Source: Aradus depressus
Lineage: Eukaryota > Arthropoda > Insecta > Hemiptera > Aradidae
Direction of reading: 5' to 3'
Length of the DNA: 64,000 nt
Assembly: GCA_963662175.1 (NCBI GenBank)
Contig: OY759215.1
Location: 47,199,213-47,263,212, forward strand
Both the position numbers and the translations under genes were made by a program. The stretch's first letter is position 1, and each line of letters begins with the position of its first letter. Under the pieces are notes generated by a model, which made no database searches, had not been told where the DNA came from, and saw nothing but the letters and a program-made list of their open reading frames with translations. Of the stretch, positions 1 to 64,000 are shown one piece after another.

Positions 1-3000
1 TTTTTAAATTAATAGCATTTAGAATATAGTAATAGACATCATTAATTTGCTCCATAGAAACAATCTCTAATATTCTAATAATATTACTTTCGTCTTCATC
101 AGAGTTCTTAATATATTTAGATAAATATCTTTCTCTAATATTATTATACAAAGGACAGTTTAATAAAAAATGAACAATATCTTCTTTGAGTTCTCTAGAA
201 CAACATCTACATTGATCCTTTTCAAAAATAATTTTTTCTTTATTTATATACAAACTGATATGGTGTTTAGAAGCCAAACGTAACTGACCTACTGCTCTAA
301 TTTTATTGATATGACAATTAAATAACATATGGCAACTCACAGAACCAAAAGAGCACATATTTCTATAATATAAGTTATACTTGGAGTTGAGGATTTTTTC
401 AACATCTTTACTGATGAGATTATTTCGGAATGAAGTGATTAAATTATTAAATTCATTTTCTACAATTTTGGCATTTTGAGATTTCCAAACGTCATAAGCT
501 CCTATAGAAGACAGGCTATTTCTTAGTTCAAGGGTCCAATTAAAAGGCATATTAGAAGAATCTGAAAGCTCTATCAGTCTATTGTAGCACATTTTAGGGA
601 TTCTTTCATCACTTAGATTAAGTAGACTGGTCCACCATTTGATCATTTTTTTGAAGATTTTACTACTCGTGTGAACCCTACCGGTCTCCATTCGGACATA
701 CGCATCAGGGGTAGTTAATGGTAGACATAAGAGCTTTTTTAAGAAACTTAATTGCCCACGCTCAATAATTGAGCCATAACCAATTCCCCAGATCTCGGAT
801 AAATATAGGAGTGTACTTTGAGAAATGGAATCATATAAATGACAGTTGGATAGCCATGAATCAGATTTGACATTACATAATGTTTTCATAACTATAGCAT
901 TTGCAGCTGAACTTTTAGAAAGAAAATATTTAATTGATTTGGAAAAAGTACCTGAATTGTGAAAAGGAACTCCTAAATAAATGAAGTGATTCACTATTTC
1001 TATTACAGAGTTATCATATTTAAGAGGTTTAAACTTAGAGGTGCGACCGCCCTTGTGAAATATTAATATTTTGGTTTTTGTAGCATTAAGTGTTAATCTA
1101 TTGAGTTGGCAATATTTATGTAGAATATTTAGATTGGTTTGAGTGTCCTGCCAGGAAGAAGATAAAATGGCCACATCATCTGCATAAAGCAGCATGTGCA
1201 GGTCCTTAAAACTGTTAATATTAATACCTCGAGAGCCATGAGAAGCAAAAAACTCACTCATATCGGAGATGAATAACAAAAAGAGAAGTGGACTGAGTAC
1301 CTCTCCCTGAAGAACCCCCTCCACTATAGAAATCTCCTTTGAGCTTGCGCTCCCCTGAGTAACCACTATAGACGATATCTCATACATATTTCTAATAATT
1401 CTAATTATTTTAGCACTAATCCCAAGTAGATATAGTTTTTGCCATAATAAATCATGATTTATAGAGTCGAAGGCTCTTTTAAAATCGACAAAGATTGTAA
1501 ATACTCTTCTTCTCTTTAGCCTTAACTGAATATTTATTGCTGAAATTAGCGAAAAAACAGCATCTCTACACCCACGACGAGATCTGAAACCGAACTGTTC
1601 TTCGGGAAGCAACTTATTAGACTCAGACCATTTCATTAATCTATTATTTATTATGGAGGTAAATATTTTTGTAATAGTATTAAAAAGAGAAATTCCTCTA
1701 TAATTATAGGGATCTAAAGGATCCCCTTTCTTAAAAATCAAATTTAATTTAACCTTACCCCATGAAGAAGGAATGCTTTCCGTATCCCATATTTTATTAA
1801 ATAGGTTTAGTAGGTAATGTGTCCACTCATCAGTAAGACTCTTTAAACATTCGTTTGGGATTAAATCTAAACCAGTAGCCTTTTTATTTTTACTATTATT
1901 GAGGGCCGAGTGAAGCTCTTCAAGTGAGATTTCAACGTCAAGATCTGGATGATAATAACTGAAAAATGTTTCAATTTTTAGTGTTTTTTTAGGGAATACA
2001 GAACCATAAAAATATTCCCATTGTTGTATAGAAATTGGACAAGTTTTAAATTTAGTTTTATTAAGTCTATTAACAACATTCCAAAATTCCACCGGGCTGT
2101 TTACCTTTCTGAACTTATCTCTAATGTTAATGTAATATTGTCTTTTACATATTCTTAATAAATTTTTGTATTTCTTTTTGGCTAAGTTATACTCAGTAAC
2201 AAAAGGCTCCGAGAATTTATATTTATAACATTTTTTAAAAATATTTTTAACATTTTTTTTCTCAATTAAACATTCTGAAGAAAACCAAGGTTTATTATGA
2301 TATAATTTAGATACAATTGATTTTTTAATAATACCAGCCTGATCTATGCTCTCAGAAATTACAGATATGAAATTATTATATAAATCAAAAGCATTTTCAC
2401 TGTTATAGTAGATCCGAGGAGAAAGCTTCAAGGCTGAGACAAAATCTTTTAAATGATCTGCATCTCTGAGCACTTTTATAAATTCGTGAATATCGTCATT
2501 TTTAGTTATAGGTAAATATTTATGATTTGACTCGATCAACAAACTTAAACTACAAGCTAAATGGTCAGACAAATCTGATATATTAATAATTTTTAAATCA
2601 TTGACTACATTAATAGATTCAAATGAAGCACAGACAAGGTCAATTACACTACACCCCTGACTGCCTAAAAAAGTATAGTTACCCTGGCTGTCGTTAAGAG
2701 AGCGACCGTTCAATACAAATAGACCCAGTTCTTCCAAGACTTCAATTAACGCAACACCTCTATTATTAACAATCTTGTCATAAGAGTTTCTAATGTTTCT
2801 AAAGATAGAATTAATAAAAAATGCATCATCGACTACATTCATTTCCCCAATTCTCGCATTAAAATCGCCAGCCAAAATTATATTACAATATCCTAACATT
2901 AATTTAATTTCATGGAGATCATTATTTATATAATTGATAATATAGTCATTTCCTTTTCCCGGTTTCCAGTATACTAAACAGATAACTAAATGAAAATTTT

Positions 3001-3370
3001 CATATTTCAACAAAACTGAAAGCCACCAATCTCTTACCTGTAATAACTTAACACTGAATTTTAAACACTTTTTCAAAAATATAATTAAACCACCACTGCC
3101 ACGACCTCTTGATTTACTTTTCCTGGCTGGAACTGCAATAGATTCATAGTTTTTCAAAAAACTGGGAGCATTAATCTTTTCTGAAAGGTGCCATGATTCA
3201 TACACTCCAATAACATCAAATGATAACAATTTTTTTGTTTCTTCTCGTGATAAATTGAACAAAGTAGAAAGCCCATGAATATTCCAAAAACAGAACGACA
3301 AGTTATATTTTTTATATTTATCTTCTATCCTTAATGATCCAGAGCAGGGGAGCGAGGTCGTAAAAAACCA
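1..3370 (-). CDS. LINE ORF2: AP-type endonuclease plus reverse transcriptase, C-terminus nearly complete
   Basis: Replication protein of a non-LTR retrotransposon: it nicks the target and copies element RNA there. I read one uninterrupted minus-strand frame of about 1123 codons from the TGA at 3371-3373 to the window edge. Endonuclease motifs: FWNIHG (about aa 28-33), GDFNAR (168-173), SDLSDH (near 265). Reverse transcriptase motifs: RGISL (about 556), FVDFKRAFDSI (about 627), GVLQGEVLSPLLF (about 690) and the catalytic YADD at aa 729-732 (bases 1186-1175). The C-terminus carries a CX2CX9HX4C knuckle (C1054, C1057, H1067, C1072) and I saw no RNase H. That arrangement resembles CR1/L2-superfamily elements; the clade is inference. 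There is no ATG until well inside the endonuclease, so translation probably depends on an upstream ORF1. The stop is off the window; the copy at 49985-50320 suggests only a few codons are missing. Confidence 0.9.
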
Positions 3371-3519
3371 TCAAGAGTCCCAGCTTTGTTGGAAATATCA
3401 GTTTGACGACGTCTTCTCTTCTTCTTATTCTCTAGAGAGATTTTTGAAGTTTGAGAAGACAGTACCTTATATATATGAACTTGCTTATATGTGCGTCTAA
3501 TTTTGTATACATTAGACCT
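3331..3519 (-). pseudogene. Probable ORF1 C-terminal tail of the same LINE
   Basis: An open minus-strand frame of 63 codons ends at a TAA (3333-3331) inside the opened ORF2 frame. It is rich in Lys/Arg (a KKKRRRR-like run), as expected for the end of a nucleic-acid-binding ORF1 protein. No start codon is present, so the element is probably 5'-truncated near here. The overlap with ORF2 suggests coupled or reinitiated translation. Identity rests on position and composition only. Confidence 0.3.
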
Positions 3520-3564
3520 TTAGATAGATGAAGATGTACGTAAGTACTTATGATTTATTTCTAT

Positions 3565-4205
3565 TTTCTTATAAAATTGTATCGTGCGAAAATTCAAGAT
3601 CGAGTTTTCAATGGATTTTTACGTTATATTACAAGGTACCGCTTATATTTATAACCTAATCATTTTTAGGTCAAAAATATATAATAAGAAAATTAAAATA
3701 AATTCTTACCAAAAATGTTCCTTATAACATTTCCTAACGCCAATGGGTCTTCAGAATCGAAATATACTGATACGACTAAAGTTATAGCCCTCCAAAGAAT
3801 GTAAAATAAACTTCAGTAGGAAATATTTCAAAGGTTAGGTTAGGTTTTATAACTCATGCTCGGGCTTTAACTACGAGGTCATATCGCCTACTACCAGAGC
3901 GCTCTTTCGTCACTCTGGTGGACATGAGCCCGAATCTACTGTGGGAGTTCTAAATTTTGCCTACCCTAAATTTTTTTATTCACCTAGGGCAGGGGTCTTT
4001 AACGAGTACCTGACATCGTACAGGCTCGGGACCATCGCTTAACGTCCCATCCGAAGGACGGCGTGCTTAAGTTTATTTTACCTCCCAGATAAAATAAACT
4101 AAGGGCCTCGGTCGGGCTACGAACCCACAACCTTGAGCTCAGAAGTCAAGCGGAAATATTTCAAATTAATATTTAAATTGTATTGCATAACAACGAATTA
4201 TAAAA
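3565..4205 (+). repeat. Rep-beta dispersed repeat, interrupted by a SINE
   Basis: The sequence around 'atcgagttttcaa' and 'ccaaaaatgttccttat' recurs at 10640-10994, 11580-11780, 45168-45300 (minus) and 46430-46905. No coding capacity is seen. The SINE at 3833-4151 splits it, and the repeat resumes after the TSD. Family identity is unknown. Confidence 0.6.
3833..4151 (-). repeat. tRNA-derived SINE, copy A (5'-truncated)
   Basis: Same family as the full copy at 8357-8704, in reverse orientation. It keeps the box B region and the tail ending in 'ggttaggtt' but stops between box B and box A, so it lacks the full internal promoter. It is flanked by a perfect 14-bp TSD (ggaaatatttcaaa at 3819-3832 and 4152-4165), showing insertion into Rep-beta by target-primed reverse transcription. 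Confidence 0.85.
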
Positions 4206-5190
4206 TATTTAATGTTTCCTGATCTCCCGATTCCAAAAATGAAAAATAAATGTCTGCGTGTTTGTTTTTATAAAAGAGTCCTGAGACCGGTCGTCACATA
4301 TGCGAGAGAAACCTGGGTCCTGACTAGGAGGGGCGAAGTCTTACTCAATACGTGGGAGAGGAAGATATACGGCCCTACTCCAGAGGGGGATAGATGGAGG
4401 ATACGGACCAATGGGGAGCTGAGGGACCTGTACAAGAGGCCGGACCTGGTGGCCTTAGTGAAGCAGGGGCGGCTGCGATGGTTGGGGCCTTTACAGAGGA
4501 TGGAACCAGACAGATTGCCGAGGAGGATACTGGAGGGACACCCGGGAGAACAAAGAAGAAGAGGTAGACCCGCTTACGTTGGCTGAAGGACGAGGAAGAC
4601 GACCTCAGAACGATGGGTGTGAGAAGATGGAGACGGGAGGCCGAGGATAGAGAAGGATGGCGGAAGATTGTTGCGGAGGCCCAGGTTCTACAAGGACCGT
4701 AGCGCCAGGGAAAGTGAAGTATGTGTGTTTTTGAACACTATAACTCCCGAAAGAATGAATGTATCTATACAAACTTTTATATGTGTATCCAGAACCCTTT
4801 AAGGGCATCTATTGATTTTCAGCCAAAAGCAAGGAGCGTATTAGGGAAGAGGGTTAACACAAAAACTCTAATAATTGACTTTGTAATGAATGTATTGGCA
4901 AAAAATTTCATATGCAAATTCAAAGTCGTATAAGGACGACATCTATTCATTTTTCGCGAAATCGGTGGAAGGGAAGGGAGGGACCAGAGAAGAGAGGCCC
5001 GAATTAAATAACGTAATAACTGCCAATGAATGTATTGACACAAAATTTAGTAAGAGGATTTAGAAGTCACTGTGTAAGTCAAAAAGAGTTTTAGCCTAAA
5101 CTGACGATTGGCTTCGGAGGGAGAGCGAAAACGAAATTCTTGCTGGGGAATTATATAGCCGGTGATTCACCAACGACGCTCTTTTTTTTT
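4206..5190 (+). repeat. Rep-alpha copy 1, interrupted by an RTE-like LINE tail
   Basis: Rep-alpha begins near 'ttccaaaaatgaaaa' and 'gtctgtgtgtttg', contains degenerate internal units of roughly 110-150 bp marked by 'taatgaatgtatcgacac' and 'gattttcagccaaatcgg', and ends at 'ggtgattcacc'. This copy is split by 4264-4718. It has no real coding potential; the short ORFs here are incidental. Confidence 0.75.
4264..4718 (+). pseudogene. RTE-like LINE reverse transcriptase C-terminal fragment
   Basis: Translation gives VLRPVVTYARETW, then RLRWLGPLQRM and RRRGRP, the region C-terminal to the RT palm seen in RTE-type endonuclease-reverse transcriptases of invertebrates. The reading frame holds from 4264 to about 4570, where a 1-base loss after GRP shifts it; the other frame then carries RRWRREAEDREGWRK to a TAG at 4700. 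It is a 5'-truncated, non-functional copy. It interrupts Rep-alpha, with imperfect 12-bp flanking repeats (4252-4263 and 4719-4730, 10 of 12 matching). A second copy lies at 63498-63752. Confidence 0.75.
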
Positions 5191-5976
5191 TCATTTTTGA
5201 AATTAGAGAGTCGGAGAACAAGAAATTCCCTTGAAAACTCAACATCGAAGTAACCCATTACTTAATTTCCTTCTATTCCAGTCTGCAGCTTAAACATTAC
5301 AGTTCTCAAGATAACATATGATTTCTTCGTGAAATTTCAGTACCGGTGCTACCTCAGTGAGAGTGAGAATGAAAGGAAAGAAGAGATAAAAGAAACCTGA
5401 CAAAAAGTTTTAGAGTGGAATGATAGATAAGAACTGTGAATGGGGACTCACGATAGTTCGTGATAGGTAAAGTGATGGAAACAGCCCTTGACATTTGGCA
5501 GCGAGGGACCGACCCATCTTGTGTCTCGGCCGCTTCTTAAATAGCCAATAGCAACACCTCTAGTCCGTATTGTGTCAAACTAGCTCTGATATCAACCTCT
5601 TCATTCTAAAAATGAAAAAAAAAAATCTGTGAGCGACGCGGTACTCATGAGAATTGATGTGTAAACATGTTTAGTTTCAAGAATTTGCTGTCGTGCACTG
5701 ATTTTGATTAAATTAAAAAAAGTAGTATGAGGAATTAAACTTTCAAATTTATTGTTCTTCAATTTTTTTTACACATGAAATTATGGGTTTGTAATAGCTA
5801 AAATAAGATACTCGTATATACAATTGTGATTGTAGTGTCTTTAAATACCGCGAGAATAAAGCATGGTAGTTTTCGAATTTGTTGTTGGAATGCTACGATT
5901 CGTATTAATTTGTAGATTAAGTTTGTCATTTGAAAATGAAATAAGCTGTTCGGAATCTCCTGAAATGGGTAAAAAT
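5191..5976. other. No gene recognised
   Basis: AT-rich sequence with stops in all frames. I found no match to the repeat families of this window. Confidence 0.5.
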
Positions 5977-6051
5977 ATTATATTGTTTAAAAAGTACAGA
6001 AAAAACTTTTTTTTTAAAAAAACATTGTCTATATCACAAAATATATATAAT

Positions 6052-6089
6052 ATGGGAGTATTTTCGGTATTGCTATCATCTCCAGCCAC
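6052..6089 (-). ncRNA. Hammerhead-like module (decayed)
   Basis: Minus strand: stem I GTGG, box CTGGAGA (consensus A changed to G), extra T, hairpin around GCAA, GAAA (6065-6062), ATAC, TC, CCAT. Stem I GTGG/CCAT pairs with one G-U. The box change probably inactivates it. Confidence 0.45.
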
Positions 6090-6126
6090 GACTAAAACGT
6101 CAAAATGTTTTAGTATTTGTTAAGTC

Positions 6127-6171
6127 GTGGCTGAAGATAGCAATAGGTAGCAATACCGAAAGTACTCTCTT
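6127..6171 (+). ncRNA. Hammerhead-like module (stem II with internal duplication)
   Basis: GTGG 6127-6130, CTGAAGA 6131-6137, GAAA 6158-6161, palindrome GTAC 6162-6165, TC. A short tandem duplication (tagcaata/ggtagcaata) lengthens the stem II region. Confidence 0.45.
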
Positions 6172-6289
6172 TAAATTTATTTTGTGAAATGGGCAATATT
6201 TTTTTTTAAAAACATAGGTTTTTTCTTTACTTTTTATTAAGTGTATCACAATATCTCTGCAAAAAATGTTAACTATCATTATATTATTT

Positions 6290-6764
6290 GTTGTGACAAT
6301 ATAACAACTAATATATTATTTATTGATCGATATTTTCAGCAGTTATTATTATATATTAATAATCTCTCTCTCTCTCTCACTCTCTCTATATATATATACA
6401 TCAATATTATTATGTAATAATATATTGAAATATTATATTTTTTAAATTTGCACTGCTATATTATTTTCTTTTATCCCAAATTTCATTTATTGCGACAAAT
6501 TTAAGCTATCAAAGCATCTTAACATAAATGTTCCTTACCTTTTATAGTTCGTAATATTGATATTTTAGTTAAATTCACTACGTCGGTAAATATGATCAAT
6601 AATGTTGTAAAAATACAATGTTATATCTAAATATGTTTTTTTGAGTTGTTTTATTATTATTGGTTTTATTATATATATACCTTTTTGATTGGCGACACCA
6701 CTTTGTTTTTCTTCGAGAAAAAGTTCTTAGGATGAAAGTATCACCTTTGGCTTTATTCAGTCGT
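6290..6764. other. No gene; simple-sequence DNA
   Basis: AT-rich, with a CT-rich run near 6363-6387 and a TA run near 6388-6400. Nothing coding is seen. Confidence 0.5.
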
Positions 6765-7130
6765 TTATGCACAAAAAAAAAAAGTTTATCTTTGTGTCTG
6801 CGTTTGTGTGTGTATATTTGTGAACACGATAAATCCCGATAGAATAAATGTATCAACACGAAATTTTATACCAGAAGCCTCTGAGGACGACACCTATTGA
6901 TTTTCAGCTAAATCGGCCAAAAGGAATGTAGGGATTAGGGGAGGATGGGAGAAGTGCTCAGCTATCAATTTTCCGCGAAATCGATTGAAGAGATAGGGGT
7001 TCTACTCAAATATCCTAATAACTGCCCATTTAATAAATATATCAACACAAAATTTAGTATGAGTGTTCAGAAGCCACTAGTCAAGTTTCAAAAAGTCGGG
7101 AGTTCCAATTTGGGATTATGGCATATCACG
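6765..7130 (+). repeat. Rep-alpha copy
   Basis: Head 'gtttgtgtgtgtatatttgtgaacacgat' and two internal 'aatgaatgtatcaacac'-like units are present. It ends next to the Jockey relic at 7131. Confidence 0.65.
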
Positions 7131-7510
7131 GTCTACCACTTCTTCAGAGGATTGTGTGGCAAGTGTGGTGAAGAAAGGGAATGGATTTATAAATTTGTGT
7201 GTGAATGCAATTTGTTGTGAAAACGTCTGTAAAGGTCTTGAATTGTGTCGTCTACTGTGTTTATAATGAAGTCATTGTGGTGTGTTCTGTTACTTACGTA
7301 TGTTGGGCATTGTGTAATGAGTCTGAGTGTCGTTGACTGGAAAACCTGGATACGTTTCAGATTAGATGTTTTAGCCGAACCGTAAATTTGTGAACATTAT
7401 ATCCAGAGTGGTTTGAGTAGGAATGTGTAACAGTTATGCTTTTGTGTTAAATGTAGTTTTTTGAATGTAGAAGGGAATAGAGCATTTTAAGTCGTATATT
7501 TAAGCGTTTT
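7131..7510 (-). pseudogene. Jockey-type LINE reverse transcriptase C-terminal relic
   Basis: Minus-strand translation with stops gives LKPLWI, then SQIYGSAKTSNLKRIQVFQS and LRLITQCPTYVSNRT, closely matching the better copy at 27482-28159 (YGSAKTSNIKRIQAFQS, LRLITQCPPYINNRT). Several in-frame stops and small shifts show long decay. It covers the thumb and post-RT region only, as in a 5'-truncated copy. Confidence 0.75.
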
Positions 7511-7593
7511 TGGTATAAGAATGTTATGACTACATCACTATATATATATTCATTTTCTTTACATTTTTTTAAACTTTTTTTAATATAAATAAA

Positions 7594-7717
7594 ACCGAGG
7601 TCCTTGGTTTATTTTATCTGGGGGGTAAAATAAATTTAAGGACTCAGTCCTTCGAATGGGACGTTAAGCGATGGTCCCGAGCCTGTACGATGTCAGGTTC
7701 TCGTTGAAGACCCCTAT
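7594..7717 (+). repeat. SINE fragment, copy B
   Basis: Matches the SINE middle from just after box B ('ccgaggtcc') to 'gaagacccct'. Box A, box B and the 3' end are missing. Confidence 0.75.
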
Positions 7718-8345
7718 GGAAAACATGTCATGGAGGCCTAGTTAAATTCAAGTAGATGAATTTATCACCAAGTAAAATAGTATGAGTGACATAGGAACAT
7801 AGCGAGCGAAGAGTGATAAGAAGCAGTACTGTTCAAGATATTTAAACTCATAAAATCCTGGCATAAAAATTCTGTTTTATATTCATTCAACATTTTATAG
7901 AAATTCTTTTAATATGCAGTATACTGGTAATAGATAATTTCTTCAGGAATAAGTGTTTTTTTTTTTCCTTAGTCTTAAAAACACTTTTTTTATGTGTTAA
8001 AGATATAAATACTAGGTTGCAGTGCAGGAAATGGTAAAAAAAAATAAAAAATAACCTTGGCGGTTTACATTCCTTTCAGGTGCAGTTCACGTGTCTTCAA
8101 CAGTTTTTTTGTGCCAATGAAAAGAGAGAGGGGCTTGTTGCATTCCAATTATGCAACTGGCATCCGGACCGAAATTAAACTTTAATCTTTAGGTTTTTAG
8201 TAGAAGGGAATGGTAGATTTTGGGCCAAGGGCTTATGAGGGCTAAACCACCATAGTATCAATAAATACTGGAGCTCACTCTAAAAGGTCATGAAATCGGT
8301 GAATATTGGTATACTCTTCCCAACTCATCTCTTATCTTCCCCTCC
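7718..8345. other. No gene recognised
   Basis: AT-rich, with T and A runs. Nothing supported. Confidence 0.5.
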
Positions 8346-8356
8346 CTCCTCCCCAT

Positions 8357-8704
8357 AGGGCGCCGGTAGCTCAGTGGTATGCGCATTTGCCTTCCGAGCT
8401 CAATAGCGGGGGTTCGAAACCCGACCGAGGCCCTTAGTTTATTTTATCTGGGAGGTAAAATAAACTTAAGCACGTCGTCCTTCGTATGGGTCGCTAAGGG
8501 ATGATGCCAAGCCTGTACGATGTCAGGTACTCGTTAAAGACCCCCTACCCTAGGTGAATAAAAATTTAGGGTAGGCAAAATTTAGGACTCCCACAGTAGA
8601 GTCGGGCTCATGTCCACCAGAGTGACGAAAGAGCGCTCTGGTAGTAGGCAATATGACCTCGTAGTTAAAGCCCGGGCATGAGTCATGAAACCTAACATAA
8701 TCTT
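8357..8704 (+). repeat. tRNA-derived SINE, full-length copy C
   Basis: The best copy of the family. The 5' end gives 'gggcgccggtagctcagtgg', an RNA polymerase III box A (TAGCTCAGTGG, 8367-8377), and box B GGTTCGAAACC (8411-8421) at tRNA-like spacing. The tRNA-unrelated body follows, ending in 'aaacctaacataatctt'. A perfect 11-bp TSD, ctcctccccat, flanks it (8346-8356 and 8705-8715). With both boxes intact this copy could be transcribed. Its mobilising LINE partner is unknown. Confidence 0.92.
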
Positions 8705-8715
8705 CTCCTCCCCAT

Positions 8716-9689
8716 TCCTATGAGACATCACCCTGCCATCTTCCCTCCGTTTCTCTTCACTCTTCTTATCCCACCCTTCCTGTGTTTTAGTATTGTCTGT
8801 TCGTCTGTGAACGCGATAAACTTGATAGAATAAGTGCATCGACTGTTGCAAGTCCTTCACTACCAAGCCGATGGTTGCTCCGGTTGTCTCTAAATTTCAT
8901 TATTCTCAATGTCCCCCTGTTCACCAGATCCCACCATTTTTTCTAAAGCGACATTTTAGGAGACATAACATAACAAAATTATTCTACCGCATACTTCCAG
9001 ACAAAATAAATTTTATTATTCAATTTCCTAATGGAAATTAACATATTATTTTTCATTCACCAATCATTCATAAGTATGTACGTTGAGAACGTTTCATTGA
9101 AGATTTTTTACTGGCACATTATTATTTTATGAGAGTTAAAAAAACAACTCCTTTTAAGTTTTAATTGTTGGTTAATTATTGTCATATCTTTTCTCTGACA
9201 TGAGCCTAACTCTGGTAGTGGGAGTCCTAACTTTTGCCTTAGTTATCTAAGGTCTTTAATATCGGATCTAAATTGCTTCGTTAAAACGTTCCAGGTGGAG
9301 GTAAACATGGGATAATAAATGAATTTAGTTGTTTCAGCAGTCGCAGCGAATTATGTATTTACCAACATTCATAAACATAAGTGGGGCAGCCCAGGTTCCC
9401 GATGTTGGCGTTCCGTAACTGTTTGTTGATAAACGATGTGTTGGTAATTGCTCCTCGATTATTATCTGTAATTATTGGTTCTCTGATCGATATATATACA
9501 AATTTATTGTGCTGTTGATTTCGATTGACAACTAACGAGTAGATCTGTCTTCCTGAGAAACTGGTCCTTTATCAAATTGTCTTAAATCTCGAATTGATTA
9601 TATAATATTTTAGAAGTTCTTTCTGATTAGAAAATAGTTTTGCTTTAAGTAATGATTGATTATTTATTGACGAAAATAAATGGTATAAT
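8716..9689. other. No gene; repeat scraps
   Basis: A short Rep-alpha scrap lies at about 8793-8860 ('ctgtgaacgcgataaac') and a decayed minus-strand SINE scrap at 9197-9272 ('gacatgagcctaactctgg'). The rest is AT-rich without features. Confidence 0.55.
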
Positions 9690-9690
9690 T

Positions 9691-10439
9691 ATCTATACTA
9701 ATATATAAAGAGAGAAAGTTTGTTTGAGGTAATCTCGGAAATTACTTAACCGATTTGGATAATTCTTTCATCGTTGAGAAGCTTATTTCTTTCCGATGGA
9801 CATAGACTATACATCTTTACGTTTCATCAAAAGGAAGCTGAGCAATGATGGTAAATGTGTAGCAAGTCTGAGAAGAAGCGGCCATTCGGGCGCCATTTAT
9901 TGTATACACTGCCTAAACCTTTGAAGATATATCTAAATAATTGTATGAAGTGAGTTGTTGGGAGCATATACCTTATTACAATTAGTTTTTATATCTACAT
10001 ATAAATCTGTAGTTTTGTGCATTTGTTTGACGTAAAAAAGTACGGAATCGATTTTAATGAAATTACATATGTAACATTTTTAATCGTTTGAATCATAGGC
10101 TATGTAGCGTCCCAAATATTTGAATGGGAGGTTGATTTATGAAACAAAAAAATGTAGCGAATCAAATTTACAACTTTTGATCAAATGGATATATGAGGTA
10201 AATTTTAAAGGAAAGGGAGGTAGGCGCTGCAAATATGAGTTTTGAATTGTTCATTGTGTAAAACATCGTTTTAACGGCCATAGGGAATATGAAATTTTCC
10301 TTCAAGAGTCCTTTAACAAGTTACTAACCTGCTTAAAGTTACTAACTTGTATAAAGTTACTAACCTGCTTATTGCTTAAAGTGACTTACCTGCTTAAAGT
10401 TATTAACCTGCTTAAAATTACTCTTAAGGTGGCTTGCTA
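9691..10439 (+). repeat. Possible non-autonomous Helitron-like element
   Basis: Starts TCTATACTAATATATAAA after an A and includes 'aattacttaaccgatttgg', a phrase I associate with insect Helitron-type repeats. A CTAG followed by T occurs at about 10436-10440, as expected for a Helitron 3' end. No convincing subterminal hairpin is visible, so the call is tentative. Confidence 0.3.
10318..10425 (+). repeat. Short tandem repeat, unit about 18-20 bp
   Basis: Five to six degenerate units of 'gttactaacctgcttaaa'. Confidence 0.75.
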
Positions 10440-10639
10440 GTTATTAATAAAAGTGAGAACGAATTTTTTCACTGTTAACAACCAGTGGAGGAGCTTGTTG
10501 TTCGATTGACGCCAATTGATTCGATGCTTTGCATACTTTTACAATGGAATTCAACCTTGTTAAACTTAACTGCTCACTTTCTACTAATCTGCATAAACAT
10601 TTGCCCATTAACATTTCTAATTCTTTTACTCGCTTTATT

Positions 10640-10994
10640 TACATGTATTAATAAAAAAAAGTATTGTAATCGAGCGAAAATCTGTGATCGAGTTTTCAAC
10701 GGATTTTCACGTTTCAAGATCCCTTAAATACGTTTGGATCATTTTCGCGATGTCTATGTCTGTGTGTGTATATATGATGGAAAGTTGTGACCGCCCTAAT
10801 GCAGAAACGATTGTAGCTATGAACTTGAACGGAGAAGACACATATCGATCTAAAATCGATTAGATTTTAGCTGAAATCGGACGAGAACACTTTATTTTAA
10901 GGCCAAAATTGAGGCTACTTTACTTTGGAGCCAAAGAACATTTTAAAAGAGACCGCTTGTATTTATAATGATCAAAAATAAAAGTAGTAAATGT
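10640..10994 (+). repeat. Rep-beta copy
   Basis: Shares 'atcgagttttcaa', 'gattgtagctatgaactt' and 'gattagattttagctgaaatc' with 3565-3832 and 46430-46905. Noncoding. Confidence 0.6.
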
Positions 10995-11082
10995 TGTAGA
11001 GTCGGGCTCATGTCCGCCAGAGTGACGGAAGAGCGCTCTGGTAGTAAGTGATATGTCATCTTAGTTAAAGCCCGGGCATGAT
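10995..11082 (+). repeat. SINE 3' fragment, copy D
   Basis: Matches the last 90 bases of the SINE ('gtagagtcgggctcatgtc' to 'aaagcccgggcatga'). The 5' part is absent. Confidence 0.75.
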
Positions 11083-11099
11083 CACATTAACTATTATTG

Positions 11100-11262
11100 G
11101 TAGTTTTTATAAAAAATCATGGAATGACTCTCATATACACAGTAATGCCAGTAGGAAATGATTTTGAGAGGAGAAAGGCGAAGTGAGAGTGTAAGCGTGG
11201 TTGGTATAAAAAAGTCCTGTAATGGCCCACATCACATATATTTTCATTATTGGAATAATATG
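11100..11262 (+). repeat. FB-gamma foldback, right-arm half
   Basis: 'ggttggtataaaaaagtcctg' followed by 'ccacatcacatatatttt' matches the right arm of the complete FB-gamma copies at 41310-41580 and 46913-47232. Confidence 0.6.
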
Positions 11263-11579
11263 CTTACACTAGAATAATTCAGTTTAACCGACATCAAAAT
11301 ACAACAAAGATAGCTGCCTATGAAAGATTCAATGATGAATTCTGTCGTTAAGAAGAGAGCAATGGCGCAACTTTGTGACTCGCAATGTTCGAGAAGAATT
11401 TAAGCTCAAGGACAAACTCATCACTTTGTTCCCTTGGTATCTGTATATATTAGGAATAAATCTTTGTAAATAAGTCTCACATGGTTTGTGTATGTACCAA
11501 AAGCACGCATCGACTGATTTTAATGAAGACAGAGATGAAAATGTGACTTAAAATGTAAATCACTCAGCCCCATATCCGT
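11263..11579. other. No gene recognised
   Basis: Nothing supported. Confidence 0.45.
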
Positions 11580-12000
11580 CTTAAGATTATGTCTCGAAAC
11601 CCACGTTTTTTAAAACCCCGTAAAAATGTTTCTTATGAAATTTCCGTCAAAATGCCCGTAGATTTGAAATAGGACTAATACAATCAAAGTTACAACACTC
11701 CAAAGAATGAAAATAAATGTATGTCATTCAAGGTAATGTTTAATTTGTATTGGCAAGAAAAATATTTTTAATGTTGATAGTTTTTTATTGAACAAATTGA
11801 AGAAAAAACAATTATTTGACCATAACAGGATTTTTTACCAACCACGTTTTTACAGATCACTCTCTCCCCCCGCCCTCCCCTCTAAAATTCATTTCAAACT
11901 GGCAGTACTGGGCATAAGGAAGTTACTCACTGAATTAAGCTGTACAAAGAGCCATGAAAGAAAAAAAAATGCCAACACATTATTACATTATAGTTTTAGA
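11580..12000 (+). repeat. Rep-beta 3' part joined to FB-gamma left arm
   Basis: 11580-11780 matches Rep-beta ('aaaatgtttcttatgaaattt', 'actccaaagaatg'). 11800-12000 matches the FB-gamma left arm ('accaaccacgtttttaca', 'tggcagtactgggcata'). The same order occurs at 46430-47232, so the two may form one composite repeat. Confidence 0.6.
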
Positions 12001-12129
12001 ATTTGAAAGAAGAACACAACTCGTTTGCCGAGACTTCGGGAAAAAGGGCCTAGTATTGTTTATTATAGAATAAAAATCTGTTGCTGTGGTCTACCGATGA
12101 TCCCATCTGGGACGATCGGAGGTCGCCCC

Positions 12130-12875
12130 AGACCACTTTAGCTTCCTTCGCTGCGCTCCTTGGCGTGCGGAGAGAGCTCTTTATCAAGATGGGGCCTTGA
12201 CTTGCTGTACTACTGCGATGCGCTGGGGTCCACCGGCGATCGGCGGTCGCTCCCAGCCCAATTTAATTTCATTTGTGGCGCTCCTTGGTGCGTGGAGAGA
12301 GCTCTTTATCAAGATGGGGCCTTGACTTGCTGTACTACTGCGATGCGCTGGGTTCCACCGGCGATCGGCAGTCGCTCCTAGCCCAATTTAATTTCATTTG
12401 TGGCGCTCCTTGGTGCGTGGAGAGAGCTCTTTATCAAGATGGGGCCTTGGCTTGCTGTACTACTGCGATGCGCTGGGTTCCACCGGCGATCGGCGGTCGC
12501 TCCCAGCCCAATTTCATTTCATTTGTGGCGCTGCTTGGCGCGTGGAAAGAGCTCTTAATCAAGGGCTTTGGCTTGCTGTACTACTGTGATGCGCCGGGGT
12601 CCACCGGCGATCGGCGGTCGCTCCCAGCCCAATTTAATTTCATTTGTGGCGCTCCATGGTGCGTGGAGAGAGCTCTTTATCAAGATGGGGCCTTGGCTTG
12701 CTGTACTACTGCGATGCGCTGGGTTCCACCGGCGATCGGCGGTTGCTCCCAGCCCAATTTCATTTCATTTGTGGCGCTCCTTGGTGCGTGGAAAGAGCTC
12801 TTAATCAAGGGCTTTGGCTTGCTGTACTACTGCGATGCGTCGGGGTCCACCGCCGGTGTGCCTAGCCGACAGACG
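12130..12875. repeat. GC-rich 125-bp tandem array, six units
   Basis: The marker 'agagctcttwatcaag' recurs with unit starts at 12171, 12296, 12421, 12546, 12667 and 12792 (spacing 125, 125, 125, 121, 125). Two unit types exist: A (gagagagctctttatcaag) and B (gaaagagctcttaatcaag), in order A-A-A-B-A-B. Because 125 is not a multiple of 3 and stops are rare in this GC-rich unit, long overlapping ORFs arise in several frames. They repeat the same phrases in shifted frames and are not genes. Confidence 0.92.
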
Positions 12876-13320
12876 GCAGTCGCCCCCGACTGCTTTTTTC
12901 TTCATCTGCCAGGAGGAGACAAATGGGCTAAGCACTGGTTAGTCGGTCTCCGTCACCAGCTGCCCTAGGTCGAGTCCCAGTACGATTCTGACCCGCGTAT
13001 CAATTTCACTCTAGGACCGTCATAAGACCACATCTCGGCTCCGCCTCACGAAAGTTCGGGTTGTTCTTCCTCTTAAAGAAGAGCTTGAAGTTGAAATCTC
13101 CGTGACCTGAGTATCTGGGACATCCAGTGGTCAAGCAGTATAGTCCATAATCCTGTGATGGTCAGATGACATATTTTTTCTTCGCCTCTATAGTAGTTTA
13201 GAAGCGAACAGAACATAAGAACAACAGCCCGATCTGGGTCGTGTCAATGCGTCCTCTTTATCTTAGAGGCGCTAAGTCCAAAAGTTGTTAGTATCTCCTA
13301 GACTGCTGGTTTTATAAAAA
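12876..13320. other. GC-rich flank of the tandem array, unidentified
   Basis: A base-composition island continuing from the array. 12927-12980 loosely resembles tRNA boxes ('ctaagcactggttag', 'ggtcgagtccc'), but box B is imperfect and no fold is clear. Unidentified repeat. Confidence 0.35.
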
Positions 13321-14224
13321 TTTACATAATAGGTATTAAAAAACTTCAATTTAGTTCCAGTACATTTAGTTTATCAGACACATAGTTTTCGACAAAATTA
13401 ACGAAAACCTTCAATAGTAGTGAGTAGGTTTTCACCACAATTATCCTAACATCCATGCCAAAAGCAACTCAATGGGATTTAGGACTGTAGTTTACATGGG
13501 AGGTGTGATCGTCAACAAACGTTTCATGAATATTGTGTGACAGATCGGTTTAAATTTATTATACACAATGTTATTGAGACGTACATCACCTATTGTACCT
13601 GCTATTATGTAACAAAGTCACCTCACAGCATATTTAATTTTTGATATAACCTTTAAATATATGATTATGCATTTGTCATAAACTACAAACAGAACATTTT
13701 TATTTTCATGTTTGCCCTTGATACTTGTGTATGAACCAAACATGAAATAGAGTATAAACATTGCTCAACTGGATAATTCATTTATTTTGAGAGTGCGAGG
13801 ATACCATAAAATTTTATGTAGAAAGAAACTGTTTTATAAGGACATCAAGGCTTGATTTCATTAATTCCAATTTGTTTTATAATGCTAAAGTAGAGGTGAA
13901 CTCCAGCAGGCGCGCCATTGCGGACTTTCACTCTGTTTTGGAAAGGATTGTCAGCTCTTCGGGTTTTTATAAATGTGTAAGGTGTAATTATTTATGTGCA
14001 AACACATTTTTACGATCTGTGTCGTTATAGTGGAAAGCTAAAATAAAATAAATAGAAGCAACTTAAACCAAAAATAGTTTAACTGTTACATTGTCTAATT
14101 CTAGAAAAATATGTACATAAAGTGTACCAGCTTTCGGGTTACTCAAACTTAGCAAGGTTGTCATATTTATACAATCTTCAGGTTATCAGAGATTACCTAA
14201 GACTCCCTGTCCCTACGAAAATCC
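13321..14224. other. No gene recognised
   Basis: AT-rich. 14135-14215 contains a decayed CTGAAGA...GAAA pair on the minus strand with too long a gap to call a ribozyme. Confidence 0.5.
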
Positions 14225-14356
14225 ATGGGGAATGGGGTGTATCAGCTCAAATGCAAATCAGAAAGTAAATTTAAAGAACGGATTAAATAAAAATCTGAAA
14301 TAATGAAAAAATCTACTAGAAATAAAAGACGTTGTCTTCCCACTGTTTTATTTTAT

Positions 14357-14398
14357 ACCAGAACCGGTTTTCGATGCAACAGCGTCATCATCAGTGGT
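14357..14398 (-). ncRNA. Hammerhead-like ribozyme module, best ACCGGT-type copy
   Basis: Minus strand, in order: stem I ACCA (14398-14395), box CTGATGA (14394-14388), extra T, stem II GACGC...GCATC (one mismatch; loop TGTT), GAAA (14372-14369), self-complementary ACCGGT, T, C (predicted cleavage after C14361), stem I TGGT (14360-14357). Stem I pairs perfectly. The conserved box, GAAA and T-H positions fit a type I hammerhead; the extra base after the box does not fit the canonical core. Confidence 0.6.
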
Positions 14399-14434
14399 TC
14401 ATCCCACCCACACAGCACAGCGGTTGGAAGATAA

Positions 14435-14469
14435 CTGGCGACGCTGTTGCGTCGAAAACCGGTTCTGGT
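14435..14469 (+). ncRNA. Hammerhead-like module, mutated box
   Basis: CTGGCGA in place of CTGANGA (14435-14441), perfect GACGC/GCGTC stem, GAAA, ACCGGT, TC, TGGT. The left strand of stem I is lost. Probably inactive partner arm. Confidence 0.4.
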
Positions 14470-14715
14470 ATAAAATAAAACAGTGGGAAGACAACGTCTT
14501 TTATTTCTATTAGAAATCTCGTCCCACAACATCTTACTATCACATATGAAAAAATCTACATTCGCTGTACATGTCAAAGATATGGGTCACTTATTCAACA
14601 AAGCAATGGGAATAATGTATCTCAATCTTTGTGAAAAAAATGTAGACAGCTTGACTCTCTGGAACAGTTGAACATTAATAGAAGGAACTCGAAAAAAATT
14701 GAAATTATTTGAACG

Positions 14716-15069
14716 GCCAAACTCACTTCGAAATCTCACCTATATATTTTTGTGGAATTAGAAATTATAAAAAGATAAACAAGTTCTCTGTAATGTCCTG
14801 TGTATACTGTTGGTGTTATGTGCAAGGTGACTTTCATTGGGTTTGTGAGTTTGTCAAGTGAAATGAGCTGTTGAATTTATTTCTGTTTCGTTTCTTGCAA
14901 AAGGTTGTACAGGTACCTTCTTCTGAGAGCTATTTTGCAAATATGTTGATTTCTGAAGTTCGAAATAATTTCCCTTTGGAACTGAAATAACTCTCCGCTG
15001 TTAGAGTGCCATGTGTAGATCTCATAGATTTTGTTCTAAGGTAACATTTTTATTAATTACCCCTCCCCC
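14716..15069. other. No gene recognised
   Basis: AT-rich, nothing supported. Confidence 0.45.
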
Positions 15070-15515
15070 CTCCCCAGGTATAGGGGAAGTTATGTATTCG
15101 GTCAGAAATTCTTTGTTGAGTTTTCACTGAAATTTCATGTTTTTTAATCTCTTAATTATAAAATTGAAAAAAAAAAAATTCATGTCTTTGTATGTGTCTG
15201 TGAATACTCCCGATAAAATGAATGAACACGAAATTTCATAATATTCAGAACACCATTGACGACACCTATCATCTTCAGCCAAATCGGTCAAATGGAAAGA
15301 GGGTATTTAGGGGTTGAATACAAAAGCTCTAATTAATATATGTAATGAATGTTTCAACACAAAGTTTAGTACACGGGTTCAAAAGTTCCTAATTGAGACA
15401 CGTATCCATTTTCAAGAAATCAGTAGGTACGTTAGATTCAGAGGGAGAGTAAAAACTTAGTAGATTAATTTGCACTGGAGAAGTCTCAGATGATTGATCG
15501 AAGATTCGTAAATAT
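15070..15515 (+). repeat. Rep-alpha copy
   Basis: Carries the head 'tataggggaagttatgta', the internal units, and the tail 'gagggagagtaaaaac' to 'tgattgatcg'. Reverse-strand ORFs entering it are incidental. Confidence 0.75.
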
Positions 15516-15554
15516 ATTTTTTTGCTTTTAGACATTGTTTGACTGCCCATTACA

Positions 15555-15999
15555 ATGAAGCTATATACTCTGGCGACATATGTTATACCGGCCGAAGGCA
15601 ACATTAAGCACCGGCATTGCAGAACGAGCTTATCGGCCATCCAGTTCTTGCTCAGGTCTAAAGATTTTAAAGTATCCAAAGTGATGGAGGCGATTGGCCG
15701 TTTCATCAATGATCCTCCTACGGGCAGCCTGCCAGCCTCTTCGTATTCTGGGACCCTGCAGTGGCTAGGGTTGTAAGCTTCTCCTTTCGGGACAGCAGCC
15801 TGTCCTGGGGCTAATGAAGTCCATGATTGTAGCCTGCAAAGGCAATCAGGAAGAAACAAACTTTCTCTCTGGGAATATCCTCGTTGTTGGCGATAGTTCG
15901 CCGTACTATTCAAACTTCTCCATGAAATTTAATCGCCTTAGGGCCTATTCCAGCGGCCTTTCTTTAGTTTTTCTGCGTATGGCCGAGCCACTTGTATAA
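15555..15999 (+). pseudogene. Unrecognised protein-like GC-richer island
   Basis: A frame from ATG 15555 runs 73 codons to TAA at 15774. A second plus-strand frame opens after a TAG at 15766 and runs to a stop at 15999. They abut at about 15770, as if one coding stretch had been broken by a frameshift. Base composition is clearly GC-richer than its flanks and codons look mixed rather than repeat-like. A pyrimidine-rich 'tttttttgcttttag' precedes it at about 15518-15532, a plausible splice acceptor or chance. I recognise no domain, signal peptide or membrane segment. It could be a processed pseudogene, an old integrated foreign sequence or an exon relic. The 174-codon reverse ORF here partly lies in Rep-alpha and is less likely. 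Confidence 0.25.
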
Positions 16000-16660
16000 A
16001 TGTATACACCGACTTCTTCTTTTGATTATTATGCTTCTACAGAAACTATGGCAGCAGCTCTAAACTCTTGCCGAAACATGGTCTCCTTTTCGACGCTTAT
16101 CCTCAAAGAGTTTCCAAAAAAAACTTAGCCAAAGTTTGCACTATGATTAAAGAGACCTTCTCCACGTAAATACAAGCATGTCTTTTCAGTTAGTATTTCT
16201 TCCATAATATGTACCATCTTAACTTAAGTATTTTATGATTATTGTGATAGATGAAAGGTAACTTCAAAAACGAGGTTAGCACATAAAACAAAATATCCTT
16301 ACTCATTGAGTGTGATATCGCTACCATACTGAGCTGTTATTGTCCAAGTATTAAGGCCATGGCCTACCGAATCATAGCAATGCTTTCTCTATTCCTAGTC
16401 AGCAAAGGAGACTTCAAACATAAAATGTATGTAGAAATTGATTTACGCAACATATTACTATGACTAATATATTACTATGACTATTTCCATATTCGGGATG
16501 CCGATTCTAATATTCCTGTTTACATCAAATGTTAATAATATAATAAAGTTATGTTGTAAGAAGTTTGATGAAATATTTTTTTGTATTTATTTATTTAAAG
16601 CCACAACTATATAAAAATGCACAACCAGCGGCTAGGCTGACATTTACTGTACACTGAAAA
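16000..16660. other. No gene recognised
   Basis: Nothing supported. Confidence 0.45.
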
Positions 16661-16664
16661 AATT

Positions 16665-17650
16665 AAAAAAACTTATGACGGAAGGTTCAAGACCTAGGTA
16701 AATTTGTATTTAAAATTTTGCAAACTTCCGGGTTGGTGAATAAGTATATTTTGTTTTAGAAACGTTGGTATAATTGTTTGAAATATGCGTCTATGGGTGT
16801 GATGTTCCAGTCGCAGTGTAACGTCTTGTTGCTAACGTATGATGAGCGTTGTATCAGTCGCAGTGTTTTGATTGTGAATATCTGTATTCGTTTGATGTTC
16901 GAGGCCTTTGCAGTATCATTTGTAATCTATTGGTCCAGAGAGGTCGGAGAAGATAGTTGTAACAATTTAGTTTTCGTTGAGTCGATTATTTAAAACGCCC
17001 ATTCAAAATGCTATCGTCGCCAGTCTAGTGTGAGGGTTCCAAGTCAGTTCCTGCGAAGGTTAATCCTAAATATTTGAATATTGGGGAGCTCTCACCACAA
17101 CGGGGGGCGAATGTTACATGTTGACATTTTTTGGTGTTAAACTTAATTTTCCAAGATGTACTCCTAACTTTAATTTTGATGAGGTGTTAGGTTAGGTTAG
17201 GTTTTATGACTCATGCCCGGGCTTTAACTACGAGGTCATATCGCCTAGGTACTACCAGAGCGCTCTTTCATCACTCTGGTGGACATGAGCCCGGCTCTAC
17301 TGTGGGAGTCCTAAATTTTCCCTACCCTAAATTTTTATTCACCTAGGGTAGGGGTCTTTAACGAGTACCTTACATCGTACAGGCTCGGGACCATCGCTTA
17401 ACGTCCCATCCGAAGGACGGCGTGCTTAAGTTTACTTTACCTCTCAGATAAAATAAACTAAGGGCCTCGGTCGGGTTTCGAACCCACGATCTTGAGCTCA
17501 TTGATGAGGTGTTGCTGTAGTGTGAGTGATGCGGTGAGAAAATCTGCGTGAGAGGATAGAATAGTGGTGTCATCTGCGTATCTGATAATGTGTTAGGGAT
17601 GGTGGGTAAATCAAAAGTGTACATGAAGTAATATTGTGATAAAAATATTG
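16665..17650 (-). pseudogene. Jockey-type LINE reverse transcriptase relic, split by a SINE
   Basis: Minus strand: DLPTIPNTL then RYADDTTILSSH (YADD near 17590) and LTLQQHLI upstream of the SINE. After it come WKIKFNTKKCQHVTF, KYLGLTF, YNYLLRPLW and a decayed tail down to about 16665. It is the same family as 27482-28159 (WKIKLNTEKSQHITF, RYLGLTLNRR). Multiple stops and frame changes make it non-functional. Removing the SINE and one TSD restores continuity of the alignment. Confidence 0.8.
17189..17500 (-). repeat. tRNA-derived SINE, copy E (5'-truncated), in Jockey relic
   Basis: Runs from the SINE 3' end 'ttaggttaggttttatgac' to 'cttgagctca'. It includes box B but not box A. Perfect 13-bp TSD ttgatgaggtgtt at 17176-17188 and 17501-17513. 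Confidence 0.92.
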
Positions 17651-18015
17651 AAACAATTCTTTAATATATCTCCCTACTTCTCAAATGTTAGAACCAAGTG
17701 TACTTACCTAGATTTAGAATAGTTTTGCCAATTAGAATCTTTCAGGTTTGATTTTCGTGACATGTCACTTACACCATCTTACCTTTATTTTAAACCTAAG
17801 AAGAAGAAGGTTTAAAGGTGAATAGCTATAGTGATGAACTGATGGTAAAGTTAATTGACAGCAAAGATACAGAGCCAAACCTGTTATTTAGTGCATAGGG
17901 ATTGCATACCTGTTATATAATAACAGAACTCAAAAGGTATAATTGCTGAGTTTTATTTTGAACTTAACTGTGTTGCCTGGCAAGTCACTACCTTGATGAA
18001 TGTAAATGTAATTCA
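17651..18015. other. No gene recognised
   Basis: Nothing supported. Confidence 0.45.
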
Positions 18016-18425
18016 GTTGATTTTGTGCCTCTTCATCTTTTTGAAAAAAAAGTTTATAGTAAAACTCCTATTTCAGCCAAATCGGTCAAGAGGAGAAGTT
18101 AAAGAGGGGTCTTAACTCCAGAGTCTTAATAAATGGAATGGTCATGCAATGAATATCTCGATATCTCGGACTTAAAAACATAAGTAAGACATCAATTGAA
18201 TTTCAGCCAAACCAATCATTGGGTAGAAGGGGTTTAACTCTAAAGTCCTAGTAACAGCCAATGGGCTCAATGATGAAAATTTAATTCAAACAATATGAAA
18301 ATTTCATTTTTGAATTCAGAAGTCGTCCAGGAAAGAGAGGTAGTTTATAGAATGAGCGAAAATAGTTTATTACAAATAATTCGAGTTGGGGAAGTATATT
18401 GCAGATGATTCACCATATTTTTTTA
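18016..18425 (+). repeat. Rep-alpha copy (diverged)
   Basis: Units with 'tttcagccaaatcggtcaag', 'tttcagccaaaccaatc' and the tail 'gcagatgattcacc' are visible. Confidence 0.6.
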
Positions 18426-18915
18426 AATATATAATAATGGATATGAATATAAGAAATTTCAGTATATAAAGCATCGTTAGATCAATTTAACCAAAAAAAA
18501 TAAAAACGGCTCCTTTACAAACACATTTGCAGCAAATAAAAAAACATATAAAAAACACGTATTCTGTGAACATTTGATGAGTGTCACTCAAAAATAACAT
18601 TCGAAAAGGCCATTTTGAATTTTTCTAAAGTTGATGTAAAATCGAATTTAAATTGGAAGATAATACTATGTAGGTGTATTTAAACCATAAGAACTTCAAA
18701 AAAAAATCTACAGGCAATTGCATTTTTTTTTTTTTTTCATCGAATAATGGGAGTTTGGAACTGAAATTTTCAGGAAAATTTTCTTTTTATATGTGCAAAC
18801 TGTCGGTCAATTGCCCATTCGAAAATCGTTGGGGGCAGTTTTCATACTCTTATCTGGCTAGACCCTTTGTTATCAAAATAATATCTATTTGCTTCTATAC
18901 ATTTCTCCCACCATA
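18426..18915. other. No gene recognised
   Basis: AT-rich with A and T runs. Confidence 0.45.
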
Positions 18916-18927
18916 GAACAATGAATA

Positions 18928-19032
18928 GAATAGAATGGTTTTTATTAAAAGAAGAAAAATAACATCATTCCAAGAAATGTACAAAGAAAAAAACACTTAG
19001 ACTATAGCCATTTAGGCCGTCAGTCGGCCATT
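18928..19032 (-). mobile_element. Very short retroposon (105 bp), 12-bp TSD
   Basis: Flanked by gaacaatgaata at 18916-18927 and 19033-19044. Read on the minus strand it holds 'gacggcctaaatggct' near its start and 'ttaataaaaacc' near its end, followed by a short CATTCTATTC tail. The layout matches the 114-bp insertion at 41993-42106, so both look like 5'-truncated 3' ends of one LINE or SINE family. Confidence 0.6.
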
Positions 19033-19044
19033 GAACAATGAATA

Positions 19045-19765
19045 AATTGGTTATATTTTTGAACTGCCCCAATACCTTTGAAACGACGTCATTCAATATT
19101 ATTGTGTAACAAAAAAAAAAAATTATTATTATTCAAATATGTGTTTATTTTAAGATTTAATATCGATTGATCTATATAATTTATATGCTATTTTGATGAA
19201 CAAAAAATTTATGACATCATTACAATATTATAGTTTATAACGGTATAAATATTATTATTATTTTTATGAAAATAAAATTGGTGAGGCCCCACCTTTGTAG
19301 CTCTCGAACAGTGCAGATACTTCAAGTACCCTCTGTATCTGTGTAGTTTTACACATATTAGAATTAGAGTATTTGACTCATATGAAAGTGGCATTAAACT
19401 GGTCTTCATAGTAGCACAGTGGCTTGAAAGATGAAGCAAAAGACCACATCGATACCGTGCATCTTACTATGTGCATTATTATGTGCAACAAATTATGGCT
19501 ACCAAGTGTGAGGAGAGCTATAGACATCAGAGAGGAATTTGAGGGAGAAAGCTTCTGGAAGAATTCAATTTATATTTTCCAAACGTCGGAAATAGTTTAA
19601 ATTCAACTTTGAACTCTATCCCTGCATCTAGAGTGCACTGTCATCAGTGCTGGACAGCAACCTACTTTCTTGGAAAGGAGCAGTAGAAATATATTCCTTC
19701 CCCCTCCCCCCCCCCCCCCCCCCCCCATTTTGCAATTTAAAAATGTATGAACTTCCCTTTTTGAG

Positions 19766-19801
<36 letters not shown>
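19045..19801. other. No gene; poly-C and TA tracts
   Basis: Contains a C run at 19706-19726 and a TA repeat at about 19770-19800 that directly abuts the LTR element. Confidence 0.6.
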
Positions 19802-19804
<3 letters not shown>

Positions 19805-21351
19805 AGCATGTCTACCCTATAGATAATGCTCAGAACTGGCGATGTCTATGAGAGGATCGCGATCGCTAGGAGCAAAGTATGGGTTGTGTGGTGTTGAATA
19901 AACGAGAATTGCATTTGGAAGAGAATGCTCGGAACCAATGATGCCTGCGAGAGAATCGCGATCGCTGGGAGCGAAAATAAAGAATAATAGAGACACAATG
20001 GAAAGGAAGCCAAGATAATTGTCTACATCCGGTGTATAAGGAATAAGCAGTAAAGGTTTTTTTTCTTACTCCAGGTTTTCACACAACTAGAGGCAGATGT
20101 TAATTGGTAATATGCGATTGGCTGGAAATAAAATGGGCGGAGTCCGACGACCAATCAAGCCTGGAGAACTGTCCCCTACCACGGTCAGATATCGGAAGCC
20201 ACTCCCCGTTTTACTCATTCTTCGCTCATGTCTTGGCTGGTCACCACGTTCTTTTTATATTGTACAGTTGAGTTTAAATATGTGAATTGAGTTTTCTTCT
20301 TCGCTCATATCTTGGTGGATCACCACGTTCCTCTCTTTGTAAAGCCTAGTTTCAGTATGTGAAAGTACTTTCTTCGCTCATGTCTTGGCTGGTCACCACG
20401 TTCTTTTTATATTGTACAGTTGAGTTTAAATATGTGAATTGAGTTTTCTTCTTCGCTCATATCTTGGTGGATCACCACGTTCCTCTCTTTGTAAAGCCTA
20501 GTTTCAGTATGTGAAAGTACTTTCTTCGCTCATGTCTTGGCTGGTCACCACGTTCTTTTTATATTGTACAGTTGAGTTTAAATATGTGAATTGAGTTTTC
20601 TTCTTCGTTCATATCTTGGTGGATCACCACGTTCCTCTCTTTGTAAAGCCTAGTTTCAGTATGTGAAAGTACTTTCTTCGCTCATGTCTTGGCTGGTCAC
20701 CACGTTCTTTTTATATTGTACAGTTGAGTTTAAATATGTGAATTGAGTTTTCTTCGTTCATGTCTTGGGTGATCACCACGTATCTTTTCTATAAGTAAAG
20801 TTTAGTTTGAATATGTGAATTAGTCGTAGAGACACACTTTGATTTTGGACGGTGCAAAGTCAGTGGGGGTGTAACTTCTGGTGTGCCCTCGAAACTACGC
20901 AGATCTTCAGGGACTATGTGAATAGACGATTTCTACGGGAAGTCCAGAAAGGGTGATCACGCCGTCATTCGCCATGGATATCGTATCGAGGTACCTCGTA
21001 ATTAAGTTATAATTCAGTCCTTCAGACACACGGCCAAATTATATATATATTCAATTGTTGTTTTGTAAATATGTTCTCATTAAAATAAATATGTTAAAGT
21101 TATAGGTTTGATTCATTTCATTTCCCCCCCACTCATGCTTCTTCTGGTTGACAACAGTAATTAATTATTGTTAATTACTGATGTCAACTAACCGTTAGGA
21201 TCTTGTAACCGTTCTTCCCGTGGGAGTGCTTTCAGCTATTCAGGCATTGTTTAATTAAAGTCGCGATTTAAATAATTTTCAATTTTAATAATTTTTCGAT
21301 CTCAATTTTATTTATTTTATTAATTACGTGTTTTGCACTCACACAGGGAGG
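19802..21351 (+). repeat. 5' LTR
   Basis: Starts TGTAGC. Shared sequence with the 3' LTR ends at 'cacacagggagg'. It contains the 152-bp tandem array and a late 'aataaa' (about 21083) that may be the polyadenylation signal. A 62-codon ORF repeated in both LTRs (20097, 24751) is incidental. Confidence 0.92.
20221..20820 (+). repeat. 152-bp tandem repeats inside the 5' LTR
   Basis: 'ttcgctcatgtcttggctgg' starts at 20221, 20373, 20525 and 20677 (period 152). Each unit is two related halves (about 79 and 73 bp), marked by 'ggctggtcaccacg' and 'ggtggatcaccacg'. The last unit is partial and diverged. Confidence 0.93.
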
Positions 21352-21368
21352 AGAGGTTGGTTATTAAT

Positions 21369-21386
21369 TGGCGCCCGAACAGGGAC
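21369..21386 (+). promoter_or_regulatory. Primer-binding site for lysine tRNA
   Basis: TGGCGCCCGAACAGGGAC is the classical complement of the 3' end of a tRNA-Lys, used to prime minus-strand DNA synthesis. It lies 17 nt beyond the last base shared by the LTRs. Confidence 0.9.
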
Positions 21387-21801
21387 TTGATTTGTTTATT
21401 AATTATGCCAATTAGTATAATTAATGAACCCCACTAATCGGTCCCTTATTAATTAATTAATTTAAAAAAAAAAAAAAAAATTTTTTTTTTTGCTTTTTAA
21501 CGTAGATTCCAGCCTATTAGGCCACAATGTTATATTTTCACTTAAAGTCGGTATTTAGAATCAAAACTGAAGAAGGATGGGTGAGGGTAGGGACAATGAA
21601 TGACATCATTTATTGAAATAATTTTATTTTTTTTTTGTTTTTGATTTTTTTTTTTCTTATGTAGATTAGTAGGCATTTATTTTACATATTATAACTATTG
21701 TTGTATTGTGATGCCATCTGACAGGTCACCATAGAAATTAGGTTAGCACCAGACCTCCCGTATAATTCATTTAATTGTTTTGATATATATTTCTTATCAG
21801 A
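21387..21801. other. Untranslated leader of the LTR element
   Basis: Holds adjoining A and T runs at 21462-21491 and no ORF. Confidence 0.6.
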
Positions 21802-22686
21802 ATGGAAGGGAAAGGGAAGTCGGACTTAGAGCCGATACAGACACGGTCTAGGAAAACTATCCGTACGCCCCCGGAGTCCCCGGTAGAAAATCCTAAATTT
21901 GACCTAGAGGCGATGTTTAAGGCCATGCAGGAACAGATGGGAAACTTGGGAAAGGATTTAAAAGCGGACATGCAGGAACAGATTTCGGGACTAGGACAAC
22001 AGGGAAAGGCCATGCAGGAACAGATAGGACAGCAGACTTCGGAGATAAAGGAACAAATTTCGGCAATGACAAATAATATCGAATCCATTAAACGTAATAT
22101 GGGTACCGTACAATCTGAATCTAGGCAGGACAATTCAGAAGAGAGATATGATAAGCCTACTTCTAAAGTCAGGGACATGGTAGGTGTCAGTTATCATGAA
22201 GTTACAGGTGGGATCGTGTCAGAAACACAGCATCTAGATAAGGAGGTCGAAGAAATAAATTCGAACCAAAATATTATTAGTACCGATTGTGAGAAGAGAT
22301 TCGCCGATATCTCGAAGAGAATAGATACTGTTTCGGGTCAAACTCAGATCTCAACCCCAAAACAAGATGACCGAATGACATTTACCGTACCCGAAGGACA
22401 TAGGAATTGGCCTACGAACCAGACTTTTGCTCGCGAACAGCCTAGCAATGTCACCTTCCAAGATGTCTACGTGAAAAATTACGAACGTGGTGAGGTGGCG
22501 TTACGTAATAGCGTTTTGGATTTGCCCAACCATTTTGTATTTAAATTCTTACTATTCTGGGAAGGACCTTACCAGATTTTAGACAAGGAAAGTCCTCAAA
22601 TTTTTATTTTAGGACACCTCGGCAGCGACGTAGCGGAAGGAGGAATCTTTTATATGACATCACAGAAGCCGTATATTAGCGGATAA
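21802..22686 (+). CDS. Gag-like / integrase C-terminus fusion ORF (294 aa)
   Basis: ATG at 21802, preceded by 'tatcaga'. Residues about 1-120 are charged and coiled-coil-like, with repeated MQEQ motifs (MQEQMGNLGKDLK, MQEQISGLGQQ, MQEQIGQQ), as in Gag of many insect gypsy elements. No CCHC knuckle is present. From about residue 225 the sequence changes to RGEVALRNS and KFLLFWEGPYQI, the GPY/F module at the C-terminus of Ty3/gypsy integrases. The fusion is in frame, so a large internal deletion removed the end of gag and almost all of pol. The open frame may simply be young, or a Gag-like product may still be made. The reverse ORF at 21771-22178 is a shadow. Confidence 0.8.
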   Translation: MEGKGKSDLEPIQTRSRKTIRTPPESPVENPKFDLEAMFKAMQEQMGNLGKDLKADMQEQISGLGQQGKAMQEQIGQQTSEIKEQISAMTNNIESIKRNMGTVQSESRQDNSEERYDKPTSKVRDMVGVSYHEVTGGIVSETQHLDKEVEEINSNQNIISTDCEKRFADISKRIDTVSGQTQISTPKQDDRMTFTVPEGHRNWPTNQTFAREQPSNVTFQDVYVKNYERGEVALRNSVLDLPNHFVFKFLLFWEGPYQILDKESPQIFILGHLGSDVAEGGIFYMTSQKPYISG

Positions 22687-24440
22687 ATTTACAAGCAGGC
22701 TAGAGAAGCGCTAGGGCTCTCTTTGAGATTAACGATCTTACTTCAGCCGAGTTAGGGGGGCGATTATTGCAGACGAGATCGCGGCCCTAGAGTCAGGGAA
22801 GAGATTTGTGACGTCTCTATGGGTGTCCATCCCCAGCTATCCCAGGAACAGTTAGACAAAGTCACACACACATAAAACAGACACTATTTTTTTATTATTT
22901 GGGAATTATTTATTATTTTACACTAACGGCCAACACCTCATTATACAACAACACACAAAGTATCACACATACACATTTATTGGGGACACGGGATTTTTTT
23001 TATTTAGTTATTTTTTTTGTAAATAGGATAAGGCAGACGGGGACATTCTGGCATTCCCCTGGGGCTTAACATCGAGCATACCCCCCTTAGTCGAGCTCAA
23101 AGATTCCAAAGTGAATCGCCAGGTTGTAGATATAATTTTAGTATAATAAGTTAGGGTTAGTTTTTTTTTTTAAATTCTAGATATTAAGTTAGGATAATTT
23201 TTTGTTTATATTTAGCATAGGATATTTTTTTATTAGTATTACGTTTTTTTTTTATGATGGGATAATTTAATTTAGGTAATGGTGTCATTTTTAATTTAAC
23301 GTAATTGTAGGACGGGGCAGACGGCATATGGACTGGCCATCCATGGGAATTTACATACGTATTTGAATTTGATTAGTAAAGCAGATATGACTAGGCTGAC
23401 AGCGAGACGATGGCACACACATTTGTAGGTAGTCACGTATGGTAAATGTACTTCCAATTGTGTTTGTCTGTTTTGTTTTGTATTTTTAAATAATATTTGT
23501 ATTAGTATCCGACCGTGTGTATCTATTGAAAATGTCACATTGACCCATATTTTATCTAGTGACCATGATGGGCTATGTTAACCCAATGAGAGCCTTGTAA
23601 ATATATTTGTCACATATATCCAGGTATGGACCTTACTTATTATGATAGAGTGTCGACCACGGTAGGTCAAAATGTCAATTTTTTTATTTTAGTTAAGAAA
23701 TCCTAAGGCAAGGAGCCGAAGCATACATGACTGGAGGGGGAGATATATTATAAACTGGAGGGGATACCCAGAATTGAATATTTAATTATCGTACACACGG
23801 AGAAGGGGCCACTCCATTGATGCTTGTAGAATCCATTTAAAGGGGCGGGATTTTGTTTAATTATTTTTTTATGCCATGAACTGACTGTTGAACTGAAGAA
23901 AGGGTTTCGCTACTTGATTAATGCGGATGCCGGAATTTACATATATTTATGAAACTGAGATGGGATTTGAGTGGGCTTATTTTTCTATTTTATATTTCGT
24001 CGTCGTTCCGGCAGAAGGTAAATACCTGTCGAAGGCCTAAGGAGGCATATGGTTAGGGTTTGGTCAACCCAAATTTTTGTTGAAGCGGATTAGGTATATG
24101 GGAATTCAGTTGAAACATTGTCGAGGCGTGGGGCCTTTTTGGATGTTTTAACTAGTCAGTGAATGTATGCTAGAAATAGAATCATCGTTATTTGCCAATG
24201 GAGAGGGTTAACTCCAAGAAGTACAGCGTAAAGTAAAATCATGCTTTGGTCACGCATGCATAGGCAAGCCATGCCGATTCGAAAGGAAATTTAAAATCAT
24301 GTTTTGGTCACGCATGATAATGAGGTCGATACCTGAGTATTTGGTTAAGTGTATACGCTCAGTGAACGAGCAAGTGTTAAGTGAAACTAATAAAATATGT
24401 GACTTCCAATGGTCATTTAGCCGACATATTTTATTTTAAC
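22687..24440. other. Noncoding 3' interior of the LTR element
   Basis: No env-like or other long ORF. T-rich tracts are common, and 'aaatcatgytttggtcacgcatg' occurs twice (about 24237 and 24294). Confidence 0.6.
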
Positions 24441-24453
24441 GGGAACGGGGGAT
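24441..24453 (+). promoter_or_regulatory. Polypurine tract
   Basis: GGGAACGGGGGAT immediately before the 3' LTR is the expected plus-strand primer, with one pyrimidine inside. Confidence 0.65.
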
Positions 24454-24455
24454 AT

Positions 24456-26005
24456 TGTAGCATGTCTACCCTATAGATAATGCTCAGAACTGGCGATGTC
24501 TATGAGAGGATCGCGATCGCTAGGAGCAAAGTATGGGTTGTGTGGTGTTGAATAAACGAGAATTGCATTTGGAAGAGAATGCTTGGAACCAATGATGCCT
24601 GCGAGAGAATCGCGATCGCTGGGAGCGAAAATAAAGAATAATAGAGACACAATGGAAAGGAAGCCAAGATAATTGTCTACATCCGGTGTATAAGGAATAA
24701 GCAGTAAAGGTTTTTTTTCTTACTCCAGGTTTTCACACAACTAGAGGCAGATGTTAATTGGTAATATGCGATTGGCTGGAAATAAAATGGGCGGAGTCCG
24801 ACGACCAATCAAGCCTGGAGAACTGTCCCCTACCACGGTCAGATATCGGAAGCCACTCCCCGTTTTACTCATTCTTCGCTCATGTCTTGGCTGGTCACCA
24901 CGTTCTTTTTATATTGTACAGTTGAGTTTAAATATGTGAATTGAGTTTTCTTCTTCGCTCATATCTTGGTGGATCACCACGTTCCTCTCTTTGTAAAGCC
25001 TAGTTTCAGTATGTGAAAGTACTTTCTTCGCTCATGTCTTGGCTGGTCACCACGTTCTTTTTATATTGTACAGTTGAGTTTAAATATGTGAATTGAGTTT
25101 TCTTCTTCGCTCATATCTTGGTGGATCACCACGTTCCTCTCTTTGTAAAGCCTAGTTTCAGTATGTGAAAGTACTTTCTTCGCTCATGTCTTGGCTGGTC
25201 ACCACGTTCTTTTTATATTGTACAGTTGAGTTTAAATATGTGAATTGAGTTTTCTTCTTCGTTCATATCTTGGTGGATCACCACGTTCCTCTCTTTGTAA
25301 AGCCTAGTTTCAGTATGTGAAAGTACTTTCTTCGCTCATGTCTTGGCTGGTCACCACGTTCTTTTTATATTGTACAGTTGAGTTTAAATATGTGAATTGA
25401 GTTTTCTTCGTTCATGTCTTGGGTGATCACCACGTATCTTTTCTATAAGTAAAGTTTAGTTTGAATATGTGAATTAGTCGTAGAGACACACTTTGATTTT
25501 GGACGGTGCAAAGTCAGTGGGGGTGTAACTTCTGGTGTGCCCTCGAAACTACGCAGATCTTCAGGGACTATGTGAATAGACGATTTCTACGGGAAGTCCA
25601 GAAAGGGTGATCACGCCGTCATTCGCCATGGATATCGTATCGAGGTACCTCGTAATTAAGTTATAATTCAGTCCTTCAGACACACGGCCAAATTATATAT
25701 ATATTCAATTGTTGTTTTGTAAATATGTTCTCATTAAAATAAATATGTTAAAGTTATAGGTTTGATTCATTTCATTTCCCCCCCACTCATGCTTCTTCTG
25801 GTTGACAACAGTAATTAATTATTGTTAATTACTGATGTCAACTAACCGTTAGGATCTTGTAACCGTTCTTCCCGTGGGAGTGCTTTCAGCTATTCAGGCA
25901 TTGTTTAATTAAAGTCGCGATTTAAATAATTTTCAATTTTAATAATTTTTCGATCTCAATTTTATTTATTTTATTAATTACGTGTTTTGCACTCACACAG
26001 GGAGG
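24456..26005 (+). repeat. 3' LTR
   Basis: Nearly identical to 19802-21351; one difference noticed (gaatgctcgg versus gaatgcttgg). It carries the same 152-bp array at 24875-25474. Confidence 0.92.
24875..25474 (+). repeat. 152-bp tandem repeats inside the 3' LTR
   Basis: Same array, copy number and unit variants as 20221-20820, including the shared 'ttcgttcatatc' variant of the third unit. Confidence 0.92.
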
Positions 26006-26224
26006 GAAATGGTTATAATATATATGGTGGGCCGGTGTTTTACACCTAAGGACCTAAGCATCCAGTGCTCTTATCCCTTCCCTGGAAGCGCTGGGCTTCC
26101 CCCTTATTATATTACCTGTATGTTTATACTACCTGAACCAAGCCCTTCATGAAGTGCTCAGTCTCCCAGTTTCCTTAATGAACCTGAGAATACTCTCATA
26201 GTCCAATCTTCTTTTGAAGACTTT

Positions 26225-26515
26225 TAGCTCCAATTTATTTTATTCTCTGCATCCCATCATCAGTAAATAGTGATGCTCTGCTTTCCAAGTTCCTGAGAGA
26301 GTAGTTAGCCTCCCACAAATTTTGCAATTTAAACATTCTTTTCCTTGCTGATGAAATTTCTATCGCCCCTTAACCATTCCAGGAGGACCTTCTCCTATAG
26401 TCCAGCAACAGAGCCACTCTTTCTCCCACAGTCCACCATCGGGGGCTAGCTGCTCATTGTCAAGTTCTCTGACCTCGTTGCTAATTATGCCGGTGTGGCC
26501 AGCGTCGGATCACAA
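26225..26515 (-). pseudogene. LINE C-terminal relic: RNase H end and CCHC knuckle
   Basis: Minus strand 26515-26480 reads SDAGHTGI then SNE, like the RNase H end (GHxGIxGNE) of I/R1-type LINEs. Further on, CLNCKICGR (26326 region) and AEHHYLLMMGC (to about 26245) lie in one frame and give a CX2C...HX4-5C knuckle typical of these proteins. Stops separate the two parts. Downstream, decayed LELKVFKRRLDYES continues in another frame. Clade assignment is inference. Confidence 0.5.
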
Positions 26516-26529
26516 TGGATTGGTTTGGA

Positions 26530-27110
26530 ACTTCATTCCAGACTATCTCCCCACCTCATTGTCTTACATTCAACTCCGAATCCAATCCTTCTATATCCAT
26601 CCCTTCCCTCCCATCGATAGGATTTTGACTTTTTTAATTAACACCTTCTGTCCGATTAGATTCATTCACCAGACGATTCTTCAGATGACTCCCATCATTG
26701 GCGTAGCCAGTCATTCGCGAATTAAAGGGGGAAGAGGGATAGAGTGGGGGTAAGAGGGAATGAACTAGTTTCTAGGTAAGATTAGAATGGGACTATTCGT
26801 CTTATGAAGAACATTGAATGAAGGCCACTTTATTAATAAAATCTGAATTAAATGTTATTTTCAAATTTTAAATATGGGGATGGTAGGGAAAATGGCACCT
26901 CTTCCTACCATCTGGGAATTATTTGTAGTGTTAAATAAGGCCTATCACGCAACAGGAGAAAATTCATTAGTTGGTTATACATAAATTTTGCAAAAAGGGA
27001 ATAAGTAATTAACATGAAAGCTCTCTTGCCTTTTAAAACTTGCTTCAAAACGAGAAATTATATAATAAATGTATATATAATAATAAATGGAACTAAGGGT
27101 AAAATAAAAA
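26530..27110. other. No gene recognised
   Basis: Includes a 98-codon ORF at 26457-26753 with no recognisable features that partly overlaps the LINE relic; not supported as a gene. Confidence 0.5.
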
Positions 27111-27123
27111 TATAAAATTGCAT

Positions 27124-27345
27124 TGGGTTTATATGGGACAATCGGGACGAAAATTTAGGGAACGAATCAAAGACCATCCGAAATATGAATATCAATCTTC
27201 ATTCACTAAGCATATCAATGATATGAGTCACATGTTCAACGAAGCAACGAAAATAACATGTCTGAATTTTTGTGTATAATTTTATATTGAGACTCTCTTC
27301 TAGAACAGCTAGAAATTGACAGAGTCAAGAAAAATGGGAATTGTT
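27124..27345 (+). pseudogene. Penelope-like element GIY-YIG endonuclease relic
   Basis: Reads WVYMGQSGRKFRERIKDHP, the YIG-side motif (consensus YIGQTGRxFxxRxKEH), then SSFTKHINDMSHMFNEATK before a stop at about 27281. It aligns with 14546-14700 in the C-terminal half. The GIY strand and all RT sequence are absent. Confidence 0.75.
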
Positions 27346-27478
27346 TACATTAATATAATACATTGTGTATTTATTTATTGTACATATTGTGTACACATTT
27401 ATTTTATTATTCCATATGGCCAATATTTATTTTATATACTGTTTGCTCTATTATGAATACAAATTCTTTAGTTAATTT

Positions 27479-28488
27479 GCCGCCATCTTAGCTGCTGCTG
27501 ACCTTCACATACACGCCTCATTTACACTACAACACCATCTCACACAAATTGAAAACTGGTGCAACACATGGAAAATCAAACTAAATACAGAAAAATCACA
27601 GCACATCACATTTACACTTCGACGAGAAACATGCCCCCCCGTTTTCATCTACGACAAGCCCCTCCCTCAAACTAATACTGTACGATACCTAGGACTGACA
27701 TTGAATCGAAGACTGACATGGAATCCTCACACACGTCTCACACGAAACACGCTGAACCGTCGACTCAAAATACTCTACGGACTTCTAAATAGACGATCAA
27801 AATTAGACATGACACAAAAACGGAACTGTTATACTTACTTACTCAGACCATTATGGACATACGGATCACAGATATACGGTTCAGCAAAAACATCCAACAT
27901 CAAACGAATTCAGGCATTTCAGTCAAAAACCCTCAGACTGATAACACAATGCCCCCCATACATAAACAACAGAACACTTCATAACGATCTTATGATACAC
28001 ACAGTATCCGACACAATACAAACTATTTACATACGTTTTTTTAGAAAACTTTACACACATACAAATCCAGAAATACATACTTTATCTTCACAACACTTAC
28101 CACAAAACCCCCCACGAAGGTTGAAGAGGAGGTGGAACCGCGACTTACTGCCACCTTAATTCCTATTCGTTCTTAATATTTTTATTTTTTTTTATTCTTT
28201 TACATTATTTTCCTTCACTTTTATCATCTCTCTTACCCATTCCATCAAAGTTGTCTTTCAATTCCTTTTTATTATTTTTTTTTTTAAAATTATTATTATT
28301 ATTATTTATTTATTATTATTTTTTTTTTTTTCCCTTGTCCTTATAATTAATAAAAAATTTTCGTCCCGAGGACCTACCACTGGGTGGCCTTCCTCTCACA
28401 TGCCATTCTCGCCAACGTCTCCATACCTACCAACATAGATGCTGGTTGTTGCCCCCTAGCAACAGTTGCATCTTTATGAATAAAAGCC

Positions 28489-28515
<27 letters not shown>
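27479..28515 (+). mobile_element. 5'-truncated Jockey-type LINE with poly-A and TSD
   Basis: Perfect 9-bp TSD agttaattt at 27470-27478 and 28516-28524, with a poly-A run of about 25 ending the element. It starts just after the YADD motif, typical of incomplete reverse transcription. The 3' UTR (28160-28490) includes 'gaggacctaccactgggtgg', also found at 41645-41665. Confidence 0.92.
27482..28159 (+). CDS. Jockey-type reverse transcriptase, C-terminal fragment (open frame)
   Basis: One frame of 225 codons begins AILAAADLHIHAS, the residues right after YADD in Jockey RTs, and continues LTLQQHL, WKIKLNTEKSQHITF, RYLGLTLNRRLTWNPH, YLLRPLWTYGSQIYGSA and HNDLM to RRWNRDLLPP and a stop. It has no frameshift or internal stop, in contrast with the relics at 7131, 16665, 31715 and 34213. 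The catalytic core is missing, so it is inactive. It lacks its own start; the first ATG is at 27701. Confidence 0.88.
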   Translation, partial: AILAAADLHIHASFTLQHHLTQIENWCNTWKIKLNTEKSQHITFTLRRETCPPVFIYDKPLPQTNTVRYLGLTLNRRLTWNPHTRLTRNTLNRRLKILYGLLNRRSKLDMTQKRNCYTYLLRPLWTYGSQIYGSAKTSNIKRIQAFQSKTLRLITQCPPYINNRTLHNDLMIHTVSDTIQTIYIRFFRKLYTHTNPEIHTLSSQHLPQNPPRRLKRRWNRDLLPP

Positions 28516-28519
<4 letters not shown>

Positions 28520-28718
28520 AATTTAAATTTCTTAATAATATAATTTTTTTTTTTAGAGTTTGTTTTCAAGTCAAATATTTTAGTTATTATTTTCCGTTAT
28601 GTCAGGATTTCCTCCTTCCATGGGGCATACCTGGTGGGTGGGGAGTTGCAACCTCAGATAGCCTCAGAATTGTATAAATCAGCCAACGTAACAAACTGAA
28701 ATGTTACTTTTCATCTTT

Positions 28719-28752
28719 GTACTGAAGACGACAAAAGCCGAAACCGGTACAT
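28719..28752 (+). ncRNA. Hammerhead-like module, decayed
   Basis: CTGAAGA 28722-28728, extra C, weak GAC/GCC hairpin, GAAA 28740-28743, palindrome CCGG, TA. Stem I is mismatched at its first pair. Confidence 0.35.
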
Positions 28753-28759
28753 TTTATCG

Positions 28760-30270
28760 CCACTAACACCTTCAGTTTGAAATCCCAGTTGTATTTTTTG
28801 AAAACAAATATTTTTGTTTTTGGCCTTCCTACCTATTTAAATTGTATATATAGGTGGAAACTCTGCTGGCATTTGAGCCCTTAACGGCCGCCACTTTAAA
28901 AATTTTGGGAAACTAACTCTTGTTTCATATTGAGAGCTCATATTTTATATCTCACTGTATTTTCGAATAAAAAAAACGTATTTTTTAAATATCGGAATAT
29001 TGCACACAGGTCAGACGCGTTGAAGCCTCTACCTTAGATGGTTTTAGCTATGCAAGAGTGGACAGACCGGCAGACAGATACTCCAAAGAAAACAATAGGC
29101 TTTCTTGGTTTACCTACCAAATTATTAAAAGTGTGACTATGACGTAGTCAGCTGTACCGAATTTTTGTTGTAAATATTGTTGGTATAAAGGGGGAAAAAT
29201 ATTTATATTGATCCACTTACTTATGTTGTATGAGGGCTCGGAGTTTCTTAAGCTTTTTAAGTAAGATAGATTTTTACGTAGCAGTTAGTTATTGGTCTTC
29301 ATTAGAAATCTGCAATCAGTACCTTGGAGCCACTGCGTCTTTTTCGGGAGACAATACCGTTGCCAGCTCTCCGAATTTGACTCCTATTAAAACGTGATTA
29401 GTTTGAATGAAGGTTTTATATTTCTTTCGTTATCGTAGTGTCTGCGACCCAGTCTGATATTAATGAATTGTCTCCCATTCTCGTTCTTTTCAGTACCTTC
29501 TTGCAACCGTTCAATTCTTTTGGTTAATCGCAAGTCATCTGATGTTGGCAGTAAACAGGGGAGGGGGGTGGGTGGCTGCACTAATCCCTTCCCTATTATT
29601 ATATGGCATGATCAGATCAAATTGAAACTGGGACCGACTCACAAAAAGACAACTTCCGATAGGGTATAAAGCTAGTTAACAAAAGCAGAGAGCCAGTAGG
29701 AGAGGAGAAAGCAGAACTAATGCTCCAACAGCCCTCTTGTCCACCCACATTAAAGCGGGCATTCCTCCGATTGCCTCAGCGGGAGTCAACGAGATTCTTC
29801 CAGGAATCTGATTGTGTAATCGGCTTATCATAATATATTTTATATTTTAAACGGTCGAATATTCTCGTAATATTCTTATTTTAAACATGAAAAATAATAA
29901 ATTAATAAATAAATATCCTATTTATTTTGTTCATTCTTCCAGGTAAAAGGTTTTGGTTGTAACCTGGAAAAACAATCGTAAAATTTTGTTTCCATCTTGG
30001 ATTATCTCGAATATTTTATCTGACTTCTTCTCTAGTATAATCGAGGTTAAACTTATTCTGAAGAGTTTCAGTTGTCCAAATATACCGTATCTAGGACCGA
30101 CCCGTTTCGGATAATTGATCTCGTTGACCTAGCTACTTTCTACTGTTTCTCAAGTACATGTAAGATACCAATATCTGCATTTTTGTTTCTTCAGAGCAGA
30201 TGAAATGCTTAAAATATTTGCCGGAAGTCCAGAAATTAAAATTTTTGTTCCGTACGTTTATTGGGTTACT
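28760..30270. other. No gene recognised
   Basis: Stops in all frames, with only short unmatched ORFs (for example 29387-29581 and 29463-29669 on opposite strands). Confidence 0.5.
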
Positions 30271-30271
30271 T

Positions 30272-30308
30272 ACAGAAATAAATGACGTTGTCTTCCCACT
30301 GTTTTATT
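30272..30308 (+). repeat. Fragment of the ACCGGT-type foldback arm
   Basis: 'gacgttgtcttcccactg' then 'ttttatt' matches the left arm at 14329-14353. Confidence 0.7.
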
Positions 30309-31056
30309 GGGTTAAAAAAACGATACACTGAACGAAGAAAATTTATTATTTTGTATACATTTATTTGTTCTTTCTAAAAATAAATAATAGATAGATAATA
30401 ATATAATAATAAATAGAAAATTGACTTTTCCTTCGGATTTAGATTTTTCCGACAAATGTTATGCTCTACAATACATCAAGATCTTTGCTTAAACGCATGC
30501 AAGTCTTTCGAATTGCTGCACAAATGTTTAGATCGTTTTGACCTGAATTTTATCAAAACACTTTGCTACTGAGAGACATGTTTGGCGCACTGTTCTTTGA
30601 CTTGCCGGGGTAAGAAATAAAAATGAAAACCAAAAGAAGAAAACAAACGTATAATATTCATTAGATTCAAACCTCTAATCTTCACCTCACTACGCAGGGA
30701 CTGTACCAGTGGCATATAATAACCAATATAACAACAATATATTATATTTAATCTCACAAAAAATTGAAAATTCTGTGTACACCAATCGAGGCTAGAAAAA
30801 AGTAAAATTGTATGGTCTCTTTTTCGAGTCCTTCGTTTTTATTTATTTGTTTCCCTCATTTGACTTATGACGTTATGACGAGGTATGTCGGGCAACTTTC
30901 TAAGATGAACATATCCGAACTTTATTTATTGCCACATTGGTTTAAGGACAAATCAACTAGAGGAAACAATTGAAACTAACGATAACCAGCCGGGAAGCTT
31001 ACGTCGTAAAATTAGAAGTAAGAACTACGTTACATGCCGTAGATTGAAAATTAAAC
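30309..31056. other. No gene recognised
   Basis: Nothing supported. Confidence 0.45.
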
Positions 31057-31068
31057 TGAAATACATTA

Positions 31069-31330
31069 AATAATAGAAAAAAATGTATATTTTTATAAAT
31101 ATTCTTTGCTTCACATAATATCTCTTCCAGGAAAAACCCCGTGGGGGCTGGAAAAAGAGCAGTTTGGATTGTAAACTTCTTGAACTTCCATTTAGTATTT
31201 GTTAAGTCGTGGCTGAAGATGCAATACCGAAAATATTCCCATATTTTATTTATATCTTGTGAAATAGAAATATTTAAAAAATCAACGTTTTTATTAAGTG
31301 TTTCACAATATCTCTGCAAAAAATGTTAAG
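31069..31330 (+). mobile_element. Ribozyme-like element, GTAC type, single arm (262 bp)
   Basis: Shares 'ttagtatttgttaagtcgtgg' and the end 'cacaatatctctgcaaaaaatg' with 5989-6277. Perfect 12-bp TSD tgaaatacatta at 31057-31068 and 31331-31342. The left third has no inverted counterpart. Confidence 0.8.
31209..31242 (+). ncRNA. Hammerhead-like module with deleted stem II strand
   Basis: GTGG 31209-31212, CTGAAGA 31213-31219, then only 'tgcaatacc' before GAAA 31229-31232, ATAT, TC, CCAT. Stem I pairs but stem II cannot form. Confidence 0.45.
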
Positions 31331-31342
31331 TGAAATACATTA

Positions 31343-31714
31343 GTAACAATTTTGCAAAGAAGCAAGATTCGTAACCTCGAGATTTCAGGAAACAGTATTC
31401 CTTAGGACAGGATCTGCCGTTTCCCTTTCACCTATTCTTACAACTCGACTTGTTCTTCAGGTTCTTCTATCAATTCTGCGAAACGACCTTTTCGTATATT
31501 TTAAAAGTACTGATACGAGAGAGAATTATATTTTTTTCTAAAGTGATTGCTTCATCATTCCAATTTCTTTGATTTTGAACGTGTTTTCCAAGCCTGCTTC
31601 CCATTCACTCAATCTGAAGACATTTATATTACGAAATAGAGAATGTTACAGTTACTGACCGCTGTAATGAAGTAACGGTTTTTACTTACTGCCGTATTTG
31701 TTGAGGTCATGTGT
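31343..31714. other. No gene recognised
   Basis: Nothing supported. Confidence 0.45.
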
Positions 31715-31905
31715 ATGATCACATTACTCCTAATCAAACCACTCGGGATATACGGTTCATAAATCAATGGTTCAGCAAAAATTTCAAATCTAAAACGTAT
31801 TCAGGTTTTCCAATCAATCACTAAACTCATCACACAATGCCAACCATTGGTAAGCAACAGAACACTCCACAATGACCTTATGATAAACACAGCACACGAT
31901 AAAAG
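31715..31905 (+). pseudogene. Jockey-type RT C-terminal relic
   Basis: LLLIKPLGIYGS, INGSAKISNLKRIQVFQS, ITQCQPLVSNRTLHNDLMINT match 27842-28010. A stop falls between the first two blocks. Confidence 0.75.
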
Positions 31906-32611
31906 TCTGCCACTCGAGACATCTATCCATCACGTCCTCTTGGTAGCTGGTTGTTGTGTGAAAGAAACAGTTGCGACCAAATTTCACAACACGAAAAAAA
32001 TGTCACTAGTATCTAATATTATTATTTGCGAATGTACTAAACAGTAGTGTTTTATGCGCCCAGTCAGGTTTTTGTACAACTACAAGCATATAAAAACATT
32101 GGGGCTAGTTGTTACCTAACCTGTTTTCGTAAAGAATTTATGGCGTCCTTTTTCAACACTAAAATTAACGATCTGTAAGTAGTAAATAGGCCAAGTTTTA
32201 GACTAGTTCTGTTATACTTAAGTATGACTGTCACTTATGTTATGCAACTGTCTATTGAAGTTGTTAAATAGAAACATAGTGCTGCTATGTAACAGGTTCA
32301 TACACGCACAATCTAGTGCAGTTCATTGTTACCCACATTTCACCAGTGACGTAACTCTGGGGTGGCTTAGGTGGAAAAATGCTTAAAAGATGTGCAACCA
32401 AAAGAAATTTTCTGTTGGCTCACTTCTTGAAAATTAATGTTTTCCATTATTTTAATCGATTCAGCTAACATAGCTTGGCTTCGTTGTAACTTAATCGTTG
32501 AAGGACGCACGAGAAATATAAAACTAAGGTGTCTACTGAACACAAAACTCAGTGCAAAACTCGGACAAGACCCTTAAGTTTTTTTATCAGAAAGGTGAAG
32601 AGCAAGCCTCC
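31906..32611. other. No gene recognised
   Basis: Nothing supported. Confidence 0.45.
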
Positions 32612-32733
32612 TCCTACAGATGGGACGTTAAGCGATGACCCCGGGCCTGTATCTCACTGTAGAGTCGGGCTCACAGAACGACGGAAGACCTCTCTGATAG
32701 TAGGCGATATGACTAAGTTGTTAGAGTCCGGGT
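32612..32733 (+). repeat. SINE fragment, copy F (diverged, internal deletion)
   Basis: 'gatgggacgttaagcgatg' joins directly to 'gtagagtcgggctcac', so the middle of the SINE body is missing. Confidence 0.65.
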
Positions 32734-32917
32734 ATTTGTGCAAGGTTGCCTCTTACGTAAAGTAAGTACAATACAATAATAATAATAATAACAAAATAAA
32801 TAATAATAATAATGTTAGAATATGAAAAAACAATAAAAGAAAGAAAATAATTTGGTCAGGATCAACCCTTGGTAGAATATTTAAATAAATAATTAATAGA
32901 AAAATATATAAAATAAT

Positions 32918-33232
32918 ATCTTCTGAGCTCAAGATCGTGGGTTCGAAACCCGACCGAGGCCCTTAATTTATTTTATTTGGGAGGTAAAATAAACTTAAGC
33001 GCGCCGTCCTTCGGATGGGACGTTAAGTGATGGTCCCGAGCCTGTACGATGTCAGGTACTTGTTAAAGACCCCTACCCTAGGAGAATAAAAATTTAGAGT
33101 AGGCAAAAATTAGGACTCCCACAGTAGAGTCGGGCTCATGTCCACCAGAGTGACGAAAGAGCGCTCTGGTAGTAGACGATATGACCTCGTAGTTAAAGCC
33201 CGGGCATGATTCATAAAATCTGAACCTAGACC
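32918..33232 (+). repeat. tRNA-derived SINE, copy G (5'-truncated)
   Basis: Begins near 'tgagctcaagatcgtgg', keeps box B GGTTCGAAACC and the complete body. TSD tataaaataat at 32907-32917 and 33233-33243. AAT microsatellites lie on both sides (32775-32812 and after 33236). Confidence 0.85.
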
Positions 33233-33339
33233 TATAAAATAATAAATAAATAAAATAAAAATAATTATCAGAAATAATTCAGTTCTTTAAAAGAGTTGAA
33301 CAAATGCGTATTTAACATTTCACCATAAAAAAAATACAT

Positions 33340-33765
33340 TTTATTTAGATTTTCCAAGGATTGGATGAAGAGGTTGTAATGAATGTATTAACACGAAATT
33401 TTATATCTACATTCAAGAGCCCATAAGCACGACATCTAATAATTTTCAGCTGAATCAGCCGAAGGAAAGAGGGAAGCAGATAGGGTAGCTCAACTATATA
33501 ATCCTTAAAAATGTATCCCGATGTAGTGAATGTATCGATGTATGTTTAAATTCAAAACTTCTATAAGAACAGGATTGATACATTTTTTTGCCGAAGAGAA
33601 GGAAGGGAGCAGAGGAACTCGACTCAAACTTTTTTTTATTAACTGCCGATGTAATGAATGTACTGATACAACATTTAGTATGAGGACTCAGAAGCCCCAA
33701 TGTTAGTCAACTATAGATGTTATGTCAATGCGTTTGGAAAGAGAGCAAACTATTAATTCGCACAT
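33340..33765 (+). repeat. Rep-alpha copy
   Basis: Three internal units ('aatgaatgtattaacacg', 'tagtgaatgtatcgatg', 'aatgaatgtactgatac') are visible. Confidence 0.7.
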
Positions 33766-34212
33766 GTACATTTTTATTTATTCCAATTTCATTTTTATTG
33801 TCATCCTAAATTATTTTATTATTTTTTATCGGCATGTGGTGCTACCGCTTTTCTCTCATGCCATAACGCTACTGATAAAAAAAAAAAAATAATAATAATA
33901 AAACAAAGAGTTGGTGAAAAGCAAGTATAACAGTAGTTGGGTGAGTTGTGACTTCCAGCTGGGATCCTAGCGAAAGTGACGCCTTGACCTCTCCGCAAGG
34001 TCGCCCGCCGCACCGTTACCCTCTCTCCTAGTATCATCCTCCCCTATTTACCGTATCTATTCTTATTTTATAAATAGAATAATGAAACGTTTTCTATATT
34101 GATTTTATAAAGTACGATTTCTACTTTTCTGTTCAAAATTGAGAAATTCTTTTAGCAACGCTTTCAGCCAGTCTTTGCAATTAATTTTATAAACATTTCA
34201 TACATCAAAAGA
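33766..34212. other. No gene; GC-richer patch
   Basis: 33940-34030 is GC-richer than its surroundings; I could not identify it. Confidence 0.4.
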
Positions 34213-34456
34213 ATATAGATATTTCATTCCAAGACTCTCCGACTGATCACACAATGCCCACAATACGTTAGTAACAAGACTTTACAGTACAACTTGAAAA
34301 TGATATCCACAGACACAATCATCTAACACTCATGCAGTAGTTTCTACAACACAATTTATTTACACACGAATCTGAAAGTTTGCAAAGTTTTACGTCCAAA
34401 TTTACCACACAATCTTGGAGGAAGGTTAAAGAGAGTTAGGGATAGAGATCAGTAAA
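34213..34456 (+). pseudogene. Jockey-type RT C-terminal relic
   Basis: FHSKTLRLITQCPQYVSNKTL, then after stops LPHNLGGRLKRVRDRD, matching the end of 27482-28159. Confidence 0.7.
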
Positions 34457-36354
34457 TTATTTTTTATTTATTTATATTTTTTTAAATATTTTCTTTAACT
34501 AACATTTTTATGGTTGCACTCTCTGTATATCTGCCAGCCCAGCCGCAGCTTGTACATGTTTTTTATGTATTGTAGTGTTTTAAGATATATATATAAACAC
34601 ATAAAGCTTCATGTAAAATAAATTATAAAACATTATACTACTATAGCTTAGACGTTTTCGCAATAATGTAGCAAACGTTCAAGAAAGGTACCTTGCTGCT
34701 GTTCCACATGATATATCATCCTTCTTAAAATCATAGCTAAAACCCGCAAAAACAAAAAAATAATTAAAAACAATGTCTATGATCACGTTTTTTAGTTACA
34801 TGAAGCAAAACATATCCGGGAGCTTTGCATGAACCCTAAATCCAGATATACTTTCGCACTCAGTATACTTACTACAGCCAGTATTGAATTGTACCAAATC
34901 TTATAAATCCACTTAATCCTTGTATTGACTGCTCTCATTTGAACATATGGTATAAATTGGAAAACATTGAACTCCGCCAAAACACATTTTATTAACACTT
35001 CCTACGTACATATTATATATTACCTAAGTAAAAGAGTGGGATATAGAGAGGGAATGGAATCGAGATTTATCACCCAAATTCTATTTATATAGGTATATGT
35101 AAAAAATTGATGGAATAACGTGTGTACACATGAAATAGCCTTCAGCAATTGAACATACTAACCCGCACAGCAGGACACTTGATTGCACTTCAGTAATTAT
35201 AGGTATGTTTTTTGTTTCAGGTGAGTTCAGAGCAAAAACAAGCATCAATAATCTGTCTTACAAGTATTTACATTTATTTTCTATCTGAATGATGAGTTAT
35301 TGAATTTTTACTAATATTGTTACCGGAAAATTTTTGATATTTTTTTCTTATATTTTAACTTGCAAATTCATTTATAAACTTTTTTTTTTACTTAAAAGCT
35401 GAATGCAACTATTGCCTCTCACAACAACCAGCTATCTGGAGGGCGTGGAGTTTATGTGACCTGAATAGCTGGAGAAAGGAAGACTACCCAGCTCCTTCAG
35501 ACGAAATTAAAATATGATGAATAAGGGTATGAATGCTTACATTGTCTCAAAAAGTGTGGGGTTGGAATTTGAGATTAAAGTAAATCCCATGAATCACCTT
35601 CTCGTATTTATAAGTTTAAATATTTAAAACAACTTTTAGTTTAATGTCATTTTCTTCAATCTAGATTGTCAATTTATCAATAGTTGTTTTATTATATTTT
35701 TTCTTAATAGCTTATATATTGAATTTATCTGCTAAGAGAAATGATCAAATTTGAATAATTCCCGAACTTTCAATGGTTTAGTTCCCTGCTCTAATGATGA
35801 GGTTTTGGTCGACCGTTCTAAACCGCTTCTTTAGACCATAACTAATGTATTCATCGTTCTGTCAGAAAAAAAAAATGTACCTTCGACAGAACTATAATTG
35901 GTTGAAGAAAGTATTCTAGTAATTGGTGTAAAAGTATTGGGATGTGAAATGATAGCAGGAAGAAAGCTGATAAAAGTAATAATTTAAGAACAGTGCTATT
36001 TGAACCGAATCTGTATCCGTATGAAATCCGGGTGAAAATTGTAATTATCATTTTATCATTCTTTTTTTTTTACAATTATTTATGTGGTTACAACTGTTGC
36101 TATCAACCGCGTTGTAAGAGATAATAGAGTGTCCTGAATATAATGAGAGGAAGGCTGCCTAGTCGCAGGTTCTGATGGCGAAATATTAAAAAATAGCAAG
36201 TGAGATGAAAAAAAAAAAAAAAAAATTGGCCATGCGATCTCTTCTAGCGTTCTTTGGCGTCAGGGGCGGTATTTTGCGCGCCATCACGAGAGTGCGTTAT
36301 ATTCGAGGTTGATCCCCTAAAACATTGTATGTCTGTGTCTTGCTTCTTAATTAC
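34457..36354. other. No gene; nearly 2 kb without recognised features
   Basis: AT-rich, with a poly-A run at about 36208-36226. Only small ORFs on both strands. Confidence 0.5.
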
Positions 36355-36483
36355 TAATATATTTCATGGTACTTAACATTTTTGCAGTGCTATTGTGAAG
36401 CACTTGATGAAAAATATAAAGAATAATGTATATTTTTTTAAAATATTGTCTATTTCACCAAATATTATTGGAATTTAAAATAT

Positions 36484-36521
36484 ATGGGAGTACTTTCGGT
36501 ATTGTTACCATCTTCAGCCAC
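36484..36521 (-). ncRNA. Hammerhead-like ribozyme module, best GTAC-type copy
   Basis: Minus strand: stem I GTGG (36521-36518), box CTGAAGA (36517-36511), extra T, stem II GGTA...TACC around ACAA, GAAA, palindrome GTAC, T, C, stem I CCAT (36487-36484). All stems pair, with one terminal G-U. Confidence 0.6.
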
Positions 36522-36555
36522 GACTTAACAACCTCCATTTAGTATTTGTTAAGTC

Positions 36556-36593
36556 GTGGCTGAAGATGGTAGCAATACCGAAAGTACTCCGAT
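36556..36593 (+). ncRNA. Hammerhead-like module, opposite arm
   Basis: GTGG 36556-36559, CTGAAGA 36560-36566, GGTA/TACC with a GCAA loop, GAAA 36580-36583, GTAC, TC. Stem I is weakened to one good pair (CCGATAT on the 3' side). Confidence 0.5.
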
Positions 36594-36929
36594 ATATTTT
36601 ATATATTTTGGGAAATAGACAATATTTAAAATAAAACAAACGTTTTTTTATATTTTTTAATATATTTCCGTTTTGTTTTCAATTTCATTTACATCCTCAT
36701 CATCAAGTCGTCTTCCCCTCGTCAACACTCTGTAACATATCACTTACACAAGATAGTGGATGTCATAACTTTGGTCCTAGAAATAAAATTATGTGCAATG
36801 AGGGGAAGTGCTTGATGTGAGTCTTAACCGACTTTGGCATGCAGAACTTCATTGGTGGTGGTACTGCTGCATCTGCTTCGGCTGTCGAAATCGATAAGGC
36901 TTTAAGATGAATGCCAAAATTGGTTTCTT

Positions 36930-37085
36930 TGATTTCATTATTTTTGGTAGGTTGTGCACTCCTTGTAAATAGCAGGGTGGGAGCCACTGCAAAACGCATA
37001 AGTGGCTTGGGTCGTTCTAGGCTTTTGAAAGGCTCCTACGTTCTTGCCCTCCCACACTGACCCGTGCCAGAGCCTGGGGATTGAC
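36930..37085 (-). pseudogene. Jockey-type ORF1 zinc-knuckle relic
   Basis: Minus strand reads FQKPRTTQATYAFCSGSH then PAIYKEC and TTYQK, like the last knuckle of Jockey ORF1 (CALCGGxHPAxYKGC); the first Cys is Tyr here. It ends at TAA near 36945. The adjacent 74-codon minus ORF at 37036-37260 is in another frame and unrecognised. Confidence 0.5.
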
Positions 37086-38356
37086 TGCCCGTGAACCTGG
37101 TGAAGTTTGGTTCTTTTTTCTCTTCCACGTTGGTCTTGGTGGCGAGAATCCTTACGATATCATACATACACTGTAAGCATACCCCAACATCGACAATACG
37201 TAATGGAAAGGTATCTTCATCGGGACTGATTCCACGGAGCCAGGATCTTGATTTGCCCATGTTTGCAGTCCCTCATCAACGAACCTGTTAGACTTCATTA
37301 CTTAGTGTGATATTCTGCATTTCCCCTGCAAGGCACTTGGACAGTAAATAATAGGACAAATAGATAAGAAATAAAAAAAGTATTTATCAAAAAAATAAGA
37401 AGGCTGATATATATTTTGAGAGAAAGTTTCAATACTTTATAAGTGGCTGAACTAATCGTGGAAAGTGAAAGTATTCTTAAACTCCTTCAAAAAACCAAGT
37501 TAGGCAATGCCTTACCTGCATTTTACTTATGACATGAATTTTTTTTTTTTTAATGCTAAATTGGATGTTAATAATTATTATTGTTAATTCTTGAAACATT
37601 AATTACAATTATATACATGCAATCACTATATAGCTGCAACGCAACGTCTCATTAAGTTAAGGGAATATCATTGGATTTCTCATCTTTAATGCCTCTGATA
37701 CCATTCTTATATATATATATATATATACATAGCACATTTGGTAATTGGTCCATGTTATACAGGTGCGAACAAATAATTAAAAGGAAAAAATAAAATTAGT
37801 GGAATAAAAAAATTAAAATTAAATTAATCCGTTTTTCTGCTTAAGAAAGTAAACCAGGATCTGTCTTTACTCTGCCTGCGTTACTTTTGGAAGGGGCTCA
37901 GCAAATGAAATGTGAACACTGTCCTTTGTGATTCAATGGTCCAAGCAACTTTGTTAAAAAGCTAAATATTAATTTTTATTATTTGTAGTTTCAATGTCAG
38001 TTCATTCAATTGTTATTTGTCCCCAGTTCATTGTTAATTCATTGTTTTCATGATTTAGATAAGGGATCGGCATACGCTTTACTCCTGCTTACGAGTATTG
38101 ATCCCCAGATAGTATGTGCCGAACAACGCTGGGTCCTGAAGCTAGTATCTGCCGAGCAACGGTAGGGAATATGTATTCTGTGATACATTTTGGTAACTTA
38201 CAATATTTCGAATAGGACACCATTCTATATAACGTATTCTATGTCAATTTTTGATAAATCAATTACATTTCAGAAAAATAGACACCAATTTGTTTAATTC
38301 ATTTTTTGGTAAAATTGCTGGAATCGACTTATGACGATGCGTACATTATATATAAA
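37086..38356. other. No gene recognised
   Basis: TA microsatellite at about 37708-37727. Nothing else supported. Confidence 0.5.
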
Positions 38357-38374
38357 ATAATATTATATTTAATA

Positions 38375-38714
38375 GGTTAGGTTTTATGACTCATGCCCGG
38401 GCTTTAACTACGAGGTCATATCGCTTACTACCAGAGCGCTCTATCGTCACTCTGGTGGACATGAGCCCGACTCTACTGTGGGAGTCCTAAATTTTGCCTA
38501 CCCTAAATTTTTATTCATCTAGGGTAGGGGTCTTTAACGAGTACCTGACATCGTACAGGCTCGGGACCATCGCTTAACGTCCCATCCGAAGGACGGCGTG
38601 CTTAAGTTTATTTTACCTCTCAGATAAAATAAACTAAGGGCCTCGGTCGGGCTACGAACCCACAACCTTGAGCTCAGAAATCAAGCACGCATACCACTGA
38701 GCTACCGGCGCCCT
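38375..38714 (-). repeat. tRNA-derived SINE, full-length copy H
   Basis: Minus strand starts 'gggcgccggtagctcagtgg' at 38714 and ends 'aaacctaacct'. Box A is intact; box B is GGTTCGTAGCC, mutated. An 18-bp repeat, ataatattatatttaata, flanks SINE plus adjacent TA tract (38357-38374, 38765-38782), best read as the TSD with TA expansion on the 5' side. Confidence 0.9.
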
Positions 38715-38724
38715 TGATATATAT

Positions 38725-38764
<40 letters not shown>
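38715..38764. repeat. TA microsatellite beside SINE 5' end
   Basis: TA-rich run between the SINE start and its distal TSD. Confidence 0.8.
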
Positions 38765-38773
<9 letters not shown>

Positions 38774-38782
38774 TATTTAATA

Positions 38783-39769
38783 TATTGTAATTTCGTGTTC
38801 TGTTAAATATAAATATACCTCGAAATCGACGATTTATTCATTTGTTACAATTAATTTTATGGCAATACTTTCGATAGTCGAGTATTTACAATAAATCACA
38901 ATAAAAAAAATCCGGAATAATTTTGGGAATTTATTTGACAGCTCACTTATTACTGAAATTTCTGTAGCAAAAGTGTGTTGTTGACAATGATTAAAACTGT
39001 TGACAATAATTCAGAACAAATTTTCATTAACGTAACACAATAAGACGCTGTCCGAGCTAGAGCCAGCCACGATCACTCTAAGCAGAAATTCACCTATCCC
39101 CTCCAGAACTGGCTTTTCTGTGCATGATGTATATCCGTTCGCTTTTTCGTCACAGTTTCATGATATTACTAGAGTACGAAATTTTTATTTTGGGGTGGGG
39201 TTGAAAGCTAAGATTTTTACACATTAATAATAGACTCTAATTCTACTCATCACTACCTTTCACTTAATACCCACTTAATTGTGTCCATAAAAAAAAAAGG
39301 TTATACTTAGATAATGATTTAAATCATCCAGTTACGCCAGATTCGTCATTTATTTTTATTTCTATCCGTAATATCAGATTTGTGGTATTTAGGAGAGATA
39401 GATGTCATTCATTCATTATTACGGCACACTTCACACTGTATACCAATCTTTTTAGCTTTCGAACAATATTCTAAATTTGACTTGTAAATTATATTCATAA
39501 TTCAAAGTATGTCGGAATGCTTTTGTCGAATTCTATGCATACAATTGTTGAGTTTCCAAAATTTCTCAGATTTGCTTGAGCCTGATTTACTAAATTTCCA
39601 AAGCTGCTTTCAAAACATATGTCAAATGACCAGTTTCAGGAAACAGGACCCCCCACCCCAACTGAAATTGTGCAACCCTCAAGGGAGGTTATCTCAAGAA
39701 AGTTAAGCTGCCAGAATGGTCTAGTAGTGCCTAGTTCTATTTTATTATTGTTATTTTTTCCCCCATACC
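38783..39769. other. No gene recognised
   Basis: Nothing supported. Confidence 0.45.
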
Positions 39770-39771
39770 TG

Positions 39772-40255
39772 GCCTTCTCTGTCAACATTCTGATATTTAT
39801 CTGTTCAAAGTGGTCCAGCTATATTATGCAGTTCCTTCTCTGTCAACATTCTGATATTTATCTGTTCAAAGTGGTCCAGCTATATATGCAGTTCCTTCTC
39901 TGTCAACATTCTGATATTTATCTGTTCAAAGTGGTCCAGCTATATTATGCAGTTCCTTCTCTGTCAACATTCTGATATTTATCTGTTCAAAGTGGTCCAG
40001 CTATATTATGCAGTTCCTTCTCTGTCAACATTCTGATATTTATCTGTGTAAAGTGGTCCAGCTATATTATGCAGTTCCTTCTCTGTCAACATTCTGTTAT
40101 TTATCTGTTCAAAGTGGTCCAGCTATATATGCAGTTCCTTCTCTGTCAACATTCTGCTATTTATCTGTTCAAAGTGGTCCAGCTATATATGCAGTTCCTT
40201 CTCTGTCAACATTCTGATATTTATCTGTTCAAAGTGGTCCAGCTATTATTCGCGG
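39772..40255 (+). repeat. 60/61-bp tandem array, eight units
   Basis: 'tgtcaacattctg' starts at 39780, 39841, 39901, 39962, 40023, 40084, 40144 and 40204. Units differ by single bases and by ATATTA versus ATATA at the joint. The ORFs reading FLLCQHSDIYLFK in shifted frames come from this repeat and are not genes. Confidence 0.95.
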
Positions 40256-40324
40256 TTCCTACTCCTTTCTCTTCTTTTATTTCAATGCATTTTTCCTTTC
40301 CTACTTCCCCAACTATTTGCAGTT

Positions 40325-40625
40325 TAGAAGGTGCCGTAATCGGTCAGAAATTCAATGTTGAGTTTTCACCTGAATTTAATATATTTCTATCTTCTGATTA
40401 AAAAATTTAAAAAAATTATGAATTACTTCTCAGTGCGAATTAATCAACTAAATTTTCGTTCTCTCTCTGATATTCTGTCCTTGGGGTTTTTCGGTGCAAC
40501 CCCCCTGAACTCCTTTTTCCCTTTCGGATAAAAATTGATATACTATTTTGTGTCGAAACATGTATTACAACAGTTATTGTCGTTTATGTCAACTCCTCCC
40601 CTAATCCCCTCCCCCTAATACTTTC
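40325..40625. repeat. Rep-alpha pieces in opposite orientations
   Basis: 40330-40405 is a plus-strand head ('cggtcagaaattcaatg'). 40425-40625 is minus-strand body and tail. Together they look like an inverted rearrangement or two partial copies. Confidence 0.55.
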
Positions 40626-41100
40626 AAATTAGGGCAATTTTACCAAAAAATTAATTAAACAAATTGGCCTCTATTTTTCTAAAATGTAATTGATTTATCT
40701 CAAAATTCTATTTTTGGTTTATTATTTTTAAATCGCGATAAGATGTCTGTCCTTTATTAAAAAGTATAGCTTTTTTACCCTGATAACAATATTGTGTTGT
40801 TAGATTGTTCTATATATCAATATGTTCTGAGCCATAAACATGATATGTTTGCTTCATGATCGTTAAACTTGCTATTTACAATATTCATTATTGTTTGTAA
40901 TACGGCACAAATAGTCATTGTTATTTTCTAGCTATTTTGGCCTGCATAACTTTTGAATGTCCCTATCTGGGCCGCACCTAGACACGTTTGCTCATACCTG
41001 CTCTACCGCGTCATCTCTTGAATCCCCAATCTGACTTCAGTATGAGTTATTATATCCCGAGGGTCTTTAGAAATTTTTAATTCGAATAAATATAAAAAAG
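40626..41100. other. No gene recognised
   Basis: Nothing supported. Confidence 0.45.
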
Positions 41101-41250
41101 CTATTTTAGGGAATGTAAAGATGGCTGATAAAGTAAGAAGTGATTATTTCACAAGTCGTATAATAAAAACTTAGTCTGGCTTCTCACAGGTTTCGTTATT
41201 GTGCTACCCGACTTTCTAGGTTGTCATCATCATTATGTTGTCTGATAAAA
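41101..41250 (-). repeat. Decayed ribozyme-bearing repeat, GCCGGC type
   Basis: 'gaatgtaaagatggctgat' and 'agaagtgattatt' match 57966-58020. 41201-41240 carries a decayed minus-strand module (ATGATGA box, GAAA, GTCGGG). Confidence 0.5.
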
Positions 41251-41309
41251 AATTTTTCCATACAAATGAAAAAAAATATAATTGTGTAATAAATGAACTA
41301 CTAAAAAAT

Positions 41310-41580
41310 AAATATGTGCCCATAACAAGACGTGTTGTACTAACTACGTTTTTCCTCACCTTTCCTCCTCTCAAAAAAAAACTGGCATTACGGTGTATGA
41401 AAGTAATGTCGGCGTCAGGTGTTTTCTTTGTTTCATTGTACAGCATAATATTGAGAGTGAATTTTATATGCCCAGTAATGCCAGGATGAAATAAATTCGA
41501 GAGGGGGGAGAGAAAATAGAGTGATTTATACAGAAGTGGTTGGTATAGGAATGCCCTTTTATGGCCACATCACATATATT
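41310..41580. repeat. FB-gamma foldback element
   Basis: Inverted arms: 'aacaagacgtgttgtac' region with 'cctcacctttcctcctctc' against 'gagaggggggagag' and 'ggttggtataggaatgccc'. Complete relative of 46913-47232. Confidence 0.55.
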
Positions 41581-41624
41581 TTATTATTATTTATTTATTT
41601 TTTTCTTTATTTTTGTCCTATAAT

Positions 41625-41728
41625 TAAGATAAATTTTTGTTCCGAGGACCTACCACTGGGTGGCTTTCCTTCCACACGTTATTTACGCCACCATATCTTC
41701 ATGAACATCATAGATGCTGCTTGTTGAT
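41625..41728 (+). repeat. Jockey-type LINE 3' UTR relic
   Basis: 'gaggacctaccactgggtgg' then 'catagatgctg' matches 28369-28449. It is interrupted at 41729-41739 by the next foldback and may continue after 42123. Confidence 0.75.
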
Positions 41729-41789
41729 AGGACTATGTTGTTGGTTGTTTCCGGCATTTTTTCCTCCAGGGGTGTCTTCTTATTTTTTG

Positions 41790-41829
41790 GACGATATTTC
41801 GGGACAATTACAGGTCCCTTCTTCTGGTG
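41790..41829 (-). ncRNA. Hammerhead-like module, GTCCC type, left arm
   Basis: Box CAGAAGA (41826-41820; U4 position is A), extra A, stem II GGGAC/GTCCC, GAAA (41800-41797), TA, TC. Stem I has a mismatch at pair 3. Confidence 0.4.
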
Positions 41830-41863
41830 ACTATGAACATACATACGAATGTATGTTCATAGT

Positions 41864-41903
41864 GACCAGAAGAAGGGACCTGTAATTGTCCCGAAATATC
41901 GTC
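41864..41903 (+). ncRNA. Hammerhead-like module, GTCCC type, right arm
   Basis: Stem I GAC 41864-41866, box CAGAAGA 41867-41873, extra A, GGGAC 41875-41879 with GTCCC 41888-41892, GAAA 41893-41896, TA, TC, GTC 41901-41903. Stems I and II pair fully; the box departs from CTGANGA at one position. Confidence 0.45.
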
Positions 41904-41992
41904 CAAAAAATAAGAAGACACCTCTGGAGGAAAAAATGCCGGAAACAACCAACAGTGGAACATCCCAGAGAAGTTTAAGAAACACAAGGACT

Positions 41993-42106
41993 AGTAGTAG
42001 TAGTAAAGTCTTTATTAACATAATAGAATATCACATTCAAACCATATATACATTAATGAGATCTTTTATGAAGACAAACTCAATGGCCTAAGCCGTCTTG
42101 AGGAGT
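41993..42106 (-). mobile_element. Very short retroposon (114 bp), 12-bp TSD, ACT-repeat tail
   Basis: Perfect TSD aacacaaggact (41981-41992, 42107-42118). On the minus strand: 'gacggcttaggccattgag', then 'aataaagactttac' and an (ACT)n tail. Related in layout to 18928-19032. Confidence 0.75.
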
Positions 42107-42123
42107 AACACAAGGACTATGTT

Positions 42124-42615
42124 TTCGCATAAATCAAGTAAAAAAAATAGATTTTGGAATATTTTATTAATTTTTGGCATGTATCTCGTAAACCGGGTCT
42201 TTCATATAAAATGTGCCTTTCAGTTTTTTCTACAACTTTCCTTTGAAGAGAGCGCTCATTATGTCCCAATTACACACACATCAGACAGGCAGTCGCACCG
42301 ACAGATATCATCGCGAGAAAAACGTGCTCATGGTAACGAAAACGCGTTCTAGGGTTTTTGAACGATTGCAATACATCTTTATACTAAAGGATACTAAAAT
42401 GTAATAAACAATATAACATTTCATTGATGACAAATATATCTTTCCTTTTCGGCATCTGAGTCACAACTTCTTTGACGCACAAGGGGAACAGGAAAAACGT
42501 AACTGACTCCATCCATGGAATTTTATATTAATTGTTTAGTAGTTTATTTATTACACACTTTTATTTTAATTGTTCATTTTATCTTCTTAGTTTTTATTGT
42601 TTGAAAGAAATGTTT
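42124..42615. other. No gene recognised
   Basis: Nothing supported. Confidence 0.45.
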
Positions 42616-42695
42616 TATCTGAGAGCATGATGATGAGTGCAACCTCAAAAGCCAGCTAGCACATATAATAAAATATGTGAGAAGTCAGACTACGT
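42616..42695 (+). repeat. Decayed GCCGGC-type ribozyme-bearing fragment
   Basis: 'gatgatgagtgcaacctc', 'aaagccagctagcac' matches the 58062-58098 module in reverse; GAAA has become AAAA and the box starts ATGATGA. Confidence 0.45.
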
Positions 42696-43194
42696 TTGTT
42701 GCAGAGGTGCGGCATCCATCTTGGACATGTTGCTGAAGATTTTCAAGTGTGGGCAAATAATGCTATATATTTACAAGGATGTGCCATAGCATATGTAAAT
42801 AAAATAAGCACTGGAATATGCTTACATTTCGAATATCTTATTACAGGCAGGGCCGTGCAACGAGTATTGGCCGCTCGTGTACAAAACAAGATAAACCTGC
42901 CCCCCTCCCACATTAAAGTACCCGAATGTTTTTATCTTTTCCCTTTACATTTTGAATAAGTTAATGATTTTCATTTTCTAAATAAATAATTAAGCAAGGA
43001 AATTAATAATATGTGTAACGACAACAATATTTTATTTTCAAAAATTATATTATGAACTACTAAACATAATTATTACCTACGTACATAATAATGATAGGTA
43101 ATAAAATTTACATATATCTACATATAAAATTTAATTTATATAATAAATTTTTGATATAGGTAATATAAAAAAAACATAATAATAGATTTTTTTT

Positions 43195-43311
43195 CATCCT
43201 CAGCCAAAAGCATAAGAGATAAGACAATAGGGCAGAGATAAGACAAGGCTTATCAGTCTTATCTCTTATGCTTTTGGCTGAGGATGGTAGAAATACCGAA
43301 AGTACTCCCAT
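43195..43311 (+). repeat. GTAC-type ribozyme-bearing repeat with a different hairpin core
   Basis: Arms 43195-43225 and 43256-43286 (31 bp) pair perfectly. The right side continues into 'taccgaaagtactccc' and, past 43311, 'cacaatatctctgcaa', as in the other GTAC-type copies. The usual 'cagccacgacttaac' core is replaced. Confidence 0.65.
43274..43311 (+). ncRNA. Hammerhead-like module, GTAC type
   Basis: TTGG 43274-43277, CTGAGGA 43278-43284, extra T, GGTA/TACC with AGAA-rich loop, GAAA 43298-43301, GTAC, TC, CCAT 43308-43311. Stem I has three pairs; the box fits CTGANGA with N=G. Confidence 0.55.
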
Positions 43312-43544
43312 GTATATATAGTTAGTGAAATTAGACAATATATTAAATAAACAAGTTTTATTTTATTTTTCAAGTCCATTTGAATTATTTCACAATATCT
43401 CTGCAATAATGTCAGTTTTCATTTAGTATAGTAGTTTTTAAAGAACACGTCATTTTTTTTTTTTTTTTTTAAATAAAACTAGAAACATTTATAACAAATA
43501 GTCATTTATTAAATAAAAGTAAATTGTAATCAAAGCAAGGCTTA

Positions 43545-43965
43545 ATGGAAGCAACATTTTCTACAGCAGGTTTTGTCTTTCATGCTATTTCGTAAATAAT
43601 TTTTAGTTTAGAAAAAGATCGTTCGTTGCTGGCTAAAGAAGTAGGTTATGTTAGTAAAATTCTTAACGCAAGAGTTAAATTTGGAAATAAGTTTTTTAAT
43701 TCATTTTGAACAATATAATTTAAAACAAGAATGGGACTTGATATATCTTCACGGAAGGGCACTACAGAAGAACACAACTTAATTTCTTCGCACAGTTCAT
43801 TACCCATTATGTCTTCTTCATTTGTCTCTGAGTCTCTTAACATTTCTTGAAGAGTATTACAATTCTTTTTCATACCGTCTTCATTGATATCCCAAGTGGC
43901 AACAATTTTATATAAAAAACCAAACTTGTTATCGTATTCTTACAGTAATATGAAACTCTCCTCTA
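43545..43965 (-). pseudogene. hAT transposase C-terminal (dimerisation domain) relic
   Basis: Minus strand: KIVATWDINEDGMKKNC, LKNLFPNLTLALRILLT, an in-frame stop, then PTSLASNERSFSKLKII. The NERSFSKLK block is the hallmark of the hATC dimerisation domain (consensus GERSFSKLK) in ZMYM1-type proteins. The usual NxLRSTM continuation is lost to a stop. No catalytic residues remain. Confidence 0.75.
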
Positions 43966-44073
43966 AAGAATGAAAACTATTTATAATATGAGGTAATATA
44001 CCTATTATGGGCTTAAATTTGGCTGCCTGTGTGCCTCGCACGCCTTCGCCATAGGGTCTGCATGGCTCTGCAT

Positions 44074-45165
44074 TCGGTTCTCAACTCGGACACACTGCAT
44101 GTTCTTGCAATTATTTTCGCTATAAAATAATTTTCTCGCTGGTCGCACAAGATGGGTGAGCCGCGGATTCCTGATCACAATTTTATTGGAACACTCTCCG
44201 GAATCACTAAGGTGACAGAATTTATGATAACTGACGGTGATTGTTTCTTATTACTTAGTGGGAGGTCGTGAATGAATCACTTACCGGCAATGTAAGTGAC
44301 CGTAACGTTAATAGGATCAGTTCTTTAACATGATCATTTGTGATTCACAGCTATCACTGAACGATCTCAACTGTCACCTCCCGCCCACTGATCTATTTTA
44401 AGTTATTATAAAATAGATAATAACAATTACTTCTTCCTGGATTAGTCAGTAACACTCCGATTTTATGTTGTAATCGAATCGCTGATCACTTAGTTGTGCA
44501 ATATTAATTTCACACTAGATTTTAAAAAAAAATGTCTGATATATTTTCACTGTCTTCTTTTATATTCTGAAACAATATTGGTTGGAATCATAGACCAAAT
44601 AAGTATACAAGAAATATGGTTATTTGCTCTAAATAATTTCCTTGGTTGAAATATAAAGAATTAACCAATTGATTTAGGATCGTTAGATCAATCGGAACAA
44701 GCAATATTACAAAGTGTTCGAGCCAAGAACATTCGAGCAGAAAAATATTGCACAACATTTTGTCAACATGAGAGTGTCGCAAGAGCTGATGTGACCATAA
44801 TATAACATTCTTATACCCAATACATTTTTACGCTGTACGATAAAACAAAGAAAACTGCTGATGCCGACACAGTTTGAAATGTATTTAAGAGAAGGAAGTC
44901 ATGATCAGAAAGACTCAAGATAAGAAAATCATGTTTTGGTCACATCATATATTTTTTTCATTTTATGGGTATAGTTGACGTGAGATTTTTCGTCTTATAC
45001 ATGAATATCCTATATATGCAATCCTATACATGAAAATACTCTATGATGATAATTCTCCAATATTTGTCTAATTATTTTTCAAATTACCAATAATAAAGAA
45101 TACAAAAAAATATTTTTAAATTCGTTGCTTTGCGTTACAATTTTAATATAGTTTTAAACTATGTC
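44074..45165. other. No gene recognised
   Basis: Only small ORFs. A phrase 'aaaatcatgttttggtcac' (about 44926) also occurs in the LTR-element interior. Confidence 0.5.
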
Positions 45166-45167
45166 CT

Positions 45168-45300
45168 ACAGAAATTTATTTTACATTCTTTGGGGCGCAA
45201 TAACCATGCTCATATTGGTTGTTCTTATCTCAAATCTGAGGGCATTCAAACATCAGAAATCACTACATTTGTTTCCAAAGTTACAATAGGCTTATGGTAA
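45168..45300 (-). repeat. Rep-beta fragment
   Basis: 'tttattttacattctttggg' and 'tctcaaatctgagggcatt' match the reverse of 46740-46830. Confidence 0.6.
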
Positions 45301-46420
45301 GAGAAATAAGAAATGTAGGTTCTGAACGCGAGAGAATAGAGAGTGAGAATTGAGAAAGAAAAAGAAACGCTGTTTATGACGCCGAAAATGTTGTTCCTCC
45401 GAGCATGATGCAACAATTGCAATTTCTCAACTTAATTCCCTATTTTGGACGATGGTCCTGGACCATTATTCTCATATTCTGAGTCTGTATCACTGTCTGT
45501 CATGATTTTAGGGTTCACCAACGGGGTGAGTGAAGCGGAAGAGTGACTTGAGAAGGCGCCTCGGGCTGCTCCTTCGAGCAGACTGGCTGTTGCTGAGACA
45601 GTCTCACTGAGACGAGCTTCGGGAGGCTGGGTGGGGAGCGCTCCCCTCTACTGCCCGCCCAACGATCCCCAACTGCCACTCTCAGAATTCAAAAATATTA
45701 AATGCTTTAACTCACCCCTGTGCGCAAACCACTCATTCGATTTGGAATGTAGGGTCTTTAATAGGTGCCCTCACAGTTTATACACTTAGTTTTCTAAAAA
45801 ATACATATTTTTGGGGACAAACTAAAACACCAGTGCGGAGTGGGTCTGGGAAGTATTTAGCGCGTCACATAATTTCGTGACTGATTTACCAGCTTAGTCC
45901 CCAAATTTAGTGCGCGTAAAGAAGCTTCACTTCAAAAACTAAAGATTATTACATGATAAAGTTGACAATCCTACTCATTGCAGGGCGGGGTTCTATAGTT
46001 TAGAAACTACTAATCCTTTGGAGGAAGACGACCATGTGATACTATCATTGATCCTTTATTGAGACTGCAGTGATCCAGCACAGAGGTTCCTGGAGAAATG
46101 CATCTCCTATTGTCCAAAGTGAAACAAACTTATAATTTTTGAAGACAATACCCTGGAGGAGGTTTTCTCTGGAGGTCTTTGTTCCTGGGGCACTAGGGGG
46201 TCCTCCCAGTTTGCACTTCACCCCTCTCATATCTGCACAGGTCTCTCTAATGGAGGATTGTTTCTGTCGGCCAGATAGTAACACTTCACTAATAGACCGA
46301 TTAGCGTGATGATCCGTCTCTTGTCTCTTTCACCGCCCACTCTCTAACATACCAGCCTTACATTCATATATCCCATCATCAAGCACAGTTTGAACAGGTC
46401 ATTTGAATTTCTCTTGGTGA
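45301..46420. other. No gene recognised; GC-richer patches
   Basis: 45500-45700 and 46045-46284 are GC-richer. The latter has a 79-codon minus ORF (MLLSGRQKQSSIRETCADM start) without recognisable domains; I do not call it a gene. Confidence 0.4.
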
Positions 46421-46429
46421 GCATTCAGA

Positions 46430-46905
46430 AACGATTGCAGCTATGAACTTTCAAGTTGGAAGAAAGATCTCACAATTGCTAACTTAGATCTGATTAGATT
46501 TTGGTGCAAATCAGACGAACATTTATACCACTTTACTTCAGAGCCCAAGTAACTAAAAAGTACATTTCATATAAAATAATTTTTTTCTAAAGTCGCTAGT
46601 TTTGCTAGATAAATGCCGAAAACTGAAATTTTGCTAGATAAATGCCGAAAACTGAAATTTTGTTTGAAATAATTGTTTTAAAAGTTTGCTTAAAAGATAG
46701 TCCTATCAAAAACTGACTTTGCCAAAAATGTTCCTTATTAATTTTTCAACTCAAAATGCTCTCAGATTTGAGATAGAACTAATACGAGTTAGGTTATAGC
46801 ACCGCAAAGAATGTCCCCATAGGGAATATTTCAAATTAATATTTAAAATAGTAGGTAACACATCATATCAATGAATTTTAAAATATATTTTTATTAAACA
46901 TAAAT
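46430..46905 (+). repeat. Rep-beta copy
   Basis: Longest copy of Rep-beta: 'gattgcagctatgaactt', 'ccaaaaatgttccttatt', 'aggttatagcaccgcaaag'. A 26-bp tandem duplication sits at about 46610-46660 ('ttttgctagataaatgccga' twice). Confidence 0.65.
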
Positions 46906-46912
46906 AAGTGAT

Positions 46913-47232
46913 AAGGCCATGACATGACTTTCTTATACCAACCACGTTTTTACACATCACTCTCCTCCCACTCCACCCTTCTCAAATTTATTTCAGAATG
47001 GCATTTCTAGGTATAGGAAAGTGATTCTCAGAATTACGCTGTACAAAACAACAAAGAATGCCAACTGATGTCAACACATTACTTTCTTACCCAGTAATGT
47101 CAGTTTAGATGAATTTGACATGGGGAAATGGCAAGGGGGGAGGGGGAAAGGGGAATGGGAGAGGGGATGAGAGGAGATGTAAAAGCATGGTTTGTATAAG
47201 AAAGTCCTGTTATGACCACATCACGTATATTC
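46913..47232. repeat. FB-gamma foldback element, complete
   Basis: Left arm 'ggccatgacatgactttctt', 'accaaccacgtttttacac'; right arm inverse 'tgtaaaagcatggtttgta', 'aagtcctgttatgaccac'. Arms about 50 bp are clear and extend with mismatches; a purine-rich stretch (47115-47185) lies inside. Confidence 0.65.
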
Positions 47233-47995
47233 TTTGTATATAATTTTTTTAAATATGGTCAATATTGTTTTAATGTAAATATTTCTATCAAATATTTCTT
47301 TTGTATTTAAATAAAAGTATATATTTGAATAATTCAAAACATTTAAAAGATTTATTGAGGATCAAAAAATATATATTATTAGGGAACACCCCACGCGAGT
47401 TTTCACGTTACGAAAATGTGTGCGACCATTCGAGTTTCAACGTTGAAATAAATGAGACCATCGAAGTTCTTTGTGATTGACTACAAGGTCCAACGTTCCG
47501 TTATTTTAATGCTCATGTGACCCTGGTATAATATATTACTACCTACTACCGAATAAGCGGTTAACTGGTAAACGTTATTGATGTCATTTTGTACTTTTTA
47601 TTTGTGTAATTAACGTAAATTTTCAGGAAGTTATCCGCCCTGATGTTAACTGAGTATGGCATGGATCATTTTATAAAATATAATGTGGGCTATATTTATA
47701 ATAACATACCTATATAATTATATGTTTTGCATATAAAACGAAAAATGCAAAGAGCTAAGATGTTCTCCTTGAGTTCCCCCTCACTTGGTTCATTTGGAGC
47801 AGGTAGTTCCCTCCATTGAACACCTGCCCAAACCAAACAGTGGCCACATCCTTTTTCCTGTTTAGCTTGTACATATTGTACTGTAGCAGGTTACCCGAGG
47901 TTGCCCCTGTAATAATTTTGCGTAATAATATTTAACCTTGAAGTTTATTACGTGCGATGTCCAGATTAAGAAGAAAATCCTTTTTCGTCCCCCCA
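47233..47995. other. No gene recognised
   Basis: Nothing supported. Confidence 0.45.
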
Positions 47996-48128
47996 TCGGA
48001 ACCATCGTATAACGTCCCATCTGTAAGTTGTTGTGCTTAATGTTTTTTACCTCCCAGACAAAAAACCTAAGTGCCTCGGCCGGGTTTCGAACCTAGATCT
48101 TAAGCTTTGTAAGCATGCGCGCATACGA
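47996..48128 (-). repeat. SINE fragment, copy I (diverged)
   Basis: Keeps the 'gggtttcgaacc' box B region and 'gcatgcgcgcata' towards box A; the 3' half is missing. Confidence 0.7.
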
Positions 48129-48984
48129 TTAGAAAAATACTTATATATTGATCTGTAAAACTAATTTTTATTTTATGTCTTACAACAAATATGGACAATT
48201 ATTTTTGATTAAATTATGTTTTAGTTATACGATTTCATCACTTTCGTCGGTGTAATACGACCGTTCACCTATTATCTAATAGGCAGTGAACTAAAAAGAG
48301 TAATTTTTATAAGCTCCTAGGTGAAAATTAAGATATTAGATACTTTATAAAAAAGCAGGATTATGCTGAGCGGTTTAAGTGATTCATACCGAAATTCAAG
48401 TGACTCGGTATATTTTTTTCAAAAAATCTCGAACTTTTACATTTAGGTACAACAATTTTTCTGTTACGGCTCTCTTCTGAGAGTGGCCATGACCTTACTT
48501 TTTATGTATCTAGATACATAAACCAGAAATAAACATATTACATTATGTCAAAGCACACTAAACATGTCATGTTCCCATGTTTGCGATCAAACAGACATTA
48601 CATTGCAAATAGTTTCCACTTATTTCCAGACATGTTGAATATTCTTCAAGAGATTCTGATTTTTTTTTTTAGCCATTATTATATTTGACTGGTTTAAAAT
48701 TAGAATTTTCTCAGAATAATATATATTCAAATGATCTGAATATTACTTGCATAGAATAATTTAACACTTAAGTGATCCTGGTGCTCCAATAAAGTTCACA
48801 TTTAGGCGGTAATATTATGTAGGTAAGAATGTGTTATAAAGTTCAGATATTATGCGAATAACATTTCGTACGTTGCTTCTACATGATTTCTTTACATTTC
48901 CTCACCAAATCTTCTCGTAATCGTCTGATAAATTTTTAGTAAGATTGGAATAGAAAATTAAATAACATCAAAATGATTTTAAAA
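48129..48984. other. No gene recognised
   Basis: Nothing supported. Confidence 0.45.
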
Positions 48985-49137
48985 AAAGTCGTCGGTGAAT
49001 CACCGTTAATGTACTTCCACAGAGCGAATAATCAATTAACTTGTCCCTTCCCCTCCAAAACTAGTAGACCCTTTGGGTTAAAAGTTTATAGTTGACTTAC
49101 ATAGGGGCTTCTGAATCCTCATACTATAACTTTGTGT
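48985..49137 (-). repeat. Rep-alpha tail fragment
   Basis: 'gtcggtgaatcaccg' to 'cttctgaatcctcatac'. It abuts the hAT terminus at 49138. Confidence 0.75.
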
Positions 49138-49940
49138 CCAGAGTTGGGCGTAATCAATTACATTTTGTAATTAATTATCGTTACGATTACTAAAAACCAC
49201 GTTTACTTGATAATTAGGTTACCATGTAATCATGACTACAAGTAAGCTTTTCTGCTGATTACTAAGTAATTAGGTTACCAGGTAATCACGATTAACAAGT
49301 AATCGGTTGTGCCGATTACTTTTTGTAATGAATAACATAAAATTTCGAAACTGTTGAGAAAGCCTAATAGCATTAGATAAAAAAGCTAGTAAATTAAATT
49401 AAAATCAAGTATAAAAAGTTATTAGTAAATAAAAGCTAAGCATGAGGATTAAATATGATATTATCTCTACACAATACATCCTTATGTCTTGTTTATCTTC
49501 CATGAGTCATGAATTATTTTAATCAGTTTATTTTTGTTCTCGTTTAAAGTTCAGTTCAGGTGACTCAAGTTGTGAAGTGAGTAGTGTGATCGTGCCCGTT
49601 GCTTTCAATAGAGAATCTAGTGATGACGCGAAGCTTGCTGTTCTTGATGAAACGTTTTCTGAAAAAGTTGCAGGCAAATCTACCTCGAAATATCCAATTG
49701 GTTCATGTTAAAAGTGCTTGCCAGAACATCGAGTTGAAATAAGAGGTTACCGAAATATCACTTCAAATTTATTGAAGCGTTTAAAAGCACAAACATTGTG
49801 ACGCAGTAGAAGAATATAAACTTCATTTACAAAACAAAAGAATTGAGAAGCGGTCTATTTGTTATCTGCTCTGAGAATTAATTAAGATGTGAACAAGTAA
49901 CCGCTTGATGATTACGATTATAAGTAATTGTGATCGTCCT
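49138..49940 (+). mobile_element. hAT-like element relic with BED finger
   Basis: Starts cAGAGTTGGGCGTAATC, a hAT-type terminus, followed by TAATTAC-rich subterminal repeats (49150-49330). Similar TAATTAC/GATTAC repeats recur at 49898-49935 near the other end. The inverse terminus itself is not seen. Confidence 0.5.
49690..49875 (+). pseudogene. BED-type zinc finger of a hAT transposase, relic
   Basis: CLPEHRVEIRGYRNITSNLLK, a TGA, then in the next frame HCDAVEEYKLHLQNKRIEKRS. It fits the BED finger pattern (IxGxxNxTSNLLxHLKxxH followed by xEEY). One Cys is weak and the frame is broken. Confidence 0.6.
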
Positions 49941-49984
49941 TACAAACAAAAATTTAATATAAAAATCTCAACTTTAATTCATTT

Positions 49985-50320
49985 TTCATTATCTTTATTA
50001 TTTTTTTGTACTCTATTCTTAATTTTAATTTAATTTTTTTTTTTTTACTTCTCTTCCTATTTCTCTCTTCTTCCCCTTTTCTTTTTTTCCCCCCTTTTTA
50101 ATTTTTATTGTGTTAGATTTTTTAAATTTATAGAATTTAGAATATAGTAATATACATCATTAATTTGCTCTACAGAAACAATTTCTAATATTCTAATAAT
50201 ATTACTTTCATCTTCATCAGAGTTTCTAATATATTTAGATAAATATCTTTCTCTAATAGTATTATAAAAAGGACAGTTTAATAAAACATGAACAATATCT
50301 TCTTTGAGTTCTCTAGAGCT
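49985..50320 (-). repeat. Second, very short copy of the left-edge LINE (3' end)
   Basis: 50129-50320 is nearly identical to 12-203 in this window, covering about the last 65 codons. The frame ends at a TAA near 50104, then a purine-rich 3' UTR follows to about 50000. It supplies the 3' end the first copy lacks within the window. Confidence 0.85.
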
Positions 50321-50985
50321 ACACTAAGTACTGAATGGCAGAGCCCGTTTAAGAGGCCTCCTCTCAAGCACACTACGCAGCGCTCTCCTCTCCACCGCCT
50401 CCCTCACTTCCACACTTTGCCAGCCTCATGATTGACACTAAGTGTGGTTTCCGTTGTTCTAGGTTTTATTTGGGCCTCTCTTCTTCTCCCAGCCCGGGCA
50501 GCTACCCTACGATCAAGGAGAACCACTTTTTAACAGTATGCTAATTCCAGTTCGTGGTTTACAAAAAAAGAAAACAGCAATGACGGCAAAAATAAAACAA
50601 AAATTCTGAGCTCCCAGACCGAGTTCAACTCGCAATTAAACCAATTCAGAGTTCACTTATAGAGTTTGAACCGACAGATAAATCAGATATATATTTTTTT
50701 TTTTTTTTTTTTTGACACGATCTAGAATTGTAATCTGAGAAATAGCTAGTTAGTTCGTTATTCTTCTTTCATGAGTGGTAACATTCATCGGAGATAAGAT
50801 GTAGTTATTCTATGTTAAATCATTAATTTTACATTTAGCCTAGGAATGACAAAGAAACATATAATTTATGATTTTTCATTCGGAAAATTGAGAATGTTCA
50901 AAGTAAAACCATGATTGACTGTGCCACTTCTCTGAATGTGCCTAGAAGGGAAGTGTAGAGCATTCCACTCATTTCAAAGTGAAAG
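50321..50985. other. No gene recognised; GC-richer start
   Basis: 50325-50520 is GC-richer and unidentified; a T run lies at about 50693-50714. Confidence 0.45.
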
Positions 50986-50989
50986 AAAA

Positions 50990-51200
50990 GTAGCCAGTGA
51001 ATCACCTTAAATGTTCTTCCCCAGCACGGAGTATTCAATTGAATTCTCTTAAATTTTCTGTCGATACATTTTTTACATCGGCAGTTAATTGGGTTTTTGA
51101 GTTGAGCCCCTCTTATCACACCTTTTCCTTCCCCTAAAAATTAATAGAAGTCGTCCTTATGGGGTTCTAGATACTTTTAAATGTTTGTGAACACGTTTCC
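50990..51200 (-). repeat. Rep-alpha copy (partial)
   Basis: 'gccagtgaatcacc', 'tcgatacattttttacatcg' and 'aaaaattaatagaagtcgtcc' mark the tail and one unit. Confidence 0.7.
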
Positions 51201-51270
51201 CAGACACACACACACTCAGGCAGACAAGATGTCAATGTTTTATTGATCTGGCGCCAGGATGGATTTCATT

Positions 51271-51340
51271 CAGGCTCGGGACCATCGCGTCCTATCCGAA
51301 GGATGACGTGCTGAACTTTTTTTCACTTCTCGGATAAAAT
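51271..51340 (-). repeat. SINE fragment, copy J
   Basis: 'caggctcgggaccatcgcg' to 'ctcggataaaat', internal part only, abutting Rep-alpha. Confidence 0.65.
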
Positions 51341-51342
51341 TT

Positions 51343-51490
51343 TTTCGTCGGTGAATCACCGGCTTTGTATTTCCTCAGGACAATATAATCAATTACGTTT
51401 TCTCTTTCCCTCCAAAGTCAATCAACCTTTTGGACTAAAAGTCAATATTTGGCTTACATAGTGGCTTCTGAATCCTCATAACCTCCTTTA
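51343..51490 (-). repeat. Rep-alpha tail fragment
   Basis: 'ttcgtcggtgaatcaccgg' to 'ggcttctgaatcctcata'. Confidence 0.7.
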
Positions 51491-53030
51491 CTATATACTC
51501 GTGATATAAAGAGTAGATCTACTTCGTCCCACATTTGCTACATTGTCTTTTATTTATTTATTACATTTTTTAACTAAAAAAAAAAAAAAAAAAAAAAGCG
51601 TTAAATTCCACTTTATTTCGATTTATTACATAAGTCCATTAATTCTGACCGTCAGGTAAGGTATTCAGGGCTGAGGTCCTGTCTATCAGGCGAAATTTAT
51701 CTTAACTTTCTAACGTTACTGTACCAATAAGTCAAGGGGTGGAGAGGGTTGAAACTTGTTTTGATACAAATGGGATTACTACTTTACAATTATTAGTTTC
51801 GGAGATGTAAGCGTTTCGTTTAACATATTTTCGTTGCATCCGTGCTCCCGGCGTTACCCTCTTAAGATAAATTGGTGAAACAGTGTCTAAAAAAATCATT
51901 ATTGCATGCTCCGATTTTTTCGCCAATCGGAATATTAAATATATATTCGGTACAAAAATAAATTATGTTTAGTAACGTTTTTTTTTTTAAATTTTGCAAT
52001 ATAACATGGTTCGAAAAGGAATCAGGTTTCATAATCCAACCTGGAAACATTTATTACAGAAGATATTATTAACATTTATTACAACTCTATGTCATTCCTT
52101 TTATTACACTTTTAATGCATCTGAGTTGCATATGTGCACTATGATTTCCTCAATGAAAAAATCGGTTCTAGTGTAGGAGTGCATGCGTTCCAACTTACAT
52201 AATGAAACTTTTAAGTGGGTTTAGTTGCCTATTCATAAAAATATGTACATCAAGTTCTTCAGATTAGTTTCAGTAGTTGGATTTTTTCATGTTGAAAGTG
52301 CACAACCGAACAAGAACAGTAAGCAGCTACATGTAATTATGATATAACTTTGGAAACATGGAAGGAAACAAGTTTTCTTGAATGATAGTTTATAAATGTC
52401 ATTCAATTGATTCAAAATAAACATGGATTGCTTTCATTGCAAAATATTGTGGTAAATCTATTTATTTATTATCGTATTATATTTATAAATGTATTTTCTT
52501 TGTATTTCAATCGGTTCATTTAACAAAAACCTAATTATTAATATCCCCCCATATTCAAACCCAATTTATCAAATGAAGTACAAACAACATCAGAATACAT
52601 TATATAACAAAGTTCTCAAAGTTCGATATACAAAGTATCAAAGTTCGATGAAAAATGTCTTGCTTGGAGAGAAGTTCAAGAGATTCTTCATCAGAGAGAC
52701 AATGTCGTTCAATGAAAGTATTTATATTCAAGCGCAGTAGTAAAAACTCAACGAATCATTAATTACAAATTTCGCCGTTCTCATCTAATGATAGCTGTTT
52801 TATGACTCGAAATAATTTCCGAAAAAGGTGAGTAATAACTAAAAACTTACGCCATTGTTATGTTACACAAAATGATAACATATCAATTTACCTTTATATT
52901 CCTGCTAAAACAAAAAAAATCTTTAAAAAAAAATTTTTGCCCACCCTCTAAAACCGAGGTTAACGCTCCTCTGTTGTGATTCCTCCCCTTGTGAACAGAG
53001 AAACAAACACACAATGACAGGAAAGTATTT
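51491..53030. other. No gene recognised
   Basis: Poly-A at about 51577-51597. Small ORFs only. Confidence 0.5.
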
Positions 53031-53034
53031 TTGG

Positions 53035-53130
53035 CATAATCTGGGGAACAAAAAACATGAAATTCAGATGAAGAATCGACATCGAATTTCTCACTCATTA
53101 CATGATTTTCCCTATACTTCTTATAGCTGG
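53035..53130 (-). repeat. Rep-alpha head fragment
   Basis: The reverse of 'agggaaaatcatgtaatgag', 'gagaaattcgatg' and 'gaatttcatgttttt'. Confidence 0.6.
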
Positions 53131-53339
53131 TAAGTAAGAATAATAACGATATTTACCTATTTACGCTTAATACCAATTTAAAGTATACATTTCCAAATAT
53201 TTATCGTTATTAACACATTGTTAGGGGGATTATTCTTGCTACAAGTTTCTAACAATGTCTTATAAGCGTACCCAATTCTGCATGGGGTCTCAGAGGAACG
53301 GTACCAATAGTATATCTGTGGATCGCAATCAGTGGGTCT

Positions 53340-53515
53340 ATTGGGGTCTGGTGATTCAAATAGCGAATCACAGTTATGGGACGTCACAACACAATGAGCC
53401 AATCAGCTCACAAATAATAATATATAGTCTGTTCTTTGATTGGCTGTTTGTGCTGTGACGTTACATAACACTGATGTTATGATTCTGATAATATTCGTAT
53501 CACCAGATCAACCAG
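53340..53515. repeat. MITE-like inverted repeat
   Basis: The left arm 'ctggtgattcaaata...gacgtcacaacacaatgagccaatca' and the inverse of 'tgattggctgtttgtgctgtgacgtta...atcaccag' pair over about 55 bp with gaps. Confidence 0.5.
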
Positions 53516-53694
53516 CGTTATTGGAGAGGCCCGAGAACCTTTCTAGGCTTCGAATTCAGCTAACATGCAGTACAAATCCGCGTCAATCCTCAGATGACTG
53601 TTCCATAAATTTTAGATTGATATCCTATTCAACATATATTTTTTGTCACAAAATTTGGTCGTAACTGTTACTTTTACGCAACAACCAGTTTTCC

Positions 53695-53895
53695 CTTCAG
53701 CCAATTTCGCTGAAATTTCAGAGGTTAATCAATTTCAGAGGTTAGTCAAAACCCAATGAGGAAATAACCTCTGAAGGGTTTTGACTTGAAAACGTGAAAT
53801 TTTAAAACATCGGCAGTTTTTGTGGTTTTTGAGTTGAGTCCCCTCTGATCCCCCTTCCCTTCTGTCGATTCCGCTAAAAATTAATAAGTATGTAC
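53695..53895 (-). repeat. Rep-alpha copy (partial)
   Basis: 'aaacatcggcagtttttgtgg', 'ttttgagttgagtcccctctg', 'ttccgctaaaaattaataag'. Confidence 0.6.
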
Positions 53896-54149
53896 CAAAC
53901 AGAGGTTGAGGATGTAGCTGCAGCAGCCATGGTTTCGACTATGCCCACTTCCCTTACTAATTTTTTGTAGTAAGTTAAAGTTTACTAATCAGAAAACTCA
54001 AAAAAATTCACAATAGCAAAAACAACAAATTATAACAGATAGGGACGCAACTATGTAACAAAGAAAAAAAAAACCGAATAAACTAAATTTTTTTTTAAAA
54101 TCCACAAATGTTCAATCAAGAACTTAATTTAATAACAGCGTTGCTCCTT

Positions 54150-54500
54150 TCCCTCTGCAGCCCATATCTTAACATCCCTTCTGCAGCACACCGCTTTTCA
54201 TTCCCACCGCAGTGCACTATGATTCCCTCTGAGCACATATTTTAATATTCCTTCTGCAGCACACTGTTTATCCATTCCCTCTGCAGTACACTATCATTCC
54301 TTCTGTAGCACACTGTTTATCACTCCCTCTGCAGCACACTGTTTATCACTCCCTCTGCAGCACATCCCTTAACATTCCTTCTGCAGCACACTGCTTATCA
54401 CTCCCTCTGCAGCACGTACCTTAACATTCCTTCTGCCGCCCACTGTGTATCACTCCCTCTGCAGTTCATATATTAACATCCCTTCTTTTAACGTTCCCTC
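54150..54500. repeat. Degenerate tandem array, unit about 25-45 bp
   Basis: About ten repeats of 'ccctctgcagcacactg' alternating with 'tttatcactccc' and 'ttaacattccttctgc'. Confidence 0.85.
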
Positions 54501-54973
54501 TACCGCAATCATTATTGCTCCTCAGAGTGCAGGCACATAGTTTAACAATTTCTCCGGTTCTCTCTGAACACTTTCTGAAAATGCTATTCAGGTTCAACAA
54601 CGTCCGCGCCCTGCTGGACGAGACATATAGACACTTTAGACTTGAGTCATGAGGGTTTGACCACCCCTGCTCAGACTGAAATCTAAATAACAACCTGTTC
54701 TTTTCTGTATATAAATATTTTTTTATACACCTTCACAACAGCAGCTTTAGTATACTATAATAACTGTAATTTGTGAGTCACGCCGAGTCACTGCTACCCC
54801 CCCTTATCACTTGACTCACATCCTAAAAACATTTAATCTTAAGTCTCCTGTTGCAACTACACTAAGCTCTTTAAGCAACCTGATACCATGTCTTTTTCTG
54901 TGAGAATGTAAACGCTACGTGACAGCATTTTGAGGAAAACAGGAGTTCCAAGATAGGAAGGTACAGTAGACCA

Positions 54974-54976
<3 letters not shown>
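54501..54976. other. No gene recognised
   Basis: Nothing supported. Confidence 0.45.
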
Positions 54977-55007
<31 letters not shown>

Positions 55008-55217
55008 GATGGTATGTGAGTATGTGTAGTTTTTTGTTTTGTTTTTGGTTTGTGCCAAACAGATGAGTCAGTCTGAGTTCAAGGTAGTTCGTAGTGTGTA
55101 TCTCTTCCTCACAGATCCATGTTCCAACTTCTAGTCTGGCGAGGTTCTTAGACAAAGTTTCACCTGATTTATAGACGTCGTTTACAAGCATTTGGCACAA
55201 AATGGTTAGTTGTCCTT
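54977..55217 (-). CDS. Unrecognised coding-like exon or retrocopy end
   Basis: On the minus strand a long pyrimidine run ending in CAG (to 55218) is a strong splice-acceptor match. From 55217 an in-frame reading gives GQLTILCQMLVNDVYK, LSKNLARLEVGTWICEEE and TNYLELRLTHLFG without stops, about 65 residues of natural-looking composition. It then reaches a poly-A run (T run at 54980-55007) that would encode poly-Lys. The first Met is at 55200. I do not recognise the protein. The poly-A could be the tail of a retrocopy or a simple repeat. Either a real 3' exon or a pseudogene is possible; sequence past the poly-A is probably not coding. Confidence 0.3.
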
Positions 55218-55689
55218 CTGGTAAAAAAAAAAGGAATATGAATAAGAATGGAGATAAGCTTGGTCTTTATATCCTTTATTTATGTCTGTTGCAGATAGTT
55301 AAGTCCACTGTGACAACATTATTAAAATTCCTGTTTTCATTAGTTAAATCTGATATCATAATTATTTGCTCTAGAAATGTAGAGAAATCTCTATCTACCT
55401 AAGTGTATGTACATATGTAATGACATATTTTGTTAGATCGGACAATATATTATTAAAAATATGTTGCCTTTCCTTTAAAAATAAATCATTATTTATTCTT
55501 TATTTTTTTCATGTGTTGCCTGGTATTTGCCATATGCAGCTACCAAGTTGGCTTTATGCTTGTCACGAGGTCCGTAAGAGAGAAAAACGTAGCGATCTTT
55601 CAAAAGATATAATTTTTGGGTTCCAAACGTTAACGGTTTACGTTAACTCAGTACATCTTTCAGACGACTTTCTAGATAAAATTATTCAC
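55218..55689. other. No gene recognised
   Basis: A 108-codon ORF (55420-55746) runs into Rep-alpha and has no recognisable features. Confidence 0.45.
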
Positions 55690-56075
55690 CAATTCTACCT
55701 TATAGATTCCCCAACACGAATAAATCAATTAAATTTTCATCAATAGTTGAACTCCGTTGGGGCTTCTGAATCCTTAACTTTGCTCTTGGTAGTTGTATGG
55801 GCTTTTGAATCGATCCCCACCCTCTTCCCTTTGGTCGATTCCGCTTAAAATTTACAGGTGTCGACATATGAAATTTCGTGTTGATGCATTGATTACAACA
55901 GCACTTATTAGAGTTTTTGTATTAGACCCCCCCCCCCCCCCCCTCCCCCGTTCCCCCCTTTCAGTCGATTTTGGTGAAAATTAATGAGTGTCGTCCTTAT
56001 GGGCTTTTGAATGCACATATAAAATTTCGTATCTTTGCTTTTATTCTATCGGGAGTTATCGTGTTCACAGACATT
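55690..56075 (-). repeat. Rep-alpha copy with 17-bp C run
   Basis: Contains 'ttccgcttaaaatttacagg', 'ttttggtgaaaattaatgag' and 'ttctatcgggagttatcgtg'. A C run lies at 55927-55943. Confidence 0.7.
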
Positions 56076-57115
56076 TTTTTTTAATTTTTGGATTCAGCGG
56101 CTCGGAAAACCCACAAAATTCTGGGGAGAACTAAGCATGGAATTTCTGACGGATTATGTACTTTCCCTTATGTATAGGACAAGTAAATACAATTCTGACT
56201 TCAGTAATAAACAAGAGATCTCTGATCAGAAGCAGTGACAGTGACAGTGACAGTGATTAGTTACAAATGAGAGAAAATCAGTGACTAGGGAGTGTCACCA
56301 CTGGGTGATTTCTCCCCTCATGACATTTTGACATTGCCATTATCTCTGTATTAGCATATTTGCTTGTTGTATATATTTTTATACAGTTGTAAATATCTTT
56401 TTGTAAATTAAAAAAAAACAAAAAAAAACAAGAAGACGATTAAACTTTTAAAAATTCTTCATGCTATCTGTCACATAGATAGTCTTTTACTTTTATTTCT
56501 TGGGACATCGTTGGTATCTCATTAACGTTTCCATCAGTTAATCACTGGCTGAAGTTGCTGTATCGTCTTTGGCATGTACACCTTCTTAGAGTGCATGGAC
56601 TCTGTCTTCAGGCGACTACCGACCAAGAGTTACTGTTGCATCCTCTTCAACGGATGTAATGGCACCACATTGAACCATCCTAGTGGAGAGATTCCATAGA
56701 TTCTAATCAATGAAGACGGAGAGGGTGAATTTACATTTGGAAGGATGGGATGGAGCGTGGGCGAACACAACATAGTCTGTTGCTAATTGCAAGGGGTTTT
56801 ATGTTCACTTGCAGATTTAAAGGGACCATTGGAAAGAGCAGGTAGGGCTCTATGTCTGGTCTATTTAATAGACTCAATTTCTTTAGGGATTTCTTAATGC
56901 CTAGAGTGGGCAATATACATAGGGTTTCCTGGAAGAGCTGAAGAACCGCCTACGCAATGTAAGCCCTCCTATCAATATTGTCTGCTGTTACTTAGTGGTT
57001 AGAGGACATTAGCATTCCACGTTAATGGAATCAGGAGCTATCAGATGCTGGTGGAAACTGGAACTATCAGCGTCACGTCACCACATACTGTGTACCTACG
57101 AATGGTACTTTGTCA
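56076..57115. other. No gene; unidentified
   Basis: A six-base repeat (cagtga)n lies at 56232-56257. 56470-57110 has higher complexity but no ORF or known motif that I recognise. Confidence 0.45.
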
Positions 57116-57119
57116 CTAG

Positions 57120-57715
57120 ACGTCCCTAGATAACAATCGGCCGATTCCATATGAATAAATGCATCGTTTGCAACAAAAAGATATTCGCAAGTCCTGCCAG
57201 GACAAGAAAAAAGCGTTGTTGTCGAATCATTGGCTGTATACTTCCTCTGCACGAATTAATCAATTACGCTAACTAAGTATTTATTATTAAATCCTCATAC
57301 TAAATTTTTGTCAATACATTCATTACATCGGCAATTATTAGGGTTCTTTAGTCAAGTCCCTCTTCCCTTCATCGATTTCACGGGAAATCGAATCAGAGGG
57401 CTTAGAATTTAAATATAAGATTTCATTTCGATACATTCATTACATCCGTATTTATTGGGATTTTTCAGCTGAGCCCTCTCTGACTCCCCCCCCCCCCCCC
57501 CCCCCCTCCCCCTTTCTGTGAGTGTCGTCTTTGTAGGCTTTTGAATATATAATTCCGAGTTAATACATTTATTACAACTGCAGTTATTAGAGTTTTTTGT
57601 TAAACCATCCCCCCTCTCCTTCAAGTCGATTTGGCTGAAGGTCAGTAGATGTCGTCTTTAAAAGATTCTGGAAACACATATAAATTTATCGTGTCCACAG
57701 ACAATTATTTATTTT
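57120..57715 (-). repeat. Rep-alpha copy with 22-bp C run
   Basis: Four internal units in reverse ('tacattcattacatcg', 'gatacattcattacatcc', 'taatacatttattacaac' and a head). C run at 57485-57506. Confidence 0.75.
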
Positions 57716-57965
57716 CTCACTGGAATCAGCAGGTCGGAAACTTGAAATTCCGTTAAAAACTCCCCGTCGACGTAATATTCTGGTCATGCGTTTATAGACG
57801 ATCACATCTGGATCCATACAGACCGACCTTTTGTGCGGCCGACGAGGGATCTGTAAAAATGTTGTTTCTAGCAAAATGTTATATTTATCTGCGAATGAAT
57901 GGTCGTTATACAAAGGCTGTCGGATTCATGAGGCTGCATATAATCTAACTGATATGATATTTATT

Positions 57966-58103
57966 TATGGATATATTAGAAAATGTGAAGATGGATGATA
58001 TAGTGAGAAGTGATTATTATATAGATTGCAAAATAAAAACTCACAAATTTTATTATTATGTTCTAGCCGGCTTTCGAGGTTGCCCTCATCATCAGGCAGT
58101 CTA
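57966..58103 (-). repeat. GCCGGC-type ribozyme-bearing repeat
   Basis: Shares 'atgatatagtgagaagtgattatt'-like sequence with 41101-41160 and carries the best module of this type. Confidence 0.6.
58062..58098 (-). ncRNA. Hammerhead-like ribozyme module, GCCGGC type
   Basis: Minus strand: TGC (58098-58096), box CTGATGA (58095-58089), extra T, stem II GAGG-GCAA-CCTC (GNRA tetraloop), GAAA (58075-58072), palindrome GCCGGC (58071-58066), T, A. The 3' side of stem I reads GAA here; the 42.6-kb relative has GCA, which pairs fully with TGC. Confidence 0.55.
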
Positions 58104-58326
58104 CAAAAAAACCATCATTTAGTAAAAAGGTATATAAATTCTAATGGTTAAAATAAATAGGTAAAAAATACTGACTATGCCTTAAAATTAATAGTTTTTA
58201 ATAAATAAATTCATTAAATATGTAAATATGATAATAAAATAAAAACCTTCAACAATATCTTATTGTACTTATTGTTCTTGGGCGTACTTTGCACGTCTGA
58301 CTTTCCACCTAGCGTTGCCTAGAACT

Positions 58327-58510
58327 GAGGCGTCTACCGTCGCCAAGCATATATTAGCTGAGAGGCTGGCCCATGCCTAGCACGTAATAGCTGAGGCGTC
58401 TACTGTCGCCAAGCATATATTAGCTGAGAGGCTGGCCCATGCCTAGCACGTAATAGCTGAGGCGTCTACTGTCGCCAAGCATATATTAGCTGAGTGGCCG
58501 AGTTTACCTT
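58327..58510 (+). repeat. 66-bp tandem array, about 2.7 units
   Basis: 'gaggcgtctac' starts at 58327, 58393 and 58459; units are nearly identical. Confidence 0.92.
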
Positions 58511-58548
58511 GGAGCTTCCAGTAGCACAGATTTGAAAAAAATATTGTG

Positions 58549-59111
58549 ATAAATAAATAAAACAAACTTAACTTAATAAAACAAAGAATCTACATGCATC
58601 AAATATCTCCATTATTGCTCAAAAAGCAGGCTACTTGATGGCTTGGAACAATTAGAAATAAATAAAGCTACCAAAAAGAACATTTGTATGAATGACCAAG
58701 TTTATTTCAACTATTCCCCTTTGTTAACACCCTGAACCAGTTCTGTTTTCACATATATGTTTGTATTATCTGTTATTAGGTACTATTTGGCTCGACATAG
58801 TATATGTTTCATGTTATCTAACTCTTTATATTATTATTAATTTTATTTCTATTTTTATTATTTATTTGTATTTTTACTTATTTATTTGTTATTTTTTAAC
58901 GTATTAGTCTAATGATATTGTTTTATGTAAATTTAGAACTAAGTTTAGTTCTTGTTCAGGAAATATTTCATAAGATAGCTAACGGTACAGCCGGGGGACT
59001 CCCAAGTTGTAATAGCACCCTTTCACCTGAGATGTATTTGAAGGGTCGCTCTCTGCAAACTAACTTAGTTCATAACTAGACCTGACGATGGTGTAAGGCC
59101 GAAACCGGTAG

Positions 59112-59165
<54 letters not shown>

Positions 59166-59257
59166 TTAGTGGAATAGACAATATTTCAAAAATAAGTTTG
59201 TTTTATTTATTTATTACAAGTTTCCACAATATGTCCGCGTTCCTCAACTTAGAAGTT
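58549..59257. mobile_element. Ribozyme-bearing foldback, CCGG type (709 bp)
   Basis: Short inverted ends 'aaataaataaaacaaactta' (58551-58575) and 'gtttgttttatttatttatt' (about 59195-59214). Imperfect 15-bp TSD (58534-58548, 59258-59272; 14 of 15 match). It includes a TA tract at 59115-59163 and the terminal phrase 'gaatagacaatatttcaaa' of the GTAC group. Confidence 0.55.
59079..59113 (+). ncRNA. Hammerhead-like module, CCGG type
   Basis: GAC 59079-59081, CTGACGA 59082-59088, extra T, GGT/GCC stem, GAAA 59101-59104, CCGG, TA, GTT 59111-59113 (stem I with one G-U). Confidence 0.5.
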
Positions 59258-59272
59258 GAAAATAATATTGTG

Positions 59273-60129
59273 CACTACCTATGGGGAGCCATTGAATTCT
59301 AAATCTGTCTTTCCTTCTTAGAATAACGGTATGTAAACGAAAACTCCACGAAACTGTGAACACTTGAAGACAGCTAAGCGGCGTCATTTTTGGCCAAAAC
59401 AGGGAGGAAGGCGCCTTTAATAATTTAATAACAAAACACTCCAAGATGACGAAGTGAAAATATTTCTCTGAGTTTGACAAAGAAACAATTTAGACATGTC
59501 CTTAAAGTCTATAAAAAGCTTAGTGCTGATGTTGTACCGCCGTTTTGGTAATGCCGCCACTTGCTATGATGAAGATGACATTCTTGTCCTAGGGTTTACA
59601 ATAAACAATCTAGCTACAGACAGACAGACTGACTGTTGGCACCCAATACAGTGTCATGGAGTCATGTTGCGATTCCTCAAATCGATTGTGCTTCAATTTG
59701 AAAGCAGCCTAACGAGAAAGCTTCTGAGATAATTAATCATCTCAGTTTAAGCTCCATATCCTAGAATTATTCAAGAGTTTCTCTAGATGCTTGGGTACCG
59801 GTGTTGAGCACTGTTTGAAATGTCATATCTACTAATTAATTATGGAAAATAGCGCTCAAGGTCCCACATGTGGAAACCCATCCCAGAGGATGCACATGTG
59901 GAAACCCGTAGCGAATATTTGATTATGAACTTTCTGTAATCCTATAGTTGAGGAAAAATATTATAAAGAAAGAAAGTGCATTTTTGTTTTTATTGATAGC
60001 ATAAAAGAAAAGTTTATTTTCATAAAGGTATATGGTAGAAGTTAAATATATGGGAGAGGTGCAGAAAAAAAGTGTTCGTCAATAAAGCATCCCTATCGTA
60101 CTTTCTCAACTACAAAATTTAGTTTACTT
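59273..60129. other. No gene recognised
   Basis: 'catgtggaaacccatcccagag' is partly repeated at about 59865-59910. Nothing else. Confidence 0.45.
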
Positions 60130-61190
60130 TCTCTGCTTTACGAAGTATGAGGGAAGTTATGTAATTGATCAACAATTTGATGCGAAAATTTAATTGGAAT
60201 TTCATGTTTCCCACCTCCTTATTTCAAAAAATTAAAAGAATAAAAAAAAAATGTTCTTAATCTGGAATTTTTTCATACATTTATTCTATCGGGAGTTATG
60301 GTGTTCGCAGACACAAACTGGAAACTGTGTATCCAAAACACTCTAAGGACAACATATATTGATTTTCAGCCAGATTAGGTTAGAGGCTTAACGCAAAAAC
60401 TCTAATAACTGCCGTTGTAATAAATGCATTGACATGAACATTCATAAGGGCGCCGGTAGCTCAGTGCTATGCGTGCTTGACTTCTGTGCTCAAGTACGTG
60501 GGTTCGTAACCCGACCGAGGGCCTAAGTTTATTTTATCTTGGAGGTAAAATAAACTCAAGCACGCCGTCCTTCGGATGGGACGTTAAGCGATGGTCCTGA
60601 GCCTGTACGATGTCAGGTACTCGTTAAAGACCCCTACCCTAGTTGAATAAAGATTTAGGGTAGGCAAAATTTAGGACTCCCATAGTAGAGTCGGACTCAT
60701 GTCCACCAGATTGACGAAAGAGCGCTCTGGTAGTAGGCGATATGACCTCGTAGTTAAAGCCCGGGCATGAATCATAAAACCTAACCAAACCCAAAATTTC
60801 ATAGGTAAATTCAATGCCCTCTAAAGACGACATCTGTCAGTTCTCAGCGGAATCACCTTAAGGGGGGGGGGGGGGGGGGGGGAGGGGCTTAACTCAAAAA
60901 TCCCAATTGCTGCCAATTCTATCTCTACATGATATATATTTAAATTCAAAACCACATAAGGATGTCACCTATTAATATTCCGCGAAATCGTTCGAAGGAA
61001 GGGGGAACGGAGTCGACTCAAATGCCCTAAAAACGGCCGATGTAATGAATGTATCTACACAAAATTTAGTATGAGATTTCAGAAGCCACTATGTAAGTCA
61101 AATATTGATTTTTAGAGGAAGAGAAAAAACGTAATTAATTCGTGTTGGGGACGTACATAGCCGGTGATTCACCTACGACATTTTGTTTTT
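60130..61190 (+). repeat. Rep-alpha copy, interrupted by a SINE
   Basis: The head at 60145 ('tatgagggaagttatgtaat') runs to the tail 'gccggtgattcacc' at about 61160-61173, with a 21-bp G run at 60862-60882. It is split by the SINE at 60447-60786. Confidence 0.8.
60447..60786 (+). repeat. tRNA-derived SINE, full-length copy K
   Basis: Box A TAGCTCAGTGC (60457-60467) and box B GGTTCGTAACC (60501-60511) each have changes from copy C. The body is complete to 'aaacctaacc'. Flanks share only about 'ttcata', so the TSD is eroded. Confidence 0.9.
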
Positions 61191-62012
61191 TAATTGTCAA
61201 TTTAGTAACTTTTCGATACAAATTTGATCACATTAAGTTGGAAAAGACATAGAGCCACGAGGGTAAACCACATATTTCAAAGGTTTAACGGTTTTCTAAC
61301 TTGTTCTATAGATACCCTCTTGTTACGTGTTCTAATAGTATTTCCTGTCTTCTCATACAAATATTATTTGTATTTTTAGTATTGAGATCTCCCCAAATCT
61401 CCCTTTTGAGAATTGTGTTGAGTTCATCAAGATTTTGTTTTTTAATATGTTCCTTAAAGTTAAATGTTAAGGTAATTCCTTCCTGATTTTATATCGCAGT
61501 TTCTTCTATATTGCCTTGAATAAGCTTTAACGGGATATTTGTCGCCACGTAGTCTGGCACTGAATATCTCTGCTTACATATCTTCATAGGTCCTTTGGTT
61601 CTTATTTCCAAAATAAAAATAGTAATTCTAACATTAAAAATTAACTTTCGTAATACGATGTGAACCATAAAATCTCTTAAATAGATTTTGAGCTAACATG
61701 TTTGATAATAATAATAAAAAATTTATTTCCGTTAGACCAATACATGGTAATAGGATACGTCAAAAGAATTTATACATTAAGATATAGATTTATAACTACT
61801 TGAGTCTAACACACCTATGATTTAGTAATAATAACAAAACTATTTAAAAAAAAGTAAAATGAAATTAATAAAAACTGAACAAATAATACATTAAAATATA
61901 TGAGTGTATAAACAAACTAATACAAGATACGTTTATAATAAGTACACATTTTTCAATTCAAGAAAAAATAAGATAACTATTTTTCAAAAAACTCTTCGGA
62001 AGTGTCTTTATC
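61191..62012. other. No gene recognised
   Basis: AT-rich, with AAT and poly-A runs. Confidence 0.5.
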
Positions 62013-62014
62013 CC

Positions 62015-62054
62015 AACGATTTTTCGGGATGTTCTTATGTCCCTTCATCAGGTC
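62015..62054 (-). ncRNA. Hammerhead-like module, related to the GTCCC type
   Basis: Minus strand: GAC (62054-62052), box CTGATGA (62051-62045), extra A, GGGA...TCCC stem, GAAA (62025-62022), AA, TC, GTT. The box is canonical here, unlike the 41.8-kb copies; stem III is not self-complementary. Confidence 0.5.
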
Positions 62055-62059
62055 CCAAT

Positions 62060-62584
62060 GTGCAAGATATAGAAACAAACAAAAACAAAAAAACAATATA
62101 ATTATAACAATATATGAAAAAAAAAAAAAATATATAGAATAATCAATTATAAATGAATGTATAAAAAAGTGTAAATAAATAAAAAAATTAATAAATTAAT
62201 AAAACAATAACGTACATTCAACTGACCTTTAAGGTGTGGAGGAACTCTACATGAAAAAAAAAACATACCCACAAACTATTTTATATTTATATTTTTCAAC
62301 ATTTTTTTCTTCATGGCTATTTTATGCAAATAGCATAAACATTTCATAGCATTTTTTTCTCATCCGTGTAATTTCTTCCATAAAGTACTAGTTAGTAAGT
62401 GATTTTCTGCAACTTTTCAACGAAGAGACACGAAGTCGTTTATAAAAACAAAGAGAAAGTTTCACAAAAGACTATCTTGAATCACAATTATAACAGTTCA
62501 TGTTTAGGATTTCATTCACCCAGGAAACAGGAACCGTTTTCAAAGAGAGCAACAATCCAAATTATGCTACTTCCCCAGATATTC
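62060..62584. other. No gene recognised
   Basis: AT-rich, with A runs. Confidence 0.45.
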
Positions 62585-63190
62585 GAAGTATAGGGGAAGT
62601 TATGTAATAGGTCAGCAATTCGATGCGCAATTTTCCGAATTTCATGATTTCTAACCTCTTGATCCTAAAAATGAAAAAAAAAAAAAATGTCTGTCTGTTT
62701 GTGAACACGATAACTTCCGATATAAGGAATGTATCGACACAAACGTTTGTGTGTTTATTCACAACCTTCTTGGGATGACACCGAATGGTTTTCGGCCAAA
62801 TGGAAGGGGGGGATTTGGAGAGGCTTCACACAAAAATTATATAACAAGTGAATGAATGTAAGTGACATGAAATTTCATATGCATTATCAATGTCATAAAG
62901 TTTTGAACAAAAAAAAATTCATATGAGCACGACACCTATCATTTTTCAGCGGAACCAGCCGAAGGGAAGGTGTGATCAGAGGAGGATTCATCTCAAAAAT
63001 CCCAATAACTGCCGATGTAATGAATGTATCGACATCAAATTTAGTATGAGGATACAGAAGCCACGATATATATCAAATATATATTCAGTTTTAGCCCAAA
63101 CGCTCGATTGGCTTTGGAGGGAGAGCAAAAACGTAATTGATTAATTCGTGCTGAGGAAGTCCACAGCTGGTGATTCACCGACTCTTGTTT
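62585..63190 (+). repeat. Rep-alpha, most complete uninterrupted copy
   Basis: Head 'tataggggaagttatgtaat' (62591), junction 'ctgtttgtgaacacgat', three units ('aatgaatgtatcgac' variants) with purine-rich spacers, tail 'gctggtgattcaccgac'. Best template for a consensus. Confidence 0.8.
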
Positions 63191-63264
63191 TTTATAATTT
63201 TATTATATTTTTCAAAATAAAAATTATATAATGGTGAACAATTATAGTTTGCATTCCATGAAAA

Positions 63265-63497
63265 AAAAAAAATGCACTTTTTCCGACCCCATGATTCCAA
63301 AAAAGAAAAAAAAATGGCTGTTTTTGGGCGGACAAGACAACTCCCGATAGAATGAATTCATCGACCCAATATTTGATATGTACTAGAATAACAATTATGA
63401 CACCTATTGATTTTCAGCCAAATCGGACAAAGGGATGGGGAATGGGATTAGGGGGAAGGATTAACATAAAAACTCTGCTAACTGAATATATTGACAC
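63265..63497 (+). repeat. Rep-alpha copy, cut by an RTE-like insertion
   Basis: 'ccatgattccaaaaaag', 'acaactcccgatagaatg', 'gattttcagccaaatcgg'; it stops at 'atattgacac'. Confidence 0.75.
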
Positions 63498-63752
63498 CTG
63501 GACCTGGTGGCCTTAGTATAGCAGGGGCGGCTGCGATGGCTGGAGCATTTACAGAGGGTGCAGCCAGACTCCGAGGAGGATACTGGAGGGACACCCGGGA
63601 GGACAAAGAAGAAGGAGTAGACCCCTGGCTGGAGGACGACCTGAAGGGTGTGAGAAGATGGAGACGGGAGGCCGAGGATAGAGAAGAATGGCGGAAAATC
63701 GTTGCAGAGGCCCAGGTTCTAAGAGGACCGAAGTGCCAGGGAAAGTAAAGTA
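63498..63752 (+). pseudogene. RTE-like LINE C-terminal fragment, second copy
   Basis: DLVALV then TAG (Lys codon lost), RLRWLEHLQRV, deletion, then WLEDDLKGVRRWRREAEDR and VLRGPKCQGK to a stop. Same family as 4264-4718, with different defects. Confidence 0.75.
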
Positions 63753-63764
63753 AGGTTTAATCAT

Positions 63765-63855
63765 CTAAGGAGGGGTCTTTATCGAGTAGCTGACAAAGCA
63801 CTGGCCTAGGACCTTTGCTTAACCTCCATTTCAAAGGACTGCGTGCTTAAGTTAT
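63765..63855 (-). repeat. SINE fragment, copy L (diverged)
   Basis: 'aggggtctttatcgagtag', 'ctaggacctttgcttaac', 'aaaggactgcgtgcttaag'; internal part only. Confidence 0.55.
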
Positions 63856-64000
63856 ATACTATAGATATAAGAAAGTAAAAAAAAATTTATGCTAGAACAA
63901 AAAATTAGAAACAGCCTTAAACATTTCAAGAAAACTCAAGAAAAAACTAGAAACCGAAGTCAATAAGACATCGAGTGGATCTCCGGTACGTGGATCTAAA

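Follow-up and report, generated by a model that had tools for sequence, protein, structure and literature searches.

Minimal type I hammerhead ribozymes of Penelope-like elements (PLEs) were reported by Cervera and de la Pena (2014) and by Lunse, Weinberg and Breaker (2017), both as cited in PMC7761336, where they are proposed to cleave as dimers. The modules described here share with them, as they are portrayed in that article, the type I order, a reduced stem III, location in pLTRs and dispersal throughout the genome; in this comparison, which covers the features other than the extra base and the palindromic stem III, no difference is shown. The Anolis Poseidon element (PAc), as described in PMC11167929, has in common with the elements of this genome the tandem copies with pLTRs and a protein combining reverse transcriptase (RT) and GIY-YIG endonuclease, but its ORF begins at stem II, whereas at our loci L043 and L044 the module ends 117 nt before the first ATG of an ORF. 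Penelope copies of Adineta vaga (PMC3846280) likewise have pLTRs inverted head to head, with palindromes where they join; here the junction carries a divergent pair of modules, and in the A. vaga article the word hammerhead occurs nowhere. In the plus-strand hammerhead of Chrysanthemum chlorotic mottle viroid (CChMVd), too, A9 and stem II are separated by one extra base, an A instead of the U that prevails here, and according to the review PMC3705267 changing this A to U raised cleavage in trans 3-4 fold; kinship with a viroid is not implied. Metazoan retrozymes also carry type I hammerheads in repeats, according to PMC7229834 in tandem units of about 170-400 nt, of which none was found in the stretch analysed here.

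Detection of the modules

A stretch of 64,000 nucleotides from the genome of Aradus depressus (the window) was searched with a strict descriptor consisting of CTGANGA, 0-2 nt, stem II and GAAA, in which one stem II mismatch was tolerated. There were seven matches, five of them with a palindromic stem III. First-order Markov resamplings (n = 20) gave 0-3 matches (mean 0.55) and none with a palindrome. Five control box/tail pairs were applied to the real window sequence: four found nothing and the true box with an altered tail matched twice, again without palindromes. When one mismatch was allowed in the box or in the tail, the number of matches was no longer discriminating (32 vs 10-28), but the palindromes still were (9 vs 0-4). 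One strict match, at 15278 (-), lies outside the earlier list of loci and appears to be due to chance.

As the first-pass annotation had proposed, the window was also searched with a model made from the modules. This model, R1, was built from 14 modules, six of them from the window, and lists 15 window matches assigned to the motif. Eight have E <= 0.01 (6053-, 14360-, 36485-, 36552+, 43270+, 58063-, 59074+ and 62013-), all of which except 6053- and 62013- were training rows. The weaker ones are 6123+ (E 0.011), 31205+ (0.027), 42619+ (0.12), 28714+ (0.34), 41859+ (2.7), 14427+ (3.9) and 41788- (4.9). Three further matches (20890-, 25544- and 14123-) appear to be chance, and because such matches reach E 2-2.4, the comparably weak ones at 41.8 and 14.4 kb rest on sequence and not on score. 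The motif was found at all ten loci listed in the first-pass annotation, and 42619+ is an addition to that list. These motifs are genuine and more frequent than expected by chance. Their density is not peculiar to the window: R1 found eight in 64 kb, compared with 15 in 200 kb taken from 20 other places. No hammerhead family was among the matches of an Rfam scan of the window, and RF00163 gave zero matches over this genome, as it did in every control genome. Rfam matches to the micro-RNA precursors MIR400, MIR396 and MIR6462 fall on the palindromes; all were below the gathering scores and were rejected.

The window modules are not 15 independent cases but belong to about six or seven families. 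The features are as follows.

5988..6236, family A head-to-head palindrome, one module per arm (inverted self-match)
6053..6093 (-), family A module, box CTGGAGA (R1 E 0.0027)
6123..6170 (+), family A module, enlarged stem II (R1; sequence)
14312..14514, family B palindrome (inverted self-match; among 67 listed genome matches, 25 are 100% over 81 bp)
14360..14402 (-), family B module, CTGATGA T GACGC/GCATC GAA AACCGGTT C, stem I ACCA/TGGT (R1 E 9.8e-6, training row; sequence)
14427..14466 (+), second arm of family B with damaged box and perfect stem II GACGC/GCGTC (R1; sequence)
14483..14700 (+), C-terminal remnant of a Penelope-like endonuclease, next to the family B palindrome or partly under it (tblastn E 2e-7, two pieces, two frames)
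27127..27273 (+), GIY-YIG endonuclease remnant (tblastn 45% identity, E 2e-9)
28714..28752 (+), weak family C module, stem II GAC/GCC mismatched, palindrome ACCGGT, stem I not in register (R1; sequence)
31205..31241 (+), family A module, stem II partly deleted (R1; 85% to the 36.5 kb copy)
36410..36657, family A palindrome (inverted self-match; genome copies 85-93%, best 40 of 261 candidates scored)
36485..36525 (-), family A module, GGTA/TACC, AGTACT, H17 = C, stem I 4 bp (R1 E 4.9e-7, training row)
36552..36592 (+), family A module of the other arm, stem I run of 1 (R1 E 6.2e-7, training row)
41112..41233 (+), family E pLTR remnant without full module (74-76% to L025, L028 and L044)
41739..41954, family D palindrome, 97% self-complementary (self-match; among 65 listed genome matches, 29 divergent pairs)
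41788..41834 (-), family D module, box CAGAAGA, GGGAC/GTCCC, ATAT (R1; sequence)
41859..41905 (+), family D module of the other arm, stem I GAC/GTC (R1; sequence)
42619..42659 (+), family E module remnant, new (R1; loose probe match)
43195..43286, family A partial palindrome (inverted self-match)
43270..43310 (+), family A module, stem I 3 bp (R1 E 1e-6, training row)
57982..58139 (-), solo Penelope-like pLTR, family E (75% to L025, in which it follows a GIY-YIG frame on the 3' side)
58063..58103 (-), family E module, GAGG/CCTC, AGCCGGCT (R1 E 2.1e-8, training row)
58588..59214 (+), 5'-truncated Penelope-like element of family F, the endonuclease C-terminus being followed by the pLTR (84% to L027 over 643 columns; protein of 58589-58708 85% identical)
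59074..59113 (+), family F module, ACCGGT, stem I GAC/GTT (R1 E 5.2e-7, training row)
62013..62059 (-), family G module, GGGA/TCCC, no palindromic stem III, stem I GAC/GTT, by eye like family D (R1 E 0.0058; sequence)

The loci at 6.1, 31.2, 36.5 and 43.3 kb are copies of one repeat, and head-to-head palindromes, a feature absent from the first-pass annotation, occur at five window loci. The type I order of elements which that annotation had given for the modules is present, but most copies look worn and several are decayed: the box is altered at 41.8 kb and in one arm at 14.4 kb, stem II is incomplete at 31.2 kb, enlarged at 6.1 kb (+) and mismatched at 28.7 kb, and the 62.0 kb module has no stem III palindrome. 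In stem I the hammerhead register fails at 28.7 kb and at 58.1 kb, where a single pair is kept. Family A resembles the pLTR of family F (72-75%, E 2e-6 to 1e-4), the aligned part including the motif itself.

Folding of the modules

In a set of 14 hand-picked modules, near relatives included, 91.1% of the stem II cells were paired, compared with 72.7% after shuffling, and the covariation score was 0.657 vs 0.291; neither value was reached in 500 shuffles, and slid registers scored at most 0.187. Two further measures of covariation lay within the shuffles (double-change pairs 197/500, further pair types 495/500). Stem I runs of at least three pairs were seen in the hammerhead register in 10 of 17 distinct modules, related rows included, and in 0-1 of 17 in shifted registers. 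The earlier observation that pairing is kept while the sequence changes thus holds in that stem II covaries and the register in which stem I pairs is mostly that of a hammerhead. Stem II had at least three pairs in 34 of 43 candidates with an exact box and a palindrome. The core CUGANGA and GAA are found in order around stem II, with a degenerate box in the 41.8 kb copies and some others of the window. In the 17-module set, for which A15.1 and U16.1 formed part of the selection, H17 was A in 11, C in four, T in two and G in none. Pairing of AACTA with TAGTT around the 59.1 kb module as an alternative stem I was rejected, as it uses U16.1-H17.

In the type I hammerhead consensus stem II directly abuts A9, though not universally. 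In 34 of 37 palindrome-bearing modules (loose-probe matches with at most 20% errors, merged with three positions from sequence and R1) it does not, and an extra base, mostly U, precedes stem II. We do not hold this base to exclude the modules from the type I class, because the CChMVd hammerhead is reported with an extra base (PMC3705267). Folded as monomers, families A and E and the L003 module are predicted to form a pair between the extra U and G12 that would disturb the core, and transcripts of whole palindromes are predicted to form one long hairpin that would block the hammerhead. In the predicted dimer fold of family E the palindromic stem III clearly pairs between the strands; several other lowest-energy dimer folds pair differently, and these speak neither for nor against the dimer model.

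Linkage to Penelope-like elements

The best 20 of 150 listed GIY-YIG matches (1852 candidates) were inspected for modules. At 18 of these Penelope-like loci there was a module on the coding strand, 118-404 nt 3' of the GIY-YIG domain; the other two, L023 and L040, have other endonuclease sequences and no module. Families E (58.1 kb) and F (59.1 kb) of the window are motifs of these elements, and in the window itself the family F endonuclease C-terminus lies 365 nt ahead of the 59.1 kb module. L043 and L044 contain three ORFs, 827, 838 and 832 aa long, which are open where the sequence taken for inspection ends. In the L043 ORF Pfam recognized both RVT_1 (1.7e-12) and GIY-YIG (1.7e-6); most of the homologues listed for it are RVT_1/PF26215 proteins, and GIY-YIG is present in some. 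A Penelope-like ORF with both domains is thus present at L043, whereas the window yields endonuclease remnants only. Tandem or inverted pLTR organisation is seen in four same-strand GIY-YIG pairs spaced 2819 bp, in L044 and in the divergent module pairs.

The repeat of family D (41.8 kb) flanks a truncated Penelope-like gene elsewhere in the genome: on C11 its arms enclose 1.2 kb whose encoded protein shares 28% identity with the L043 ORF over 185 aa (E 4e-18, a single-comparison value); Pfam found no domain at E <= 0.01 in this insert. Family B adjoins an endonuclease remnant and family C lies 1.4 kb 3' of one; no PLE ORF was linked to B, C or G, and for G no endonuclease remnant was seen either. 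Of the 12 open frames listed in the window ten were scanned with Pfam, which gave RVT_1 at 27.5 kb and otherwise weak matches below the curated cut-offs. The reverse transcriptase ORF at 27476-28156 was rejected as a PLE gene; its homologues, judged from their sequences, look non-LTR.

Orientation of paired modules

At the loci examined, with the merged positions used for the extra base, opposite-strand module pairs were divergent in 14 of 14 cases, and among the listed genome matches in 59 of 59. The best 40 candidates were scored of 261 for family A, of 1498 for family D and of 921 for family B. For family B the count used 57 of 67 listed matches, ten pieces of 25-31 bases having been dropped; with all 67 there were 28 divergent, no convergent and six same-strand pairs, pieces that belong to one copy being counted repeatedly. 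One pair of family B arms is spaced more widely, by about 1.4 kb, on C1. The one same-strand pair of family D consists of two pieces of one place. Divergent pairs fit inverted pseudo-LTRs of truncated copies.

Discussion

Judged from their sequences, the modules are very probably minimal type I hammerhead ribozymes of Penelope-like elements, which encode RT and GIY-YIG endonuclease in one protein, and the window would hold mostly decayed pLTR remnants of such elements. We favour this because families D, E and F tie to PLE loci and A resembles F. The link to Penelope-like hammerheads suggested in the first-pass annotation is supported by the covariation of stem II, by the register of stem I and by the position of the modules in PLEs of the same genome. 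In a tandem transcript the palindromic stems III of two modules would pair, each core would then cut after U16.1-H17, and a unit-length RNA of about 2.8 kb would be released. Extreme 5' truncation that left pairs of inverted pLTRs behind is the most likely origin of the palindromic loci.

The motif could instead be kept in PLEs as a structured RNA for protein binding or template recognition, self-cleavage being secondary or lost. According to PMC11167929 cleavage of the Anolis PLE hammerhead required the addition of protein, insertion in vitro was unchanged in cleavage mutants and zero reads ended at the cleavage site; the same article states that a PLE hammerhead had earlier been found to cleave itself at 3-25 mM Mg2+. 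In addition, families whose stems differ share the core letters and the A15.1-U16.1 palindrome, as catalysis would require, in sets pre-selected for box and GAAA, and we consider this alternative unlikely. The listed matches of families B and D include numerous divergent palindromes that resemble one another and have clustered spacers, as would be expected if the palindromes were ordinary foldback or MITE-like DNA elements with hammerhead likeness as a by-product; but the same core occurs in unrelated families and in the pLTRs of PLE copies, and one family D pair flanks a PLE gene fragment, which makes such an origin very improbable. Least probable of all, and hardly to be expected, is that the modules come from non-LTR retrozymes spreading as small circular RNAs. 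Retrozymes house most classical animal type I hammerheads, as stated in PMC7229834, but the genes linked to the modules are PLE genes. The small circular RNAs offered as an alternative in the first-pass annotation found no support, as the 39 tandem-repeat rows of the window include no array in which ~170-400 bp units carry a module.

Penelope-like hammerheads are an already described kind, known from many animal genomes; what is added here is the extra base before stem II and the uniformly divergent pairs. Rather tentatively, the palindromic units of families B and D may be non-autonomous mobile elements with a divergent hammerhead for each strand, multiplied whole by the PLE protein, their hammerheads having an inserted base before stem II, often the U that speeds the viroid hammerhead. 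The role of the hammerhead in Penelope-like elements is called unknown in PMC7761336. With its tandem and head-to-head copies containing long ORFs, its many decayed copies, several hammerhead families and constantly divergent pairs, this genome is suited to asking whether cleavage shapes PLE integration or the inverted repeats.

Modules in the window

The first-pass annotation had counted about fifteen hammerhead-like modules at ten loci. Sequences in the described order (stem I, CTGANGA, a single base, the stem II hairpin, GAAA, usually a palindromic stem III, T followed by A/C, stem I) are present, but grouped by flanking similarity and stem sequences they fall into families A-G and thus represent six or seven cases, not fifteen:

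6.1, 31.2, 36.5 and 43.3 kb: family A
14.4 kb: family B
28.7 kb: family C
41.8 kb: family D
58.1 kb: family E
59.1 kb: family F
62.0 kb: family G, resembling family D by eye

The stem I register is not kept at 28.7 and 58.1 kb, the box at 41.8 kb reads CAGAAGA, part of stem II is gone at 31.2 kb, and the module at 62.0 kb has no palindromic stem III.

By itself the CTGANGA box has 45 occurrences in the window, versus 23.6 expected. A strict descriptor (CTGANGA, a stem II with a minimum of 4 pairs and one mismatch permitted, GAAA) gave 7 matches, five of which were followed by a palindrome beginning at the last A of GAAA. Twenty Markov resamplings yielded 0-3 matches (mean 0.55), and five control box/tail combinations yielded 0 in four cases and 2 in one; no palindrome was found in either control. 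When one mismatch was permitted in box or tail, the 32 matches were not separated from the 10-28 obtained by chance, thus the decayed modules rest on their likeness to intact ones. The Rfam scan of the window proposed in the first-pass annotation detected no hammerhead family, and a genome search with RF00163 gave no match, just as it gave none in any control genome.

Stems and fold

Covariation in stem II, also claimed previously, was evaluated in A2, an alignment of 14 hand-picked modules from the window and the genome, and was upheld by two measures but not by two others. Paired cells amounted to 91.1% (72.7% in shuffled alignments) and the covariation score was 0.657 (0.291 shuffled), values reached by 0/500 shuffles in both cases; with the stem II partner slid to other registers the score was at most 0.187. 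Measures counting pairs or types were not above shuffles (197/500 and 495/500). For stem I, modules were selected by box, GAAA, palindrome and stem II, with nothing of stem I required. A run of at least 3 pairs at the hammerhead register was found in 10 of 17 distinct modules, some of which are close relatives, versus 0, 0, 1, 0, 0 and 0 of 17 at six shifted registers. H17 in these modules was A in 11, C in 4, T in 2 and never G. Several predicted monomer folds contained stems I and II together.

In the textbook hammerhead, stem II follows directly after A9. Of 37 palindrome-bearing modules, 34 have one base between CTGANGA and stem II. This base is T in families A, B, E and F, A in families D and G and in one module of the neighbouring locus L002, and C at 28.7 kb. 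In predicted monomer folds of families A and E and of the module of locus L003, the extra U is paired with G12. The CChMVd plus hammerhead is described as likewise having one extra base, A10, at this place, where families A, B, E and F have T; changing A10 to U is reported to raise trans cleavage 3-4 fold, C or G being harmful (PMC3705267). Novelty of the extra base is not claimed.

Link to Penelope-like elements

Minimal type I hammerheads without helix III are reported to be dispersed by the thousands in animal genomes and to lie in the pseudo-LTRs (pLTRs) of Penelope-like elements (PLEs), with a role described as unknown (PMC7761336, PMC6155905). For a protein-assisted PLE hammerhead, mutation is reported to be without effect on in vitro insertion (PMC11167929).

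Among the best 20 of 150 listed GIY-YIG matches in the genome, 18 loci had a module in the orientation of the GIY-YIG frame and 118-404 nt past the domain. Neither of the other two, L023 and L040, had such a module; their endonuclease sequences are different. The modules belong to families E and F, as at 58.1 and 59.1 kb. Loci L043 and L044 contain three near-identical ORFs (827, 838 and 832 aa, truncated at the stretch boundary); in two of them the ATG lies 117 nt after the module end, and no module was found before the ATG of the third. One matches RVT_1 and GIY-YIG and has 361 homologues, the 120 listed being 27-39% identical, mostly with RVT_1 + PF26215 and in some cases GIY-YIG; their named sources are arthropods, flatworms and other animals. 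Related sequences in the window are:

58588-59214: 5'-truncated family F element with endonuclease C-terminus (84% DNA, 85% protein identity)
27.1 and 14.5 kb: endonuclease remnants (protein comparison)

An alignment of the family A motif and flank with the pLTR of family F gives 72-75%. On contig C11 a family D pair encloses 1.2 kb (L046) with an ORF matching the L043 ORF in a single comparison (28% identity, 185 aa, E 4e-18); a Pfam search of this insert found no domain at E<=0.01. No link to an ORF was seen here for families B, C and G. Judged by sequence, the modules are a well-supported case of a known kind, the minimal type I hammerheads of PLEs, with cleavage predicted.

Abundance and other repeats

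The window sits on contig C2 of a 697.7 Mb genome. R1, a search model from 14 modules (6 from the window), was run on 284 kb comprising the window, L002 and 200 kb from 20 fixed places. At E<=0.01 it gave 24 matches (11 of them training rows): 8 in the window, 1 in L002 and 15 in the 200 kb. The window is ordinary for module content. Scaling gives roughly 50,000 matches per genome, an order of magnitude only because the matches cluster.

Other features of the window are:

19798-21351 and 24452-26005: direct duplication, 1554 bp, 99.94% identical, a 152-bp tandem array in each copy
3831-4149, 8387-8704, 17189-17500, 32920-33228, 38373-38715, 60447-60791: dispersed ~320-bp repeat, about 90-96% identical, both orientations; also in PLE loci L023, L028 and L044
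2-3370 (-): 1123-aa open frame that continues past the left end; on visual inspection a non-LTR reverse transcriptase
12113-12852: tandem array, 125-bp units
39773-40246: tandem array, 61-bp units
27476-28156 (+): RVT_1 fragment (under the curated cut-off), located after the endonuclease remnant at 27.1 kb and before the module at 28.7 kb; homologues include an aphid protein

Palindromic pairs

Five window loci are inverted repeats in which the 5' side of stem I faces the centre and the cleavage side faces outward. In the loci examined all 14 same-family opposite-strand pairs at most 1.6 kb apart were divergent. Among the genome matches listed, 29 (family D), 12 (A) and 18 (B) pairs were divergent, three of them common to the 14 above, and none was convergent; restoring ten dropped pieces of family B still gave no convergent pair among the matches listed. 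For Penelope elements, inverted pLTRs arranged head to head, with a palindrome at the junction, have been described (PMC3846280), and extreme 5' truncation of PLE copies would leave such inverted pLTR pairs.

Among the matches listed, 24 of 29 family D spacers lie between -12 and 24; family B spacers fall at 27-28 (5/18) and 94-102 (9/18). At least 25 of the places listed, on contigs C1 and C5 of the genome (G000), match the family B arm with 100% identity over 81 bp, which suggests recent multiplication. Because spacers are clustered and the family B arm is identical in the places listed, some of the palindromes may be propagated as whole units. The predicted fold of a whole palindrome is one long hairpin, thus ribozyme formation is not expected in a read-through transcript; if transcription instead diverged from the palindrome centre, the ribozyme could, we infer, form.
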